A stretch of 64,000 nucleotides of DNA from contig CM049310.1 of NCBI GenBank assembly GCA_026874595.1, positions 66,480,056 through 66,544,055 of the forward strand, given 5' to 3'. Both the position numbers and the translations under genes were made by a program. Positions 1 to 64,000 of this stretch are shown piece after piece (within the stretch, counting starts at the first letter, position 1; every line of letters begins with the position of its first letter). A model generated the notes under the pieces. That model saw only the letters and a program-made list of their open reading frames with translations, made no database searches and was not told where the DNA came from. The DNA is from Sipunculus nudus. Its lineage: Eukaryota; Annelida; Sipuncula; Golfingiida; Sipunculidae.

Positions 1-10
1 GGTATATAAG
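1..10 (+). promoter_or_regulatory. TATA-box promoter of the first gene
   Basis: The window opens with a GGTATATAAGG TATA box. Transcription would start about 30 nt downstream. The following ~160 nt have no long ORF and end in a consensus-like donor (CCG|GTAGGT at 194/195), so this looks like the promoter and leader exon of the CDS at 1365. Upstream elements lie outside the window. Confidence 0.55.
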
Positions 11-194
11 GAGGTAGTTTTGACGGAGTAAAGTCAGACTCTGGTTTTGACTGGTACTAGTACTGGTAATAACTACACTTTGGATATATAGAAGCCGTCG
101 TTGTGTTGAGAGACAAACAGCTACAGAAAGCAAGTGGAAGCAAAGATTTGAAAGTTTGTTGAAGATTTGAGTTTGTGACAAAACAACAATACCG

Positions 195-1358
195 GTAGGT
201 GTATTTTGTAATTGGTGTTGTTTTCGAACAATAATAATGTCACACCCACTGGCCAGTAAGGTAGGCCGGGGGTGAATAATATTTTTGTTTAGGGAGTGAA
301 TGTTTAGTTTGTATTTGAGAGGGCCCCAGTAACGAAGGGTCCCTAATATTTGGTTGTTGGCAGTAACAGAAACAAAAAACAAAAATGTGACCAGTAACGA
401 AGGTCATTGGGAGGTGGGGATGGATGAGAGGGGAGGGGGGGGGAATTATGTTTTTGTTTGGTTGTTGTTAGAAAACTTAGGACACCCACTGGCCAGTAAG
501 GTAGGCCGGGGTTACATTTATTTTGTGTATGGTTGTGTACACAACGGACTGACATCACTTTAAAAACCCCAAGATGCGCAGGAGTTAGATAAAAGCCATG
601 TTTATACTACCTGACCAGTAAGCAAGGTCGGGTGACGTGTTTTTCCCCTGATAAAAAAAAACTATTAAACCCCTGACCAGTAAGCAAGGTCGGGTGACGT
701 GTTTTCCCCCCCATCCATCCATCCATCCAACTCGGAGCGGTTCGGTTTTTTGCCACACAAGTGACACAGACTAACCGTAACGACGATTAAGTAATGTTGT
801 GACATAGAAACGGGAAGAGAATTTGTATTTTTTTAACCATTAACAAAAGAAAATAACAGACACGCGGACCTTTTAACAAAAAATGTAGAGCAAAAAGGTA
901 TTGCAAGAGTTTAGTTTTTTTTCGGAAGGACAATGAGAAACACTATTAATTCTGTAACTGATAAAAAATAAGTAGGTTATTACTGTGAACAAAAAAAAAT
1001 TCATTTAGGATAAAAATAATAATAAACAAAGGGTTATGAAGCAGAGCGCCACTATGCGTGACACCTTGCATGAATGTAATATGTAACCTCGTCACGGATA
1101 TCAGTCCCTTCACGTTTATTGTATAACATGACCTCGTTAGTTTAGTAAACAACTACAACGGAAAAAAAAACGACATTTCGACACACGACCAATCACAAAT
1201 GTCGATTGAGGAAAGAGGAGTAAGGAAGGTGGAGAGGGGGGGGGGGAGGTTATTTTTAATATTTTTGTTTGGTACATTAAAGTATAACCCTAAACAACAC
1301 AGAAAAAAGTCCTATAGCGAAAAAGCTGTTTGTTATAAGACGTCCTTGTGACTTACAG
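195..1358 (+). other. Probable 5'-UTR intron of the gene at 1365
   Basis: A donor-like GTAGGT begins at 195 and an acceptor-like CTTACAG ends at 1358, seven bases before the ATG. The 1.16-kb interval carries no credible ORF. It contains six short hairpins (251-691), a CATC tetranucleotide run near 712-730 and a poly-G tract near 1238-1250. The acceptor has a weak pyrimidine tract, so the exact junction is tentative. Confidence 0.45.
242..700 (+). repeat. Array of six short hairpins with AGTAA-type loops
   Basis: Six inverted repeats share a 9-nt loop starting AGTAA. Loops lie at 255-263, 328-336, 393-401, 495-503, 617-625 and 679-687. They are closed by GGCC/GGCC, GGGCCCC/GGGTCCC, GACC/GGTC, GGCC/GGCC, GACC/GGTC and GACC/GGTC. 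Copies 1 and 4 are near-identical over about 30 bp, and copies 5 and 6 over about 35 bp. All lie in the proposed intron of the first gene. They could be RNA stem-loops or DNA-protein sites. I know of no named element that matches. Confidence 0.6.
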
Positions 1359-1364
1359 GGAATC

Positions 1365-1871
1365 ATGATGATGATGATGAACGAGAAGTTTGAATGTGAA
1401 CTGGATGCAGCCATAGTTGCTGTGCCGAAACAAGGAGAGGCCATACTGAATGTCATAAAAAAGTTACAAACGTCGCCTGATACGTATTTGAAAGAACCAA
1501 GGGACGGGGACGAATTTGATAAATGTTTAACACCTCTCCTCGATGTACATGATCGCTTCACGGCCAATACTGGAACAAAACTTTACCAATATATTAATTC
1601 GTATGCGAATATCACTGAAGCCACGCGCATCGCAGTCCTCATGGATAAGGTGATGCGCCTAACGGAGGACATCTATGATATTGTCCTCCGTTGTGAGGAA
1701 CTCTACAAGAATATCGTAGAGGAGTACCGCCCTAATGTGACACCGGCCGTCCACAGTCGCCACCTCGCCCGGTCGTTTTCATTTCTCGAGATACGTGTGC
1801 TAATAGAGGACATGCAAAATTATGTACAATTATGCAAGAAACGTGCTGTGAAGAAGATACAAACTGTATAA
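1365..1871 (+). CDS. Unassigned helical protein, 168 aa
   Basis: I do not recognise this protein. It starts with five consecutive Met codons directly after a probable splice acceptor, so any of them could initiate. It is predicted almost wholly alpha-helical, with no signal peptide, membrane segment or Cys/His metal motif, and ends in a basic tail. Length, layout and helix spacing (an acidic N-terminus, a central helix with TE residues, and a serine/phenylalanine turn before the last helix) are like the two following plus-strand genes. I infer a diverged tandem family made by duplication. An AATAAA at 2079-2084 probably ends the transcript. Function unknown. The ORF is confident because coding-like composition is confined to this frame and because of the matching gene layout nearby. 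Confidence 0.75.
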   Translation: MMMMMNEKFECELDAAIVAVPKQGEAILNVIKKLQTSPDTYLKEPRDGDEFDKCLTPLLDVHDRFTANTGTKLYQYINSYANITEATRIAVLMDKVMRLTEDIYDIVLRCEELYKNIVEEYRPNVTPAVHSRHLARSFSFLEIRVLIEDMQNYVQLCKKRAVKKIQTV

Positions 1872-2078
1872 ATGTTTTATCGGTCAAAGTATCAAAGACT
1901 TTTCTTCTTGACTTTTCCATATTTAGATATATCGGATGTGTAACACATTGCAAATCCTCACTTGTAGAGGTCGTGTAAGAAAACACACGTTTATGTATAT
2001 ATGTCATTGGTATTCTTTTGGTATTCTTTTTTACCTCCCAATATAGGGGTGGTGATTGTATTTTGTAAGTATACCAGG

Positions 2079-2084
2079 AATAAA
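2079..2084 (+). terminator. Poly(A) signal
   Basis: AATAAA lies about 210 nt after the stop of the first gene and before the next start at 2307. It is the only such signal between the two genes on this strand apart from one at about 2272, close to the next ATG. Confidence 0.5.
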
Positions 2085-2306
2085 ACATATTTTAGTAACA
2101 TAATAACTGCTTTATCGTGTCTGTTAACACACAGAAAAAGAGAGAGGTGATGCATGTCAAGATGACTGGAAAGGTTATGCGTGGTGTACAAACACTGGAG
2201 ATATGTTTAAGACCTGTCCTCCCTTTATGCGGTTGATAAGTATTTGTAACGTAAACATACAGACCGACACAATAAAATAGTCCTTTCTGCTCGTTTGCTG
2301 TCCAAC

Positions 2307-2852
2307 ATGGACTCAAACCTGTCAAAAGAATTTGACCATGCATTGCTGGTAGATATTCCAGCTAAAACACGTGAGCTAAATGACTGTATTAAGTCGTTCC
2401 TGTCCACACCAGACAGATTTTTCGTTGACAGCGACAGAGTGTTTCAGCTGACTCTGAAAGCACTGGTCGACGAAGACTGGTGGTGGAACGCGCGGATTCT
2501 CAAAGGACTTATGTTAGCGAAAAAGATATGTTTACAAAAGCGGTGCCAGACGGAACAGACATTAATTGCCGTGCGGATGGCGAAACTGTTTACAGAGTGG
2601 TTGAAGGATACCTATGACGGAACACTCAAACATACGGCAGACGCATACACGCGAGTTGTGCAGCACTACCAAAGTCACAGTCGGTTTAAAGGCCCTGTGC
2701 AGAAGAGGCACCACCAGAACAAGCAATCCATAGCCTCGTTTCAGTTTCTGCTTTGGAAACACAGGCAAAATTTGGCTTTCGAGCTGGGACAGTTTAACAA
2801 CGATGGCTTGCACACACAAGTGACAAACGCGGACAGCAGCTCGTCTAAATAA
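2307..2852 (+). CDS. Unassigned helical protein, 181 aa (tandem family)
   Basis: The first ATG of the frame is at 2307; an upstream TTG also keeps the frame open. The predicted protein is helical and soluble. Its middle shares a recognisable pattern with the gene at 3586: a LAKKICL/ERARKVCLE-type helix, then a T-E segment, then an A-x-x-MAKLF / MVKLFEKM-type helix, then a Y-x-x-Y/H segment, then basic residues and a final leucine-rich helix after SIA or SIGDL. I read these as true paralogues. The C-terminus is serine-rich. No catalytic or metal motif is visible and function is unknown. A candidate poly(A) signal is at 3280-3285. Confidence 0.75.
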   Translation: MDSNLSKEFDHALLVDIPAKTRELNDCIKSFLSTPDRFFVDSDRVFQLTLKALVDEDWWWNARILKGLMLAKKICLQKRCQTEQTLIAVRMAKLFTEWLKDTYDGTLKHTADAYTRVVQHYQSHSRFKGPVQKRHHQNKQSIASFQFLLWKHRQNLAFELGQFNNDGLHTQVTNADSSSSK

Positions 2853-3585
2853 GTCGGAATACGCGCACTGTAGGTCCCATCATCAACGTGTCCCAGTGTA
2901 AATGTTCAGTCTGTTCACGAAAGGTGGCGTCCAGTACAGGACACACACGCACGGACGGACGGACAGACAGACGAATATGATTGGCTTTTAAAAAGAGCTC
3001 TGTTTCAGTACAGAAACGGATGTAGAATTTGAACTGAATTCGTTAAATCTCACTGTCGCTGTGTAACTCCTCTGCATTTGTGACACCAGTATATTATGTA
3101 ACGGCTTCGCATACCATATATCTTGCCAAATTGAAAACATTTGGTTACATCAATTCGTACTTGTGAATTACAGGAATAATGCAGAGTGTTACATTTGATA
3201 ACCCGTGTAATTGTTTGAGACATGGGAGAATGTACAGATAATATAACAACACTTTCACGACTGTATTTGAATCTCATGTAATAAATGTGCAAAGCAACTG
3301 AGTGGTGGTGGAACCAGTCTGAGGACAAGATGATGCGGGCGGACATGATACATGAGAAAACACCAGAAACAGCAAACATGGACGTCTACTGTCTGCCGTA
3401 GAGGAGTACAGGGGGGTATTATTGCAGCAGCAGCAGCAGCAACGTCGCATCAGAAGATACCGGCACAGAGGGATTCACCGAAGAATACATAAAGATGCAC
3501 TAAATATGTACAAATGGACCGATCGACTGTGGTTGGATGACACTTGTTTCTTTGTTTGTATTACAGAAACCCGTCATCCTAACCA
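2853..3585 (+). other. Intergenic leader region
   Basis: No gene is supported here. It contains one isolated copy of the hairpin GTCC-AGTACA-GGAC (2929-2942) that is arrayed at 4.4-5.0 kb, a run of ACGG/ACAG repeats (2950-2975), a CAG-repeat (about 3424-3440) and an acceptor-like TTTGTATTACAG ending at 3566, 20 nt before the next start codon. Confidence 0.5.
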
Positions 3586-4110
3586 ATGGAGCCAGAATTA
3601 GTTTACCACTTTGAGGAGAAGGCGTGCGGAGAAATACAAACGTGGATGGCACAGTTGCAGAGGCACATATGGAATTACCGACATGATAATAACTCTTTTT
3701 TCGCCGCGAAGGACAGGAGGTTCGTGCGGCATGTCACGATGATGCACCATGAGATCGACTATTGGATGAGGACATGCACCATTGGGCTGGAACGAGCACG
3801 AAAAGTGTGTTTGGAAACGGGGCACACGACAGAACGGTCCGATGCGGCGTATCACCTGGCTCTCATAATGGTTAAACTCTTTGAGAAAATGAGCACAGAC
3901 GATATACCTGAAATATACAAAAGATACAGACACGCGTTGCAGTTGTACGAAACGCACAGGATGTTCGGAAAGAGGGCCTACGCCAGGCACCGCGACAGGT
4001 ATTCTTCAATAGGAGACCTGAACCTGATGCTGATCTCGAACATTCTAAAATTGCAGCTGGAACTGTACTATTTTGATTCTGCCGGTTTCTTTAGGAAACC
4101 AAACTTCTAA
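3586..4110 (+). CDS. Unassigned helical protein, 174 aa (tandem family)
   Basis: Third member of the tandem helical family. The ATG at 3586 follows a good acceptor (poly-T then ATTACAG, AG at 3565-3566), implying a spliced leader. The central helices align with the gene at 2307 (ARKVCLE, then a T-E segment, then MVKLFEKM, then a Y-x-x-Y-R segment), and the SIGDL turn before the last helix corresponds to SIASF there. It is basic overall, with no transmembrane or signal sequence and no Cys-pair motif. The three genes are co-oriented and spaced about 0.4-0.7 kb apart, each with its own leader, so they are a duplicated array rather than an operon. Function unknown. Confidence 0.8.
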   Translation: MEPELVYHFEEKACGEIQTWMAQLQRHIWNYRHDNNSFFAAKDRRFVRHVTMMHHEIDYWMRTCTIGLERARKVCLETGHTTERSDAAYHLALIMVKLFEKMSTDDIPEIYKRYRHALQLYETHRMFGKRAYARHRDRYSSIGDLNLMLISNILKLQLELYYFDSAGFFRKPNF

Positions 4111-4323
4111 CGTGAAACCGCGGGAGCCTTACTGTACAGATGTATATATTTGTGGACTTTCCTATAACCGAAATAGACGTTTTTTCAAGTTTATGTTATT
4201 TTCCACACAGATACCCAAACAAGACTGTACTCCAGCAGAAGACAGAAGAAATCAAAACTGCAAAAGGTAATTCAATCTTTATTTTTATTCCAAATCGTTT
4301 TCGCCGACATCATGTAAATGGTT

Positions 4324-4970
4324 TACCCAGTGTACAGGTACACACTAACGGACCGATCCAACCGCTTTTTCTGTTTCAATTCTGAGACGTCCGTACCAGT
4401 ACAGGTACGGATTCAAAAACACTTAAGGTATTTGTCGTGTACATCCGGAAAACGATAATCCATTTTTTTGTGCGAACTGTAGATGGCGTCCAGTACAGGA
4501 CTCGCACACTAACAGACAGACGGAAGTGCTGAGCGCTTTTCCACTTTGAAATCGTCTGTCCCAGTACAGGCACGGAAAAACGACGTATAATGTCTCGTTG
4601 GGGTGAATCCAAAAAGGATAATCCAGCTTCCTGCGTTGGCCCAATGTGTCGTCCAGTACAGGACACACACTAACAGTCTGACGGAAACGCTCGGTCATTT
4701 TTCCCCCTGTTTTGTAAGCGTCCGTACCAGTACAGGTACAGATTCGACAATTGATGTTTGGTCGAGTAAATCTGAAAAACGAAATTCCAGTTTATGGTGA
4801 ACTCCAATGTGGCGTCCAGTACAGGACACGTACACTCACTAACAAAAGCGCTCTGTTTTGATCACCTTATATAGACGTCCGTACCAGTACAGGTACGGAA
4901 ACTGATTTACGTAAAAAAAACCTTCTCATATATTCCACGAACCTAAATGTGGCGTCCAGTACAGGACACA
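4324..4970. repeat. Four ~163-bp tandem repeats, each with two AGTACA-loop hairpins
   Basis: Two palindromic boxes alternate. Box B (CCGTACC-AGTACA-GGTACGG or close) lies near 4391, 4557, 4722 and 4878. Box A (GTCC-AGTACA-GGAC) lies near 4488, 4650, 4813 and 4954. B-to-B spacing is 166, 165 and 156 bp, and A-to-A spacing is 162, 163 and 141 bp. Sequence between the boxes is also partly repeated (for example ACACACTAACAG and ACGGAAA). A degenerate box is at 4324-4342. The array lies directly downstream of a leftward promoter (5072-5124), so it may be transcribed on the minus strand. It could equally be a cluster of protein-binding sites. Short ORFs across it only reflect the repeat. Confidence 0.7.
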
Positions 4971-5071
4971 GACAAAATATTGCCAAGTCCATATCCGTTT
5001 TTCGCTCTGGTTATGGTATCGTTCAGTGCTGCTGCTGCTCACGTTAGCCCGTTTGGTCTCCAACGAGACCA

Positions 5072-5124
5072 ATTGCACTGTTGCCAAACGTCTCCTTATA
5101 TACATAATTCCGCCTGTGACGTCA
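5072..5124 (-). promoter_or_regulatory. CRE + TATA promoter, leftward
   Basis: Read on the minus strand this block holds TGACGTCA (CRE/ATF site), then GTATATAAGG, then GCAACAGTGCAAT, within 53 bp. The same three blocks with identical spacing occur at 21246-21298 on the same strand, upstream of the CDS at 20948. The conserved spacing supports a real core promoter and an initiator region. Here it points into the hairpin repeat array, where no convincing CDS is visible, so the product may be noncoding. Confidence 0.6.
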
Positions 5125-5823
5125 TTCTATCAGACTCCATCACCTGCATCTGGTAGATACACAGTGTGTTTCCGGAATGTATATTCAACATGATATATAT
5201 ATATGTATATTATGTCTTTTTCGATATTGATAATACGTTTAGCATGTTGGCTAGGTACCAGTGATTCTGCATTGGATGTACCATATGTTCTTATAGAAGC
5301 ACCCGTTCATGGCTCCTGTACTACAGGCACAATATTATATGTTTGATGTTCATGTTGCTTTGTCCATGTTGCTTTAGATTGTTTATGTAATTGTATATGT
5401 ACCAGTAATCAGTTGTTGTTGTAATACATGTTACAGTCATGAGGGGGGGGGGGGCCTCGGTGACGGGACTGGTATACAACACTTGTAACAGTAACAGTCG
5501 GTGCAAATTATGTTTCTAGGAGTTACTGCATGTCCCATGGCAATATGTGTGCATGTCAATCTTTCGTACCATGTACATAACAGAACAGACAGCAGATACG
5601 ATAAACACTGCGTTTCGGTTTTTTTATGTATCATAAGGTGGGACCTGCATCAGATGCATCATTTGTGCAAGGCATCTCCGGTCTAGTTGCGTCCTGCCCC
5701 CCCCCCCTCCTTTTTTTTTTAAATGATTTTACACTCTCTCCAAGTACAAGGGGAGATGTATTTCGCTTGGACAGTTAGCGTTGCGCTGACAGTAAAGGTG
5801 GATTTTGCGCTCGTTTCAGACCA
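5125..5823. other. Intergenic region with poly-G and poly-C tracts
   Basis: No gene is supported. It contains AT-rich sequence (5190-5215), a poly-G run (5444-5454), a poly-C/poly-T tract (5696-5722) and an acceptor-like CTCGTTTCAG ending at 5819, five bases before the next ATG. Confidence 0.4.
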
Positions 5824-6477
5824 ATGATGCTGAGTGAAAAGACGAAAATAAACCCTGTGTACAATCCTAAACCACTGTACACAATGACAAAGGAATACTT
5901 ATGCGAGCGGTACAACCCGCAGATATTTTGGTTGACCGTGCCGGACATAATATTAGACGAGTTGATAGAAACAGCTTCGACGACTCAATTTTGCAGGAAG
6001 TGCAACGCTAAGTGCACCGGCGATGAATTCATACGCGACATGTGCAAGGAGCCTCCCGTGCTGAGGTGCACAAAGTGCAAGGTCATAACGAGAGATATGC
6101 GTTTGCACGCGTCGTTTCACCGAGACGTCGACCTCGAACAATATAAGACAATATCCGAGTGGCCCGACATGATTTGCTGGGTGCACAGAGGTGCCCTTTA
6201 CGTGTCCAGGTATTGGGGACCGACCCGGCCTCACGAGATCATACAGCAGCTGTGGTGCCGTGTAGACTTGCCCGACAAATCAAAGGACGTGAACAGACTT
6301 GTCAAACAGGGGAACTGTGTTTGTGCAACAGTACCTTGGCAGTTTGGTGTTTATGATGCATATACAGATGGTGGTATGAGTGCACGAAGGAGGGTGACAT
6401 GTCGACGGCCTCCGAAAGAATATTTCGGTGAAAGGGGGATAAAGCGCGCCAGATTACGCGTTAACCCTTTACAATAA
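5824..6477 (+). CDS. Zinc-finger-like protein, 217 aa, paralogue of the gene at 33605-34222
   Basis: Family not recognised, but it clearly pairs with the minus-strand gene at 33.6 kb. Both have an FW near residue 30-36, a C-x2-C pair (57/60 here), then a block with a PxLRC core and C82-x2-C85-x9-H95-x3-H99, an EWP-x-M-I segment (112-117), an S-x-YW motif (128-131) and GNC-x-C (163-167). The Cys/His spacing looks like a C2H2-type zinc site with a short linker. The C-terminus is strongly basic (nucleic-acid binding or a nuclear signal is plausible). The ATG lies five bases after a good acceptor. The TAA stop is embedded in an AATAAA poly(A) signal (6473-6478), a compact 3' end. Exact function unknown. 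Confidence 0.85.
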   Translation: MMLSEKTKINPVYNPKPLYTMTKEYLCERYNPQIFWLTVPDIILDELIETASTTQFCRKCNAKCTGDEFIRDMCKEPPVLRCTKCKVITRDMRLHASFHRDVDLEQYKTISEWPDMICWVHRGALYVSRYWGPTRPHEIIQQLWCRVDLPDKSKDVNRLVKQGNCVCATVPWQFGVYDAYTDGGMSARRRVTCRRPPKEYFGERGIKRARLRVNPLQ

Positions 6478-6634
6478 ACATTTTCTGGAATAGGAGGTGC
6501 CGCGTGTATATATTTTGTAAAATGAAGAACCATATGTGGTACGAGCAGCAACTGTATGAACATGTGTTATAACCATATTTGGAAAGGTGACGATGGACAA
6601 TTGATTGAAGACATTTTGTACTGTTTTTTTTTAG

Positions 6635-6687
6635 AGCAGAGATTACATAAATCACAGATACAAGACCGACCGCAGACACACCCTGAG
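6635..6687 (+). other. Candidate noncoding leader exon for the gene at 7164
   Basis: A poly-T tract followed by TTAG (AG at 6633-6634) precedes a 53-nt segment that ends in CTGAG|GTAAGT at 6687/6688, a near-consensus donor. Pairing with the acceptor TTGATTTGCAG at 7160-7161 would remove a 474-nt intron and place the exon three bases from the ATG at 7164. The rest of 6478-7163 shows no gene. Confidence 0.4.
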
Positions 6688-7163
6688 GTAAGTGTGCACG
6701 GTTTGTCATTTATCTTTATATTTATTTGTTGTTGTCGTAGTATAAATGGGGTCAAAGAGGGAATTACATGTCTGTTGATAACGGAGCGAATGTAAAGACG
6801 GAAGAGCAGATGAACAAACGTACTAGCTGCCGGCAGTCAATGTCATGATTTTAGTCTGTGTCCAAGTACAGGGCCACAGTGAAGACATGTGGTCTTATAA
6901 AGCATACGAGAATTATTATGGAGTAAACCAGTTGATCAAATCACTTTGTGTTTCCGGCTATGTAACGCATTATCGCGTTGGCACCTGCAACTAACACAGA
7001 TAATTCGGGGAGTATTGTTAAGCATATGCATACGTACGTACAAGTGTCTCGCTGAACAAAACAACGAATGCACCCATCTGTTAACTGACATGGTATCTTT
7101 GATGATCATGTCGGTTTGTAGGTTATGCTCATTACTAGTTTGGTTTTGTTTTGATTTGCAGAC

Positions 7164-7649
7164 ATGTATTCTACACTAAAAGTAGAGATCGATGGAAAGG
7201 ACTGCGGCGATTTCGCCATTGATCTGTCAGCAAGTGTATCCATCATCAACGTGGAAACCCTATATCGTGCAAGGGTTCCTTTTTTTCCACGGGAGCGGAA
7301 CCGTGACGATATTGACAAAATTAATAGAGCAAAATTGTTAGTTAACTGTGGGGATTGCGGGGGGGTTCATAGACGGTTGTGCTTTAACGTATTCAAAAAA
7401 GTGTTACTGCCTGTAGAGGTGACGGACACTAAGGGTTCAGTCTTCTGCAAACCCATAACCCTATACTGTGCGTGGGATTGGCCATATCAATTCAATGGTG
7501 TTCTGGGGAGGGATTTTTTTGGTCAATTCATGTTTAGACGAGGGGATAAACCTCAGGTACCGGTGTCAAAGCCACCGGTAGTGACAAACAGTTGCCGGGA
7601 GGAATGGTTTAGGCACAATTCGGCCGTGGTGCCTATTTTTAAGGATTAA
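7164..7649 (+). CDS. Degenerate retropepsin-like protein, 161 aa
   Basis: The fold signature of retroviral-type aspartic proteases is visible. An N-terminal beta-strand and flap lead to FAIDLSASVSII (17-28), where active enzymes have D-T/S-G-A. Later comes GVLGRDFFGQF (112-122), matching the family's conserved hydrophobic-Gly-LGRDFL element. The Asp is kept, but Thr/Ser-Gly is replaced by Leu-Ser, so catalysis is doubtful and a binding or inactive role is possible. It is a single unit without reverse transcriptase, integrase or LTRs nearby, so it is not a complete retroelement. A C-x2-C pair (62/65) lies in the middle. The start is the first ATG after a strong acceptor. A later AATAAA is at 8019-8024. 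It could be a captured retroelement or DDI1/ASPRV-type domain. Confidence 0.75.
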   Translation: MYSTLKVEIDGKDCGDFAIDLSASVSIINVETLYRARVPFFPRERNRDDIDKINRAKLLVNCGDCGGVHRRLCFNVFKKVLLPVEVTDTKGSVFCKPITLYCAWDWPYQFNGVLGRDFFGQFMFRRGDKPQVPVSKPPVVTNSCREEWFRHNSAVVPIFKD

Positions 7650-8291
7650 TTGTTTATATTATTTAATTGTTTAATACATGGTGTTTGTAAATATACCCTT
7701 GGTATATGTTACCTCTACAGGCAATAATATAACATATATCATTATGAAGAAACTGCGTAGTGTGAAACTTGTATTTTAAATATGGGAATGGCAGGGGGGG
7801 GGGGGATTGCACTGACGTGCGTGTTACAATATTTTTAAAATAGTGCTATTGCTTCACTTCCTGTGCTTATTTGTACAGATGAATTTTTGTTTATATCTGT
7901 AGTTGTATATATTGTATAATGATATTACATAGATTATTGTGAAAACATATATAAACGTTTGTATACATAATATACTACAACATATATATTTGAATATATG
8001 TATATATTGTTGGCACATAATAAATACATTTGTATTGTCTGTCTGTATCTGTTTCTTTGTAATGTGTTGTGATACAGTTGCTGAGTTACCTCACCCTGTA
8101 CACGTTGGCCCGTGTGTTTGTGCGTGACAGAGAAATAGGTAAAAGAAAACCCTTGAATTGAACGAACGAGTACGGATGTGGTTGATGCTGAAGGAATCCA
8201 AAGGGCCGGCGGCGGGCTGGCAGACGCCCTTGGGTTTCTTCACCATCACCACAGATCACCAAGCAAGCAGCAATTATCCAAGACGTCTAAA
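7650..8291. other. AT-rich intergenic region and structured leader
   Basis: No gene is supported. It has a G12 run (7796-7807), TA-rich microsatellite-like DNA (7900-8030), and from about 8160 a GC-richer leader. In that leader CCAAAGGG and CCCTTGG can pair across about 20 nt, forming the first of several stem-loops before the gene at 8727. Confidence 0.4.
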
Positions 8292-8353
8292 AGATGACAA
8301 GAAAGCTGGAGCCGGAGGGCGGGCGGGCAGATGCTCCGGCTTTCTTGTCATCT
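8292..8353 (+). ncRNA. Pre-miRNA-like perfect hairpin in a leader
   Basis: AGATGACAAGAAAGC (8292-8306) is perfectly complementary to 8339-8353. An inner CGGAG/CTCCG continues the stem after a small bulge, giving a 62-nt hairpin with a terminal loop of about a dozen nt. Flanking GGGTTTCTT (about 8231) and AAAGAACCC (about 8361) could extend it. It lies in the probable 5' leader of the gene at 8727, just before a donor-like CAG|GTATGC at 8432/8433. It could be a microRNA precursor, a translation- or splicing-control element, or simply a foldback. Expression is not shown by the sequence. Confidence 0.45.
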
Positions 8354-8726
8354 CTCAAAAAGAACCCAGAACGAGTGTCGGAGTGATGGTCCCCGCCGCC
8401 CTCACCGGCTGAAACCATCGCCGGATGTTCAGGTATGCTGTTTTTTTTTTGCAGTGCATGTACGTTTTTCATCAGGATATGTAGTCATGTTTGTGTACAA
8501 AAAAATATGTTCTAAGATACGTACAGCGCTGTCGGTGTGTTTCTGTTTTAAAGAAACAGTAATTATGTTTTATCTTAGTTTGTATTGACTTGTCATCTGT
8601 TCTCTTCTGTTTACGTATGATGCTATGTCATCACAGGCAATATTACACATACATACCATGTACACCCCCCCCCCTCTTCTTTTGCCATAACACGTCTCAT
8701 GTGTGTTTCCTTATCATTTCAGAGCG

Positions 8727-10688
8727 ATGGAACAGACTGAACATTCCGACAGTTCGTCCATAGAAGAGGAGGACGTTATATACATCGGCACCGAACGCCA
8801 GCGGAACGAGTCGGAAGCGTTAAGCATCAGAGGTTTGTTTCTGAACTACATGGAGGTTGAAGATGCTCTGAGCCTCCGTGTTGATCTCCTCGCTTTAGCC
8901 ACAGACGTCAATCTGATAGATCTGCCTACGCTGCTGCCACACAGGGATGACCTCAAGTACGTGCAGTCGTATAGGGAAAGTGGAAAATCGGAAGCGCGCT
9001 CCATTATCACTGCTTTATACGTGAACTGTTCTTTGTTCAATGTAAACATATTGGAGCTATACCACAGGCTCTTCCAAAGAGGCATGTCCAACGCATGTGC
9101 CCTGTTAAGCGAGGTATTTGAAATCGGCATATTACAAGACTGTTTCAACAATGTGGTCCCGCACCGTTACTACCCGATCGTGTTGGTGTCTGATGACGAT
9201 GAACACATCATGCGGTTTACACAGTGTGAAGAAGAACAATTCATGCCGGGAGACGGATACAATGACGTAACACGTCCTGAGCCGCATGCGCAGCAAGAAG
9301 GAGGGGCGGAAAATGCAGACCAAGCGGACGAGGGTGAGGAAGGTTTGGATGCGCGGGAGGTTTCAATAGAACGTGAATACCAACGCGTACGTGAGGCTGT
9401 TTTAGCGTATATCGAGAAAGACGTTTGGTATGAGCCGGAGTTCAGGATCGCATACACCCTGTTTGATGCCACACAATGGGACAGCTTGGTGGCCGACCTG
9501 GTCGGAAGTATACGTTTAACTAGGCTTTTAATGAAATTACTAAAAAAACACGGTATGATAGACGCCTCCTTGAGCAAAACTGAAGTCGAAGACATCTATA
9601 AGAAACAGGACGTCCGACGCGTGCTCGGTCATATCTATCGCCCTGGGGAGACAACACGGAGGAAAGCATTTAAACGCCTGTTACTCCTGAGGTTTTGCGT
9701 CCAGGTGGCGAGGCAGACAGATGCCGATAGGTGTCTCCGGGATTTCCTGCCGGCAGAGATGGACTTTAATCAACCAGGTCGTGTTTCAGGGATCACCGGT
9801 TCACATAAATGCAACGTAGCGTTGCATCCTGACATGAATTGGAATGGCCGCTTTCCCAGGAGAAAAAGGCGATATACCACAAGGCCGTCATCACCCGCCC
9901 CGTCTTCGACCTCGTCACAATCGCGTACTGAGAGCCCGTTTGATGCAGGTCGGGAATTATTGCAGTTGATGAATTCCATAACAGCAACCAACCCGCCCCA
10001 AAATGTCGCTGACGACACAGACGCCTCTGATCCATTGACTTCTGAACGTCGACCTCCCGTGGACCCTGCGCCTCCATCGGAACATGATACATCAACCCAG
10101 GGAGGTCAGACCCGATCTGATAACATTTTGCCTGCACCCAAAAGGTTAAAGCTTCGACACGTCAGGACGGGCGCCACCGAAGCAGCGATGTTTCCTCCAT
10201 ATACGGGTGGCAATGCGGAAACAGTTTCGGCAGCACCTGACACATCAATCCGTTCGGCGACAGTTTCTGCTTGCAGAGGTTCGGCAAACGTTTCAGATCC
10301 AGGCGTTGTCGTTTCCAGTGTGGAGGAGCAGCTCGCACACGCTCAGACCATGATTGCCCAGCTTCAAAGTAATGAAAGGGATGCCCAGGAAAGGCTAAGT
10401 CGCTTCCGGTGTCCAATTTGTTTGGAGAACACCGTGGACTGTTTCCTAAAAAAATGCGGACACATGTTTTGTCACAGATGTATAATGGCGGTGTTCTCCT
10501 ACAATGAAAATAGAAACGACTTTCAAGCGTTTATAAATCGCTTGCGCGACAACATGTTCCGTTCCACGTCCCGTTCCACGTCCCGCGAGGAGGTCCATTG
10601 TCCGACATGCAGGGTACCCAACAAACGCACTGATGTGGTGAAGATATACATCTGGTGGGTGGCGTGTCGTTTTGTAAATATGTTTTGA
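8727..10688 (+). CDS. Tandem DED-like / coiled-coil / C-terminal RING protein, 653 aa
   Basis: The ATG at 8727 follows TTATCATTTCAG (AG at 8721-8722). Two helical regions, about residues 30-120 and 220-340, have the hydrophobic spacing of death folds. The second (LLKKHGMID then DIYKKQDVRRVL) is the better match to a death-effector domain. An acidic linker separates them. A low-complexity Ser/Thr/Pro-rich middle (about 370-520) contains RRKRR, a likely nuclear signal. A short coiled coil (528-558) leads into a RING: C-x2-C, then C-GH-x2-FC-x2-C, then CPTC near the C-terminus, with a long insert carrying an STSR repeat between the second and third ligand pairs. A role as a RING E3 ligase that engages DED proteins is inferred from domains. 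The DED calls are tentative, the RING is firm. Confidence 0.85.
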   Translation: MEQTEHSDSSSIEEEDVIYIGTERQRNESEALSIRGLFLNYMEVEDALSLRVDLLALATDVNLIDLPTLLPHRDDLKYVQSYRESGKSEARSIITALYVNCSLFNVNILELYHRLFQRGMSNACALLSEVFEIGILQDCFNNVVPHRYYPIVLVSDDDEHIMRFTQCEEEQFMPGDGYNDVTRPEPHAQQEGGAENADQADEGEEGLDAREVSIEREYQRVREAVLAYIEKDVWYEPEFRIAYTLFDATQWDSLVADLVGSIRLTRLLMKLLKKHGMIDASLSKTEVEDIYKKQDVRRVLGHIYRPGETTRRKAFKRLLLLRFCVQVARQTDADRCLRDFLPAEMDFNQPGRVSGITGSHKCNVALHPDMNWNGRFPRRKRRYTTRPSSPAPSSTSSQSRTESPFDAGRELLQLMNSITATNPPQNVADDTDASDPLTSERRPPVDPAPPSEHDTSTQGGQTRSDNILPAPKRLKLRHVRTGATEAAMFPPYTGGNAETVSAAPDTSIRSATVSACRGSANVSDPGVVVSSVEEQLAHAQTMIAQLQSNERDAQERLSRFRCPICLENTVDCFLKKCGHMFCHRCIMAVFSYNENRNDFQAFINRLRDNMFRSTSRSTSREEVHCPTCRVPNKRTDVVKIYIWWVACRFVNMF

Positions 10689-10975
10689 CCGTCCATCTGT
10701 CTGTATGTGTGTTGGTGTTAATATACTTGTTGTATATTGATATATATATATAAATATATATAAATATATATATAAACAATATATATATGTTGTAATATGA
10801 TAGTGTTGTGTCGTTATACATATGTGTTTATTTATTTCAGGGTCAAATAGGACATTCCATCCGAGCATCTGGCAATGTTTCACATGTTTGCATGATTTGC
10901 TGCCCCCCCCCTCACAGGTTTTGTTCTTCTTCTTATACAAGTGTACTTTTACATTATCATTTGCTTATGTTCCAG
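10689..10975. other. TA microsatellite and poly-C tract before a small gene
   Basis: TATATA repeats (10738-10790), an acceptor-like TTATTTCAG near 10830-10840, a poly-C tract (about 10902-10910) and an acceptor-like GCTTATGTTCCAG ending at 10975. No donor is obvious. Confidence 0.35.
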
Positions 10976-11284
10976 ATGAACCCAAAGGCGATATGCAGGT
11001 GTTACATGTCAACGCGAAGAGAGGGGCTGAAAGTATGCATTCGGTTAGATGGCCGAATTGATAAATGCCTTAAAGTGAGACTGGAGCGTATACAGTCACC
11101 TTGCCGGATTGACAAATGCCTGAGAGTGAGGCTGGAGCGTGTACGGGCACCTGGTACAAAAAAACACAATCATACACCCGAGCGACAGTTCATGTTCACA
11201 TCTGATATGCAACGGAAAATTCATCCAAAGCTGCGCTGGAAGCCTGCAGAGTTGTTAGGTTTTCTTATAAACCTGTACCCGTGA
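10976..11284 (+). CDS. Small basic protein with an internal duplication, 102 aa
   Basis: The ATG immediately follows an acceptor-like TTCCAG. The protein is Arg/Lys-rich and contains an internal repeat of about 20 residues: RIDKCLKVRLER at about 30-41, then a near copy at about 47-58. DNA shows the same ~60-bp duplication (about 11052-11150). No domain is recognised. It has no membrane segment or signal peptide. Basic composition suggests nucleic-acid or acidic-partner binding, which is inference only. The larger open frame upstream of this ATG covers microsatellite and poly-C DNA and is not used. Moderate confidence because it is short. Confidence 0.5.
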   Translation: MNPKAICRCYMSTRREGLKVCIRLDGRIDKCLKVRLERIQSPCRIDKCLRVRLERVRAPGTKKHNHTPERQFMFTSDMQRKIHPKLRWKPAELLGFLINLYP

Positions 11285-11888
11285 CCATTTCCACGCACGT
11301 TGTACAAACAACATTTTATCGAAAAGGTACATATATATATTTATTATATATATATATATTGTGGAACAATTCGCTGTCGTCTGTCACGCTGGCCACGCTT
11401 CTGTATATTGTGGGACAATTCGCTGTGACTACACATGACCTTTATGACATTTGCACGCTTGCCATGTATGTTTATCGATGATATGAAATATATCTGATAT
11501 ATGTAAACCTGTATAAATGTAAAATGTTTAAGTGAACGGAATATATTTATGTATACCTGACAACATGTCTCATTATTTATTTCATGTTTCCGTGTGTATG
11601 CAGATGTATGTGTGTGCGTTTATGTGTAAAATGTGCTTTGCTTGCGGTGTGTTGGGGTATGTTTTACGATCGCCCTCATCACCTGAAGACATATTAGAAG
11701 ATTACCAATCCTTTGTGCAGATATATACGTGTGTGCTTATATGTAAATGTGTGGTTTTGTAAGCTGGTGTACAGTGTACGTTGTTATATTCCACATAGCC
11801 TCAGGAAATATAAAAACGTACCCGGCCTTAATATCAGACATTGAACGACACTATCCCTTTGAAAAAAACAAATTGTAACACGAGGAAG

Positions 11889-11980
11889 ACAGACATCCAA
11901 CATACGCGAAAGACAGACATCCAACATACGCTAAAGACAGACATCCAACATACGTGAAAGACATACATCCAACATATGGT
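11889..11980. repeat. 24-bp tandem repeat, about four copies
   Basis: The unit ACATCCAACATACG followed by about 10 nt (GAAAGACAG-like) is repeated four times with few changes. The surrounding 11285-12201 region has no supported gene. A second small direct repeat (ACAATTCGCTGT) lies near 11366 and 11416. Confidence 0.6.
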
Positions 11981-12201
11981 TTTAAAACAAAAAATAAAAA
12001 CATCGGCAAGGGTGCATATACTGCCATCTGGCGGTGACTGTGCTATATAAACAGACACGACACGCAAAGTAGATATAACGCAACAAATAAGTAATGCCGA
12101 GTGGATTGTCTGTTATGAACACGAACAACTGACGTGATAGACAACACTTACACAAAGAAAATTGTATAGATGACAAACAGATGGAGAAAAATGTATCATG
12201 A

Positions 12202-12274
12202 AGGTGCTGGCGGGATTCGAACCCACAACCCCTGGCTTCGGAAACCAGTGCTCTATCCATTGAGCCACAACACC
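12202..12274 (-). tRNA. tRNA-Arg (anticodon CCG)
   Basis: On the minus strand a GGTGTTG/CAGCACC acceptor stem, a D-arm with a box A (TGGCTCAATGG), an anticodon stem CTGGT/GCCAG around loop TTCCGAA, and a box B (GGTTCGAATCC) form a full cloverleaf without intron. Loop positions 34-36 read CCG, decoding CGG (Arg). No CCA is encoded, as is usual for eukaryotic tRNAs. The discriminator would be T, which is unusual for Arg, so a tRNA-like or pseudo-tRNA is possible. Confidence 0.8.
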
Positions 12275-12634
12275 CACATCAATGTGCTCACACATGACGT
12301 AACATGTACATACGGCTGGCTGACGAAACCAGAAGGTTATAAATGTTTATGTTAAAATAACAATCAACTGCGCACATTTCTTACAGCGACAATGTTCCGG
12401 ATTTGGGAAGACGGGGGGAGAGGGGAAAGGGGGGGGGGGGCAAGTGTGAAACGGAAGACGCCGAGAGAAGGAGTTGTTATGTAACAATCATAATCATAAA
12501 CAACAAACACACCTGCACATTCATGTCCGTTTATTTGAACTTTGCCTGATGTAAGCTGTGTATTCCCCAAGCCAAAAAAAAACAAAAAAAAACGGATCGA
12601 CATATTCATCTTTCTCCCGCAAACCAGGTGCCGT

Positions 12635-13183
12635 TTATAACAACGGATACACCCCTCCCTTGTAAAAGGGGCGCTCAATGTCCAACTCTGACCTCCAGTC
12701 TGTGAACAAACATGTGACCCGATGTTTGACCTTTGACCACGGTGTAAAATCCACATCTGGCAATATTATCTGCAATTCCGCCATCAGCGACTCCATCAAA
12801 TGCCATCGCGCCATTGGCGCATTTGACACGAAATCTGCGAAATCATGAAATGTCTCCACATCGTTGCCGCAATTTACAGGCAGGTACTTCTCCATAAGGG
12901 GAGCTATTGCATCCTGTTTGTCCAGTTCGTCATATAGCTGAACAGAACGTTCACACGAGAAAGCGTCTTCAAAACGTTCACTCATGTCATATGTTGTTTC
13001 CAATGAACAGTCACAGCAGTGGCCATCCACGCCTTTACAATCACTGTCACAATCGCATGTCACGTGAAGCAAGCACTTGCATTTATCACAGTATACATCG
13101 TTGCTACTTTGACCTGGACCTTTTGTGACACATGCATCCATGGTTCCTTCGTCCATGTACAGGAGTCCGTCACACAGCCCCAT
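12635..13183 (-). CDS. Cys-rich protein, 182 aa, PHD-like cysteine cluster
   Basis: The first ATG of the frame is at 13183 (a TTG lies two codons upstream). Residues of about 30-60 contain YCDKC, then L-x-HVTC, then a CDC-x3-C string, then CCDC. This resembles the second half of a PHD-type zinc finger (C-x2-C, H-x2-C, C-x-C), but the first ligand pair is not evident. The remainder (about 70-182) is helical and acidic, with no recognised family. No signal peptide is evident. It lies alone between tRNA-Arg and the double-CARD gene on the same strand. A zinc-binding adaptor role is inference. A secreted Cys-rich protein is less likely without a leader. Confidence 0.65.
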   Translation of the reverse strand: MGLCDGLLYMDEGTMDACVTKGPGQSSNDVYCDKCKCLLHVTCDCDSDCKGVDGHCCDCSLETTYDMSERFEDAFSCERSVQLYDELDKQDAIAPLMEKYLPVNCGNDVETFHDFADFVSNAPMARWHLMESLMAELQIILPDVDFTPWSKVKHRVTCLFTDWRSELDIERPFYKGGVYPLL

Positions 13184-13494
13184 ACACAAGTATCTATCAT
13201 CAGTACAAATAGATACACGTTCACATCGTCACGTCGCTTCATCGTATTTATCATCATCATTGCAGTGAGAAAGTTTGTGTGATATGAGGCGAGCGACCAG
13301 TCGGTGAATGCTAGGATTGTTATAACGGAAGGGGGCAAAAGGGGTGGAGGGAGGGGGAGGTGGTGGTAGTGGCAGAATCCATATTTTGTGACACGTGGAC
13401 AACCGTCTCACACATTCATTAACACGTATACGTGTACACGAGAATGACACATATGTAACATGTACCATAAAAGTTTATTTCAGGTTATTACATA

Positions 13495-13660
13495 CCAAGC
13501 AGTGGTTTAATCACATGTGCATATATGGTCACGAATGTTCTGTTATCTCCACCAAGCAGAAACGTATCAGAACAACCAATTACGAATGTTTATATGAACA
13601 TTTCCCACATTCCAAGCAGAGGTTTATTCACATGTGCATTTATGTCACGAATGTTCAAAT
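13495..13660. repeat. Imperfect direct repeat (about 46 bp, two copies)
   Basis: CCAAGCAG-GGTTTA-TCACATGTGCAT followed by TCACGAATGTTC occurs near 13495 and again near 13612 with a few changes. The second copy includes TTTATT, which on the minus strand is AATAAA and could serve as the poly(A) signal of the gene ending at 13674. Confidence 0.5.
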
Positions 13661-13673
13661 AACAACGTACGGG

Positions 13674-14504
13674 TTATTTTTTCCGGTTACTCTGCAGGAA
13701 TGCGATGTAATCGGGAAACAAGACCTGCACGCCTGACAATCTGAGACCACGTGCGATTGTTCCACCTATCTGTCCGTATCCTGCCTCGTGAAAGATAACC
13801 GCCAGTTTGTTCCAGTACCACAGCGGAAGTTTTTCAAGGTAAGTCAAAAAAGTCAAGCGCCTTTTAAACGCTAATCCGGTGATGAGAAACAGTTTATCCC
13901 TTTGAAACTGGTTCATTATATGCAAGTCTACGCACAAACGCGTAACGACACAGGACTCGTCCATGCACAGGATGTCATCCCGGATAAACAGGGGACGTAT
14001 ATATACAGCCATGAGGACACCAAGGTCTTTCTCGCCGCCTGTGGATGCTCTTGGACATGTGTACCGTCGGGAATGAAAGAATGCCTCCAGCCGAGACAGT
14101 TTTTTACTGTAAGCAGGATCTTGTACCGTTTTATTCATCTTATGATCCGCAGTCGGGGCCCGCGGCAGGCTCTGTATGGCGTGTCGCATGACCACGTTCC
14201 AAAAAAAATAATACACCTGCGATTCACCGGTTCTGCAAAATAGCTTCATGGCCTCGTCCATTTTTTCTAAAGGGAACCGCCCTGCCAGATGACTAAGCAG
14301 CATGACGCCGCGTACTTTGGCACGTTTTTCTTGCATGATGTTTTCAAACATCGTACGATCAAGGAAACCGAGCTGCAACATTATATTCCAAAGGGGGGAT
14401 GTCACCTTCGTGTGGATTTTCTGAGCCAGTGTGGGTATCTGACGTCCCATGTACCTCATTACAGCTTCGCTGTTCGCATACACCTCAGACCGGATATGGG
14501 CCAT
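13674..14504 (-). CDS. Double-CARD protein, 276 aa
   Basis: Two caspase-recruitment-type six-helix modules are visible at about residues 10-98 and 165-250. Module 1 shows the classic order: hydrophobic helix 1, L-x-x-L-G-FLD, an I-x-x-E-K-R helix, L-L-S-H-L, then K-L-F then R-T-G-E. Module 2 repeats it (I-L-x-MD, then an F-Q-R-D-K-L helix, then F-L-T-Y-L-E). CARDs assemble apoptotic and inflammatory complexes by homotypic binding, so a decoy or adaptor role is inferred. The ATG abuts a strong CT-rich acceptor (TTCTGTCACAG) at 14505-14506, implying a spliced leader. The upstream DNA shares a cassette with the unrelated genes at 15940 and 18142. A C-terminal basic RKK ends the protein. Confidence 0.8.
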   Translation of the reverse strand: MAHIRSEVYANSEAVMRYMGRQIPTLAQKIHTKVTSPLWNIMLQLGFLDRTMFENIMQEKRAKVRGVMLLSHLAGRFPLEKMDEAMKLFCRTGESQVYYFFWNVVMRHAIQSLPRAPTADHKMNKTVQDPAYSKKLSRLEAFFHSRRYTCPRASTGGEKDLGVLMAVYIRPLFIRDDILCMDESCVVTRLCVDLHIMNQFQRDKLFLITGLAFKRRLTFLTYLEKLPLWYWNKLAVIFHEAGYGQIGGTIARGLRLSGVQVLFPDYIAFLQSNRKK

Positions 14505-14544
14505 CTGTGACAGAACAGAGAGAGAGAGATAGAGATAGATAAAT

Positions 14545-14720
14545 TACAGACAGGGTATCATGTAAAAATGACCATCCGACCTTGCACGCCAACATTTCAA
14601 ACCCTGCGTACAGGCACATCCATACCGCAGTTTCGCCGGCAAAACTCCGATTCTTGCATGCGATACATAAAAAAGGAGACGGTAGTGAAAGTTACATCAT
14701 TTATTCCGAACTAACTGGTA
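14545..14720 (-). repeat. Intergenic cassette shared by three genes
   Basis: This block is clearly homologous to 15960-16150 and more weakly to 18175-18320. Shared words, in order, include AGGGTA-CA, ATCCRA-CT, GCACGCCAACATT, CATCCATACC, TTTCGC-GGCAAA, GGAGACGG and AAAGTTACATCATTTATTC. Read on the minus strand it carries AATAAATGATG (a poly(A) signal for the gene to its right) followed by the leader of the gene to its left. It is attached to a double-CARD gene here and to basic-tailed proteins in the other two places, so promoter and leader were duplicated with different coding parts. Confidence 0.6.
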
Positions 14721-15076
14721 CAAGAATATCTACTGCGCTATCATCCAAACTGTTACAAACAATATATATCAAAAACTGTCTTATAAACTATGAAACCGAT
14801 ATATGTAAGGCATACACGGACAAAATATTTACAGTAGGTACACATTAAACAAAATACATATCAAGTGCGATCTATGATAAAAATAAGACAAGTTAACTAA
14901 ACCATAACATGTACCTTGATTGTACGTACGTGGCATTAACAAATGGGTATTAAAATGCGATCATATAACAAAAGTTCTCTTGGTCAAAGATACCACATAT
15001 ATCCTGTACACCACACAGTGTGTACCGCCCTTCACAGGGGCAAAAAATGTACATTTCTTGGTTGAAATGATTTTCT
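14721..15076. other. Short intergenic region
   Basis: AT-rich, with several ATATAT stretches. No gene, repeat or promoter stands out beyond being the 3' flank of the gene ending at 15077. Confidence 0.35.
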
Positions 15077-15940
15077 TTACTTTGTGTTCCTTTTTTTGTT
15101 CCTTTTTTTGCCACGCATCTTGCGTTTCTTGATGACGCGACCTGTTTTAACTGTTGTGGTTTTAGGTTGATCCTGCGCGGTAGAAGTCACGCGGCGTTTT
15201 TTCTTCCTCGCTATTTTTTCCGCTTTTTCTTCTGCGATACATATGGCCTCATCATTTAACCATTTCAAATAATCCGCGAGCCTGTCCCAGTTCAAGCGGT
15301 GGTCCTGCAGAGCTTCATATGGTACCCATTTGGTCGTATTATCCAGTGTGTCAATCATATCAATATAAAGGGTCTCCACCCAATCCATGTACCCTGACAG
15401 TTTACATAGAGCTGGGTACACCAGATCCTGGCACGGCATGTCTGTCAGTTCGTCGACGGTTTCATACATCTGCATATACGTATTCCAGTATTCCCTATCG
15501 TGCACAAAAACGTCTCTTTCGTTTCGTCCATCCCAGGATTCTTCCTCGAATTGTTTGATGTACCCTGGATACCGCGACATGATATCAACCAACAGCCTCG
15601 TCTTTAATGAGAAATCTTTCAAAACCTGGCACACTCCTTCTTCATCGGGTGATTCTAGTACACGTTTGTCCGCATCATTGGCCAGTTTTAGGAGCGCCTC
15701 AGTGTTGTCCTTTAACGCTCTTCTGGCTGACGTTTCGTGCATCAGTCGGTACTTGTTTCGGGTTTCTTCATCCGACGAGTCATCGGATGACGACGAGTCA
15801 TCCGATATGTCGGAATCTGGGGTGTTGGCTTTTCCTTGGTAGTTGAGTGAACAGTCTTGGTTGTCAGGGTCGTCCGTTTGATGGCTCGGGGCGTCCACCA
15901 TGTCAGTCATTGTTTGGTCGCACACTTCTGTCGTTTCCAT
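15077..15940 (-). CDS. Basic-tailed nuclear-like protein, 287 aa (family of three)
   Basis: Start at METTEV (15940) because a TATATTGCAG acceptor lies 14 nt upstream, and because the family's similarity to 18529-19119 begins exactly at that junction. The open frame continues upstream to 16099, so an unspliced longer form cannot be excluded. Layout: an acidic Ser/Asp-rich region (about 35-70), a helical core with a PGYI-x-F motif and a DL-x-x-A-L-C-x-LS segment, then a KKKRRVTST block and a KKRK-rich tail, probably a nuclear signal. The same core and tail occur in the paralogue at 17273-18142. No enzyme motif is visible. Function unknown. Preceded by the shared cassette. Confidence 0.75.
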   Translation of the reverse strand: METTEVCDQTMTDMVDAPSHQTDDPDNQDCSLNYQGKANTPDSDISDDSSSSDDSSDEETRNKYRLMHETSARRALKDNTEALLKLANDADKRVLESPDEEGVCQVLKDFSLKTRLLVDIMSRYPGYIKQFEEESWDGRNERDVFVHDREYWNTYMQMYETVDELTDMPCQDLVYPALCKLSGYMDWVETLYIDMIDTLDNTTKWVPYEALQDHRLNWDRLADYLKWLNDEAICIAEEKAEKIARKKKRRVTSTAQDQPKTTTVKTGRVIKKRKMRGKKRNKKRNTK

Positions 15941-16568
15941 TTGTAACGGGCGTGCTGCAATATACACAAAACGCATTAAGGGCAGGGTATCAGGAAAATG
16001 ACAATCCAAGCTAGCACGCCAACATTCAAACTCTCTGTACAGTGAAACATCCATACCCCTGTTTCGCTGGCAAATCTCCGATGCTTGCCTGCGATGCATT
16101 AAAACGGAGACGGAAATGAAAGTTACATCATTTATTCCGACTAAATGTTACAAAGAATGTTTATGCCGATGGTTATAAAAATTAACAAACAGTCTCATCA
16201 TCACCTAACAAAACATACACCAGAAATCAAATACATCACAAAATTATATGTTACATTTTTTTGGTGGTTATATGAATATCAAACAACCTAACGCTTACAT
16301 TATACATCAAACCTACTTCTATGAGGCACATATTGTTAAAATATTTACATCAGGTACACACATGTAACTGTACGAAATATGTTGAAAATACAACAAAATA
16401 TATGTAAGCAAAATATTATATGTAAACAAAACTGTAGCAGACTCTTGGATTACAGGTACGTAGCAGTAAATATGGACAAAAAAAAAGAAAGAATTACATT
16501 ACAAAACAGTTCTGTACAAAGGTATTTATGCATCGGGCAGTCTTGGTGTGAAAAAGTTGGCTACATAT
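15941..16568 (-). other. Second copy of the shared cassette, then AT-rich DNA
   Basis: 15960-16150 is the second cassette copy (leader of the gene to its left plus an AATAAA of the gene to its right). 16150-16568 is AT-rich without a supported gene. Confidence 0.45.
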
Positions 16569-17132
16569 TCACATCAGACCACACACTGAGTTCTGTCGTT
16601 TACGATCACGCATACTTTGTTTCCTTGCACGAGCAGCAGCATCTCGACCCCGACGTTTCTGTATCTCACACCATAAACCATCCTTACATTTACGCAGCAT
16701 GTTGCACTTATACAATATTTTCTGCAGATCTCTTTGAGTATTCCGATTGTGTTGCAGCTCCTTTATTAAACAATTGTATTTCTGCTGTACACGGGTAAAG
16801 TACCGATGCAATAACAGCAATGCAGCGACCACGAAGCCATCGCAACGTGCGTCTTGCTTGTACAGTCTTCCAGAAATATAATTAAACAGCGTGTGATATG
16901 TGGCCTTAAACCAGCATCTATCGCTGAGGTACAAATCAGGGAGGCCGTGAAGTCCTGTCGTGTCGAAGATACGCACGTACACCTCTAACATTAATGCAAC
17001 CCGGCGGCAATCAAACATGTACATCTTATGTATAGCTGATGTAGACCTTTTGGCACGTCTTTCGTAGATATCCGCCAGCCGTCTCAACTGTCGGCAGACC
17101 CGTCTATCAAATATATCCTGTATGTCCGTCAT
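16569..17132 (-). CDS. Unassigned helical basic protein, 187 aa
   Basis: I chose the ATG at 17132 because TATCTGTTTGCAG lies 14 nt upstream. The 12 codons before it would be intron. The protein is all-helical, rich in Tyr and Leu, with a strongly basic C-terminus (RRGRDAAARARKQ then RDRKRQ), a plausible nuclear or RNA-binding tail. Overall helix density is like the 160-185-aa proteins at 1.3-4.1 and 19.3 kb, but I see no motif that proves kinship. It sits between two members of the basic-tailed family. Function unknown. Confidence 0.7.
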   Translation of the reverse strand: MTDIQDIFDRRVCRQLRRLADIYERRAKRSTSAIHKMYMFDCRRVALMLEVYVRIFDTTGLHGLPDLYLSDRCWFKATYHTLFNYISGRLYKQDARCDGFVVAALLLLHRYFTRVQQKYNCLIKELQHNRNTQRDLQKILYKCNMLRKCKDGLWCEIQKRRGRDAAARARKQSMRDRKRQNSVCGLM

Positions 17133-17272
17133 CGTGCCAACACAAGCTGCAAACAGATACGATACCATTTACTGATAATGTCAATGGATACAACAAAATC
17201 ACGAGAGCAAAGGAAATATTTGTACATGTCTTTGTTGAAATATGTCTTTGTTGATGAAAGTTTTTCTTTTGT

Positions 17273-18142
17273 TTACTTTTTGTTATTTTTTCGGCCACGC
17301 CTCTTGCGTTTCTTGTTGACGCGACCTGTTTGAACCGTTTTGGTTTTGGATTGATCCTGCACAGTAGACGTCACGCGGCGTTTTTTCTTTCTCGATTGTT
17401 TAACCATTGCCTCTTGTACCTCATCTGATACCTCATGATCTAACCATGACTGACATCGCTCGAGTTTTTCCCAGTTCCAACTGTGGTACTCCCGCACAAA
17501 ACACGGTGCCACTAGTACCACAGGAAGTTCCCCTTCGGGTATGAAGTCACGCAGCCTGTCCTGCATGTCTGTGTAAAGGATCAGGATCGCCTCTATGTAA
17601 AAAGATAATATACCGAATGCATCATACACCAGATCCGGGCACGGCGTTTTTCTCATTGCGTCGATGATAGCTTTCATTCTCTTGTACGTCAGTTTGTATG
17701 CACCGTCTTTCACGACGCGTTTCCCATCTGTTGGTCCAACCATGGCATCTGCCTCAAACTTTTGTATATGTCCAGGGAACTTTGATATTACATCAATAAG
17801 ATTTTTGGTCTTATCAGCAAAATCCTTTAAACCCCTACACTCTTCCCTACACTCTTCATCATCATCAGGCGATTCTATGATTCGCTTTTCGGCAATGTCT
17901 ACCAGATCCTTGAGTTCTTGTATGCGGTCCTCCATTTCTTTTTTGACCCACATTTCGTGCTTCTGCCGGAAACTCATTGGAGGGTCCTGATTGGCTGGGT
18001 CGTCCCCTGGAGGGTCAATTTTCTGTTCCTCTTGTGTTTGGCCGATAATTAGACTGTCCTGGTTGGCCTGCCCATTAATTGGAGGGTCCGGGGCGCTAAT
18101 CTTTTGGGGGCTCATCTCTCCGCTAACTTCTGTCGTTTCCAT
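17273..18142 (-). CDS. Basic-tailed nuclear-like protein, 289 aa (family of three)
   Basis: Paralogue of 15077-15940. Both start METTEV a few bases after an acceptor (TTATTACAG, exon start about 18158), have an acidic region, the core PGHI-x-KF and C-x-DLVYDAFG-x-LS segments, and end in the KKKRRVTST then KKRKRRGRK tail. Here the acidic region contains a repeated N-Q-D-proline motif (NQDS/NQDP, about 30-55). The tail is the best-conserved part, suggesting that nuclear or nucleic-acid binding is what selection keeps. No catalytic motif. The upstream frame stays open but corresponds to leader/cassette DNA. Confidence 0.75.
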   Translation of the reverse strand: METTEVSGEMSPQKISAPDPPINGQANQDSLIIGQTQEEQKIDPPGDDPANQDPPMSFRQKHEMWVKKEMEDRIQELKDLVDIAEKRIIESPDDDEECREECRGLKDFADKTKNLIDVISKFPGHIQKFEADAMVGPTDGKRVVKDGAYKLTYKRMKAIIDAMRKTPCPDLVYDAFGILSFYIEAILILYTDMQDRLRDFIPEGELPVVLVAPCFVREYHSWNWEKLERCQSWLDHEVSDEVQEAMVKQSRKKKRRVTSTVQDQSKTKTVQTGRVNKKRKRRGRKNNKK

Positions 18143-18528
18143 TATCGTATCGGGTGTGCTGTAATAATCCATAAACGCCATTAAGGGAAGGGTAGCAGGA
18201 AAAACACCATCCAACTTAGCATGCCAACATTCAAACTCCAGGACACTGAAACAACCATATCACGTGATTCATGAAAAAAACTAAAAGACATTAATACAAC
18301 TTACAATCATTTATTCTGATGAGATAATACAAAACTTGAATAATACAAGATACGACAATCACGTATTCTAATTGAGGGAATACGGGGATATTAAGATCGA
18401 TATACTGATCACACTATCTACTGTCACTTACAAAAACCAAACATCTGCAATGGGTAAATATATTGGCATATTTACATGTTTATCCACAAGTCCGTTCAGC
18501 CATAAGTCCTTTTGTAAACATAACACTG

Positions 18529-19119
18529 TTACTTTCTTCCATTTTCGTCCGCTGCAGCCTTCTTCTCTAACCATAAAGCCCAACCTAATATTAACACCCC
18601 CTGTGCGAACTCCTCCCAATGGTGATGGTGCCACATCATTTCAGATGGTATCGACTTACAGTGAACCATGCTCCTACGTATGTAAAGGGTCCTGACCCAT
18701 AACATGTACGCCGACAATTGACATAAGGCCAGCCACAATATATCACTGCATGACCTGCGACGCATTACGCCGACGATGGAATACATCTTCTTGAACGTCT
18801 TCACGTATCCGCGATCTATTACGAAGCCGTTATGTTCTTGTTGTCCATCCCTTGCCTCAAAGTTTTGAATGTACCCAGGGATCTGAGATATTACGGCAAT
18901 CAGATCCTTGATGTATGTAGCGAACTCTTTTAAAGCCATACCCTCATCTTCATCATTGGATGATCGCTGTTCTGTATCCTTGACCAGTTTCGATGATCGC
19001 TCTTCCGCCTCCTTGGCCAGTTTCGCCATGTCGTCTAACATTTGTTTGCCCACTATTTCATGTTTCTCTGGGTCGTATTCATCTGGGGAGTCATTCACGT
19101 TCATTCTTAATGAGTTCAT
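18529..19119 (-). CDS. Truncated member of the basic-tailed family, 196 aa
   Basis: The core matches the two neighbours (an LI-x-V-I-S-x-I-PGYI-x-F block, a C-x-DI-x-x-ALC-x-LSAYM block and a HHWEEFAQ block), but the protein stops before the KKKRRVTST tail. At the position where the paralogues have their METTEV start, this copy reads ATA-GAA-ACT-ACA, so the start codon is lost and the next Met (19119) must be used. The splice acceptor (ATTATTGCAG then CACGCGCGATAC) is conserved. Either a shorter functional variant or a decaying copy. The acidic region is replaced by a lysine/glutamate-rich stretch with an EERSSK / EQRSSN repeat. Confidence 0.65.
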   Translation of the reverse strand: MNSLRMNVNDSPDEYDPEKHEIVGKQMLDDMAKLAKEAEERSSKLVKDTEQRSSNDEDEGMALKEFATYIKDLIAVISQIPGYIQNFEARDGQQEHNGFVIDRGYVKTFKKMYSIVGVMRRRSCSDILWLALCQLSAYMLWVRTLYIRRSMVHCKSIPSEMMWHHHHWEEFAQGVLILGWALWLEKKAAADENGRK

Positions 19120-19291
19120 CTTTTCGCAAATGTCTGTAGTTTCTATGAATGTATCGCGCGTGCTGCAATAATTATAACGCGACCTGAGTAATGATGACAC
19201 ATATAAACCCTATGTAACAAATACAAAACCAATGTCACTGTCTATTACGTCGAGTCACAGTATTCATTGGTTCACGTCGTGCCGGCCATGA

Positions 19292-19765
19292 TTATTGGAT
19301 ACATGTAACAAAGTCCGGATATGTCTGCCACAAATCAGCCAGCAAGCACTGTGTCATCTGGTTCATTTCTTGGCATTGCAGTTTATGCTCATCAACGACA
19401 CATACTAATGTTTGCATGTTTTCTATAACGAGTACGTATCTCCGGTGTACAGCGCACAACCGCTTATACACCGCCCAAAGTGCTTTCACAACAAGCTCAG
19501 AACATGACAACGATAGCACGTTATTTGCGATACACGACAGGTCCGCAAGTATTTGATCCATATCCATATTTTCACACGGATACGTTTGGTATGATATGAC
19601 ACACCCCAACAATTGATCAAAGCACTGTTGGAACATAGAAATACATTCTACATATTGCTTTAACGTCGTGTCATTGTCGCTGTTTGGAGTAATACGTAGA
19701 CACGTTTCTGCAGTTAATTTCAACTTTCCAAGTACATCTTCCACAAGAATATCGTTGTGTTCCAT
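19292..19765 (-). CDS. Unassigned helical protein, 157 aa
   Basis: First ATG at 19765. The frame is open a few codons further with no ATG, and a TAATTGTAG lies 9 nt upstream as a possible acceptor. The protein is all-helical, with several Cys scattered singly and no metal-binding spacing. Size and helix layout are like the tandem genes at 1.3-4.1 kb, so it may be a distant member, but pairwise identity is too low to call by eye. No signal peptide or membrane segment. Function unknown. Confidence 0.65.
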   Translation of the reverse strand: MEHNDILVEDVLGKLKLTAETCLRITPNSDNDTTLKQYVECISMFQQCFDQLLGCVISYQTYPCENMDMDQILADLSCIANNVLSLSCSELVVKALWAVYKRLCAVHRRYVLVIENMQTLVCVVDEHKLQCQEMNQMTQCLLADLWQTYPDFVTCIQ

Positions 19766-20438
19766 TGTCAGAACTACAATTACATACAAACGACATCATC
19801 ACGACCGTCCTGCACAATTGTCCATGTGTTATGTCTATATCGTGTTGATGACCGATATTTACATTCAGTTGTAGGATGTTGAATCTCTTGTTTTACTTGA
19901 TGCAGGTACGTGTAGTAACACGTCAATATTCCGCCGCCGTGTAAATTATACTGTGCATGATTACGTAGTAACAGGATGTCGTTCGATTACTGTCACCATA
20001 TAAATATGACTGAGTATTATTATAGTACTATTAATATTTGTTTGTCAACATTATTTACAAACTGTCAGAAATGCGGTCTGTACAATAAGATTTCATAAAC
20101 AATATTGTACTCACATTTAGCTGTGATATCCGGAACGATTTGTGTCTCTCTTCTTTATATGTCTTCGCTTTGCTCTGCAATAAAACAACAACACCGTAAG
20201 AACACACAGTCACCATTGATAATCTACAACAGGAAACGACAACCACATATGGTGAATGCCAGTATCCCTATCACAAACCATATTCAAATCATTACATTTA
20301 TCAACTGCCCCCTGAAATATAAATGACAAGGTACTCTTCCAATGCTAGTCAGCACAAACAAAACGATAACAATAAAAAAAATATATAAAGCAACAACTTA
20401 ACAGCAACTGCAACTCAACAGGCATCAAGGCGTGTGCC
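19766..20438. other. Intergenic region without recognised content
   Basis: AT-rich, with a short possible poly(A) region on the minus strand for the next gene. I see no gene, tRNA or repeat that I can support. Confidence 0.35.
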
Positions 20439-20948
20439 TCACTGACCTGCCAGCATCGATTGGAAATATGCGCCGACAAACGTGTTAACCAGGAAATGAA
20501 ACAGCATTATGTGGGTTTCTCTGTCCGGCCGGTTCCGGTTAAGAATGTTCCTGATAAACACCAAGATGTGATCTCCTGTCTGCCTGGGGTTGCTGTTCGG
20601 GGTAGGGTCGAACACGTGTGACGTGTAAGGGAATAATGACATGAATAATGTCACAGTTGTCGTCAGTAGCTGGCGCATCTGGTCCGACATCTGAACATTC
20701 CCTTGAATCATACGTTCCAGGTACGTTTCTGGCCTGTACGGCACCAGAGGCAGGTTTCGGCGAAAGTTCACCGGTAAACCGTCAACATGCTGTTGCGCAT
20801 TATACTGCGCACCCACGGGCAACAAAGGCGACCACTGGCCTTGTAAGGTACCCGGAACATGGTTGCCTTGGGGTCGGGATGGTGCGCTGTTCGGGGGCTG
20901 TGCCACTACAACCAAAGGCAACACTGGTTTTACAAAAACCGTTGTCAT
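20439..20948 (-). CDS. Unassigned protein with Pro-rich N-terminus, 169 aa
   Basis: The N-terminal ~65 residues are Pro/Gln/Val-rich and low in structure. Residues of about 80-169 form amphipathic and hydrophobic helices (TTTVTLFMSLF and FHFLVNTFVGAYF) that are too polar overall for clear membrane spans. No known domain. The ATG at 20948 is the first of the frame. A well-formed promoter (21246-21298: CRE, TATA, initiator-like) lies 300 nt upstream on the same strand. A candidate donor (AAAA|GTGAGTAC near 21055) and an acceptor-like ATTTAG suggest a short leader intron. Possibly a multimerising structural or regulatory protein, which is inference. Confidence 0.7.
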   Translation of the reverse strand: MTTVFVKPVLPLVVVAQPPNSAPSRPQGNHVPGTLQGQWSPLLPVGAQYNAQQHVDGLPVNFRRNLPLVPYRPETYLERMIQGNVQMSDQMRQLLTTTVTLFMSLFPYTSHVFDPTPNSNPRQTGDHILVFIRNILNRNRPDRETHIMLFHFLVNTFVGAYFQSMLAGQ

Positions 20949-22281
20949 ATATCACATATGACATTGCCGAACAGTTGGATCAGAATGTACATCAATAAGA
21001 GATGAACACCTTTTACAGTAAACTAAATGTGTTGAACGATAAAATAAATGTACTCACTTTTGATTTCTTGCTCGCTTTCTGTTGTAAGTATACTCTTTAT
21101 TCTTCACTCGCTTCTTCTGTCTATCCTTCACGCCTGTAAATTGCTTCAGTGAAGTCCTATACTGCTTCTATACTAGTATCCGTGTGCTACGGTATAAGTC
21201 CCTTGCTGCTGTTCACTTGCAGTGGTATGTCTCTAAGCGAGAGTGATTGCACTGTTGCGAGTAGGGTCCTTATATACACAATTTAGCTTGTGACGTCACA
21301 CATACAAAGAGCCAGAGTGACATCCGGTGAAACCCTAAATGGTTCCGGAATGTGCACAGACCTACGTATTATTGTGTTTGTTGATATAATATAAATATAT
21401 GAATATATATATCGGCATGTCTGGTCGGTAAGTGGTTCACGTGACAAAGAGGTAACGTGTATGTCTACTTCGGATGTACAACACGTGGTATCATAAGAAG
21501 CATGCTTTCAGAGCTTCAGTACGCCAGGCAGAACAGACACAATGACCAATGCTCATATGTCTTTGATTCCCGTTTGAATGAAGGTTTATAAGTGTACATG
21601 TCTTCAGACACATCGTGACATGTGGTCGTCTACCCATCAAAAATATGAACGGACATGTTTCGCAGACGGATGCCGGTACCAAGCTCATAATAAAACCCAC
21701 TTCTATCAGTCGAGGGATGCAGCCGGCGTGTGTGTGGATTTCTTAATGGGCTCACAGCCACACATAACAGTCAAGGATGAATAACAAATTTTATAATGGA
21801 CACATATCCTGAGCTGCGACGTACATCAGATGCAACATGAGTGCAGCACACGTCTTGGTAGCAAACGCCCCCCCCCCTCTTTTTTTTCGCTGTTTGTCAA
21901 GCTTTCTCATAAATCTCGATCATTAGTAACACGTACATGTCTTTGGTGTCTAAGTGCATTTGATATAGCCCAACGTCAATGAACGAACGTGTTTGGCAAG
22001 TTAAAGCACACAGAAGGCCTAACTGTCGCACGTCTAATACTGAGATTTTCAATATATTTGTCAATATGCGTCGCGTGTTATCTCCGCTCACGTGTTTCTC
22101 TGCGTGTTCTGGCAGCGTCAGCTGACCTCATACGTTCTCATAATATACACCTTCACCTGTAATAAAAGAAACACTCGGTCATACGTTATCTTTACTCATA
22201 TAACACTCTGTAAAGTTTTATCAATAATATACTTCAAAATGTGCACACGTATGATCACGGCTTGCTAAAGTCATACCCTTC
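20949..22281. other. Leader, promoter and non-coding DNA
   Basis: Contains the leader and promoter of the gene to its left (to 21298). From 21300 to 22281 I find no supported gene, only a TA-rich patch (21390-21415) and a poly-C/poly-T tract (about 21868-21888). Confidence 0.4.
21246..21298 (-). promoter_or_regulatory. CRE + TATA promoter for the gene at 20948
   Basis: On the minus strand TGACGTCACA, then GTATATAAGGA, then GCAACAGTGCAAT occur in 53 bp. The block at 5072-5124 has the same elements at the same spacing, about 37 of 53 positions identical by eye. A typical TATA-to-start distance puts initiation near 21245, next to the conserved GCAACAGTGCAAT. Confidence 0.65.
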
Positions 22282-23736
22282 TTATATCAGTACTGGCACA
22301 TCTTTTTGTTCTATGGAAACTGTGGAAAAGCTCGGTAATATGGCATGTACAAACCTTTTATGCATCCGATACATGTTGCACGATGGTTGCTTGCGAATGC
22401 TTCCACCTGACGGATACCGATTGCCTCCCGGCGTGTCCGTCTTGTGCAACACATACTCTTTTCGTCCCACGCGACCCTCGCGTATGCATTTGACCTCGTC
22501 CGGCCAGTCCTTTTTGCACTTTTTGATTCTGTTCATATAAATAGATAGTCGCCGAGGACAACCAACACCAGATTTGTATTTGTCGAACAGCTCGACCGTT
22601 TTCACTACGCTCGCTACATACACGTCAGGGTTCATCACTTCACGCGGAGAGAACGTTGCAGCGGTTTTAACGATGTGTACCCTGTCCCACAGACCGACGT
22701 CTTTTCCGGGAGCCAATGTGCTGTAAAATCGCACGTATGGGTCCATTCTGGTATGCCTCGACATGATATTTTGTCTCAAGCTGACATCCCAGACATGATG
22801 CACGTTTGCAGCCCAGTCAATCGATGTGGGAGGTTCCCCGGAAATACGCACGTCATTATCTTGAGAGTCGTGCAGGGTTGCGATAAGTGTGACAGGGTGG
22901 TCTCCGTCCAAACTCCGTTTCAGCTTTACACCACCGGGCGGTGTACCTCTCCACTCGTACTTTTCAAGTACGGTAGTTCCGCGTCTGAGGCCCTCGGGAA
23001 AACTGGCATCTGACCAGACGGTGTATTTTCTCCCTGTGGCCCGTTCACGCTCCACCCAACAGTGGCCCAAAGCCCATTTGGGTTCAACTGCTCCGAATAC
23101 TGCCCGCAGGCGCGAACGCTCAGGAAAGCAGGTCATCGCAAAAGACATCAGACCTTCCATGTCCAGGTATTCACAGAAAACCCGCCCTCCCGCGTCCGTG
23201 CACTGCACCGGAGCGTCCTGGTAGTACGCCATTGGAGGCTGCCTTTTGAGCCACGACCAAGCAGAATCTCTTTTGACCACCCCTTCCGGATCCCAACCAA
23301 CGTACACCACGTTTAGTGCCACTGCATAAGGCGTCACGTAAAACGGTCTAAGACTGGCGGGCTCCATTGACGACCTCGATGCACGAACGGGCACCCAAAC
23401 TAAGGCCAATCCGTGTTCGCATTGGATGTAACGTCCCACCATGAGGTGAACCTCCCCGCCTGCGTGATCGATTTCCTGTCGCCAGTCCCTTATGTCGAAA
23501 ACAAACTGTGAAACTCGTCCTTTGCCGTCCGTGCAAACCCAGTACGTGTTAAACGTGGCGCCGGACAGTTTGAAAAATACAGTCTCGTGGAAGAGTCGGG
23601 GGACGCGATCTGACGGGTCAGTGTCAAAAGAGACCACCGCTCCGTCCTTGTGCGCCATCCCGAAATATGTACCCATGATGCCGTCGGGCCCTGTGTCATG
23701 AACAGCAAGATCGACCGGAGGCCACATGTCTGACAT
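22282..23736 (-). CDS. Unassigned large protein, 484 aa or more, possibly secreted
   Basis: No family recognised. The protein is rich in Trp, Tyr and beta-type sequence, with about nine Cys and extracellular-like composition. The first ATG in the main frame is 23736. The frame is open upstream to a GTG at 23796, whose first 18 codons look like a signal peptide core (LLIAVFFVLPL), but no ATG is present there. Alternatively a leader exon starting at ATG 23968 ends at a donor (C|GTGAGTG, 23881/23880) that is in phase with an acceptor TTAATTGCAG (exon start 23768). Both are consistent with the TATA box at 24003-24012. An envelope or secreted glycoprotein-type role is plausible but unproven. Confidence 0.75.
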   Translation of the reverse strand: MSDMWPPVDLAVHDTGPDGIMGTYFGMAHKDGAVVSFDTDPSDRVPRLFHETVFFKLSGATFNTYWVCTDGKGRVSQFVFDIRDWRQEIDHAGGEVHLMVGRYIQCEHGLALVWVPVRASRSSMEPASLRPFYVTPYAVALNVVYVGWDPEGVVKRDSAWSWLKRQPPMAYYQDAPVQCTDAGGRVFCEYLDMEGLMSFAMTCFPERSRLRAVFGAVEPKWALGHCWVERERATGRKYTVWSDASFPEGLRRGTTVLEKYEWRGTPPGGVKLKRSLDGDHPVTLIATLHDSQDNDVRISGEPPTSIDWAANVHHVWDVSLRQNIMSRHTRMDPYVRFYSTLAPGKDVGLWDRVHIVKTAATFSPREVMNPDVYVASVVKTVELFDKYKSGVGCPRRLSIYMNRIKKCKKDWPDEVKCIREGRVGRKEYVLHKTDTPGGNRYPSGGSIRKQPSCNMYRMHKRFVHAILPSFSTVSIEQKDVPVLI

Positions 23737-24002
23737 GTCTGACTCGTGTAATGGCAATACAAAGAAAACTGCAATTAATAAATGGACACGCGTCACATCA
23801 TTACGTCACATGATCCGCACAAATAATGGACACGGTCGTCCAGTCACTACATCCGTCTATGTACAAAAAAGGTCACTCACGTTTTATTCGACTGGCACGC
23901 AATCCGTACGAATGATCAGTGTATGTGTCAATGGGTCCACCCAGTTGCTGTATTCGCTTCGCCAGCATCAGGCAGTGTGCAAGCAACGCTGCCCTGCAGC
24001 CC

Positions 24003-24012
24003 CTTATATACG
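24003..24012 (-). promoter_or_regulatory. TATA box with upstream E-box
   Basis: The minus strand reads TCACGTGACA, then about 12 nt, then CGTATATAAGGGG. Predicted initiation is near 23975, a few bases before the ATG at 23968, supporting a leader exon for the large gene to its left. Confidence 0.55.
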
Positions 24013-26284
24013 TTATCTTGTTATGTCACGTGACTGACACATACACTGCTGACATGAGCGTGCGAGCGTAATTCATCCCGTTTTGGTGCACACGTGATTG
24101 ACACGTTCAGGGAAAACAACATATCTCGTTACAAACTGAGTCACGACACATGGGGTCACGGCGTGTCTACAGTAAAGTTGCGCAATACCATCGAATGTTA
24201 ATCATACAGCCCGCTTCCTTTACTCTATCATTTGTTTTTAGTGATTTTTTTTCGTAACGATTCCATGTACTGGTATTGGATGTATATATGTATAGTTATA
24301 TGTATTTACGTAAACATGAGCAGTCTGTATGTGGCAACGTGTATGACACATAACATCTAAAAAAAACCACCTGACAATACAGCAGTCCTGCATCACACAC
24401 ATCAGGAAACACTCACGCAGACAGCCCCTGTCACGCTCAGACGTACCAGCACAGTCACGAGACGTGAACCTGTTACACCAAGAGTAAAATAACACAAACG
24501 CTATGCCTTTTCTAGTTACACAGACGTTTATTGAATGTACAGAAAGTGATGACATACGATATGTCATGTACAATATATATATAATATATGTATATATGAA
24601 ATATATGGGTATATATAATATATGTATATATGAAACGAAACCAGATATGGAAGATATATAGCTTATACATGCATATCTACACAGCATATGTCAGTCAGAA
24701 TCATATACATCAGTATGCGCCGTCTGAATAAATCAATCAAACAAAAAAAAAACATATGATACAAGTACGTGCTTATACAAGTGGTACTGCTTTGCATTTG
24801 TGCAGATTCCCGGCAGAGAACGTCGACAGAGGAAAAAAGCTTCCAACATCATGTGCAGCACATATATCGTTAACTGATATGGAAAAAAAAATGAAATAAG
24901 GAATCCAAGTTGAAAACATTAGACATTAACACCTATATATATGTATATACATCTTTCTATCTACAGATATCTGTCAATCATATATTTACATTCATGAACG
25001 TCAACCCATAAACATAAGCAGGTACATGTTACCACATCGCATATTCTATATAGAAACTGTGATGTCCCTTAACAAAACAGAACGAGGTATAATAATGTAT
25101 AGATATGTGGCAGTAACGAAAATGTTAAACATACCACTCGTATTAACTAAAGAGGAAAGGGGTTTACAGAACAACGGATTCACCGTTTAGCGATAAGACA
25201 TATATGATAAACATACAAACAAAAGAACGTAATTTGAAATAAAAGCAAAATAATCTGTGGCACGTGTGATCCTTGTTAGGGATGGATGAGACTATTATTC
25301 GTCTGACTTCTACCCGTGTGACCTTTCTGGCATGGGTGTCCCTCAATATAGATAAAATCTACGCCAGCAGAGCTCACAGGGTCATTGAAGTACACAAGCT
25401 CCCCTACCACGGCAAGGTTATAGTCTCGGCAGGGGAGTAATATGTTTTATTGTTATCATAAAAGATACATGACAGAAAAAAACGAAGCGCAGGTTTGACC
25501 GTGTCAGTCTGATGAGAACAAGGGACATAGGCACAGCAGACACTGCGCCCATCATATATACATACAGGGAAAACTATGTATGGGTAAGCAACATTAGCAA
25601 ATAGAAAGGATGGAAGGGTTCACAAAAGAGTTGTAAACAAAAATATAAAAAATGGTGAGTACCATATTACAAAACAAAGCATTATATTGCTCCAAACACA
25701 GGAAAGGGATTGGGAATAAACAACTGATAGGCAACAAGAGTATAAGTTGAGAAAACAATTCTTTGGTAAGTAAAAAATTATGCATGACCTGAACCATGAG
25801 AAACGTGTAATGGGTATGTAAGACCAAGAGACAGGCTGGAAGTATTATCATAACTATAACGGTACGACAGCCCACGAACATACACCTTTCAAGGTAAGCA
25901 TGACGGAAGGCAAAATGGAAAAGGGCACGCAAGGACAAAATGTTTGGTAAGAAACAAATATCAGCTGGAAGGATTTGGCGATCATTACAGAAGGCTCAAA
26001 AAAGACAACGACATATCTACCCACAGATTGTGCGTCGGACACATATATGACCAAACAAAAGAGGTCCGTTTTATAGGACGACGGATGATGTTCACGGATA
26101 GCATTCAAAGCAGCACATTGCCCATGAAAAAGGAAAAGTAATATGATAGCAACATGCCAACAGATCTGAAAATAAAATCGGGTAAGTAATACTCTACGAG
26201 GTAAAGACAAAATCTGATGGCGCCATGTTACATACGTAAATGTAGTGTTTAGGGTTCGGGGTAATTATATGTGGATGTACTGAA

Positions 26285-26289
26285 TGCAC

Positions 26290-26331
<42 letters not shown>

Positions 26332-26350
26332 GTATATATATTTATATATA
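26285..26350. repeat. (TA)n microsatellite
   Basis: An almost pure TA run with a few TTTATA interruptions. Small ORFs reading Tyr-Ile repeats across it are artefacts. Confidence 0.8.
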
Positions 26351-27471
26351 CAAAGAAACAAACTGCTTGGGAACAAGAGAAACAGGCATCAGCGACCTTC
26401 GTTAGCTGATGGATGTTTAATACCTGCAACAACATGCAGCGGCCTTCTAACATGGAGATTATCTTATATGACTTTGTGGAAGATACCTGACGGTCTTTGC
26501 AGAAAGTATCACAAACATGCAACTGGGAAATAAATCGACTTTTTTTATGTTAAATGTAAAGAATTATGTAGTGTGTGCTGAGAAGGACACTCTCACGGTG
26601 CTAATGCCGATCGTTACCAGATTCGTTTACTACATTATAACAACTGGAGGAGAGCGTGTCAGAACTGTAACATTGCTGCATTATGGGAAGAACCAATACC
26701 ACCTGTATTTTGCACCGCGTGCCGGTCAACACAACAACTACAGAAGAACCTATAACACCCTAAACAATTTGGCTTGGAAGGAGAAGCAAAAAGGCCTACA
26801 CGCGAAAGGGGATGGAAGAACAATCACTGTGACTGGCAGACAGTTGGATTCAGTGAAGCAACAAAGGATAAACAGTGAACCAACATGGAAGGTAGCTGTG
26901 AGATGGACAAGGTACAGGCTGTAAGAGACCCGGAGGACCTGAGCTATGCCAACACGCCCTCAGAAGAAAAACTGCCAATGTCTCATGCGTTCCGTTATAT
27001 TCGTATCCAACAATACCAAGATATCTGAGAACGGAACAGATATTATCGCTTACGAGAGAAGCAGATGAAAGGAACAACAGCAGCAACAACATCGTTAGCG
27101 ATTCACATACATGAGGGAGTAAACAAAACACATAATAGTTTTTTTTGTATCAAACATGTCCAGGGAGGAAACCTGGAAAACACAAGGAAGAAACACAGTT
27201 CAAGGGAAGGTTGGGCGAAGGAGACAATGGGAAAGAAAACAAAGAGGCACAGGTGTGTGTCCAGACAAGTAGGATCATAAAAAACGGAGACGCTTTCTAT
27301 CAACTCGTTAAGCGGCGGTGAAATGTGAGAGGAAATGCAGTTTGAACTTTGCAATTGGTATTTTCTATTAACATCAGGATATATATATATTTATATACAT
27401 GAACATATTTACATATACATACTTTACATAAGCATATATACACAGTTGTATTTGGTAATAATTTAACTAGA

Positions 27472-27520
27472 GTTGTCCGGAATATCGAGTTTTTAACATA
27501 ACGAGTTTCCACCGTATTAT
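27472..27520. mobile_element. Possible pogo/Tigger- or mariner-type transposon end
   Basis: On the minus strand the segment starts TACGGTGGAAACTCGTTA and continues with an ACTCGATATTCCGG-like block. It resembles the CAGTGGAACCTCGTTA-type termini of pogo/Tigger elements. The opposite end and a target-site duplication were not found. A second end-like sequence (ACGGAGTTCCACTGTA) is at about 29624-29640. Confidence 0.3.
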
Positions 27521-28790
27521 ATTTGTGTATATATATAAAAGAAATCGATACATAAAGTATCGAGTGACTGTAATACCGGAACCGATTATCCTATTCCCAA
27601 TACCGATAAAAGCATCCTTTGTAAATTAAAGGAAATAACACCAGCAAGAAATAAGCCACAGGACAGTGACGATTATGTGACATAATCATCCAGTGAAGAA
27701 GACGTAGAAGGGTAAAGGATGAATTACAATGTTGCGGGGAGGCAGAAGACAAAAAACACTAGTGCCGACGGAATATGATCAACTGGCTTCATGAAACGAT
27801 TTTTAGTTGGTTTCAGGAGCTCTCATCGAAAACCTAGTACTTGATGAAGTCTCGATAAGTGGGATGGAGAATACAATAACCAGCCTTTGAGAACTGGACA
27901 TTTATTGGGAGCATATATGGAACACCGTGTCAGTCGAATAGAAGATGGATTAAAAAGGACTTACGAAATCCTGCGACACACATTGACAAACATAGGAGAA
28001 AAACCATCAAAGTGCGGATCATAAGGGGAGACAGAAAAGAAAAGTCAAACCACACGTGCAGTTACGACAACCGTTCGGTAATCGACAATTACTGTCGGTT
28101 TATATTGAGAAGGGGACCTTTTCACATATCGTCATCTTGAGAAGGGATATTCCTCATAGCGTCAACATCCAAGGCAAAACAGAAAAGGAAGACCGGCTCG
28201 TCCCTAAAATCAATCTATATTGAGAGTGAGACCAAGAACATACACAGCATGACATTTAAAAAAATACTCTGAGCAAAATAATGTTGCGATTAGTTAAGGT
28301 CATCGCAGAGTCCAACCTGCAGTACCATGGGAGAAATTGTAAGTATAATCAAACAAATCAGTACACACGACCCGGTAAATCATACGAACGATATCACGAC
28401 CCAACATGCAGGACGCTAACAATGAAAAAGTGTTACGTGGGGTAAGTAAAATAAGGCAACAAATTGCAAGTACCATAACTGAAACAGAAGAAACCAACTG
28501 TCCGGGACATTGCCTTAAAAAATAAAAAGAATATGAAACCGAACTGGGGAGAAAGGGAACGTACCAACAATCGCTTTGTTTATATACGTCATTGAAGAGA
28601 TCGAGAAGTGCAAGCAGATCAGAACACTAACACAGAACCAGAAACTGTCATAACATTAAGTGTAGGTAAGAAACGTCGTCTGTAAGAGGTGGGAAAATCG
28701 GGAACAATAACAGGGGATACACATTATACAATGTCGCAAATAAAGATGTGAGGATCACTAACCCTCACACAAGAAAACAATATATATATT

Positions 28791-29062
28791 CAGGGCTCGA
28801 CATTAACTTTTGAAAGTATTTGCCTGACCGGGTAAGTAACATCTAGCTATTACTTGCCCTACATGAATGTTTACTTGCCTTACAAATATGAATGATTGTA
28901 TCGAAAAACACAAAGACGTTTTTGCATGCCTTAGGTAAAGTTTTTCTGTTGGACCGATTGGTCCAGTCGGGCAAGTAGGAGGGGACTTCTAGTTGCCTTA
29001 CCACTATTTTAGGAACGTTTACTGTCCCCGTGCAAGCGGTTAACCGTAAATGGCGAGCACTG
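28791..29062. mobile_element. MITE-like element, about 272 bp
   Basis: Left terminus CAGGGCTCGACATTAAC and right terminus GTAAATGGCGAGCACTG are imperfect inverted repeats (about 13 of 17 match). The interior repeats words around ACTTGCC and GGGCAAGTA on both strands, typical of foldback MITEs. It has no coding capacity. Flanks are TA-rich, so I could not identify a target-site duplication. This kind of element is expected in an animal genome or in a virus that has taken host DNA. Confidence 0.6.
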
Positions 29063-30307
29063 AGATATGACATGTGTGTGTGTGTATATATATAGATATA
29101 TATAAATATGTGTGTGTGTGTGTGTAATATACAAATGCCTAGGAGGTATGTTTGCAATAGTAAGATCAAATCGACAAGAGGAACATGTGGAGAAACTGGC
29201 TAAAGATGACCTGTAAGTAAATGCCTTGGGAATCTACAGGTAAGGCGTCACACAAGGAACAATCCATCTATACGTGTAAAAAATGTATATGGATATCATT
29301 GACCCTATGAAAGGATATGAAGAAACAAGAGTGGATGGAAGAGGAATTTAACAAGAGAAAACCCAACAAGAGGTAAGAGGAAGGAATGTCAAACAGGCAA
29401 CATAACGTGAAGTCGGAGAACGATGTACGGTACGTCATATCACGATAACGCATCCTGATGAAAGCCCGTAACATATATGATCTGTAGATATATATATATA
29501 TATATATATTGTATCTATATGTACAATTATTTACACATTTACACTTAACACACAATTATTTCCTATGTGTCGGGACAAGAAAATGGTCGTAATGGTTCAA
29601 TTACGTAATTGCGGGATGGTTACAAGACGGAGTTCCACTGTATATATGTATATATATATATATAAATGTGCATGTCTCTATGAACTGCTGGCATGTTTCA
29701 TCGCACAAGGGAATGGACAGAGCTACAGGTAAGTATCGTAAGAGGTGTGACAGTAGATCAGCAGATATTTAAAACATTACTGACAAATACTTAGATACCA
29801 GTTATCAGCAAAAAAAAACAAGTTTTAGGATTATGACGAAATAAAACGGTAAGTATGAGAATATCACGACCATACATACAGGTCGCTTACAAGAAATAAC
29901 ATAAGATTACATGCCACGCTTTACATGATATGCCAATAAGGAACTCTCTGTACCAAAAACTGTAGTTCTACCAAATAAATATCTGATTAACAGAAAGGGT
30001 GCATATACGGTAGTGTTTTACTGAACACATTTGTGTTCCTTCATTAAATTAGAAATATTAACCTATATCACAAAACTAACATACTGATATCGATACTTTA
30101 TCAATTTTTGTAAACAGGTAATTAAACAAGGACAAGTATACACAGTCGACACAAAAACATGTTATAATACAGAAAGAATGTTATACTTCGAGCATTAAAG
30201 TATATACAAAAAAGTATATCCGCTATAATACAAACATATGGAAAAACAACAAGAGATCTGATATCGATCGCAATGATATAGCGGATGCGTGTGATATGGA
30301 TACTTGC

Positions 30308-30348
<41 letters not shown>

Positions 30349-30616
30349 TATATATCTATATATGTGTGTGAGAGTGTGTGTATGTGTGTGTGTGTTATGG
30401 ATGAGTGTTTTATTTGAATACTGTCGTCATGCTAGAACAAATAACAAAAAATGCAGCGTATAGCTGTAGCACTATCACATTGCATACAGACACCAGGAGA
30501 GTCATAAATGGTTCTGCATCAGGATGAAGAAGTCTGTATCACATCTTTTGGCTGGAGATCACATCATCGAACGTCATCAAACCGTCAGCGAAGTGTCCTT
30601 AGGCCATCATGTATCA

Positions 30617-30720
30617 GAGCGATGTGGTCATCATGGCCGTGTCCGAGCGATGTGGTCATCATGACCGTGTCCGAGCGATGTGGTTATCATCACAATGTCC
30701 GAGCGATATGGTGGTCATGT
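30617..30720. repeat. 28-bp tandem repeat, about 3.7 copies
   Basis: The unit begins GAGCGATGTGGTCATCATG and ends with CCGTGTCC. The third copy is diverged and the fourth partial. An open frame across it is only the repeat translated. Confidence 0.75.
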
Positions 30721-31385
30721 AACAGATTATTACATGACACATTACATATGTTTGATGTAACGGTTTTCACCAAATGAAAATCTTCTGGTTTGTTGTATAA
30801 TTATGAATAGTCCGCTGAACAGTATCATATTAGATATTTCATATAATGGTACGTGTCTGGTTCTTCACTGTTTCACAACAAAAAAGATATCGACCGGGTC
30901 TATTGTCACTAAACAAACTTACAGGAAGGCGCCGTATATATGCAACAATTCCTGAAAGGGCAGTCTTTATAGTCTATTTCACATCTGGCACTCTACTGTT
31001 ATCACAGAAACAGACACCGGTTAAATGTTCGTTGTATTACCAGATGATACCAGAATTCAAACAATAACTCTCAAATCACAGTTTGCAGCACATTTAGATA
31101 CGACTGTTCAGTTAATGCGTTCAACTCACCATACCATTTATGGCACAAGCTCTTAACTGAAAGTCCATCCAGCCAGCCAGTTCCAAAAGTATACTGATAT
31201 TTGACGACGTGTTGTCTGTACAAAATTCAAATCGTAATGTGGAGAGCACCCTCAGACAACTCGCATTTGTCAAATCTTGACGTGGCAGGAAACACACAGC
31301 TGCTTACATCAGACGACAAATTTAATCTGACCACGGGTGAAATGAGCAGTAACATTCATACTGATCATGTTGGGTTTTCATCAGG

Positions 31386-31915
31386 ACGGGAGATCATTGG
31401 AGAGAAATATGTGAGCACATATTGGAGTCTGCAGATCAGTAGTTGTGTGATATAAATCAAAATAATGTTTACATACCACTCAAACGATGTCCCATTCGAC
31501 TGAGGTTACGGCAATTGCACAAACCCACGTATGTTTATAAGATAAAGACAGACACACTGTTTTGCACCATTGTTCCCCACCTTAAATAATGCACACGTCA
31601 CCCAGTTCTGAACGCAGAGGGAAACGGGTCATTAATCCGCAAGAAATATTTCACTGAGATAGCTGTTTTCTTCACGCAGGGAGATCATTGGAAAATAAAT
31701 GTAAGCACGCCTATAGCTGTATACAGATGAACTGTGGTATACCATAAACAAGGCATATTAGCAAACCATATCATATGATATCAGAAGTGACTGAGATCAC
31801 ACGAAATGCGCAAATACGCCTTGGTGTATGAGACCAAGACGGATACATAGTTTTGCACCAAGACACCCCCTGTGAAATAATGCACACGAAGTCTGCAGGA
31901 ACTCCGGATGTGACC
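31386..31915. repeat. Diverged tandem duplication, period about 293 bp
   Basis: GGGAGATCATTGGA at 31386 recurs at 31679. Further matching words follow in the same order, including GTTTTGCACCA and AAATAATGCACACG (about 31558-31600 versus 31850-31890). No coding role is visible. Confidence 0.55.
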
Positions 31916-32612
31916 AGAGGAATACAGGGTTCGGTGACTGTTTTCAAATACAGTGGTCCAGATGACGCTGTGTTATAAACAACTAGGTGTCTTCGTGTAT
32001 AAACCAGATTACCCCCTTAAATGTATCATTGGCCACGTTTATTAGTTTATAATACCTTTTCCATATACTGACAATATGATGAACACTGAAGATAGTTGTT
32101 TAATGATCACACATCACCTACATCATGAATGTGACGTGTTGTATCGAATCGGAAAATGCATGTACGATATCTGAACACACGATCTGACTTTATTGTGACT
32201 CGTGTCATGTGATGACTGTATGTTTTTCTAAGGGAATATCATGAAACAATGAATCGCGCAGCGTTTCCCAGATATGTTATACATCGCTGTCTGTGCAAAC
32301 ACGAGTACTGATTTAATGTATTTATTGTTGATCATACACATATACTTACTGTTGCAAAAAGCTAAAACATTGCTATCAATACAAATATAACAGAAGTCAT
32401 ACATCACGGTCCATTTTGATTGCATTACTCGTCACAGATATTCGAACACCCCCCCCTCCCCTCCCCATACGATTACTCAATGATAGAGCGTTCGAACTCT
32501 GCTGTGTGTTGTCCCCATCGAACCCACACGTTCGGTACACAGATAGCATGGAAAACCACGTCCAACATACCTGTTCCAACAAGTGAAATAAACGGTATAC
32601 TGATGGATTTAC

Positions 32613-32861
32613 ATGAGGATATTTTGTATAGTTTATGAGGATATTCGTATGGACAAAATGCCTCAACATAAATGTGTTTTTTCGAATATTTGCCCTGGCG
32701 GGTACAAGAAATATCAGCTATACTGTAAGCACGTGGTGTGTTTGCACTGTGTCGTGACACATTTTCTCCCGTACGGACTGGAGGAAGCAAACAATCTGAC
32801 CCGTCTGAAATATATATGCAGGTTGATCCGTTGCCCGAAATGTCGACGGAAGAAATTGTGA
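32613..32861 (+). CDS. Small RING-like protein, 82 aa
   Basis: Carries CKHVVCLHC followed, after about 22 residues, by CPKC near the C-terminus. This gives the C-x-H-x2-C-x2-C and C-x2-C parts of a RING. The first Cys pair is less regular (a KCVFSNIC string), so the finger may be degenerate or the 5' exon missing. The spacing resembles the long-insert RING of the 653-aa protein at 8.7-10.7 kb. An acceptor-like TTTTGTATAG precedes the ATG, and a strong donor-like GG|GTGAGT lies 11 nt after the stop. It may therefore be an exon of a longer gene. Confidence 0.5.
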   Translation: MRIFCIVYEDIRMDKMPQHKCVFSNICPGGYKKYQLYCKHVVCLHCVVTHFLPYGLEEANNLTRLKYICRLIRCPKCRRKKL

Positions 32862-33604
32862 AATATAGGGTGAGTTAATCCTTTTCCTGTGTTACACATT
32901 TATTGCATAGACAGAGTTATACGCACAGTTAACTCATAATACAGGTATTCATTCTACACAGGCATCACTTTGCATTACAAAACTATGACATGAGAAACAC
33001 ACAAGGTCATATGTTTGATCTTTATTTTATTTGTAAAATATGATATTTGCAAAGCGTTTTTTTACTGATATATGTTACAAATATCATCGCTGAATTCATG
33101 CTGCACGTACGAGCATGTGTGTATCATAATAACAGTGTATGTCTTGACATATTAAGGCAATATGAACACCATATATTTGAATACGATTGGTCCGAGCGTC
33201 AATCCGTATCAACAAATCTCTGGTTACACACTTGAATTAGTGTGTCTATAAGTTTTTATATTATATTATGTTACTTTCCGTGTAATATTAAATTGATTCT
33301 GTAAATGCGCAATGTCTTGTTCTTCACCTGATCTTTGTATTGTCACTTCGCAGGTGTTTATCTAACGTCCTTCTGGTAACTCCAAAATGTTGTCATTACA
33401 TGCAGACTGTGACAATGCCTCCGCCTTTAGGTCGGCCTCAAACACGTGCTTTCACCCAGTACATGACATGTGTACATTTTGTATCATAATTATGTAAAAT
33501 ATTGTGGTATGATGCCAATGTAACACGTATCATCTAGCGTCCGTCTAATGACACAACTGGGTCATGTGATTTAATACAGGACGTCATACTGCTCGCTATT
33601 CTTT
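32862..33604. other. Intergenic region without recognised genes
   Basis: AT-rich, with several TAATATTA-type stretches and no ORF that I can support. It separates a plus-strand gene from a minus-strand gene, so their transcripts converge here. Confidence 0.35.
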
Positions 33605-34222
33605 CTACACCCGTTGTCGTTGCACGCAAACGTGATTCATAATCTGTTTGTGGAATCTCAGCAGATGGTCCGGCCTGAACCGTAAGATCTTTTCGGAATC
33701 CCAGTAACATCCAAAGCACGTACAGTTCCCAATAAACATGAAATATTTGACGGGCTCAGTTGTTAGTGACTCGCCGTTTGCTAAGAGGTTTCCCACAACA
33801 TCCCCGGGATCGACATGCTCTGCTGGCCAATATTTCGATATCACGACAGTAGAATGTATGACAAAACCGATCATACCGGGCCACTCGAATAATATCTTTA
33901 CGGCGCATGGTGTATGACCAGGTCCCTTATGGAGCGCTGCGTGCTCCATATATTTCGATGTGATGACACCACACAGTTTACAACGCAATATCGGGTCGCT
34001 GTCGTAGGAGTCGATCACACAGTGTTTAGAGGCGCAACAGCTGATTCGAGACGCCGTAAGCAGGGTTGTACACTGTTGACAATCGCCGTTGTTTTTATAC
34101 ATCTCGATCAAACGTTGGTACAGTTCAGTAGGTAGCAGCCAAAAGAATGTATGCGGTATATACCGCGACGTTAACCACCGCGTGCATATGTCGAACAAAG
34201 TACCTGGTTGTTTCCGTTCCAT
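33605..34222 (-). CDS. Zinc-finger-like protein, 205 aa, paralogue of the gene at 5824-6477
   Basis: The ATG at 34222 lies about 40 nt after the predicted start from a TATA box (ACATATAAAGG on the minus strand, about 34287-34297), with no intron needed. It keeps the paralogue's landmarks: FW (27-28), a C48-x2-C51 pair, the PILRC block with C81-x2-C84-x9-H94-x3-H98, EWP-x-M-I, S-x-YW and GNC-x-C. An additional Cys/His cluster (62-68) is present. The C2H2-like spacing is conserved between the two copies while most other residues have changed, so zinc binding is probably essential. Function unknown. The copies are 27 kb apart on opposite strands. Confidence 0.85.
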   Translation of the reverse strand: MERKQPGTLFDICTRWLTSRYIPHTFFWLLPTELYQRLIEMYKNNGDCQQCTTLLTASRISCCASKHCVIDSYDSDPILRCKLCGVITSKYMEHAALHKGPGHTPCAVKILFEWPGMIGFVIHSTVVISKYWPAEHVDPGDVVGNLLANGESLTTEPVKYFMFIGNCTCFGCYWDSEKILRFRPDHLLRFHKQIMNHVCVQRQRV

Positions 34223-34542
34223 GATATCACACCCCGATTCGGTCGTATACCAGACACGTACTACAGGATAGTGCTATGTGCACAGACCTTTATATGTTGC
34301 AGGCCAACATTAACTCGAACGAGTTATGGCTGGTACAGCGGACTTGTATCAACATTTTTTCAGGCGCTCCGTCATTTAAATGTGTCATACTGTCCGCACT
34401 GTCGTATACTAAACCGAAACCATTCCATCATCGCATATTCTTTGGTTATTAGTACCACGGACGCCTTCGGACAATAACGCGCTGACTATTCGCGAACAGA
34501 TGTCTGGGAATTTCGATCATCTGCTTGTAAAAAGACACACGT

Positions 34543-37152
34543 TCAGGATAAGAAAAATTTTATTGTGCCTCGGATAAGTTTCCGGCATGTCGGGCAATTC
34601 CTAATGTCTGATGCACAACCCATACATGATACAATATGTCCGCATGGCAAGAAAATGATTTGACGAATTTGGTCCAAACAGATTACACACATAGTCTTGT
34701 CTTGTAACAACTGCTTTTCTTGTATCAGGGCATCCACATCTGAAATTAACAACACACGAACTGATTGTAATGCAAAGCGATGTATACCTTAAATAACCGT
34801 TATGTAATCATAGAAATCAGCATACGACTGTAATCTACAACGTTATATTACGGACACCGATCTATATTTGTTACGTATACATACTACAGCAAATACAATG
34901 CTTTGTTCACTGTCATTCAAATGAGGACGTAATTGCCATTGTGTGTGTGTGTGTGTGTGTAATGAAATGACCATATCGTTGAATTGACCAAATGATTACT
35001 TTTTTTGTTTGTAGGTCCAGCTGTTTGCGGACCGTTCCCGTCACCGTCACTCCCGTTTGACTGCTGCATTTCGCCAACGAGCGGTTTCTCTTCCGCTTCA
35101 CGTGCGGCTGGAGTGCTGGCAGCGGATGTTTCATATGAATCCATCACAGCAGCTAGTAAACATTCAGCGGATTCAAACGCCTGCCCTGTCGTACGTAGCT
35201 TGTTTTCTATGACGGACGCCACTCTGTCACGGGGAATACCCGTGTTGAGGACTAACTGGACTCTGTCCGTGCTCATTTGTGCCGCCAGGTGTCGGGGGTC
35301 GTACTCTGATGTCGGCCATTTGAAACAGCACACAATATATGATAATATATGTGAATGAGTCCGAACGACGTGTTGAATATCAATACGTTTCTGAGAATAT
35401 TTATAATGTGGACAATGAAGCTACACCTCACAAATTATTACCAGTATGAATATGCATGATATCAACACAGAATATCAATGGGTCCGATCTCACTTGCCAA
35501 ACAACGTATCTCAACAGTATAACGGCTTGGGTATTATGGCTCTGATCAGAAAGAGTCCTAAAGTCTAGCCGAGACGTATTAATGACTATATGAAACATTT
35601 GATATGTATGTGAAAGTGAAACGGAAAATACGTTTTTCATCACATGACTGGACAGCTCTTGCATAAAAATATCAGTCATTGTGTGAATATACTGACATGA
35701 CATAAGTCCTGAACAGAAATATAACGTAATGTTACATATTTGGCATATATTATATATATGTTCTGACCTTAGAAACTCAAGTACAACATTAACAGCAAAA
35801 CCACATACCTGATCGTTCGGGCGTTTCGCTCCTGCTTTCTAAGTAACGTTTGGTCCTAACTTTGGCGTTGGTACCCTGTAACAGATTCATAATATGTTTG
35901 TGTACACACGTCATCACGAATATTTCCTTATATAGTGATACAAAGTGGTTTCGTATGTTCATATCCAGACATGATAGTAATGTATGCTTAAACAAAACGC
36001 AATACTGAATATATTGTATTGACTGTCGTTAAAGGATAATGCGTGTCTGATGCTTTTTCTGTGTGATCATGTAAAATGTGTGTGATAAGTAAAGAAAAAT
36101 CACCAATGTCTCGCTTTTAACCATAGTTGCATTTCTGTTTGCCTCGTGAATGAATTCAGGTCCTTTGGACTGCATAACAAAACCACATTTTGGGAACCAA
36201 CGTGCATGCTCAGCCCATGGTTCATCTCCCGGTTCCCAGGCACGAAGCCCTCCATCACAGTAAAAACACCGGCAACAATCATGTTCACCTGCAACACAAA
36301 ATACGTATCATCTGTTATGAACATAAATGCGTATCACATTAATTAATACATACCAGTGTAATAAGTGACCGAAGTATTATTTTCTGTTGCAAAAAAAACA
36401 GATCAATATGCGTCTCATAATTATTCATCTGAAATTGTTTCTTGGTCATGTGCCAAACAATATACAGTTATCGTCTCACAGCCTGCAAATGCAGGATAGA
36501 ACCGTTTCCATTGACTGATGCGATATCTACAGACATATTACATTTTATACGAGATGATATACTCCGTTGGTCGGACTTACAAGAACGAACTAAAACAATC
36601 AAACACGTTTATTTAGGTGAAAGAAATGGTGTCGTTTTCTAACTACAAATGTAGCGAGCATGTATTACCTGTGTAGTAAAACCCGGCTTCGGCCAGTGAT
36701 TCGGGAGTCTGTTCTTTACCCACTGGCCATTCACGGAACGTCGCTAGTCTGTTTTGCTCTGTAGCCAGTCTTGGCCTTCGAGGTCTCTTTGTAATTATGC
36801 CCAACCGTTCCTTCAGGATATCCTTGTAGAAAGACGTTCCTCCAGTTTTGTTTGCAAGGATCGGGCTATTGTCGTCAGGAAGTGGTACGTTATTCGTTGG
36901 TTCCCCGCGAACAAACGCACACCGGTCTCCGTAATACCGGAAATGTTCCTCGTCTGGATCATCCCCTGTCTCCCAACCCATCATAGCACCTTGACAGAAG
37001 GCACATTTTACTTTATCACGTGGTCCGACAAAGTATAAACCCGCCGCCGACATCAGCCTCGGCTCGATCAAGTCCCTTTTCGGCCATTGACGGTAGCTAT
37101 CCAGTCTGTTTTTTTCAATCCACATCGCCGAAGCCGATAGCCGTTCGCCCAT
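34543..37152 (-). CDS. Spliced inhibitor-of-apoptosis protein, BIR-BIR-UBA-RING, 412 aa in five exons
   Basis: IAPs bind caspases or IAP-binding motifs through BIR domains and ubiquitinate partners through a C-terminal RING. Exons (minus strand): 37152-36669, 36288-36104, 35875-35809, 35305-35000 and 34739-34543. All junctions are GT-AG and phase-compatible, and lengths sum to 1239 nt. BIR1 zinc ligands are C50, C53, H70 and C78. BIR2 spans the first junction, with C169, C172, H189 and C196. A UBA-like helical region is at about 246-303. RING ligands are C365, C368, C380, H382, C386, C389, C396 and C399, followed by the typical 13-residue IAP tail. TATA box near 37210-37220. AATAAA lies inside the last codons (34558-34563). 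The fourth acceptor has a weak pyrimidine tract. Five exons suggest a host gene or a DNA-level capture. Confidence 0.88.
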
Positions 37153-37636
37153 TTTGTCTATGAGCGTTTTCAGATGACTTTCACTATATGCATTTTGGCC
37201 ATACGAAATAGCTCTTTCTGGGTTTTTATATTATGCAACGTCACTCTCGCAGTGCCCGCGTCCCTGCACTATCTGTTTCAACCGATGCTGATGTGTATAT
37301 AACTGTATCTGAAGTGGAGTATTAGTTCGGTCACATGACTACGGGTACAACGTCTTAACTCGGAGTACCACGTAGTCGTATGTTTACAGCAGCTCTTTGC
37401 AGATCAAACAGAGCAGACAGTAATGCATGTCGGACTCTATATATATAGGCCGCGTGCTGTTCCGCATAGGATCCTATTACAAATACACTGTGAAACTGAT
37501 ACCACAATGTATTATCTTGGACGAAAGCTGACACACGTTATCTTGCGATACTACATCATATGCAAGATTCCGATGTCCCAGCACCTGTACCGACCAATCA
37601 GCAGGCAGTGAGTCATACCTGTCCTATCACAATGTG

Positions 37637-37644
37637 TATATAAT
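37637..37644 (+). promoter_or_regulatory. TATA box of the CARD gene at 37741
   Basis: GTGTATATAATATT lies about 100 nt before the start codon. Initiation would be near 37668, leaving a short unspliced leader. Confidence 0.5.
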
Positions 37645-37740
37645 ATTTGGCGTGTGCTTACCCTCATTCAGTCACAACCTCACTCCCACAACGTGGCACC
37701 TCACGACTGACTGGTGTCTACCGCTGATTGCGAGGACAGG

Positions 37741-38538
37741 ATGTCCGCGTCTTGGGCAGAAGTGTTCAGACGATGCCGCCCAGAGTTGTTGGCTAACCTG
37801 ACGGTGGACGAGATGTTATGTGCTATCCTGAAGAGCAGAAACGTGTTGTCACCGTACCACGCTTACGCACGTAACACCACCCCTTTTGCAAAAGCAACAT
37901 CCTTGATCGACCATATATCAAAGAACGACAGTCATGTGAAACATTTCATCACTGCTCTTAAGGAAACAGGGCAGCCGCACGTGGCTCTCTTGTTGGAAAA
38001 GCAAAAGCGGAAATGCGAGGAAGAGGCGAAGCAGAGATGTAAAGAACAGACAAGACAGTGGTGGGAGGAACTGGTACCACCAAATGGCGCACAAGCCCAC
38101 CGACAGGCCGACCCATGCGGTGGTCCCGATTGGACAGGCCTGTTTGCGTTCTTGTCTTGCTCAGATCAACACGACAACGCTCCGTTCGATCAAAACAAAG
38201 ACAAGAAGTTCAAAGAAAAGATTGTGCCGCTGTTTCGAATCTTGGCACAGATACTGAACTCAATGAACGACAAGTTGCTCTTCATGATGACGTGTGTGTC
38301 AGCAAAAATCGTCAAGATGGCAGAATGGCACCAGATATGGGAGCAGACAGACAATGACACAGCCAACAGTTTGCTACAAGCTTTGGAGGGAGAAACATAC
38401 GTGCAATGGAACTACTTCAGCCTGATATGCCGTACAGCAGACTTGAAGGCCGCCGCATACATCATCGACGACGCCTTGACGACAGCTGGAGTTACATCGC
38501 TCTACTCCATCATGGTTTCGGGATCCCCGTGCGGGTAG
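37741..38538 (+). CDS. CARD protein with second death-fold-like region, 265 aa
   Basis: The first ATG is at 37741. A clear CARD spans residues 4-87: RPELLANL helix 1, M-x-x-AIL then SRNVLS, a helix with the charged turn, LIDHISK, then FI-TALKETGQPHVA-LLL, the last being the classic CARD signature. A charged linker (88-125) follows. Residues 158-247 again show CARD-like hydrophobic spacing (IVPLFRILAQIL, LL-FMM, SLLQALEG, DDALTTAG) and may be a diverged second copy. Such proteins work as adaptors or decoys in apoptosome or inflammasome assembly. The role here is inferred from fold only. It is divergently placed from the IAP gene, with about 0.6 kb between starts. Confidence 0.85.
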   Translation: MSASWAEVFRRCRPELLANLTVDEMLCAILKSRNVLSPYHAYARNTTPFAKATSLIDHISKNDSHVKHFITALKETGQPHVALLLEKQKRKCEEEAKQRCKEQTRQWWEELVPPNGAQAHRQADPCGGPDWTGLFAFLSCSDQHDNAPFDQNKDKKFKEKIVPLFRILAQILNSMNDKLLFMMTCVSAKIVKMAEWHQIWEQTDNDTANSLLQALEGETYVQWNYFSLICRTADLKAAAYIIDDALTTAGVTSLYSIMVSGSPCG

Positions 38539-39052
38539 AAAACAAGGGAAGTCGCAAGGACCTTCACTATGTATATACCGTTTTGTAGCACTGTATCATT
38601 GAAATTATATCTGCTTTATCACTAGTATCCGACTCTAGTCAGACTAAAGGATTTCGTTTTTGGTATACTGTAATGACGCCGGACTCTGGTTTATGTTTTT
38701 CCAGTTATCGGTATGACGTATGTAGGCGTCAAGTTTCGTGTGGTCACACATACGACGACCGTGTACGGACTATCAAGATCTGCATGCGTATTTTTTTTTT
38801 CGATTTGGTTGTATTATGGATATGACTGGAATGTATAAATATCACATGTAACTCAAATGATCTGATTTCTTGTTTTGTTTTATCATACCAGACCTTCCAT
38901 AAAAACACTCACACATTTAATACACAAAGATGCACAAGACGCAATACTCTCCTCAACGTAACATTTTAATACATCGGCCAATACAGTACATACGACATAC
39001 GCTAGTTACAAACGGCAAACATACATTCTTCAAAAGAAAGGTATCTGATTAA
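38539..39052. other. Intergenic region between convergent genes
   Basis: No gene is supported. AT-rich with a T10 run near 38790. It contains the 3' flanks of both neighbours. Confidence 0.35.
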
Positions 39053-40372
39053 CTAATAAAAACGTATGCAAAGGCTATTATCATCGCTGGATGAAGAAGA
39101 CGATGTGCGTGTACCGCCGATGTCCAAAGAAGAGTCAGAAGACCTTCGATCCGTGTAATAAGTAGCAGGTGGGTCTCTCCTGAATACTTCATTGTCGTCA
39201 ATGGAACTGGCCAGAGACGAATAAGGACACGATACGTCGTCATCGTCGTTAGTCAGAACAGAGTCTGGAGACCGTGGTTCAGTGTCAGGAGAGGCAGGGG
39301 GGTCTGTGTATCTGATTACTTCGCTAGTCAAAGCATCCATATCATTGGCGAAATCCTGACCGGTGTCGTCATTATCGCTGGCCTGAGACCTGTAACGAGA
39401 CGATATGTTTTCACCGTCGCTGGCCAGAAAGGAGTAAGGAGACCATGGTTCCGGGTCAGGAGAGGCAGGGGGCTCTGTGTACCTGATAACTCCATCACTC
39501 AAAGCATTCCTCACATTGGCGAAATCATGACCGGTGTCGTCATTATCGCTGGCCTGGGACATGTAACGAGACGATATGTTATCATCGTCGCTGGCCAGAA
39601 AGGAGTAAGGAGACCGTGGTTCCGCGTCTGGAGAGGCAGGGGGGTCTGTGTACCTGATAACTCCATCACTCATAGCATTCCTCACATTGGCGAAATCATA
39701 AACATCGCCGTCATCGCCACTGGCCATCTCAACACTATCATTCTCATTGACGCCCATAGCACTCTGTGTGTCGCTGTCATATGCACCTTCACCATACATA
39801 ACGAAGTTGGTTCCACTCATCATTCGCTCGCACTCAAGACTAAGTGCAACGTTGGGTATACATCGCACAAGCCTTTCCCATTCCGACTTGTTCAAAGTCA
39901 CACATACTTTTTGAGTGACGACACCGTTTTCGGTGTCAACGTACTTGAATGTTACCTCGTAGTTATCAGAGCCATGTGGACATTGCTTGGCGTACATGGT
40001 CAACCGTTTTCCGCGATACTCTTCCAGGATCAGTTTCACCTGATTATGAACCGCTATTGCTCGTGTAAACTCGGCTGCGCGACCTGATAACTGCTTCCAC
40101 GCGATATGACTGAAGTAGATCACACGGCGCTCAAACCCAGGTGCAAGGCCTTTCACAAGGAAGATACCCTGCTGATCAATATACAACCCTGCACGGTCAT
40201 CACACTCACGAACGCCTTCGTCCGAAATGGTTTGCCAGAGAGGTACCGTCCACATGTCATGGCCAGTAGAACCAGCTGTCAGGTTGATCGGTATCCGAAC
40301 TGTATACACGTTCATATAGGTGTCACCTGAACCATCGGTGGTCCGTTCACTTTCACTGTCCCGGTCATCCAT
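39053..40372 (-). CDS. Acidic protein with three ~58-residue repeats, 439 aa
   Basis: The ATG is at 40372; a GTG directly precedes it. The N-terminal ~205 residues form a beta-rich domain with two similar elements: RVIYFSHIAWKQLSG and VCVTLNKSEWERLVRCI. These remind me of the strand-then-W-x-x-L helix of PC4-like single-strand-DNA-binding coactivators, a weak resemblance only. Then come three repeats of about 174 bp (about residues 225-400) with DFAN, then VIRYT-PPASPD, then a SPYS-FLASD core, and a partial fourth. They are strongly acidic and Ser-rich, like activation or phosphorylation regions. A C-terminal run of serines and aspartates follows. A nuclear regulatory role is plausible. Confidence 0.8.
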   Translation of the reverse strand: MDDRDSESERTTDGSGDTYMNVYTVRIPINLTAGSTGHDMWTVPLWQTISDEGVRECDDRAGLYIDQQGIFLVKGLAPGFERRVIYFSHIAWKQLSGRAAEFTRAIAVHNQVKLILEEYRGKRLTMYAKQCPHGSDNYEVTFKYVDTENGVVTQKVCVTLNKSEWERLVRCIPNVALSLECERMMSGTNFVMYGEGAYDSDTQSAMGVNENDSVEMASGDDGDVYDFANVRNAMSDGVIRYTDPPASPDAEPRSPYSFLASDDDNISSRYMSQASDNDDTGHDFANVRNALSDGVIRYTEPPASPDPEPWSPYSFLASDGENISSRYRSQASDNDDTGQDFANDMDALTSEVIRYTDPPASPDTEPRSPDSVLTNDDDDVSCPYSSLASSIDDNEVFRRDPPATYYTDRRSSDSSLDIGGTRTSSSSSSDDNSLCIRFY

Positions 40373-40839
40373 CACGGGCCCTTCTAATGAATGTTGTTAC
40401 ATGAAATCGGGTCGGACTATGCGATACTGGCTGTACGTATGGCTACAGGTACGTTGTACGATGTGTTACTCGGTGTACACACACACGCACAAATGAGTAT
40501 ATCGAAAATATATCCCCATACAAATACTGTTTACAGCTCCATTGGGTACCAGTGACATTCAGACACTGAAAACACACACACACATATTCGAACACACACA
40601 TACGACACAAGACGAAAGGTAATGAAGACAGACAAATAAAATCAGGTTTGTTACCATTATACATAAGGTTTATTGTCAAAAGCCGTACATGTCTATGAAG
40701 CAGTTATGTGTGTATATATATATATATGAATCATACATACATGTTTTTACAAATGAAAAAGTGTACAGGTCTAATCATATTACTAGTTGCTAAAACACCA
40801 ACGTCATCAAAGTTCTCAATCAGAATGCATCTGTATCGT
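40373..40839. other. Intergenic region with poly(A) signal
   Basis: TTTATT at about 40670 is AATAAA on the minus strand and fits the CARD-RING gene to its right. A short TA run is at 40716-40730. No gene is seen. Confidence 0.4.
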
Positions 40840-41493
40840 TTACATATAGCAATCTATGACATCCTCCAGGGGGCAACGGCACCTGACACATGTTTTATCG
40901 TCCTTCGCTATAATATGCCACGCGCATTGGAAACAGCAGACGAAGTGACCGCATGGAACAAACACCGTCTTCCTTTTATTCTCCATGCACACTATACAAC
41001 AACTGAGCTCTGACCCGGATTCGTCACGAACGTCCTGTCCTCGTTTTTTATTGAGCATGTCCCGTGTGATCTGCCACCGTCCGACACGAGATATGTTCTG
41101 CGCTTGGGAGAGATGACCCTTCAGCCGGTGCACGGTATCGTTGATACGCGAAGCTGCCTCATGATTCAGAGAGGAGAGAAGAACCGTGCGCGCCTCGCAC
41201 TGACCATGAGAGCCAAGCAAGTTGATAAACGCGAGGAGATGCCGTAGACCCCGCCTTTTGAGGACGGACAGCAATTCATCGTTCTTCTGTGAATTGGTCG
41301 GCCTTGCCTGTATGCTTTCCACATGCTCTTGAAGCAAAATGTTGTTTTGCAGCAGGGCGACCAGAAGCTTCTCGTTTGGGTCCAGCGTGTTCTGTAAATG
41401 GATTGCAGCAGAATTGATCACGTCTGCGACAGGAACCGACGGATGGTTTGACATGTAAGCACTTACATCCAATTGACATTCCTTGTCAGTCAT
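40840..41493 (-). CDS. CARD-RING protein, 217 aa
   Basis: The ATG at 41493 follows a TATA box (ACGTATAAGAGG, about 41575-41585) with a ~60-nt leader. CARD at about 26-112: L-L-VALLQNNILL, an ESIQARPTNSQKNDELL helix pair, LLAFINLLG, then LLSSLN. Basic linker 130-155. The C-terminal RING has C166-x2-C169, C181-GH183, C187-x2-C190 and C202-x2-C205. It is of the IAP type (an NKRKTVFVPCGH core), but the end differs from the usual IAP tail. The closest paralogue is the CARD-CARD-RING gene at 44552-45715. Expected role: RING E3 targeted to CARD partners, inferred. No BIR domain. Confidence 0.88.
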   Translation of the reverse strand: MTDKECQLDVSAYMSNHPSVPVADVINSAAIHLQNTLDPNEKLLVALLQNNILLQEHVESIQARPTNSQKNDELLSVLKRRGLRHLLAFINLLGSHGQCEARTVLLSSLNHEAASRINDTVHRLKGHLSQAQNISRVGRWQITRDMLNKKRGQDVRDESGSELSCCIVCMENKRKTVFVPCGHFVCCFQCAWHIIAKDDKTCVRCRCPLEDVIDCYM

Positions 41494-41827
41494 GTTTGTG
41501 TTGCAGGCGATCCGGAACACGGTTAGCTCACATCAAATGCGTCGGGTGAAATAAGCCAGGAGACGCGCACAGGCGCCTCTTATACGTGCAAGTGAACGGA
41601 AGGTAGGTACAATCCTTTTTGATTTTTTTTGGTGCTGCATGCGTAGTCCTAGGTAACGATTTGTGTTATGGCGTATCACGTGATTCACGCAGGTTTGTGA
41701 TATAATACTGAGTCACTGTACACACAATAAATATACGTGTTTTCCTTGCGCATGATATCGATGGTCGTTATCATGTATAGGCAGATGTAGACACAATCCT
41801 ACGCCTTTCTTTACCCGTCTGTTTGCA

Positions 41828-42238
41828 CTAACGATGGCTGTAATATGTACGTGTGCAAAGAGCTCCACTTGACGACATTCTTGCTGCAATTTCACGCGTA
41901 CATGCTTCAAAATTAAGAGCGCTCACTAGCTTGGAGTGCGCCACATTATTATCAAATATTTGCAACAAGTTGATAAATGTTACCAGTCTCTGAACGTCCC
42001 AATGCTCGAGTATACACAGCAGCTCCCCGTTCCTCTCGATAGACGTCTCCTTCGCTTTGATACGATCCGCTTGAACAGAGTCGATTAGGCCTCTGTTGAC
42101 CATGACGTCATACAGCAACACGTCGACATCAAGAGAGGTAACCAACTGAGGACGTATGTCACCGATAATGCTTCCGCCCGTGATCGGGGGTTGTATAGAC
42201 AAGTAATATTCCATTTTCTCCAAATTTCTGCTGTACAT
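41828..42238 (-). CDS. Single-CARD protein, 136 aa (tandem copy 1)
   Basis: Start at 42238 (the Met of the MYS motif), because the longer open frame upstream contains the copy's own TATA box (ACATATAAATAG), and because the neighbouring paralogues begin at the same place. After a shared EYYLSIQPPITG leader the whole body is one CARD: I-RPQLVTSLDVDVLLYD, NRGLIDS, RIKAKET, LLCILEHWDVQRLVTFINLL, then LVSALNFEA. It is nearly identical to the next copy until the last ~20 residues, where the C-termini diverge. CARD-only proteins usually act by capping CARD filaments. That role is inference. Confidence 0.85.
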   Translation of the reverse strand: MYSRNLEKMEYYLSIQPPITGGSIIGDIRPQLVTSLDVDVLLYDVMVNRGLIDSVQADRIKAKETSIERNGELLCILEHWDVQRLVTFINLLQIFDNNVAHSKLVSALNFEACTREIAARMSSSGALCTRTYYSHR

Positions 42239-42370
42239 GATGTATCCGTAAGGAGTTCTGTTCAGTACGGTGGTTGGCAATGAAATGATGCATTTATACA
42301 GCAACTGTCTATTTATATGTGTGCCCCTCCCCATATCCACACATCCACATCCTTGACCCATCTGTTTGCA

Positions 42371-42757
42371 CTAACGATGGCAGCATAATGGACATGTGCA
42401 AAAGGCTCTTTTGCGCCTATCTGCTTCCAAATTAAGAGCGTACACTAGTCTGGAGTGCGCCACCTTATTATCAAATATTTTCAACAAACTGATAAATTTT
42501 ACCAGTCTCTTCACGTCCCAATGCTCGAGTACACACAGCAGCTCCCCGTTCCTCTCGATAGACGTCTCCTTCGCTTTGATACGATCCGCTTGAACAGAGT
42601 TGATTAGGCCTCTGTTGACCATGACGTCATACAGCAACACGTCGACATAAAGAGAGGTAACCAACTGAGGACGTATGTCACCGATAATGCTTCCGCCCGT
42701 GATCGGGGGTTGTATAGACAAGTAATATTCCATTGGCTTTAAATGTCCGCTGTACAT
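42371..42757 (-). CDS. Single-CARD protein, 128 aa (tandem copy 2)
   Basis: Start at 42757, aligned with the other copies. It differs from copy 1 by a handful of residues in the CARD and in the short segment between MYS and EYYLS. Its C-terminus (AFCTCPLCCHR) is Cys-rich and unlike copy 1's. A one-base change in the leader (CTGAACAGGACTCG versus CTGAACAGAACTCC) shifts the upstream frame, which is further evidence that the upstream reading frame is not coding. It has its own TATA box at about 42828-42838. A recent duplication. Confidence 0.85.
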   Translation of the reverse strand: MYSGHLKPMEYYLSIQPPITGGSIIGDIRPQLVTSLYVDVLLYDVMVNRGLINSVQADRIKAKETSIERNGELLCVLEHWDVKRLVKFISLLKIFDNKVAHSRLVYALNLEADRRKRAFCTCPLCCHR

Positions 42758-42928
42758 GATGTATCCGTAAACGAGTCCTGTTCAGTACGGTGGTTGGCAA
42801 CGAAATGATGCATTTATACAGCAACTGTCTATTTATATGTGTGCCCCTCCCCATATCCAGATCCTTGACCCGTCTGTTTGCACTAACTATGGCTGCAATA
42901 TTGTACGAGTGCCAAGGACTCCATTTTA

Positions 42929-43297
42929 CTAGTTCTTTGATGCAAGGTTGCGCGTACATGCTTCACAGTTAAGAGCGGCCAGTAGCAGAAAGTGCGCCAC
43001 CCTATTACCAAACATGTTCAACAAGCTGATAAATATTACCAGTTTCTCAACGTCCCAATGCTCGAGTATACACAGCAGCTCCTCGTTCCTCTCGACAGAC
43101 GTCTCCTTCGCTTTGAGACGACCCGCTTGGTCAGAGTCGATAAGGCTTTTGTAGAGCATGGTGTCAACCAACAGCACGTGGACATCAAGAGTGGCAACCA
43201 ACCGGCCACGTAGTGTACCGATAATGCTTTCGCCCGTGATCGGAGGTTGTATTGACAAGTAATATTCAGGTGGCTGCATCACATCTTGGAAGTACAT
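42929..43297 (-). CDS. Single-CARD protein, 122 aa (tandem copy 3)
   Basis: Start at 43297 (Met in MYFQDV), the position equivalent to copies 1 and 2. The CARD body is about 75% identical to copy 1 by eye, with LRGRLVATLDVHVLL, a KSLIDSDQA helix and NMFGNRVAHFLLLAAL. It ends shortly after helix 6. Leader and promoter (ACATATAAATAAGC, about 43366-43378) match those of copies 1 and 2. The older divergence implies at least two rounds of duplication. Confidence 0.82.
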   Translation of the reverse strand: MYFQDVMQPPEYYLSIQPPITGESIIGTLRGRLVATLDVHVLLVDTMLYKSLIDSDQAGRLKAKETSVERNEELLCILEHWDVEKLVIFISLLNMFGNRVAHFLLLAALNCEACTRNLASKN

Positions 43298-43477
43298 GAT
43301 GTATCCGTAAAACGAGTCCTGTTCAGTACGGTGGTTGGCAACGAAATGATGCATTTATACAGCAACCGCTTATTTATATGTGTGCCCATAGCCCCCGCAT
43401 CCTACACTAAAAAAGCATAAAAAACGTTTTTGACAATCCATACTGCAAGATACGATGACATGCGCCAACTGGCATTC

Positions 43478-43924
43478 TTATCCTTTTTTCGAACCGCCCG
43501 TTTGCACAGACGACGGCTGTAAAATGGTATGTGTACCGATGACGCCAGTCGGGGAGAAGCTACATCCGTCAGCAAAGCGCTTCCATGCTGCTCGATTCAG
43601 ACATTTCACGAGCACGACGTGCGGCCCGGACCGGTTGCAGGTTTTGAGCAACTCGATAAACGTGACAACTTGTTCAAGCCCCAACTCCATGATGATAAAC
43701 AGCAGCATCTTGTTCTGATCGATGACGGTATCTTCCCCGGTGATACGTGCGGCTTCGTCCTGACTTATAAGACCTTTCTGGAGCAGAGTGTCAATCAGCG
43801 AAGGATCGACGTCCAGGCTGGTCACCAACGTGCGCCACTGTGGCCGGAGGATGCTCGCGCTCGAAATCTCAGGTCTGACAGACAAGTAAAAATTCAATGG
43901 CTGCAACGTATCGACCCGGCCCAT
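43478..43924 (-). CDS. Single-CARD protein, 148 aa (tandem copy 4, most diverged)
   Basis: Start at 43924 (MGRVDTL), equivalent to the other copies. The open frame upstream to 44086 covers leader DNA. The N-terminal NFYLSVRPEIS segment corresponds to EYYLSIQPPITG. CARD: LRPQWRTLVTSLDVDPSLIDTL, QKGLISQDEAARI, LLFIIMELGLEQVVTFIELL, then LVKCLN. The C-terminal ~35 residues are Gly/Ser-rich and basic. Overall it is intermediate between copies 1-3 and the CARD modules of the RING-bearing genes on either side, which use the VYLSVRPAI form of the leader. Confidence 0.82.
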   Translation of the reverse strand: MGRVDTLQPLNFYLSVRPEISSASILRPQWRTLVTSLDVDPSLIDTLLQKGLISQDEAARITGEDTVIDQNKMLLFIIMELGLEQVVTFIELLKTCNRSGPHVVLVKCLNRAAWKRFADGCSFSPTGVIGTHTILQPSSVQTGGSKKG

Positions 43925-44551
43925 GGTGTATCGGTTAGACACTCCCGTGCAGTACGGCGGTCGGCGATGAAATGATGGATGGATACAGCGACCGGTACTT
44001 TTGTAACCACGCCACAAGCAATGACATATAAAAGGACATATAAAATGAAAGAGAACGGAATTCGACACACACGTTTGAAGTACCAAATCATTACCCCCAT
44101 GGAGTTACGCCACATGATAGTCGGGAGGTCGGAGGCTGATTGCATCACACAGAACAGAACATCATACAGAACGCAGTACGAATATACAAACATCACAACG
44201 ACACACTGACACACACGCACCTAACCGGGAGAGCGTTCAGAACAGGTTCCCCACATCCGTCATACAGTACACGTTGTACAGAAGAACACGTTTAAATATA
44301 TACACTACATTTTATTCATTTGTTATTCATTTATACAATAACAAAGGTGCGATTACGAAACACAAATGCGCAAAGTAAGATATATACACAAGTTTGAATC
44401 ATCAATAAAGAACGTGTCAACGTATGTATGTTATAGAGAGTATCAATACAAAATCAGTTCACTTATCGTATATACAGGCACTTAGGCGTTTCACTGTGTG
44501 AGCTGGGGCAGGGGAAGCAAAAAGAGTTCCTTATGGTACGTCCTGTTAGGT
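43925..44551. other. Intergenic region with poly(A) signal
   Basis: TTTATT near 44313 is AATAAA on the minus strand and fits the gene ending at 44552. No other supported feature; AT-rich. Confidence 0.4.
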
Positions 44552-45715
44552 TCACATGAAACAGGGTTTGATATCATCTACCCGGTTTCTGCATGTTATA
44601 CATGTCATATCCTCGTTCTCGCTGCACCTCAACGCACATGTGAAACAGCACCTTATGTGACCGCAGGGCAGAAATATCGTCTTCCGTTTGTTGTCCATAC
44701 ACACTACACAGACTTGTTCATTTGGATCATCTGGAGTCACCGGTACGTCGTTTTTCTTTTTCGCACATAGCATGTCGCGCATGCGCCGCCACCGTTGACC
44801 AGAAGAAACCTGCCCATCCGCCCCGCTTAACGTTCCATTGAAAGGTTCGACCTCGTGACGGGTCGGTTGCTCGACCGTGTTCGTTGTTAGCGATCGTCCG
44901 ACACGGCCAGCCTGCTTCGGGAAAGCGTGTGCGTTCAATGATTTCACCAGGATATCTCGCGGAACGGGCTGATCATACACCTTCAGCAATCCAATAAACC
45001 TGACCAAATTAGGGAGACCCCGCTGAGCGAGGATGTCCAACAAGGCTGTGCTTTTCGCATAATTGTGACACTTGCGGAGTATGGTTTCGGCATTGAACCT
45101 GCTGATGATGCGTTCCTCGACCATCGCCTCCTGCAGCAGCGGGTCAACGTCCAGGCAATTAGCCAGCGCAACCCGGTCTGAATTGATAACACTGCGTATC
45201 GAAATAGCGGGACTGACAGACATGTAAACGTCGAGTGGATGCAACCAGTCTGGCTGACGCGAAGAAACATGTACACCCGCGCTGCCGCATTTTCCAGTGT
45301 GGGGGTCGGCCTGACTGCTTGACGGTTTCCCGGCTGTGTTCCCAGTAAGGGTACCTCCGCCAGGGACACCCTGCTTCCCGAAAGCGCATGCGTTGAGTGA
45401 TTCCACCAGGATATCCCGGGGCACGGGTTGATCATACTCCTCCAGCAAACCGATAAACCCGATGAAGTTTCGAAGACCGCGCTTCAGAAGGATGGCTATC
45501 AACTCACTGGCTTTCCCACTCATAACAGGGCTGTTGTCTTAAAGTTCAGCGTGGCCCTTGCATATGATGCCTTCCTGGACCATGGCGTTCTGTAGCACAG
45601 TGTTGACGTCCAAGTACATCAACAGCTTGATACGGTTTCCTTTGATCACATTTGATATATTTATAGCGGGGCGGACAGACAAGTAAACATCGACTGGATG
45701 TAGTGTACGTGACAT
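44552..45715 (-). pseudogene. CARD-CARD-RING gene interrupted by one in-frame TAA
   Basis: One reading frame from ATG 45715 to 44552 carries an N-terminal YLSVRPAI leader and the first half of a CARD, then TAA at 45539-45541. It then continues in the same frame with the second half of that CARD, a second complete CARD with its own VYMSVSPAI leader, and a C-terminal RING (CVVC, CGH, CC-x2-C, CITC). Alignment of the two CARDs shows no insertion or deletion at the stop, so it is a single substitution-type nonsense codon. Outcomes: a pseudogene, a truncated CARD fragment plus a downstream-initiated CARD-RING (Met at about 45508), read-through, or a sequencing error. The rest of the frame is undamaged, suggesting a recent or tolerated stop. 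Confidence 0.8.
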
Positions 45716-46170
45716 CTCAACACTTTCACATTTGGGTAGAGCTAACACCGAACAGAACTGCTGCTGGTACTGGTCTGCTGTAAGCCCACCATGTTCTGCT
45801 TTATGTAGCTGCCAGACAAGTCATCTGATCGGCAGGAGTTCACTGTGCGCATGTCGAATATATGTATATATACATGGGAGGGGCGTGTTTCAGACGTAGG
45901 TCCATCACTCACGGAATTGACGTTCAAATGATGTCCTTGAACAAACACGTGCATCCCTATTATCGTATTGCGTAGAAAGCAGGCCACATAATAGCTTGTT
46001 TTAGACTGTCTGATCATCCATTTACGTTTGGTACGTTTAGTAAACCAGTATTAATCATGACCATATGTACAGAAAAAAAACCAAGACAAAAATGACAAAC
46101 TTAACGCTGGTGCATCGCTGATACATAACAGCTACGATGTTAACGTCACGTGCCACCTGAACTCCAGTCT
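45716..46170. other. Leader/promoter region and an older repeat copy
   Basis: The minus strand has a TATA-like TGTATATATACATA near 45860 and an acceptor-like GGGCTTACAG near 45780 for the CARD-CARD-RING gene. 46015-46150 is a diverged copy of the unit duplicated at 46.75-47.6 kb (shared TTTACGTTTGGTACGT and ACGCTGGTGC words). Confidence 0.45.
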
Positions 46171-46518
46171 TTACTCCGTCTGTGCCGCATCATTACCTCT
46201 AGACACCGGTTCAGTCGACAGATACGTTTCCTCTGTGGACTCACTGGTTGCGTCGCACTCACTGCAATCGAGACATCTGAAACATGTTTCACAGTACGGC
46301 CGATTTTTCAGGTAGAGGCCGTGTCTCATATCTGCAGGTAAACGCCGGTATAAATCCTTCATTGAATCATTCAGATATTTTAGTTCATCATACACATCCT
46401 TGCACCGAGACGGGTCAAACATAAAACCCCAACATCCGTACAGCATCATGTCCACCGTGTTGAAAAGTTCAATGAATTCCGTACGGTAAGATATTTCCGA
46501 CCCGTCCGAGGTGGCCAT
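46171..46518 (-). CDS. Unassigned small protein with Cys cluster, 115 aa
   Basis: The first ~75 residues are helical, beginning with an MATSDGSE start. Residues of about 85-100 carry YCETCFRCLDCSEC, a tight C-x2-C-x2-C-x2-C-x2-C cluster that could bind metal, followed by an acidic Ser/Thr/Glu tail. No family recognised. The minus strand shows a TATA-like CATATATATCG about 55 nt upstream of the ATG. It lies between the CARD array and the 440-bp duplication. Moderate confidence because it is short, but it has an intact frame, promoter-like sequence and coding-type composition. Confidence 0.6.
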   Translation of the reverse strand: MATSDGSEISYRTEFIELFNTVDMMLYGCWGFMFDPSRCKDVYDELKYLNDSMKDLYRRLPADMRHGLYLKNRPYCETCFRCLDCSECDATSESTEETYLSTEPVSRGNDAAQTE

Positions 46519-46747
46519 TACTCTGTATTCTTCTCTTCTGTCTTGGGATACTGGTCCAGTTTAAAGGAACGATATATATGCACGCGATACGGATGGGGCA
46601 CCGACGTATAGAAGGACTGTTCTACAGCGGCTTGACCACCTCAAGTGCGCGCGTGTCTGACGAACGAAACTGTGTCATTGAAACGTGACTTGTATCACTG
46701 AAATTGTAAAGCGCAATTAAAGGTCATATAAAACAGCATGTTTACAC

Positions 46748-47640
46748 TGACGACCCATTTACGTTTGGTACGTCTGGTAAACAAGTATGATTCATAACCA
46801 CATTATTACAGCAAAATATAGACGGCCTTGACGCTGGTGCTTAGCTGATACATAAAAACCAGGATGTTATCGCGTTCATGCTGCTGTGACTAACCGCTCA
46901 GGACATTGACCGAATGCTTGCGGTCTGGTTTTTCCGATGTTTGCGCAGTTGTTTTGACACATTTGTCCTTGAGTCACAGTCTGGGCGACATGTCTTATCT
47001 CCTGTAAAAAGTTGTTTGCGCAGACGTACATTGACACGGTATGACGTGATTTCTCTAGAAAAGGAAGTGAAAACAAAACTTGCACCGGGTGCACTGCTGA
47101 TTCGTACATCTGATTCGTGGAAACTATATATAAAAAATTGTTATTCCCATGTTTCGGCCGTGACTCATTTACCGACAGGACGTTGACCCAGTTACGTTTG
47201 GTACGTCTGGTAAACAGGTATGATTCATAACCACATGACTACAGTAAAAAATAGACGGCCTTGACGCTGGTGCTTAGCTGGTACATAAAAACCAGGATGT
47301 TATCGCGTTCATGCTGCTGTGACTAACCGCTCAGGACATTGACCGAATGCTTGCGGTCTGGTTTTTCCGATGTTTGCGCAGTTGTTGTGACACATTTGTC
47401 CTTGAGTCACAGTCTGGGCGACATGTCTTATCTCCTGTAAAAAGTTGTTTGCGCAGACGTACATTGACATAGTATGACGTGATTTCTCTAGAAAAGGAAG
47501 TGAAAACAAAACTTGCACCGGGTGCACTGCTGATTCGTACATCTGATTCGTGGAAACTATATATAAAATATTGTTATTCCCATGTTTTGGCCGTGACTCA
47601 TTTACCGACAGGACATTGAACCGGATGTTTTCGTGTGGGT
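46748..47640. repeat. Tandem duplication, about 440-bp units
   Basis: 46748-47186 and 47187-47626 are about 97% identical by eye, starting CCCA-TTACGTTTGGTACGT and ending ACTCATTTACCGACAGGAC. A third, more diverged partial copy is at 46015-46150. Each unit contains a minus-strand open frame. High identity suggests a recent duplication or gene conversion. Confidence 0.8.
46876..47109 (-). CDS. Short ORF, partial duplicate of 47309-47734, 77 aa
   Basis: This is the downstream duplicate of the C-terminal half of the next ORF, differing at only two residues (V/M and Q/H). It lacks the N-terminal ~64 residues including the initiator region, though its frame stays open a further ~40 codons without an ATG. 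It may be a 5'-truncated gene copy. Low confidence that it is expressed. Confidence 0.3.
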   Translation of the reverse strand: MYESAVHPVQVLFSLPFLEKSRHTVSMYVCANNFLQEIRHVAQTVTQGQMCQNNCANIGKTRPQAFGQCPERLVTAA

Positions 47641-47734
47641 TTTCCATGGCTTTTAACGATTTTGTTTTGACACGTTTGTCCTTGAGTGAAAGTATCGCGG
47701 TTATCAGATATATGTAAAAAGTTGTTTTGTTCAT
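47309..47734 (-). CDS. Unassigned protein, 141 aa
   Basis: The ATG at 47734 is followed by a modest hydrophobic stretch (FYIYLITAILSL), which might act as a signal or anchor. The rest is polar with several Cys in the last 60 residues. No recognised domain. Its C-terminal half is duplicated at 46876-47109, and amino-acid changes between copies are as frequent as silent ones, so selection is not evident. It is divergent from the 794-aa gene; about 160 nt separate the starts, so regulatory DNA could be shared. Tentative. Confidence 0.4.
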   Translation of the reverse strand: MNKTTFYIYLITAILSLKDKRVKTKSLKAMENPHENIRFNVLSVNESRPKHGNNNILYIVSTNQMYESAVHPVQVLFSLPFLEKSRHTMSMYVCANNFLQEIRHVAQTVTQGQMCHNNCANIGKTRPQAFGQCPERLVTAA

Positions 47735-47774
47735 GTTGGAATTTCCACAGTATTACGTAATGTCTGGGTTACTG

Positions 47775-47783
47775 GCTATAAAA
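47775..47783 (+). promoter_or_regulatory. TATA box of the 794-aa gene
   Basis: GGCTATAAAAGC is a near-consensus TATA box about 120 nt before the ATG at 47893. Initiation near 47805 gives an ~88-nt leader and needs no intron. Confidence 0.65.
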
Positions 47784-47892
47784 GCTCAGCAGTACCAAAC
47801 ATTCAGCAGAACCTGCCACGCACTGCTACCAGCCGGTTGAAACTGCTGCTGCTGTTGCTATTCTCTACATTACAAAAGCAGTCTTCAGCGAC

Positions 47893-50277
47893 ATGGGCTC
47901 TCGTTCGAAAACGGCAGATATGTCCGCTCGTTCAACGAAGAGAAACTCGCAACCATTGGCGAACTACAGTGGTGGTGATGTGTTCGCGCCGCTTCTATCA
48001 GGCGTAGAATGCAAAGAGAAAAGCCGGATCTCTACAATGACGGCGCCTCTGATGAACGACAACATACTCACCGTGCGCAGCATTGGACTGACGGTGAGGA
48101 AATGTTCCGACAAGGGTAATCCGGTGAACAGGCGTATCACGCCCGAGTTATTCGACGACTGTTGCGATCTGGCCTGGCTGCGCACGCTCATCTATTACGG
48201 GGAGCTGTTGGGAGCGAGCCTGGACGACTGGAGCCGGTTGTACATGTTCTTCATATGCGACCTCGCCCTGTGTCAATCGGACAAGTCCCTGCCCGCGTTT
48301 CCATGCTTTATGAAGAACACGGCGGACATGTTCCTGCGTTTCCGATACAATCACTTCCCCTACCTGATGACCGACAACGAGGAGCTGTTTCCGGATTTCC
48401 ACCGATCCCAATCCATCTCAAAGCTCTTCGGTTTGGAGTATTTCGTCACGGTGCTCACCACAGAGGAACGGCACCTTTCTCTGGCTGAAAATTTCCGCCG
48501 GACATTGCGTGGAGATGATCACATTTTGAGCGAGGCCGACGCAGACGAAAGCAAGCTTCTGTGCAATGCGATCGGCGAAGCCATCCGCTGCGTGACAGAC
48601 AGACTCATCAACAGGGAGCAAAAGGGCAACGATTTGATCCCGCTGCAAGAGGACATCAACCGCGTGGCAAAGGAACTGTGCCGCTCAACAGTTTTCGCAC
48701 ACGAGCAGGCCTTGCATGACCTGTATGTGCGTGTACATTCTTGCCTCAAGAAAATGGAGAAAGCAGCCAAAAGCCCTCCCACATACGGCCTGTACACCGG
48801 TAAATCGCGCGAACGGTGTGTCCTGAAAAGCTCGAAGAAAGGGGCGATACCGTTTACGCTGGTGCCGTATGGCCTGCAAGACGATGCGGGTACGTTTGAT
48901 CAGGGAGCAACAACAGCCAGTGTCACGGATGATACCGCCGACCCCGTTTCCTCTGAACCGTCTGCAGCTGTCGATGCCGCCACCCTGAACGTACAAGCTG
49001 AACAGTGGGTGAAAGAAAATGCCGGTCATACGACAGTTGACGTCCAGGATCAACAGGGGAGTCCCGACGGTGCGACAACAGGAAGAACTCACGCCGAGCT
49101 CGGGAAGCGGAAACGCGGTCCGTGTCACGCTGCTGACGGTCAACCAAGGTTCAGCGCCCCGAGGAAGCGCATACGCATCGATGATACGCCATTTTCACCC
49201 ATAGGCGGCGGCGACTGCGCAACGCTGTACCCTCCTATTGACAGCTCGCCACAATCGCCCGGCACAGACGCTGACAGGCCGACCGCACACGGGGCGACGA
49301 ATGGTTCAAACCTGATCCTGAATTACGAAGGGAATGCGACACACTCCACGTCACAGGAGGAGGAAACGACCCTCAAAGCGCCTACGGTAAACGGGCGCCG
49401 ACCCGCCATACCAGACCCCTACGAAATATCTCTGAATACACCCGCAATGCCGGCCTTGTTGAACATAGATACACAAGACCTGGTATTGCCAGACGAGGTG
49501 CGTGACGAAGACGAGGACGGAAGTGTCCGTTTGCACCTCAATCAATCGGGCCCGGCGCAAGAGGGAGATGCGGGTAACGCTTTGGAGAATGAGGTGTCTA
49601 TCGCCCGCTCAGCAACAAGTCAACGAGACAAAAGCGCGCCACCGTCTGCAGTGGTTGGTGAGCATGAAAGTCCTTATTCTGATATATCAGACGACGAAAT
49701 GGACAATACCGGGTTACCTGTGGGGGGGACACAACAACATATGGGTACACATTACGATCACATGCACAATGCAGGGACGGACTTGGGACACAGCACTCAT
49801 TCACCCTTCACGGGACAATTCATGCCGTCTCCCGGCGTGGTCAAAGCCAATGCGCCCGTTTACGCCTGTGCAGGGCAACGGCCGATTGCTGGCGTCACAG
49901 TCAATGCGCACTTGTATGACGGGACGGGACTGCAGCAGCAAGGTACGTCCGTTGCAAGCGACCCAAACCCGATGAACATTCTGTACACCGTCGCCCAGCA
50001 ACTGTCAACATGTGACGTGAATACACAGAATTATATATACACTCCAGCTGCACCTATCGTCGCAACGCCAAACAATGCAACTGCGCATAACTACGCCTCA
50101 AACACGGCCGCCATGGATACGCAGGAACTTTGGAATGTGACGAACACGATGACGGACAAGCTGCACAGGGCCATCAGCAGCTTTCAACAGTCGATGGCCA
50201 TGCTGGAAGACGTCAAACAGAACTTTCAACAGTTGCAGCAACAAGTACTCCTAGTTTTCCCACGGGGATCAGCATAA
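47893..50277 (+). CDS. Large unassigned nuclear-like protein, 794 aa
   Basis: The longest ORF of the window, unspliced. Residues of about 50-300 form a folded, helical, Cys-containing domain I cannot assign. Residues of about 330-720 are low-complexity, rich in Ser, Thr, Pro, Gln, Asp and Asn. They contain a bipartite basic signal (GKRKRG, then PRKRIR, about 408-430) and acidic patches (YSDISDDEMD at about 595). The C-terminal ~60 residues are a predicted coiled coil rich in Gln (SSFQQSMAMLEDVKQNFQQL). This layout (folded N-domain, disordered middle with a nuclear signal, coiled-coil end) suits a transcription regulator or scaffold. No zinc finger, kinase or helicase motif is visible. The DNA is more GC-rich than neighbouring intergenic sequence. 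Confidence 0.85.
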   Translation: MGSRSKTADMSARSTKRNSQPLANYSGGDVFAPLLSGVECKEKSRISTMTAPLMNDNILTVRSIGLTVRKCSDKGNPVNRRITPELFDDCCDLAWLRTLIYYGELLGASLDDWSRLYMFFICDLALCQSDKSLPAFPCFMKNTADMFLRFRYNHFPYLMTDNEELFPDFHRSQSISKLFGLEYFVTVLTTEERHLSLAENFRRTLRGDDHILSEADADESKLLCNAIGEAIRCVTDRLINREQKGNDLIPLQEDINRVAKELCRSTVFAHEQALHDLYVRVHSCLKKMEKAAKSPPTYGLYTGKSRERCVLKSSKKGAIPFTLVPYGLQDDAGTFDQGATTASVTDDTADPVSSEPSAAVDAATLNVQAEQWVKENAGHTTVDVQDQQGSPDGATTGRTHAELGKRKRGPCHAADGQPRFSAPRKRIRIDDTPFSPIGGGDCATLYPPIDSSPQSPGTDADRPTAHGATNGSNLILNYEGNATHSTSQEEETTLKAPTVNGRRPAIPDPYEISLNTPAMPALLNIDTQDLVLPDEVRDEDEDGSVRLHLNQSGPAQEGDAGNALENEVSIARSATSQRDKSAPPSAVVGEHESPYSDISDDEMDNTGLPVGGTQQHMGTHYDHMHNAGTDLGHSTHSPFTGQFMPSPGVVKANAPVYACAGQRPIAGVTVNAHLYDGTGLQQQGTSVASDPNPMNILYTVAQQLSTCDVNTQNYIYTPAAPIVATPNNATAHNYASNTAAMDTQELWNVTNTMTDKLHRAISSFQQSMAMLEDVKQNFQQLQQQVLLVFPRGSA

Positions 50278-50384
50278 ACTGATACTTTCCACGTAAAACG
50301 TAATGTGGTTCTGTGTCATTGTGAAAAAGCGAGCCAACACGAAACTCAAAATGCTTGACTGTTTATTGTGTATGGAGATGAAAA

Positions 50385-50800
50385 TATATGCTAAAGGTTA
50401 TGTTTAAAGTTGATTACTGTTGATCATGTGAAATGTCAAAATGAAATGTCGAAATGAAATGTCAAAATGAAATGTTAAATGAAATGTCAAAATGGAATGT
50501 CAAAATGAAATGTTAACATGATATGTCTAACTGTGTATGTTTCAAAACAGCGATCACGGATGATATATATATTATTATACGGCTTAACAATATATGCTTG
50601 TCTCATACGTCACCCGACGTTATGCTAAAAGATGATTACTGTTGATAATGTCAAATGTAAATGAAATGTCAAAATGAAATGTCAAAATGAAATGTTAACA
50701 TGAAATGTCTAACTGTGTATGTTTCAAAACAGCGATAACGGATGATATATATATTATTATACGGCTTAACAATAGATACTAGTCTCAAACGTACGGCTTG
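50385..50800. repeat. Two ~170-bp direct repeats containing AAATGTCAAAATG short repeats
   Basis: A 13-bp word (AAATGTCAAAATG) is iterated about six times at 50430-50510 and three times at 50650-50700. The following ~110 bp, including GTCTAACTGTGTATG and GGATGATATATATA, occurs twice (50520 and 50705). No gene is seen between 50278 and 51104. An AATAAA at about 50912 is the first poly(A) signal after the 794-aa gene. Confidence 0.7.
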
Positions 50801-51301
50801 TTGTTTTCTGAAAAGGACATTGTATGACAGCGTCTGTATGGTATGTGATATAACGTAAAAAACCACTATTGATCAGAGTTTGGGATTGTGGATACTTAAT
50901 ACATAATATTAAATAAATATGGCTTTATATTTTCGGTACGCCCATTTTACATGCCATCATTAAAAATGTCAATATATATATATATATGTAAACATGATAC
51001 ACTCCATGCTATCGAAACATATTTCACGATCCACCAAGATGCCAGCATTCAGTCATTCTAAGTCTGACTCAGATATTAAATCTGTTACACATATCTCCTC
51101 TGTGGACATGGTTAAAATAGTTCCGGTAACATACGATAGGGGGCGCTGCCTCATACAGCACTGGTCAACACAACAAATTAGCCCTTTGCCGGACAACGGT
51201 CTACATGACATTTACGAAATACCTGCTAAAATTTTAGGAAAAATATGCCTCAAACATTCCACGAGTAACACACACACCAAAGATTAAATGTGTCCACAAC
51301 C

Positions 51302-51315
51302 CTACTATATAAGCA
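51302..51315 (+). promoter_or_regulatory. Inward-facing TATA box in the left arm
   Basis: CTACTATATAAGCAGG is a good TATA box. The mirror copy (minus strand, about 54140-54155) faces it from the right arm, so both would transcribe toward the palindrome axis. No protein is evident downstream of either. Confidence 0.4.
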
Positions 51316-51477
51316 GGCCGGCTCTATAATACTATCAGTTGAGAGCGCTCTATGGGCGCTTTTTGGTCCCAGACGGCTCCCCTGTGTCTGTGACGTCACA
51401 CTTTCCATCAGCCAATCAAATCAAGGAACAGTACCTGTTCATGATAACATAAGAAACTCACGTACACAAAGCATGTA

Positions 51478-51550
51478 GTCCCTGTGGCGCAATGGTTAGC
51501 GCGTCCGGCTGTTAATCGGAAGGTTGGTGGTTCGAGCCCACCCAGGGACG
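51478..51550 (+). tRNA. tRNA-Asn (anticodon GTT)
   Basis: Acceptor stem GTCCCTG/CAGGGAC with discriminator G. D-arm with box A (TGGCGCAATGGTTAGCGCG), anticodon stem TCCGG/TCGGA with loop CTGTTAA (GTT at 34-36) and T-arm with box B (GGTTCGAGCCC). No intron and no encoded CCA: a typical animal tRNA-Asn. It lies in a ~210-bp segment present only in the left palindrome arm. That segment is flanked by two copies of a ~36-bp sequence beginning CTATGGGCGCTTTT (51348 and 51558). Confidence 0.92.
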
Positions 51551-52084
51551 TTATACCTCTATGGGCGCTTTTGGCTCCCAGACGGCTCCCCTGTGGGGGA
51601 GGGGGGGACTTGAGGGGGGGAGGGGGCGGCCCCTCCCTCTGCCTTATGTCAAGAAGTAGTAGAGTTGTGGGCTTGTGGCCACCAGGGGTCGGTTGTGTGG
51701 TTCAAGTCAGAAGTAGACCAGTTGTAGGTTTGGGGATCGCCGGCAGGGGGGGGGGGGAAGAAGAGTCGGTAGGATGTGAAAGGTCGGTCTGGGTCGTCGA
51801 GGTTAGAGATGAAAGGTCAGTAGGGTTTACCGGGGGGGGGGGGGACCAGGGGAGTTCTGGGTGGGATCGCCTGGCGGGGGGGGGAAACAGGGGAGTTCTG
51901 GGTAGGATCGCCCGGCGGGGGGGAACAGGGGAGTCCTGGTTGGGATCGGAGACCCATGTGAATGGTTAAAGAGTGTTCATCGGATATCATCGGTACTGGA
52001 AAAGCCACAGGTGTGCAACGCATGTCAAAGCACTAGGGGATCGTTCAGATCCCGACAGAGGGTCTCCACTGGGGCCGAGACCCC

Positions 52085-52785
52085 TATAGAAATTTCTCCA
52101 CAGGGCTCGTGGTGGGGGCTTCGCCCCCGGGAAGAATACTTTATGTGGGATCGATCCCTACAAAGAATATACACAGGGGGCGAGGCCCCCATAAGGAATT
52201 ACATGGAAGGCCCGTGGTGGGGGCCTCGCCCCCGGGAATAATACTTTATGGGGGATCGATCCCTAAAAAGAATATACCCCGGGGGCGAGGCCCCCATAAG
52301 GAAATATATGGAAGGCCCGTGGTGGGGGCCTCGCCCCCAGGTGATAATACTTTATGTGGGATCGATCCCTAAAAAGAATATACACAGGGGGCGAGGCCCC
52401 CATAAGGAATTACATGGAGGGCCCGTGGTGGGGGCCTCGCCCCCGGGAATAATATTTTATGGGGGATCGATCCCTAAAAAGAATATACACAGGGGGCGAG
52501 GCCCCCATAAGGAATTACATGGAAGGCCCGTGGTGGGGGCCTCGCCCCCAGGGGAAAATACTTTATGTGGGATCGATCCCTAAAAAGAATATACACAGGG
52601 GGCGAGGCCCCCATAAGGAATTACATGGAAGGCCCGTGGTGGGGGCCTCGCCCCCAGGGGAAAATACTTTATGTGGGATCGATCCCTAAAAAGAATATAC
52701 CCCGGGGGCGAGGCCCCCATAAGGAAATATATGGAAGGATCGTGATGGGGGCCTCGCCCCCGGGAGAATACTGTATGGGGATCGG
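52085..52785 (+). repeat. Left-arm 106-bp tandem repeats, six copies
   Basis: GGGATCGATCCC recurs at 52147, 52252, 52358, 52463, 52569 and 52675 (period 105-106 bp). Each unit also holds GGGGGCGAGGCCCCC and its partner GGGGGCCTCGCCCCC, so every unit can fold on itself. Units differ mainly in the spacer after CGCCCCC. Confidence 0.92.
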
Positions 52786-52859
52786 GGCGCCGAAGGCGCC
52801 AATACACAGATGTATGTATGGAGGGCGCCTTCGGCGCCTAGATCCCTAAAATGAATATT

Positions 52860-53570
52860 CCCGGGGGCGAGGCCCCCACCACGGGCCCTCCATCTAAATC
52901 CTTATGGGGGCCTCGCCCCCAGTATATATTCTTTTTAGGGATCGATCCCACATAAATTATTATCCCCTGGGGGCGAGGCCCCCACCACGTGCCTTCCATG
53001 TATTTCCTTATGGGGGCCTCGCCCCCAGTGTATATTCTTTTTAGGGATCGATCCCCCATAAAATATTATCCCCTGGGGGCGAGGCCCCCACCACGTGCCT
53101 TCCATGTATTTCCTGATGGGGGCTTCGCCCCCTGGGTATATTCTTTGTAGGGATCGATCCCACATAAAGTATTTTCCCCTGGGGGCGAGGCCCCCACCAC
53201 GGGCCTTCCATGTAATTCCTTATGGGGGCCTCGCCCCCTGGGTATATTCTTTGTAGGGATCGATCCCACATAAAGTATTTTCCCCTGGGGGCGAGGCCCC
53301 CACCACGGGCCTTCCATGTAATTCCTTATGGGGGCCTCGCCCCCTGTGTATATTCTTTTTAGGGATCGATCCCCCATAAAGTATAATCCCCTGGGGGCGA
53401 GGCCCCCACCACGGGCCCTCCATGTTATTCCTTATGGGGGCCTCGCCCCCTGTGTGTATTCTTTTTAGGGATCGATCCCCCATAAAGTATAATCCCCTGG
53501 GGGCGAGGCCCCCACCACGACCCCTGTGGAGAAACCTCTATAGGGGCCTCGGCCCCAGGGGAGATTCTGT
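52860..53570 (-). repeat. Right-arm 106-bp tandem repeats, six copies
   Basis: The same unit in inverted orientation, with GGGATCGATCCC at 52938, 53044, 53150, 53256, 53362 and 53468. Copy number equals that of the left arm, which implies that the whole array was inverted and duplicated as a block, or is homogenised by replication. Confidence 0.92.
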
Positions 53571-54163
53571 GGTGATCGGAACGATCCCATTGTGCTTTGA
53601 CGTGTGTTGCACACCGTTGGCTTTCCCAGTACCGATGATACCCGACGATCACTCTTTATCCATTCACATCCGTATACGAACCCCCCTAGGACTCCCCTGT
53701 TCCCCCCCCCTTGTGACCCCTGTTGACCTTTCACCTCCGACCGGATCCCACTCACAACTCCCCTGTTCCCCCCCCCCAGGCGACCCCTGCTGACCTTTCC
53801 CCTTCGACCCGATCCCATCCAGAACTCCCCTGTTCTCCCCCCCCCCCGGCGACCCCTGTTGACTTTTCACATCCGACCTCGACGACCCCAACCGACCTTT
53901 CACATCCAACCGACCCTTATTCACCTCCTGCCGGTGATCCCCAAACCTACAACCGGTCTAGTTCTGACTTGAACCACACAACCGGCCACAGACCCACAAC
54001 TCTACTATTTCTTGACATAAGGCAGAGGGAGGGGCCGCCCCCTCCCCCCCTCAAGTCCCCCCCTCCCCCACAGGGGAGCCGTCTGGGACCCAAAAGCGCC
54101 CAGAGAGCGCTCTCAACTGATAGTATAATAGACTCGGCCTGCTTATATAGTAGGGTTGTGGAC

Positions 54164-54725
54164 ACATTGAAATCTTTGGTGTGCGGCAGATTTCACGTTT
54201 GTGCAAGATGTACGCGCAAACTGAAAAAGATATCGCAAATGTTACTCGTTGAACGCTTAAAGCATATTTTTCCAAAGATTTTAGCACATATTTTGTAAAT
54301 GTTGTGTAGACCGTTGTCCGGCAAATGGCCATTTTGTGTTGCTGACCAATATGACGGTGTCAGTATCGCCACCTGCCGACGACAAGTGGAACTATATCAG
54401 ATAGACAACGGATTTATCTAATTAAGTTGCACACATGAAACAACATTGAAATCTTTGGTGTGCGGCAGATTTCACGTTTGTGCAAGATGTACCCGCAAAC
54501 TGGAAAATATATCACGAATGTCACTCGTTGAACGTTTGAGGCATATTTTTACTAAAATTATTGCAGGTATTTCGTAAATGTTGTGTAGACCGTTGTCCGG
54601 CAAATGGCCATTTTGTGTTGCTGACCAATATATTGGCGTCAGTATCGCCACCTGCCGACGACAAGTAGAACTATATCAGATAGACAACGGATTTATCTAA
54701 TTAAGTTGCACACATGAAACAACAT
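54164..54725. repeat. 279-bp direct repeat, two copies, right flank of the palindrome
   Basis: ACATTGAAATCTTTGGTGTG starts at 54164 and 54443. The copies stay about 93% alike to AAGTTGCACACATGAAACA. The same unit, inverted and more diverged, forms the outer end of the left arm (51105-51290), so the right side has one additional copy. Confidence 0.75.
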
Positions 54726-55584
54726 TTGTGCGGACTGCATACTTTAATTGAACTGGATGTTTTGTGTGCCTTTATGTATTTATAAAATGTATCAGAAAAT
54801 GATCAGGAATCACATATGCGGATGATCATGGCATAAAGAAGACCGTGAAACTTTCATATTTTATTCATTATATAAGTTCCGTCTTATGAGTTCCACAGGT
54901 ATTGTGACGTAGATTCAGGCAAAACATTGTTGAAAATAACGAGTACATCAAGTTTTTATACATATTTTTGAAATATTGTCACATATGCATTTATTTAAAA
55001 TTTCGTTTTCTGAGTTTGGAAGTATCAAGTGATATCAACATCTATTAGTATGTTTGTCGTATCTGGTTGATCAGATCCATATAACATCTGGTTGTTCAAA
55101 CGATTTTCGTGCATTCGCATTGGATGTGCCTAAAATATACATCTGGGTGACGAATGGTTTTGATGTACCCGTCTTCTTCTTTTTAAAAAATGTATATAAC
55201 GTGAAAGTACACCTCGGCGTGCAGGGTTTTCTGTATCGGGTGTTTAATCTGAAACCGATCGCCAACGACAAAACTAATTTATGAATACATGCAAACACGC
55301 AGATAGTTATCGAGCAGCGATGAAAAAGCAGATTACCAGCAAACGTATTAAGATCATACCAGGGACGAACCCTGTTTAACCACATTTCAACCCGTCACCC
55401 CTCATATACATATATATATATATTCATGTGAGCTTGAGAAGCCGTCACCCCTTGTTTCATGGCGGGTGAGACCTTCCGAATACATGCATCCCATTCAAGC
55501 CACGCCCACGCAACACATTGTGTTTGACGTACCCAACAGTTGCGGACGTGTGCTCATTCTTGATTATACTTCGGACACAGCGTG
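54726..55584. other. Intergenic region with a possible short leader intron
   Basis: No supported gene in the AT-rich first part. A TA-rich TATA-like stretch (55405-55425) is followed by a strong donor-like GGCGG|GTGAGA (gt at 55466) and an acceptor-like GGACACAG (to about 55580), which would remove ~115 nt just before the ATG at 55585. Confidence 0.4.
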
Positions 55585-56127
55585 ATGCATTCGCTCCCAG
55601 CCGACGACCAGTTAACCAGCAGGTTGTGCGACAAGAACGAAATGACATATCTGATGGACAATTTGATGGGTCACGCGGAGCTACTTTTGAAGAAGATCAA
55701 AGTCCTTGACGACAGATCAACTGATGTATTTCCCAGATCGTGGCAGTGCGTGGAACTGGTTGACGGCGTGGACCCGTGGCCACCCAGCCTCTGCTTGAGT
55801 ATGATAACTGATATCGGGAGAGGGTACGGGATCACACTTGATGAGGCTACTTTGACGGCTGTGTATAAAACGGAACCGTGGGTCAGCTGGCACAGGATAT
55901 GCCCTTCGATCACAGTGAACCTTACACGCATGGTCCCGACGGCTGAAGCCCGATGCCTGGCTGTGTACATATTGTACTGCTTCTTTAGCAAAGAGTACCG
56001 AGTGTCTCACGCTGACAGTGATTTCCACAGGGGTCTGCTGTGTTTCAAGTACTGCCCGTGTAGCCGATACCAAAAGAGGAATGTAACCTCCCGTTGCTGC
56101 TGTGTGTCATTTGGTCCTTTCTCGTGA
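55585..56127 (+). CDS. Unassigned Cys-rich-tailed protein, 180 aa
   Basis: The ATG at 55585 is three bases after a GTG of the same frame and five bases after an acceptor-like ACACAG. It begins MHSLPADDQ and is helical through about residue 135. The C-terminal ~35 residues contain seven Cys, including CFKYCPC and CCC, plus basic residues. This could be a metal site, a palmitoylation cluster or a disulfide tail. No signal peptide. Family unknown. It precedes the double-CARD gene in the same direction, but each has its own upstream signals. Confidence 0.65.
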   Translation: MHSLPADDQLTSRLCDKNEMTYLMDNLMGHAELLLKKIKVLDDRSTDVFPRSWQCVELVDGVDPWPPSLCLSMITDIGRGYGITLDEATLTAVYKTEPWVSWHRICPSITVNLTRMVPTAEARCLAVYILYCFFSKEYRVSHADSDFHRGLLCFKYCPCSRYQKRNVTSRCCCVSFGPFS

Positions 56128-56477
56128 AAGCGTCATTGTGTACCTGATATCTGATAGCGTACGTCACACACAATAACACCAGTGCATACATCTCCTCATG
56201 GTGTTTTTATATCTATATGTGTTCATGTCGCGTGGGATAATGCATCTCAGAAACGTATCTTCGCTCATGCAGTTGACTGACCTTGAAATGAGGCCATTTT
56301 TTGTTATGTCACATGAGCTCTGCCGTTACTCAGATTTGAATTTGGTAAACAATTTTGAGCCAATGCCGTCAACCTCCAGGCATGCGCACTGCCTGACTGT
56401 ACATGTTCGAAAACACATAAAAGCAGCGGTGATGTCTAGTTGCCAGACACAATTCATGTTGGAGCCCTACCACGACC

Positions 56478-57152
56478 ATGGCTTGTTCTTCACATTGGCA
56501 CGAGGCGTTTTACGGCATACTGCCCCGTTTGGCATCTGCATTGTACGTGAAACAGAGTCTGCTGCCTGACGAGCTGTTGGCAGAGGGGTTTCTCGACAGG
56601 GACGAGCTGGATAATGTCAGGGCGAAGATGACTAATTCGGAACAAGCCGAACTGTTGCTGCACACACTGGCGGATACGAACACTCCCAGAAGGCTTGACA
56701 AAGCTATGAAAATTATAGGGCGTCATCACCCAGACGTTTTGCGGATGTATCAAGATCGCATGAAAGCACTGAGTCGGGATGAGAAAAAGGCTCGACCACA
56801 CGGTTCGCCTCCGGCTAAGGTGTCTTCGTCTTGGAACGACAGTTTTTACAAAATACTTCCCGGTATGGTCGACAAATTAGACGTGCTGCATACCGACGTA
56901 GTTGATGCACTGGTTGCGCGAGGGTTTATCAACGACAACATGGTCGAGCAGATACGTGATCACAGAACAAACACGGCCCAAGCCAGAACACTCCTGTACC
57001 TCCTTCTTGATAACAACGGTGTATATGAACTTGATGCTGCCATGGGGTTGCTGCGCGGCCATTACCACGCGCATGTGTCGGATTTTTATAAACAAGGTAT
57101 GAAACATCTCGATCGTCCCATGCTGGTGGAAAACGTGAACAACCGTTCGTAA
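56478..57152 (+). CDS. Double-CARD protein, 224 aa
   Basis: Two CARDs at about residues 10-95 and 122-205 are internal duplicates of each other. Each starts FY-x-ILP-x-x-x-x-L, then has LLAEGFLD or LVARGFIND, a RAKMTNSEQAELLLHTL or RDHRTNTAQARTLLYLL helix, a LDKAMKII or LDAAMGLL helix and H-x-H/DV. The N-R/T spacing before helix 4 is typical of CARDs. There is no effector domain, so an adaptor or decoy is inferred. A TATA-like ACATAAAAGC (about 56413) gives initiation near 56445. An overlapping 123-codon ORF in another frame spans this promoter and is not a gene. AATAAA at 57470-57475. Confidence 0.85.
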   Translation: MACSSHWHEAFYGILPRLASALYVKQSLLPDELLAEGFLDRDELDNVRAKMTNSEQAELLLHTLADTNTPRRLDKAMKIIGRHHPDVLRMYQDRMKALSRDEKKARPHGSPPAKVSSSWNDSFYKILPGMVDKLDVLHTDVVDALVARGFINDNMVEQIRDHRTNTAQARTLLYLLLDNNGVYELDAAMGLLRGHYHAHVSDFYKQGMKHLDRPMLVENVNNRS

Positions 57153-58060
57153 GCATGTACGCCCCGTCTAAGGCACTGTATATACACATCAAACGCTGGA
57201 AGTGTTGGAGGTCCAGATGCTGATATTAACTCGTGTATTCGGGATTTTTCGAAAGAACTGATTGTTTGGTCTTTGAGCATACGCAACGATGTAGCATTTT
57301 TATACAATGCACGCATATATATGACTGTTTGAAACGTGGGATTAACGTACGGGACGTGTTTCATAACGGACCTAACGTCACAGCCAGCTCTCCAGGCAAT
57401 AAGGTTTTGTATAACAGGTTGTTGTGCATGTGATTTGTTTTTGTTTATACTGTAATCTATATGACACGTAATAAAAAGGCATAACTGAATTGCATCCTGT
57501 ATTGTATCAGACTATGATGGGTTTTATGCTATGTGTGTGTGTGTGTGTGTGTATGTAAGTGCGTGTGTAAACAAATTATCTATAAGATACCATGTGATCT
57601 GGTACACGTCACTATCTGAAATAACAGGATGGTAACAGAGTTCTCACTGGATGGCACCACATGTTTTCAATTTTGTTTGTTCCCATCACGGTCTCTTAGC
57701 TGATGTCCATATTAAACCGTGCAGCTCTGTCACAACGCGTTGCATCAGGGTTCCCCTTAGATATTTGTTCTACTCCTCCGGTTTATGTATGAAACTCGGC
57801 AACGGCAACCGTCCAACTATCTTCAAGAACGAAGTTGATACCCACTGGACCGCATGTTGATCCGTGTGCGTCATCACAGATTCAGAAAAAAACTATATTT
57901 GGATACGCGCAATGTATGCTTGCTGATGGTATTATGTTAACGTTTCTGCCACACGTGTGTCATCCCCTCCTTCGCGTGTAAACGTCATCACACGTGACTA
58001 TATAACCATCACCGGGTAGCATGAACGCCACATGCGCACAGTCTTGTGAGAAGGACAGGC
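57153..58060. other. Intergenic region, promoter of the first CTLD gene
   Basis: No firm gene. A GT run is at 57530-57552. On the plus strand CACACGTGACTATATAACC (about 57990-58008) combines an E-box and a TATA box (57999-58005). A six-codon upstream ORF (ATG 58032) precedes the CDS at 58061. Confidence 0.5.
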
Positions 58061-59173
58061 ATGGGTGCCGCTGGTGGTGACTGGATTTCGTGTTCGCAGA
58101 GGTTTGCTTACCATTTGGTACTGTTTTTTGTGTTGATGGGGTGTATCCTCCGGCTTACTTTATTTTTTGTACTGTACAGTGACCTATGTCTGGCAACCTA
58201 TGTGACTCCGAGATCGGCTGCGCCTTCTCCGTACCATGTATTCAGATTCTTCGACATCAATCTGACAAACAGCGAGGCCCAGTATGCATGCGGTATGTTA
58301 CAGGATGGCAGGTGGTACCTGCCTGCACCGGATGACAGCCATGACGGGTTATCGTTCCACACAGAATTGACTGATTTCATGAACAGTGCTGGTATTTCCG
58401 AAGCGTGGATTTCGCTGAAAGGGAACAAGCTCAAAGAATGGCGGGTGTCCGGGACGAAACCTTTCAAAGGCAGGGTACAGCATAACGGGGAGCAACACAG
58501 ACACTGCGCCAGAATACAATCTCGATATGAAGCTGCTGTGAGTGAGTCGTGTAATGACGACGTCAAAATGTTTGTATGCGTTGTACCGTCTTCTAGCCAT
58601 CTGTTCTTCAGTAATCTCTGCAACGGACAGTACGGACCGTGCTACGCGATATTGCGTGGCGCCGCAAGTTGGTTTGCGGCTAAAAGCATGTGCGTTTACA
58701 TAGGGGCACGCTTGGCCGTGGTTCATAATGGGGAGGAAGCTAAAGCGCTGAATAAGTTCATAAAATCTAAGATATCCGGTGCAACGGAATATTGGGTGGA
58801 CATGGTGAACCACGTTTGGCAATACCGTCTGCGCGGAAACCGGACTGCGGTTCCCGACATGTACTTTTGGTACAGACAACGACCTGCCACCGGGAAAAAC
58901 TGTGCCGTTGTAAGGAAATACCCAGACGGATATTTCTGGGAAGCTGTGGACTGCGACAGCCGCCATAAAATCGTCTGCATGAGTCATCGTTCTTTATCGA
59001 CAAGAAGTGATGGCGCAATGGTCAACGTGCCTACACGCTACCCGCACAACGCATCGGATACTGCTACTGCTACTGGGACATATTCTACCGCGTCATCACA
59101 CCGCTCTATATCGCACGCCGTTATCATACGTACATGTCTATCACTGTGCGTCAGTATCATTACGTCAATCTAA
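58061..59173 (+). CDS. Double C-type-lectin-like membrane protein, 370 aa
   Basis: The ATG at 58061 is chosen because the upstream in-frame codon is GTG and the TATA box predicts initiation near 58029. Residues 16-45 are hydrophobic (signal-anchor or two short spans). CTLD-1 (about 60-174) has the SEAQYAC helix, WISLKG and the C-terminal C-x-x-C frame. CTLD-2 (about 187-308) has C, W-x-x-AKSMC, GARLAVV, YWVDMVNHVW, NCAVVRK, then FWEAVDC, ending HKIVCM. The usual EPN/QPD sugar-binding triplet is absent (QRP instead), so Ca-dependent sugar binding is unlikely. A Thr/Ser-rich stalk and a hydrophobic C-terminus (351-370) follow. Paralogue of the next gene. Surface or entry/immune-receptor roles are inference. 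Confidence 0.85.
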   Translation: MGAAGGDWISCSQRFAYHLVLFFVLMGCILRLTLFFVLYSDLCLATYVTPRSAAPSPYHVFRFFDINLTNSEAQYACGMLQDGRWYLPAPDDSHDGLSFHTELTDFMNSAGISEAWISLKGNKLKEWRVSGTKPFKGRVQHNGEQHRHCARIQSRYEAAVSESCNDDVKMFVCVVPSSSHLFFSNLCNGQYGPCYAILRGAASWFAAKSMCVYIGARLAVVHNGEEAKALNKFIKSKISGATEYWVDMVNHVWQYRLRGNRTAVPDMYFWYRQRPATGKNCAVVRKYPDGYFWEAVDCDSRHKIVCMSHRSLSTRSDGAMVNVPTRYPHNASDTATATGTYSTASSHRSISHAVIIRTCLSLCVSIITSI

Positions 59174-59620
59174 AAAATCAGACGGGAGGATCATGAAAAA
59201 CAATACGCCCCCGTATGGGGATTCACATGCGCGGAAGATATTACCCAGGAAGTAACATGACACAACGTGATGCATGTAAATTACTTGCTTATCAGATATT
59301 TCCTTTTTTTTGTGCGTAGGCCGGTGAGGCGGATGTTTTAACACTCCTGATGCTGTAACGAAAATTAAACCTGGTTTTTCCCGAAACATTCCCGGGGTGT
59401 AACATGACGCAATGTCACGTACTTGACACGACGACTGCTGCATCACGCAGCTATATAAAGACCACGTCTGCCGGAGATTTGAATCATATTCGCCCAGTCT
59501 TCACAGCAGCCTGGTGTTCCGTCGGACCGAAGCCTCTGTTGCAGTAAGTGTTGTTACGTGTAACGCTTGTTCTATGCTAGAGCAAGTTCTCTCAGTGTGT
59601 GAACGCTGTTCTGTATCGTC
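59174..59620. other. Intergenic region, promoter and possible 52-nt intron
   Basis: A TATA box GCTATATAAAGACC (59452-59460) lies about 160 nt before the next ATG. A donor-like GTAAGTG at 59544 and an acceptor-like TTCTCTCAG at 59595 would define a 52-nt leader intron, unusually short. Confidence 0.45.
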
Positions 59621-60928
59621 ATGGTACCTTTCCATCTGCTGTATCTGTTGTTGTTCGTCTCTACGTCTGCTGGCCGTCCACATCCCGCGTTCCGTTCTCT
59701 CGGGTTGTCGGTGACAAACGCTGAAGCCGGGCACGCGTGCAGTATCTTAGGAGGGGAGACGTGGGCCCTGCCTGTACCCGACAATGTGTCAGACGCTGTA
59801 GCGTTTCATGAAAGACTGACTGCCTTTATGAGCAGCGCTGGTGTTACGGAATCATGGATCTCTCTGAAAGGGAAGATGCTCAAACAGTGGCGCGTGTCTG
59901 GCCGTTATCGTTTCTGCGGTACTATACGCCAGGTGTACAATATGCCGGGGAAACATTGCGCTCTGTTGAGACCTAGGGGGAACACCCTCCTCCCCTTTTA
60001 CTGCAATGGACGCGACGTTGACTTTGGTTATGTCTGCGAACTGCCTACCGCTACCGGGTGTCCTCTGTGGTTTTCAGGACATTACTGTGAATGCAAACAC
60101 CAGAACGGACCTTGCTACATATTCGGACCTGGTGTCAGCAGTTGGTTTGAGGCTAGGAATCTGTGTGTTAGCATAGGAGCGCGGTTGGCCTCGGTCAAGA
60201 ACGAAAAAGAGATAAAGGCATTGTCCAGAGTGCTCTACAAGTCTGTTTTAGCGCGTCACGTGTACTGGCTTGATGTTGTGGACCACGTTTGGGAATACCA
60301 TTTCTCAGGCAACCGGTCTGCTATTCCAGACATTTACTTTTGGTACAAAGACCAACCTAAGCCAAATATAAACTGTGCCATCGTCAGGAAATTCCCCAAA
60401 GGTTTCTTGTGGAAAGCTGTGCCGTGCCACAGCCGCCACCAGGTGATTTGTATGAACACCATCGAACGGCACCAGAGCGTCGCGTCTGCGTACGACTTAT
60501 CTGTCAGCCCGGCTCAGGATACTGCCACCTCCCGGTACCCGCTCCGTATTCCTCATCAGCTGCACGTACATGCATTTGCCGATCCCTCAGGACTTTCTGC
60601 ACGTGATCCAGGTGTATGCCAAGACGCAGACATGTCGTCAGGAGACGACTCTGAACCAAGCGCTCCGTATATACTATTATCAGGCAGCAGCCCTGCACCT
60701 AACACTGTTTCTCCTATATCCAACAACGCAAACAAAGACGGCTATGTTAATGTACGTTCGTTGACAAGTCCCAGTCCCATGATACCCGTCGATCCACAGC
60801 CCGATATTTCCACAGTTGCTCCCACAAACGCAATGAGAAATCTGTCTGCCGGTTTTCGAAAGCCGTGTGCAGACACGTTACTGCTGCTGTCTATTGTCAC
60901 CAATGCTTTAAACGTCTGCATACGTTAA
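59621..60928 (+). CDS. Secreted or anchored double C-type-lectin-like protein, 435 aa
   Basis: Signal peptide at residues 1-18 (FHLLYLLLFVSTSAG, cleavage after SAG). CTLD-1 (24-140) and CTLD-2 (about 160-279) align with the previous protein throughout: NAEAGHAC, ESWISLKGKMLKQW, then ARNLCVSIGARLASV, VDHVWEY, and FLWKAVPCHSRH-x-VICM. The ligand loop reads KDQPKPN, not EPN or QPD. A Ser/Thr/Pro-rich stalk (about 285-410) suits O-glycosylation, and a terminal hydrophobic segment (LLLLSIVTNALNV) could be a GPI-addition or anchor signal. Poly(A) signal at 61190-61195. A tandem duplicate of the upstream gene that kept a cleavable leader where the first has a longer hydrophobic N-terminus. Confidence 0.88.
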   Translation: MVPFHLLYLLLFVSTSAGRPHPAFRSLGLSVTNAEAGHACSILGGETWALPVPDNVSDAVAFHERLTAFMSSAGVTESWISLKGKMLKQWRVSGRYRFCGTIRQVYNMPGKHCALLRPRGNTLLPFYCNGRDVDFGYVCELPTATGCPLWFSGHYCECKHQNGPCYIFGPGVSSWFEARNLCVSIGARLASVKNEKEIKALSRVLYKSVLARHVYWLDVVDHVWEYHFSGNRSAIPDIYFWYKDQPKPNINCAIVRKFPKGFLWKAVPCHSRHQVICMNTIERHQSVASAYDLSVSPAQDTATSRYPLRIPHQLHVHAFADPSGLSARDPGVCQDADMSSGDDSEPSAPYILLSGSSPAPNTVSPISNNANKDGYVNVRSLTSPSPMIPVDPQPDISTVAPTNAMRNLSAGFRKPCADTLLLLSIVTNALNVCIR

Positions 60929-61425
60929 GATTTGCTGCAGTCGAGGAGGATAAAATGGAACAAGGACCTTTCTGTCGCATTCGGACGACTAGCTCTGTAT
61001 ATAATTAGACCATGTATAGTATAATCAAGATGTTTTCTTTTGTACAGTTGTTAGTGTCATGCAGTTTGTGTGTTATGATATATATTTGGAATTGTACAGT
61101 GTGTCATACGTGTTAACCACCCCATTTATCTGTGTGGGTAGGGTAAGGCAAGGGTGACCGTATACATCGTGTGACGTGTAGCTTTATACAATAAACACAT
61201 TTGTACTAAGTCAAGGTTTGTTTTGTTTTTATCTCTCATGCTCAAACACGAAATGATTGTGAACCCACTTGTGAATGACTGTTTGTGAATCCACAAAACC
61301 TTTATTCTTTTTTACCGCGACACTAATGTTTTGTTACGGTAGATTCAACAACATCACTTTATAAACACATAACACATCGATTTGCATTTTATACAAACAT
61401 TCGATTTAACACAGGCCCTCCATGT
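60929..61425. other. Convergent 3' region
   Basis: AATAAA at 61190-61195 (plus strand, CTLD gene) and TTTATT at 61301-61306 (AATAAA on the minus strand, MULE gene) mark two transcripts meeting end to end. No gene between. Confidence 0.6.
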
Positions 61426-63225
61426 TCACAGTGCGGGTGCGTACACCCTGGCGCATTGCTTCAACAGTTGGTCGGGTGACAGGGCCCCTTCCTGGTATTG
61501 TGCCCACAGCTCGAACAAGCGACCTTGCATGTCCCTGTACAGTGAGCGTTGGTAGCGGGCGACTTTATGTTCTGGCAACAGCTGCACCTGAACTCTTATG
61601 TTTAAGGCCTCCTCGTACAGGAGGGCTATCAACAGGTACAGAGAAATATTTGTCCTTTTCACCCGGCTTTGTATCCTGCGGTGCCACCCTTCACAGTCAT
61701 TGTTGGTTCTCACGCTCTGCATGAATCCGGACCAGGCGGCGGGAGGCCACGTTGTAGAGTTTATCCACGTCTTCCGCACGTAGCGGGTCAACCTGCGCAG
61801 TGACTGTTTGAGTGTGGCGTTTTCCAGACGGTTGAAAGCCCCTGGTATCTCCGATGCTGGTAGGAAAGGCAGTGCTAGCAACCGTCGGCATGTCTTGTGT
61901 ACCAGGTTGTTGCGGGTGTAGGCCGACTGCAGGCCCAGGCTTTGCACATGCCTCCATACGGCTTGGGTCCAGTGGAAAGCGCATCCTTTTAACCGGACGC
62001 TCGGCATGACCTTCCTGACGGCGTTCCATACAGCCTTCTCGAAGTCCAGCATTATTTCTTGTACGCACGTGGTCGGGGGCAGCAACCCCATCAAGTGTTT
62101 GAAAACGTCAACGTAATCCTTTTCACGTTTCCCGGACATCAACACGAACACCAGTGGGACCTGTTTGTAAGTGTCGTTGCGGCGTATGAACACGTGCACG
62201 CTGTACAACTGGGTGAAAGGTTGTTTCACGAGCTTGAAGGTGCCGTCCATGTACCACCGTTTCGCTTTGGCGAGCAGTTGCAGCATGTTGCGTGTTGCAA
62301 ACACGAGGTGCCTCTTGCCGTCGGTGTGTATGTCACCGTGCAGGAAATCTGTTGGGACGGCTCTTTCTTCCAAGTGGAAGTCGAGGTTCCTGGGGTGAGG
62401 AGGTCTCTTGTTCTGTCTGTGCCTGTTTGCTGCGCGTATCAGGTGTTTGGTTTTAGGTATGGCCGTGCAGATTTCGCCGGGTTTCAGGTCCCTGCGTAAA
62501 ACCCCTTCCACCACCTCGCCTGCCGGCGCGAACAGGTCAGCTTCTGCCTTTTTCTTTATGCTCCACGATATCTCGGCAGCCCTGTGAGCACCCGGGAGGG
62601 GACCGTGTGTGTGGGAATGAATGCCGGGTTGGAAATGGTGTTTGCCGCCTCTTGTTCTTTGCACGACGGAAGCTTGGCAGCGGGCGCGTTTGTTGCGTTT
62701 GATGCAGTTCCAGTAGACGACGCCGTTCCTCCGGAATTTCACTGTGAAACTGTACCCTGTATCTGTGAAAAGTTTGTCCTTACCCCGTTTGCTGCCACCG
62801 GATACCAAGTGCCATTTTGTCCGGTTCGCCTGATCGAGGGGCGTTTCCTGTTCGGCGTCGGCGTGTTCGTCATCGCTTCCTGTGACCGACGTTTCGTCAA
62901 ACACGTCAGGCGTCCCGTAGATGTCTGCAGCGTCACGTTGTCCTTGACCTTGTCCGCTCTTGCTCAGGCACCGAGGCGAGTTCTGTGTTGATCGCGGGCT
63001 CGAGTGGCAAGAGCCAGACAGTACGTCACAAAGGCTGACGTGGAGGTTTTTTTCCTTGTCCGGGCCAGAGGGACTGCTTTCAACGCTGCTGCTGTTTATG
63101 TCGTACAGGGTGACGGAAAGCCTCTGCCTTTTGTTTTTGGGTGATGCTTCTGGCGTTGAGTACGACCGTTTCTTCTGTAACTGCATGTTTTCCGGGTTCG
63201 AACGTCGCTCGCACTGGGTCGGCAT
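61426..63225 (-). CDS. FLYWCH zinc-finger + MULE transposase-domain protein, 599 aa
   Basis: The first ATG is at 63225 (an upstream TTG keeps the frame). A Ser-rich, basic N-terminus (with a KNKRQR nuclear-type signal) leads to a FLYWCH-type finger at about 140-218 (YWNCIKRNKRARCQA, then H-x-H). A MULE/transposase domain follows at about 310-430: YMDGTFKLV with the first Asp, VPLVFVLMSGK, then MLDFEKAVWNAV with the second Asp and GCAFHWTQAVWRHV. The C-terminal region contains the N-N-DCEGWHRR block, typical of such proteins in animals. The frame is intact. Without detected terminal inverted repeats, this could be an autonomous element or a domesticated host/viral gene. Confidence 0.9.
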   Translation of the reverse strand: MPTQCERRSNPENMQLQKKRSYSTPEASPKNKRQRLSVTLYDINSSSVESSPSGPDKEKNLHVSLCDVLSGSCHSSPRSTQNSPRCLSKSGQGQGQRDAADIYGTPDVFDETSVTGSDDEHADAEQETPLDQANRTKWHLVSGGSKRGKDKLFTDTGYSFTVKFRRNGVVYWNCIKRNKRARCQASVVQRTRGGKHHFQPGIHSHTHGPLPGAHRAAEISWSIKKKAEADLFAPAGEVVEGVLRRDLKPGEICTAIPKTKHLIRAANRHRQNKRPPHPRNLDFHLEERAVPTDFLHGDIHTDGKRHLVFATRNMLQLLAKAKRWYMDGTFKLVKQPFTQLYSVHVFIRRNDTYKQVPLVFVLMSGKREKDYVDVFKHLMGLLPPTTCVQEIMLDFEKAVWNAVRKVMPSVRLKGCAFHWTQAVWRHVQSLGLQSAYTRNNLVHKTCRRLLALPFLPASEIPGAFNRLENATLKQSLRRLTRYVRKTWINSTTWPPAAWSGFMQSVRTNNDCEGWHRRIQSRVKRTNISLYLLIALLYEEALNIRVQVQLLPEHKVARYQRSLYRDMQGRLFELWAQYQEGALSPDQLLKQCARVYAPAL

Positions 63226-63810
63226 GTCATCTGTGCAGGGCAATATTTGCTAATGTGACGGCCCGCATGTCACAACACATGCTGCGAGGCGGTGTCGGTT
63301 GTCATTGGAGCCACTGCTGTGTATGCAAATACTGACCTAGATAACCAGAACATCGTTACGCCCATTCACGTGTTTCAGTGAAGACAGGGATAGTGGCGGG
63401 CAGGGTCGGGGAGAGGAATGGTGAGCGAAACGCATTTAAGGGGTATGACATCAGTTTACAAAAGCTTCAGCCGGGCAATCCGTGTTGCAATAATCAGGGG
63501 AGAGAGAGGGTTAGCGACCTGCTATCTGGATTTGAGCATACATGATCAAACGTTAGACTGTGTTTGCAAATTGTGAGGGGAGGTATTTGCTACGTTCCGT
63601 TCGTACAGACATACATGTTTCAGTCCCATCTTGATTCGCGCAGGGCATCATCAAACCAAACAAACACGTTCAACCAAGTACATATTGTTTATTAAAACTA
63701 ACTAGTAAACGTCAAGAAAAACTGAAACACAAAATACACTGTAACCAATTCAATACATGAATATAATACATGAAAATTTTAACACAAGTCCTTCACACAA
63801 GTCCTTTCAC
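63226..63810. other. Intergenic region, poly(A) signal of a gene entering from the right
   Basis: No gene is supported. TTTATT at 63688-63693 reads AATAAA on the minus strand, about 120 nt beyond the stop at 63811. I looked for terminal inverted repeats matching the far side of the MULE gene and found none. Confidence 0.45.
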
Positions 63811-64000
63811 TTACACGCAGCCATTACGAAGCCGGTCAAATGTTTCGATCACGGACAGAATGAGGTGCGCCGGGTATCGTTTGGACCCGCGACCAGTCTT
63901 ACAGATTTCGCTTGGACGACGTCTGGTTCTGTTGCAGCTCTCAGTTTCCATACACTTTGATACGTGTGCCCGGTACCTGTGCCAGCCAAACATGTGTTGC
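63811..64000 (-). CDS. 3' end of an unidentified minus-strand gene (partial)
   Basis: An open frame runs from the window edge to a stop at 63811 and includes a Met codon at 63993, so 60-63 C-terminal codons are visible. The product is basic (RTRRRPSEICK) with a few Cys, and no domain is recognisable in this short piece. A properly placed AATAAA (63688-63693) supports a real gene end. Its start and identity lie beyond the window. Confidence 0.4.
   Translation of the reverse strand, partial: QHMFGWHRYRAHVSKCMETESCNRTRRRPSEICKTGRGSKRYPAHLILSVIETFDRLRNGCV

What the first reader, a model, noticed from the sequence alone, without database searches (positions are those of the whole stretch)
8727..57152. 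Concentrated arsenal of death-fold, BIR and RING proteins
Within about 48 kb I count nine genes with CARD-type folds (13674, 37741, 40840, four at 41.8-43.9, 44552, 56478; about a dozen modules). There is also a DED-like/RING protein and a BIR-BIR-UBA-RING IAP. Four architectures recur: CARD-only, CARD-CARD, CARD-RING and CARD-CARD-RING. Such a set aimed at homotypic death-domain assemblies is far beyond the few vFLIPs, viral CARD proteins or IAPs known from individual viruses, so it may be an undescribed multi-protein system that caps or ubiquitinates host CARD/DED complexes.
Basis: partly seen in the sequence, partly recalled or inferred. Interest (0 to 1): 0.88.

Follow-up and report, generated by a model that had tools for sequence, protein, structure and literature searches.

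The report
Herpesvirus-carrying jumping element with CARD arsenal
This stretch is part of a 225,000-letter unit that carries herpesvirus genes plus a transposase gene, with marker genes found at more than 50 places in one large, likely animal, genome; it is likely moved by that transposase, and eight of its genes encode CARD-type cell-death domains that are predicted to stop the host cell from killing itself.

Summary
Pfam finds CARD domains in eight window ORFs (five over the curated cut-off), RING fingers beside two of them, and a spliced BIR-BIR-RING IAP. The CARD-RING model has a confident six-helix CARD. CARD in 13674 and DED in 8727 are not confirmed. The window is neither a viral contig nor a host immune locus. 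It lies inside a 225-kb unit on contig C5 of a 1.43-Gb genome. The unit carries the herpesvirus terminase domain PF02500 (55 places genome-wide), other herpesvirus-type genes and an intact MULE transposase. Seven copies read at both ends share the same terminal bases; six have exact 9-bp target-site duplications, one 8 bp. This fits a Mutator-type transposon carrying a herpesvirus genome, analogous to Teratorn (piggyBac plus alloherpesvirus, fish) but with another transposase superfamily. The CARD genes recur about 50 times at roughly 1-2% divergence. Three are open in nearly all compared copies with piN/piS 0.22-0.41; others show no such constraint. The likely function, capping or ubiquitin-tagging of host CARD assemblies, is inferred only. 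Host species and herpesvirus family are undetermined.

The parts
1..64000 (.). Left-hand part of a 225-kb unit spanning C5:66462050-66687271 (about window -18,005 to +207,216)
   Evidence: termini shared with copies on C9, C16 and C5:42.47M; 9-bp duplication at this copy
8727..10688 (+). 653-aa protein with C-terminal RING; N-terminal DED not supported; diverged paralogue at L010:4952-5722
13674..14504 (-). 276-aa protein with weak similarity to the first CARD of 56478; CARD not confirmed
34546..37152 (-). Spliced IAP: BIR, BIR (split by an intron), UBA-like stretch, RING; full length in all 40 scored places of 64 candidates
37741..38538 (+). 265-aa CARD protein, open in 20 of 20 copies compared, piN/piS 0.22
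40840..41493 (-). 217-aa CARD-RING protein, open in 19 of 20 copies compared, piN/piS 0.41; confident CARD model
41828..42361 (-). CARD-only paralogue C1 (open in 16 of 20; CARD match just under cut-off)
42371..42757 (-). CARD-only paralogue C2 (open in 20 of 20; CARD match under cut-off)
42929..43354 (-). CARD-only paralogue C3 (open in only 6 of 20; CARD match under cut-off)
43478..43924 (-). CARD-only paralogue C4 (open in 20 of 20)
44552..45820 (-). CARD-CARD-RING gene; the first CARD is cut by one stop codon in this copy; exact gene start not determined
51284..54171 (.). Large palindrome of about 106-bp units, centre about 52812; a 97% copy lies about 148 kb to the right in the same unit, in inverse orientation
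56478..57152 (+). CARD-CARD protein (38.5 bits, two stretches)
58061..60928 (+). Two paralogous C-type lectin domain proteins
61426..63225 (-). Intact 599-aa MULE transposase with FLYWCH zinc finger; full length at 99-100% identity in all 40 scored places of 55 candidates

Best explanation
The window is the left-hand part of a 225-kb unit with imperfect terminal inverted repeats and a 9-bp target-site duplication that carries herpesvirus packaging genes and a Mutator-type (MULE) transposase gene, and whose marker genes recur at more than 50 places in a 1.43-Gb genome; it is likely moved by that transposase, and its CARD, CARD-CARD and CARD-RING proteins are predicted to bind host CARD assemblies and block them or tag them with ubiquitin, so that a cell with an active copy would not die. 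Shown here: the chromosomal setting, the copies, the shared ends and duplications of seven copies, the herpesvirus terminase domain, the intact transposase frame, the CARD, RING and BIR domains, and low piN/piS for three CARD genes. Inferred: that the MULE protein performs the transposition; that copies passed through a replicating herpesvirus stage; that CARD-only proteins act as dominant-negative caps, as known CARD-only proteins do; that CARD-RING proteins are ubiquitin ligases aimed by the CARD; and that the IAP acts downstream on caspases or NF-kB-type signalling.
For: Chromosomal setting and copies: CARD-RING 51 places and CARD-265 53 places, hand-listed and recounted (150 of 650 candidates scored, so lower bounds). 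Terminase PF02500: 55 of 55 candidates, all over cut-off, 47 of 55 in a 409-aa frame, none with stops inside the match. Within this very copy: PF02500 at L056 (37.0 bits, cut-off 25), PRTP-like gene at L012 (E 1e-4, 21.0 bits, under its 24.6 cut-off) and YqaJ domain at L014 (30.9 bits, cut-off 22). Largest frame seen (1637 aa; 1401 aa searched) without stops in 31 of 33 scored copies of 59 candidates. Ends: seven copies read at both ends share the same terminal bases; six have an exact 9-bp duplication, one 8 bp. Terminal repeats of one copy (C9): 71 of 96 aligned columns identical. MULE: all 40 scored places (of 55 candidates) are full length at 99-100%; 39 of 40 have a CARD gene of the unit within 16-39 kb, and the 40th (C2:0.57 Mb) has the 1401-aa frame, the terminase and a right end nearby; no solo MULE seen. 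Constraint: piN/piS 0.22 (37741), 0.41 (40840), 0.31 (3' part of 44552); intergenic pi 0.0157. Fold.
Against: No expression, binding or enzymatic data. Two CARD-only paralogues have piN/piS above 1 (C2 2.44, C4 1.55), C1 has 1.15, and C3 is open in only 6 of 20 copies, so constraint is not uniform. Gene conversion among paralogues and copies can distort these ratios. The transposase sits inside the unit, not next to an end. Terminal repeats are only about 74% identical. Six of 51 copies lie within 260 kb of a contig end, which could point to another integration route for some. No DNA polymerase or capsid family was matched in the pieces scanned, and most of the scanned unit ORFs have no Pfam match. 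The 14 control genomes without PF02500 also lack CARD, so they may be prokaryotes and a weak control. Units of other lengths exist, for example ends 166 kb apart on C7. The window's own CARD-CARD-RING gene carries a stop.
Confidence: 0.72

Rival explanations
1. The herpesvirus entered the genome by another route (telomere-type or other recombination) and spread by segmental duplication; the MULE gene is a passenger.
For: Six of 51 copies lie within 260 kb of a contig end against 0.32 expected (threshold chosen after looking). The MULE gene is internal.
Against: Seven of seven end-checked copies share the same terminal bases, six with exact 9-bp duplications and different flanks. Segmental duplication would carry flanks along.
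Confidence: 0.1
2. The CARD and RING genes are ordinary host immune genes in a normal cluster.
For: The genome has other CARD genes outside the unit (e.g. L001-L008), and the IAP has introns.
Against: The same genes recur about 50 times; 20 fetched copies of the cluster include 14 at 98.3-99.3% identity in one piece. Herpesvirus genes lie in the same unit, and six window CARDs form one clade.
Confidence: 0.02
3. The element is real but the CARD proteins nucleate rather than block host assemblies, for example activating NF-kB-type signalling or controlling latency.
For: CARDs can seed filaments, and tandem-CARD proteins often signal (established knowledge). Nothing here separates the two.
Against: CARD-only proteins without an effector domain, and a co-resident IAP, fit inhibition better (inference).
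Confidence: 0.2
4. The CARD genes are decaying cargo with no present function.
For: C3 is open in 6 of 20 copies, the window copy of 44552 has a stop, and C1, C2 and C4 show no purifying ratio.
Against: 37741 (20 of 20), 40840 (19 of 20) and the 3' part of 44552 (18 of 19) are open with piN/piS 0.22-0.41.
Confidence: 0.08
5. Assembly artefact or contaminating free virus merged into the host assembly.
For: Near-identical long copies are hard to assemble.
Against: Terminase places lie on all 17 large contigs, and seven copies have different flanks with matching duplications at both ends.
Confidence: 0.02

Closest known systems
Teratorn and Teratorn-like elements (piggyBac fused with an alloherpesvirus, teleosts; passages of PMC5601938, PMC10175614, PMC6431247 and one passage of PMC5822658 seen)
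   Same: Giant unit with terminal inverted repeats and target-site duplications, a transposase gene, herpesvirus genes, tens of copies, two subtypes, and immune- or apoptosis-related cargo
   Different: MULE (PF10551 plus FLYWCH) instead of piggyBac; varied 9-bp instead of TTAA target duplications; about 225 kb instead of about 180 kb; CARD, CARD-RING and IAP cargo instead of the Mcl1-, TNFR- and CXCR-like genes listed there. Host here unnamed.
BelcheriHV-1, an integrated malacoherpesvirus of the lancelet Branchiostoma belcheri (PMC12373286: section 8 and passages seen)
   Same: Large herpes-like genome integrated in an animal chromosome, with a sparse-coding block
   Different: [quoted passage not shown] here marker genes at more than 50 places with transposon-like ends
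Cellular cIAP1/2 (BIR-BIR-BIR-UBA-CARD-RING; architecture recalled)
   Same: CARD next to an IAP-type C-terminal RING; the best solved RING matches of 40840 are XIAP and BIRC proteins, with CBL close behind
   Different: CARD-RING proteins here lack BIR and UBA; CARD-CARD-RING is a different order
Ranavirus CARD proteins such as grouper iridovirus CARD (PMC4457926: start of abstract in a search listing)
   Same: Virus-encoded CARD-only protein described as anti-apoptotic
   Different: One 91-aa gene there, against eight CARD genes here, two joined to RING fingers

Membership tests
Herpesvirales | Herpesvirus-type terminase (DNA packing) domain PF02500 | tested here: met
   L056:192-1418, 37.0 bits against cut-off 25; 55 of 55 candidates genome-wide over cut-off, 0 of 14 control genomes (controls possibly prokaryotes)
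Herpesvirales | PRTP processing and transport protein (PF01366) | tested here: inconclusive
   L012, E 1e-4, 21.0 bits, under the 24.6 cut-off
Herpesvirales | Viral alkaline exonuclease (PF01771) | tested here: inconclusive
   YqaJ-type nuclease 30.9 bits over cut-off 22, but Viral_alk_exo only 15.6 bits, under cut-off 20
Herpesvirales | Herpesvirus major capsid protein | tested here: inconclusive
   Largest frame (1637 aa, 1401 aa searched) has no Pfam match and no homologue at E<=1e-3
Malacoherpesviridae | Protein trees with OsHV-1 and HaHV-1 | not tested
   No reference proteins fetched; one viral-contig scan with the 1401-aa piece found nothing
Mutator-like (MULE) DNA transposon | MULE transposase domain | tested here: met
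   PF10551 43.4 bits over cut-off 27.6; FLYWCH 32.1 over 23.6
Mutator-like (MULE) DNA transposon | Target-site duplication of about 9 bp (size recalled, from no call) | tested here: met
   Six of seven copies exact 9 bp, one 8 bp
Mutator-like (MULE) DNA transposon | Terminal inverted repeats | tested here: met
   71 of 96 aligned columns identical in one copy; terminal bases the same in seven copies
Mutator-like (MULE) DNA transposon | Demonstrated transposition | not testable with these tools
   Needs a bench assay or insertion polymorphism data
Teratorn-like elements | piggyBac transposase and TTAA targets | tested here: not met
   The transposase found is a MULE; duplications are varied 9-mers
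CARD proteins | Pfam CARD over cut-off and six-helix fold | tested here: met
   37741, 40840, 43478, 44552 and 56478 over cut-off; six-helix model made for 40840 only
CARD proteins | Pfam CARD over cut-off in 41828, 42371 and 42929 | tested here: inconclusive
   23.2, 20.2 and 17.7 bits against 23.9; paralogues of the others
CARD proteins | CARD in 13674 | tested here: inconclusive
DED proteins | DED in 8727 | tested here: not met
   No death-fold family at E<=1 in Pfam; no structure model was made
IAP (BIR-BIR-UBA-RING) | BIR domains and C-terminal RING | tested here: met
   BIR 86.5 and 53.5 bits; RING 56.8 bits; UBA not matched

The most novel reading that the evidence does not exclude
A herpesvirus has become a Mutator-type transposon: one 225-kb unit that is at once a virus genome and a cut-and-paste element, with some 50 young copies in one genome. 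It has evolved an in-house family of CARD, CARD-CARD and CARD-RING proteins plus a spliced IAP as a dedicated kit that disarms CARD-based death assemblies whenever a copy becomes active.
Probability: 0.6. Interest if true: 0.93.

Novelty: new variant of a known kind. Interest (0 to 1): 0.88.

Why it matters
Teratorn showed that a herpesvirus and a cut-and-paste transposon can fuse, with piggyBac in fish. A fusion with a different transposase superfamily would show that this route is general. Its size would also be striking for a Mutator-type element: none of the Pack-MULEs of one 2004 survey exceeded 7 kb (PMC6431247, passage), and complete arthropod MULEs are given as 1.4-10 kb (PMC13359780, start of abstract in a listing). 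The CARD/CARD-RING family would be a natural collection of proteins shaped to recognise host CARD assemblies, useful for learning which CARD complexes matter in antiviral cell death. About 50 copies at roughly 1-2% divergence make selection on each cargo gene directly measurable.

Tried and rejected
Host immune cluster, free viral contig and assembly artefact were considered and rejected on the copy map and junctions.
A first guess that the left end lay at L009:921 was wrong: two more copies shared the flank there. The true end is at L010:1995.
Telomere repeats: none of the (TTAGGG)n or (TTAGG)n patterns sought was found in the window or in L001-L014.
Relatives: scans of viral contigs with five proteins found none. 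The protein search with 44552 found one 189-aa relative, P0001, 61% identical over 59% of the query, on a 5.8-kb ENA contig. The 1401-aa piece found none.
The model of 13674 is too poor to use; hhalign is weak.
Host species: not identified. C18-C20 are 52-92 kb, so C1-C17 are the large contigs.
Paper searches behind the statement that I saw no earlier report: in one open-access library only. The term check in PMC11092209 used whole-word matching, partly on word stems, and says little.
Dropped rows: L031 (C12:5.52 Mb) from the copy alignment because only pieces matched; L025 from the 44552 ratio because its similarity ends inside that gene; end pairs that I could not match or that lay at other spacings, such as 166 kb on C7, from the list of 20 lengths.
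Full report
What was checked. The finding lists CARD, DED, BIR and RING genes between 8727 and 57152. Pfam finds CARD in eight ORFs, five of them over the curated cut-off, and RING fingers in 8727, 40840 and 44552. The IAP is a spliced gene with BIR domains and a RING. CARD in 13674 and DED in 8727 are not confirmed. Of the four genes at 41.8-43.9 kb, three are close tandem duplicates and the fourth (43478) is a more distant paralogue. The six-helix model of the CARD-RING protein is confident over the CARD (residues 21-110, pLDDT 88-95) and poor over the linker and much of the RING. Foldseek finds CARD8, RIP2, Apaf-1 and NOD1 CARD chains. None reaches E 0.001; fold probability is about 1.0 for most of these and TM-scores to the better-aligned CARD targets are about 0.7-0.87. 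cIAP1 is listed, but superposes badly.

Where it is. The window is C5:66480056-66544055 of an unnamed 1.43-Gb genome in 153 contigs; C18-C20 are under 100 kb, so C1-C17 are the large contigs. The CARD-RING gene is at 51 places on 16 of these contigs and the 265-aa CARD gene at 53, about 3.4 kb apart where both were listed (hand-listed, recounted; 150 of 650 candidates scored, so lower bounds). Twenty copies of the 37.6-45.7 kb stretch were fetched. Fourteen align in one piece at 98.3-99.3% identity; L025 is cut at 7.3 kb; L023, L026, L030 and L033 align in two or three pieces, mostly at 97.4-99.1% with one block near 91%; L031 aligns only in part.

What carries it. To the right of the window lie a YqaJ-type nuclease gene (30.9 bits, over cut-off), a PRTP-like gene (21.0 bits, under cut-off) and the terminase domain PF02500 (37.0 bits, over cut-off). 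PF02500 is found at 55 places on all 17 large contigs, all over its cut-off, 47 of them in a 409-aa frame, none with stops inside the match. The tool's 14 control genomes have none, but they also lack CARD, so they may be prokaryotes and a weak control. The largest frame seen (1637 aa) has no Pfam match; the searched 1401 aa are free of stops in 31 of 33 scored copies (59 candidates). The unit is therefore herpesvirus-derived by its packaging gene; its family is not placed.

How it moves. The window encodes an intact MULE transposase with a FLYWCH finger. All 40 scored places (of 55 candidates) are full length at 99-100% identity. Thirty-nine of the 40 have a CARD gene of the unit within 16-39 kb; the other, C2:0.57 Mb, has the 1401-aa frame, the terminase and a right end nearby. 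The unit's left end was found by comparing copies and its right end by the inverted match to the left end. In the window's copy it runs from C5:66462050 to 66687271, 225,222 bp. For 20 copies that I paired from the two end lists, lengths are 215-233 kb (for 13 of them the exact right end is extrapolated; ends at other spacings, such as 166 kb on C7, were left out). Seven copies were read at both ends. Six have exact 9-bp duplications: TCTCGCACC (window copy), CGGATGGAG (C9), AAGAGGAAG (C16), ATAGAATTC (C12), TGATTTGTG (C11) and CCTAACATC (C10). The seventh (C5:42.47 Mb) has 8 bp. The terminal repeats, compared in the C9 copy, match at 71 of 96 columns. Nine-bp duplications fit Mutator-like elements (recalled knowledge). 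That the MULE protein does the work is inferred.

Two subfamilies exist: 17 left ends match the window's at 99-100% and 23 at 92% over 200 bp, plus one short match (40 of 117 candidates scored).

Selection. On 20 copies (the window plus 19; L031 dropped), piN/piS is 0.22 for 37741 (open in 20 of 20), 0.41 for 40840 (19 of 20) and 0.31 for the 3' part of 44552 (18 of 19; L025 dropped). The 439-aa neighbour has 0.65 (19 of 20). C1 has 1.15 (16 of 20), C2 2.44 (20 of 20), C3 0.42 (6 of 20) and C4 1.55 (20 of 20). Intergenic pi is 0.0157. The CARD-265 gene and, less strongly, the CARD-RING genes thus look constrained while copies spread. The CARD-only duplicates are either evolving fast or drifting; few changes and gene conversion make this uncertain. 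The window's 44552 gene is broken by one stop in its first CARD, whereas the frame is open through the visible part in 17 of 20 copies.

Origin of the CARDs. A tree of ten window CARDs and eight CARDs from elsewhere in the genome groups six window CARDs (97/93) and, separately, 56478a, 56478b and 13674a (98/96, with very long branches); 37741 joins one of the other CARDs at low support (81/75). So two or three captures followed by expansion fit. The eight are only the best Pfam matches, so the donors are not known. The IAP with its introns, full length in all 40 scored places of 64 candidates, suggests capture at DNA level rather than by reverse transcription (inference).

How it likely works. 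CARD-only proteins cap homotypic CARD assemblies; CARD-RING proteins could bring a ubiquitin ligase to the same assemblies; the IAP could act downstream. This follows from established knowledge of viral CARD proteins, ICEBERG-type decoys and cIAPs. No step of it was tested here. The 56478 CARDs match Apaf-1 CARD and Apaf-1-based designed proteins best among solved chains, but only weakly (E 0.15-0.9).

Comparison. Teratorn is the closest known element (passages of PMC5601938, PMC10175614 and PMC6431247). It uses piggyBac and TTAA targets, so this is not a member of that family, though it works like one. In the passages and searches made I saw no MULE-herpesvirus fusion; only an open-access library was searched. 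The lancelet BelcheriHV-1 (PMC12373286, section 8 and passages) is an integrated malacoherpesvirus at low copy number with no transposon features in the text I saw.

Verdict. The death-fold arsenal is real but belongs to a transposon-like endogenous herpesvirus. The element is the larger discovery. The anti-death mechanism is plausible and untested.

Noticed in passing
window 51284-54171 and L058: Large palindrome of about 106-bp units, with a second copy about 148 kb to the right in inverse orientation at 97% identity; could be a replication origin or inverted repeats of the herpesvirus genome.
   Followed up: partly
window 51478-51550 and 12200-12275: A tRNA-Asn gene within the palindrome's outer part and a tRNA-Arg gene, both over the Rfam cut-off.
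   Followed up: no
genome G000, ends of C5, C6, C11, C15 and C17: Six of 51 CARD-RING copies lie within 260 kb of a contig end against 0.32 expected (threshold chosen after looking).
   Followed up: partly
window 24000-33000: About 9 kb poor in long ORFs with several AT-rich repeats, inside the unit; sparse coding reminiscent of block 2 of BelcheriHV-1.
   Followed up: no
window 7164-7649: 161-aa ORF that looks by eye like a retropepsin-type protease with an altered active-site motif; no Pfam match.
   Followed up: no
window 15077-19119; 5824 and 33605; 2307 and 3586: Further paralogue families of unknown function inside the unit.
   Followed up: no
L012:1586-2785: A further RING-like protein of 400 aa in the unit, outside the window (under the curated cut-offs).
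   Followed up: no
L057:308-1999: Frame of 564 aa with EGF-like stretches in the unit, possibly a surface protein (under the curated cut-offs).
   Followed up: no
G000:C14:42105894-42106148: A terminase hit in a 427-aa frame, unlike the usual 409 aa; possibly a second, related herpesvirus element.
   Followed up: no
P0001: A 189-aa CARD-RING-type protein, 61% identical to 44552 over 59% of it, on a 5.8-kb ENA contig: a relative exists elsewhere.
   Followed up: no
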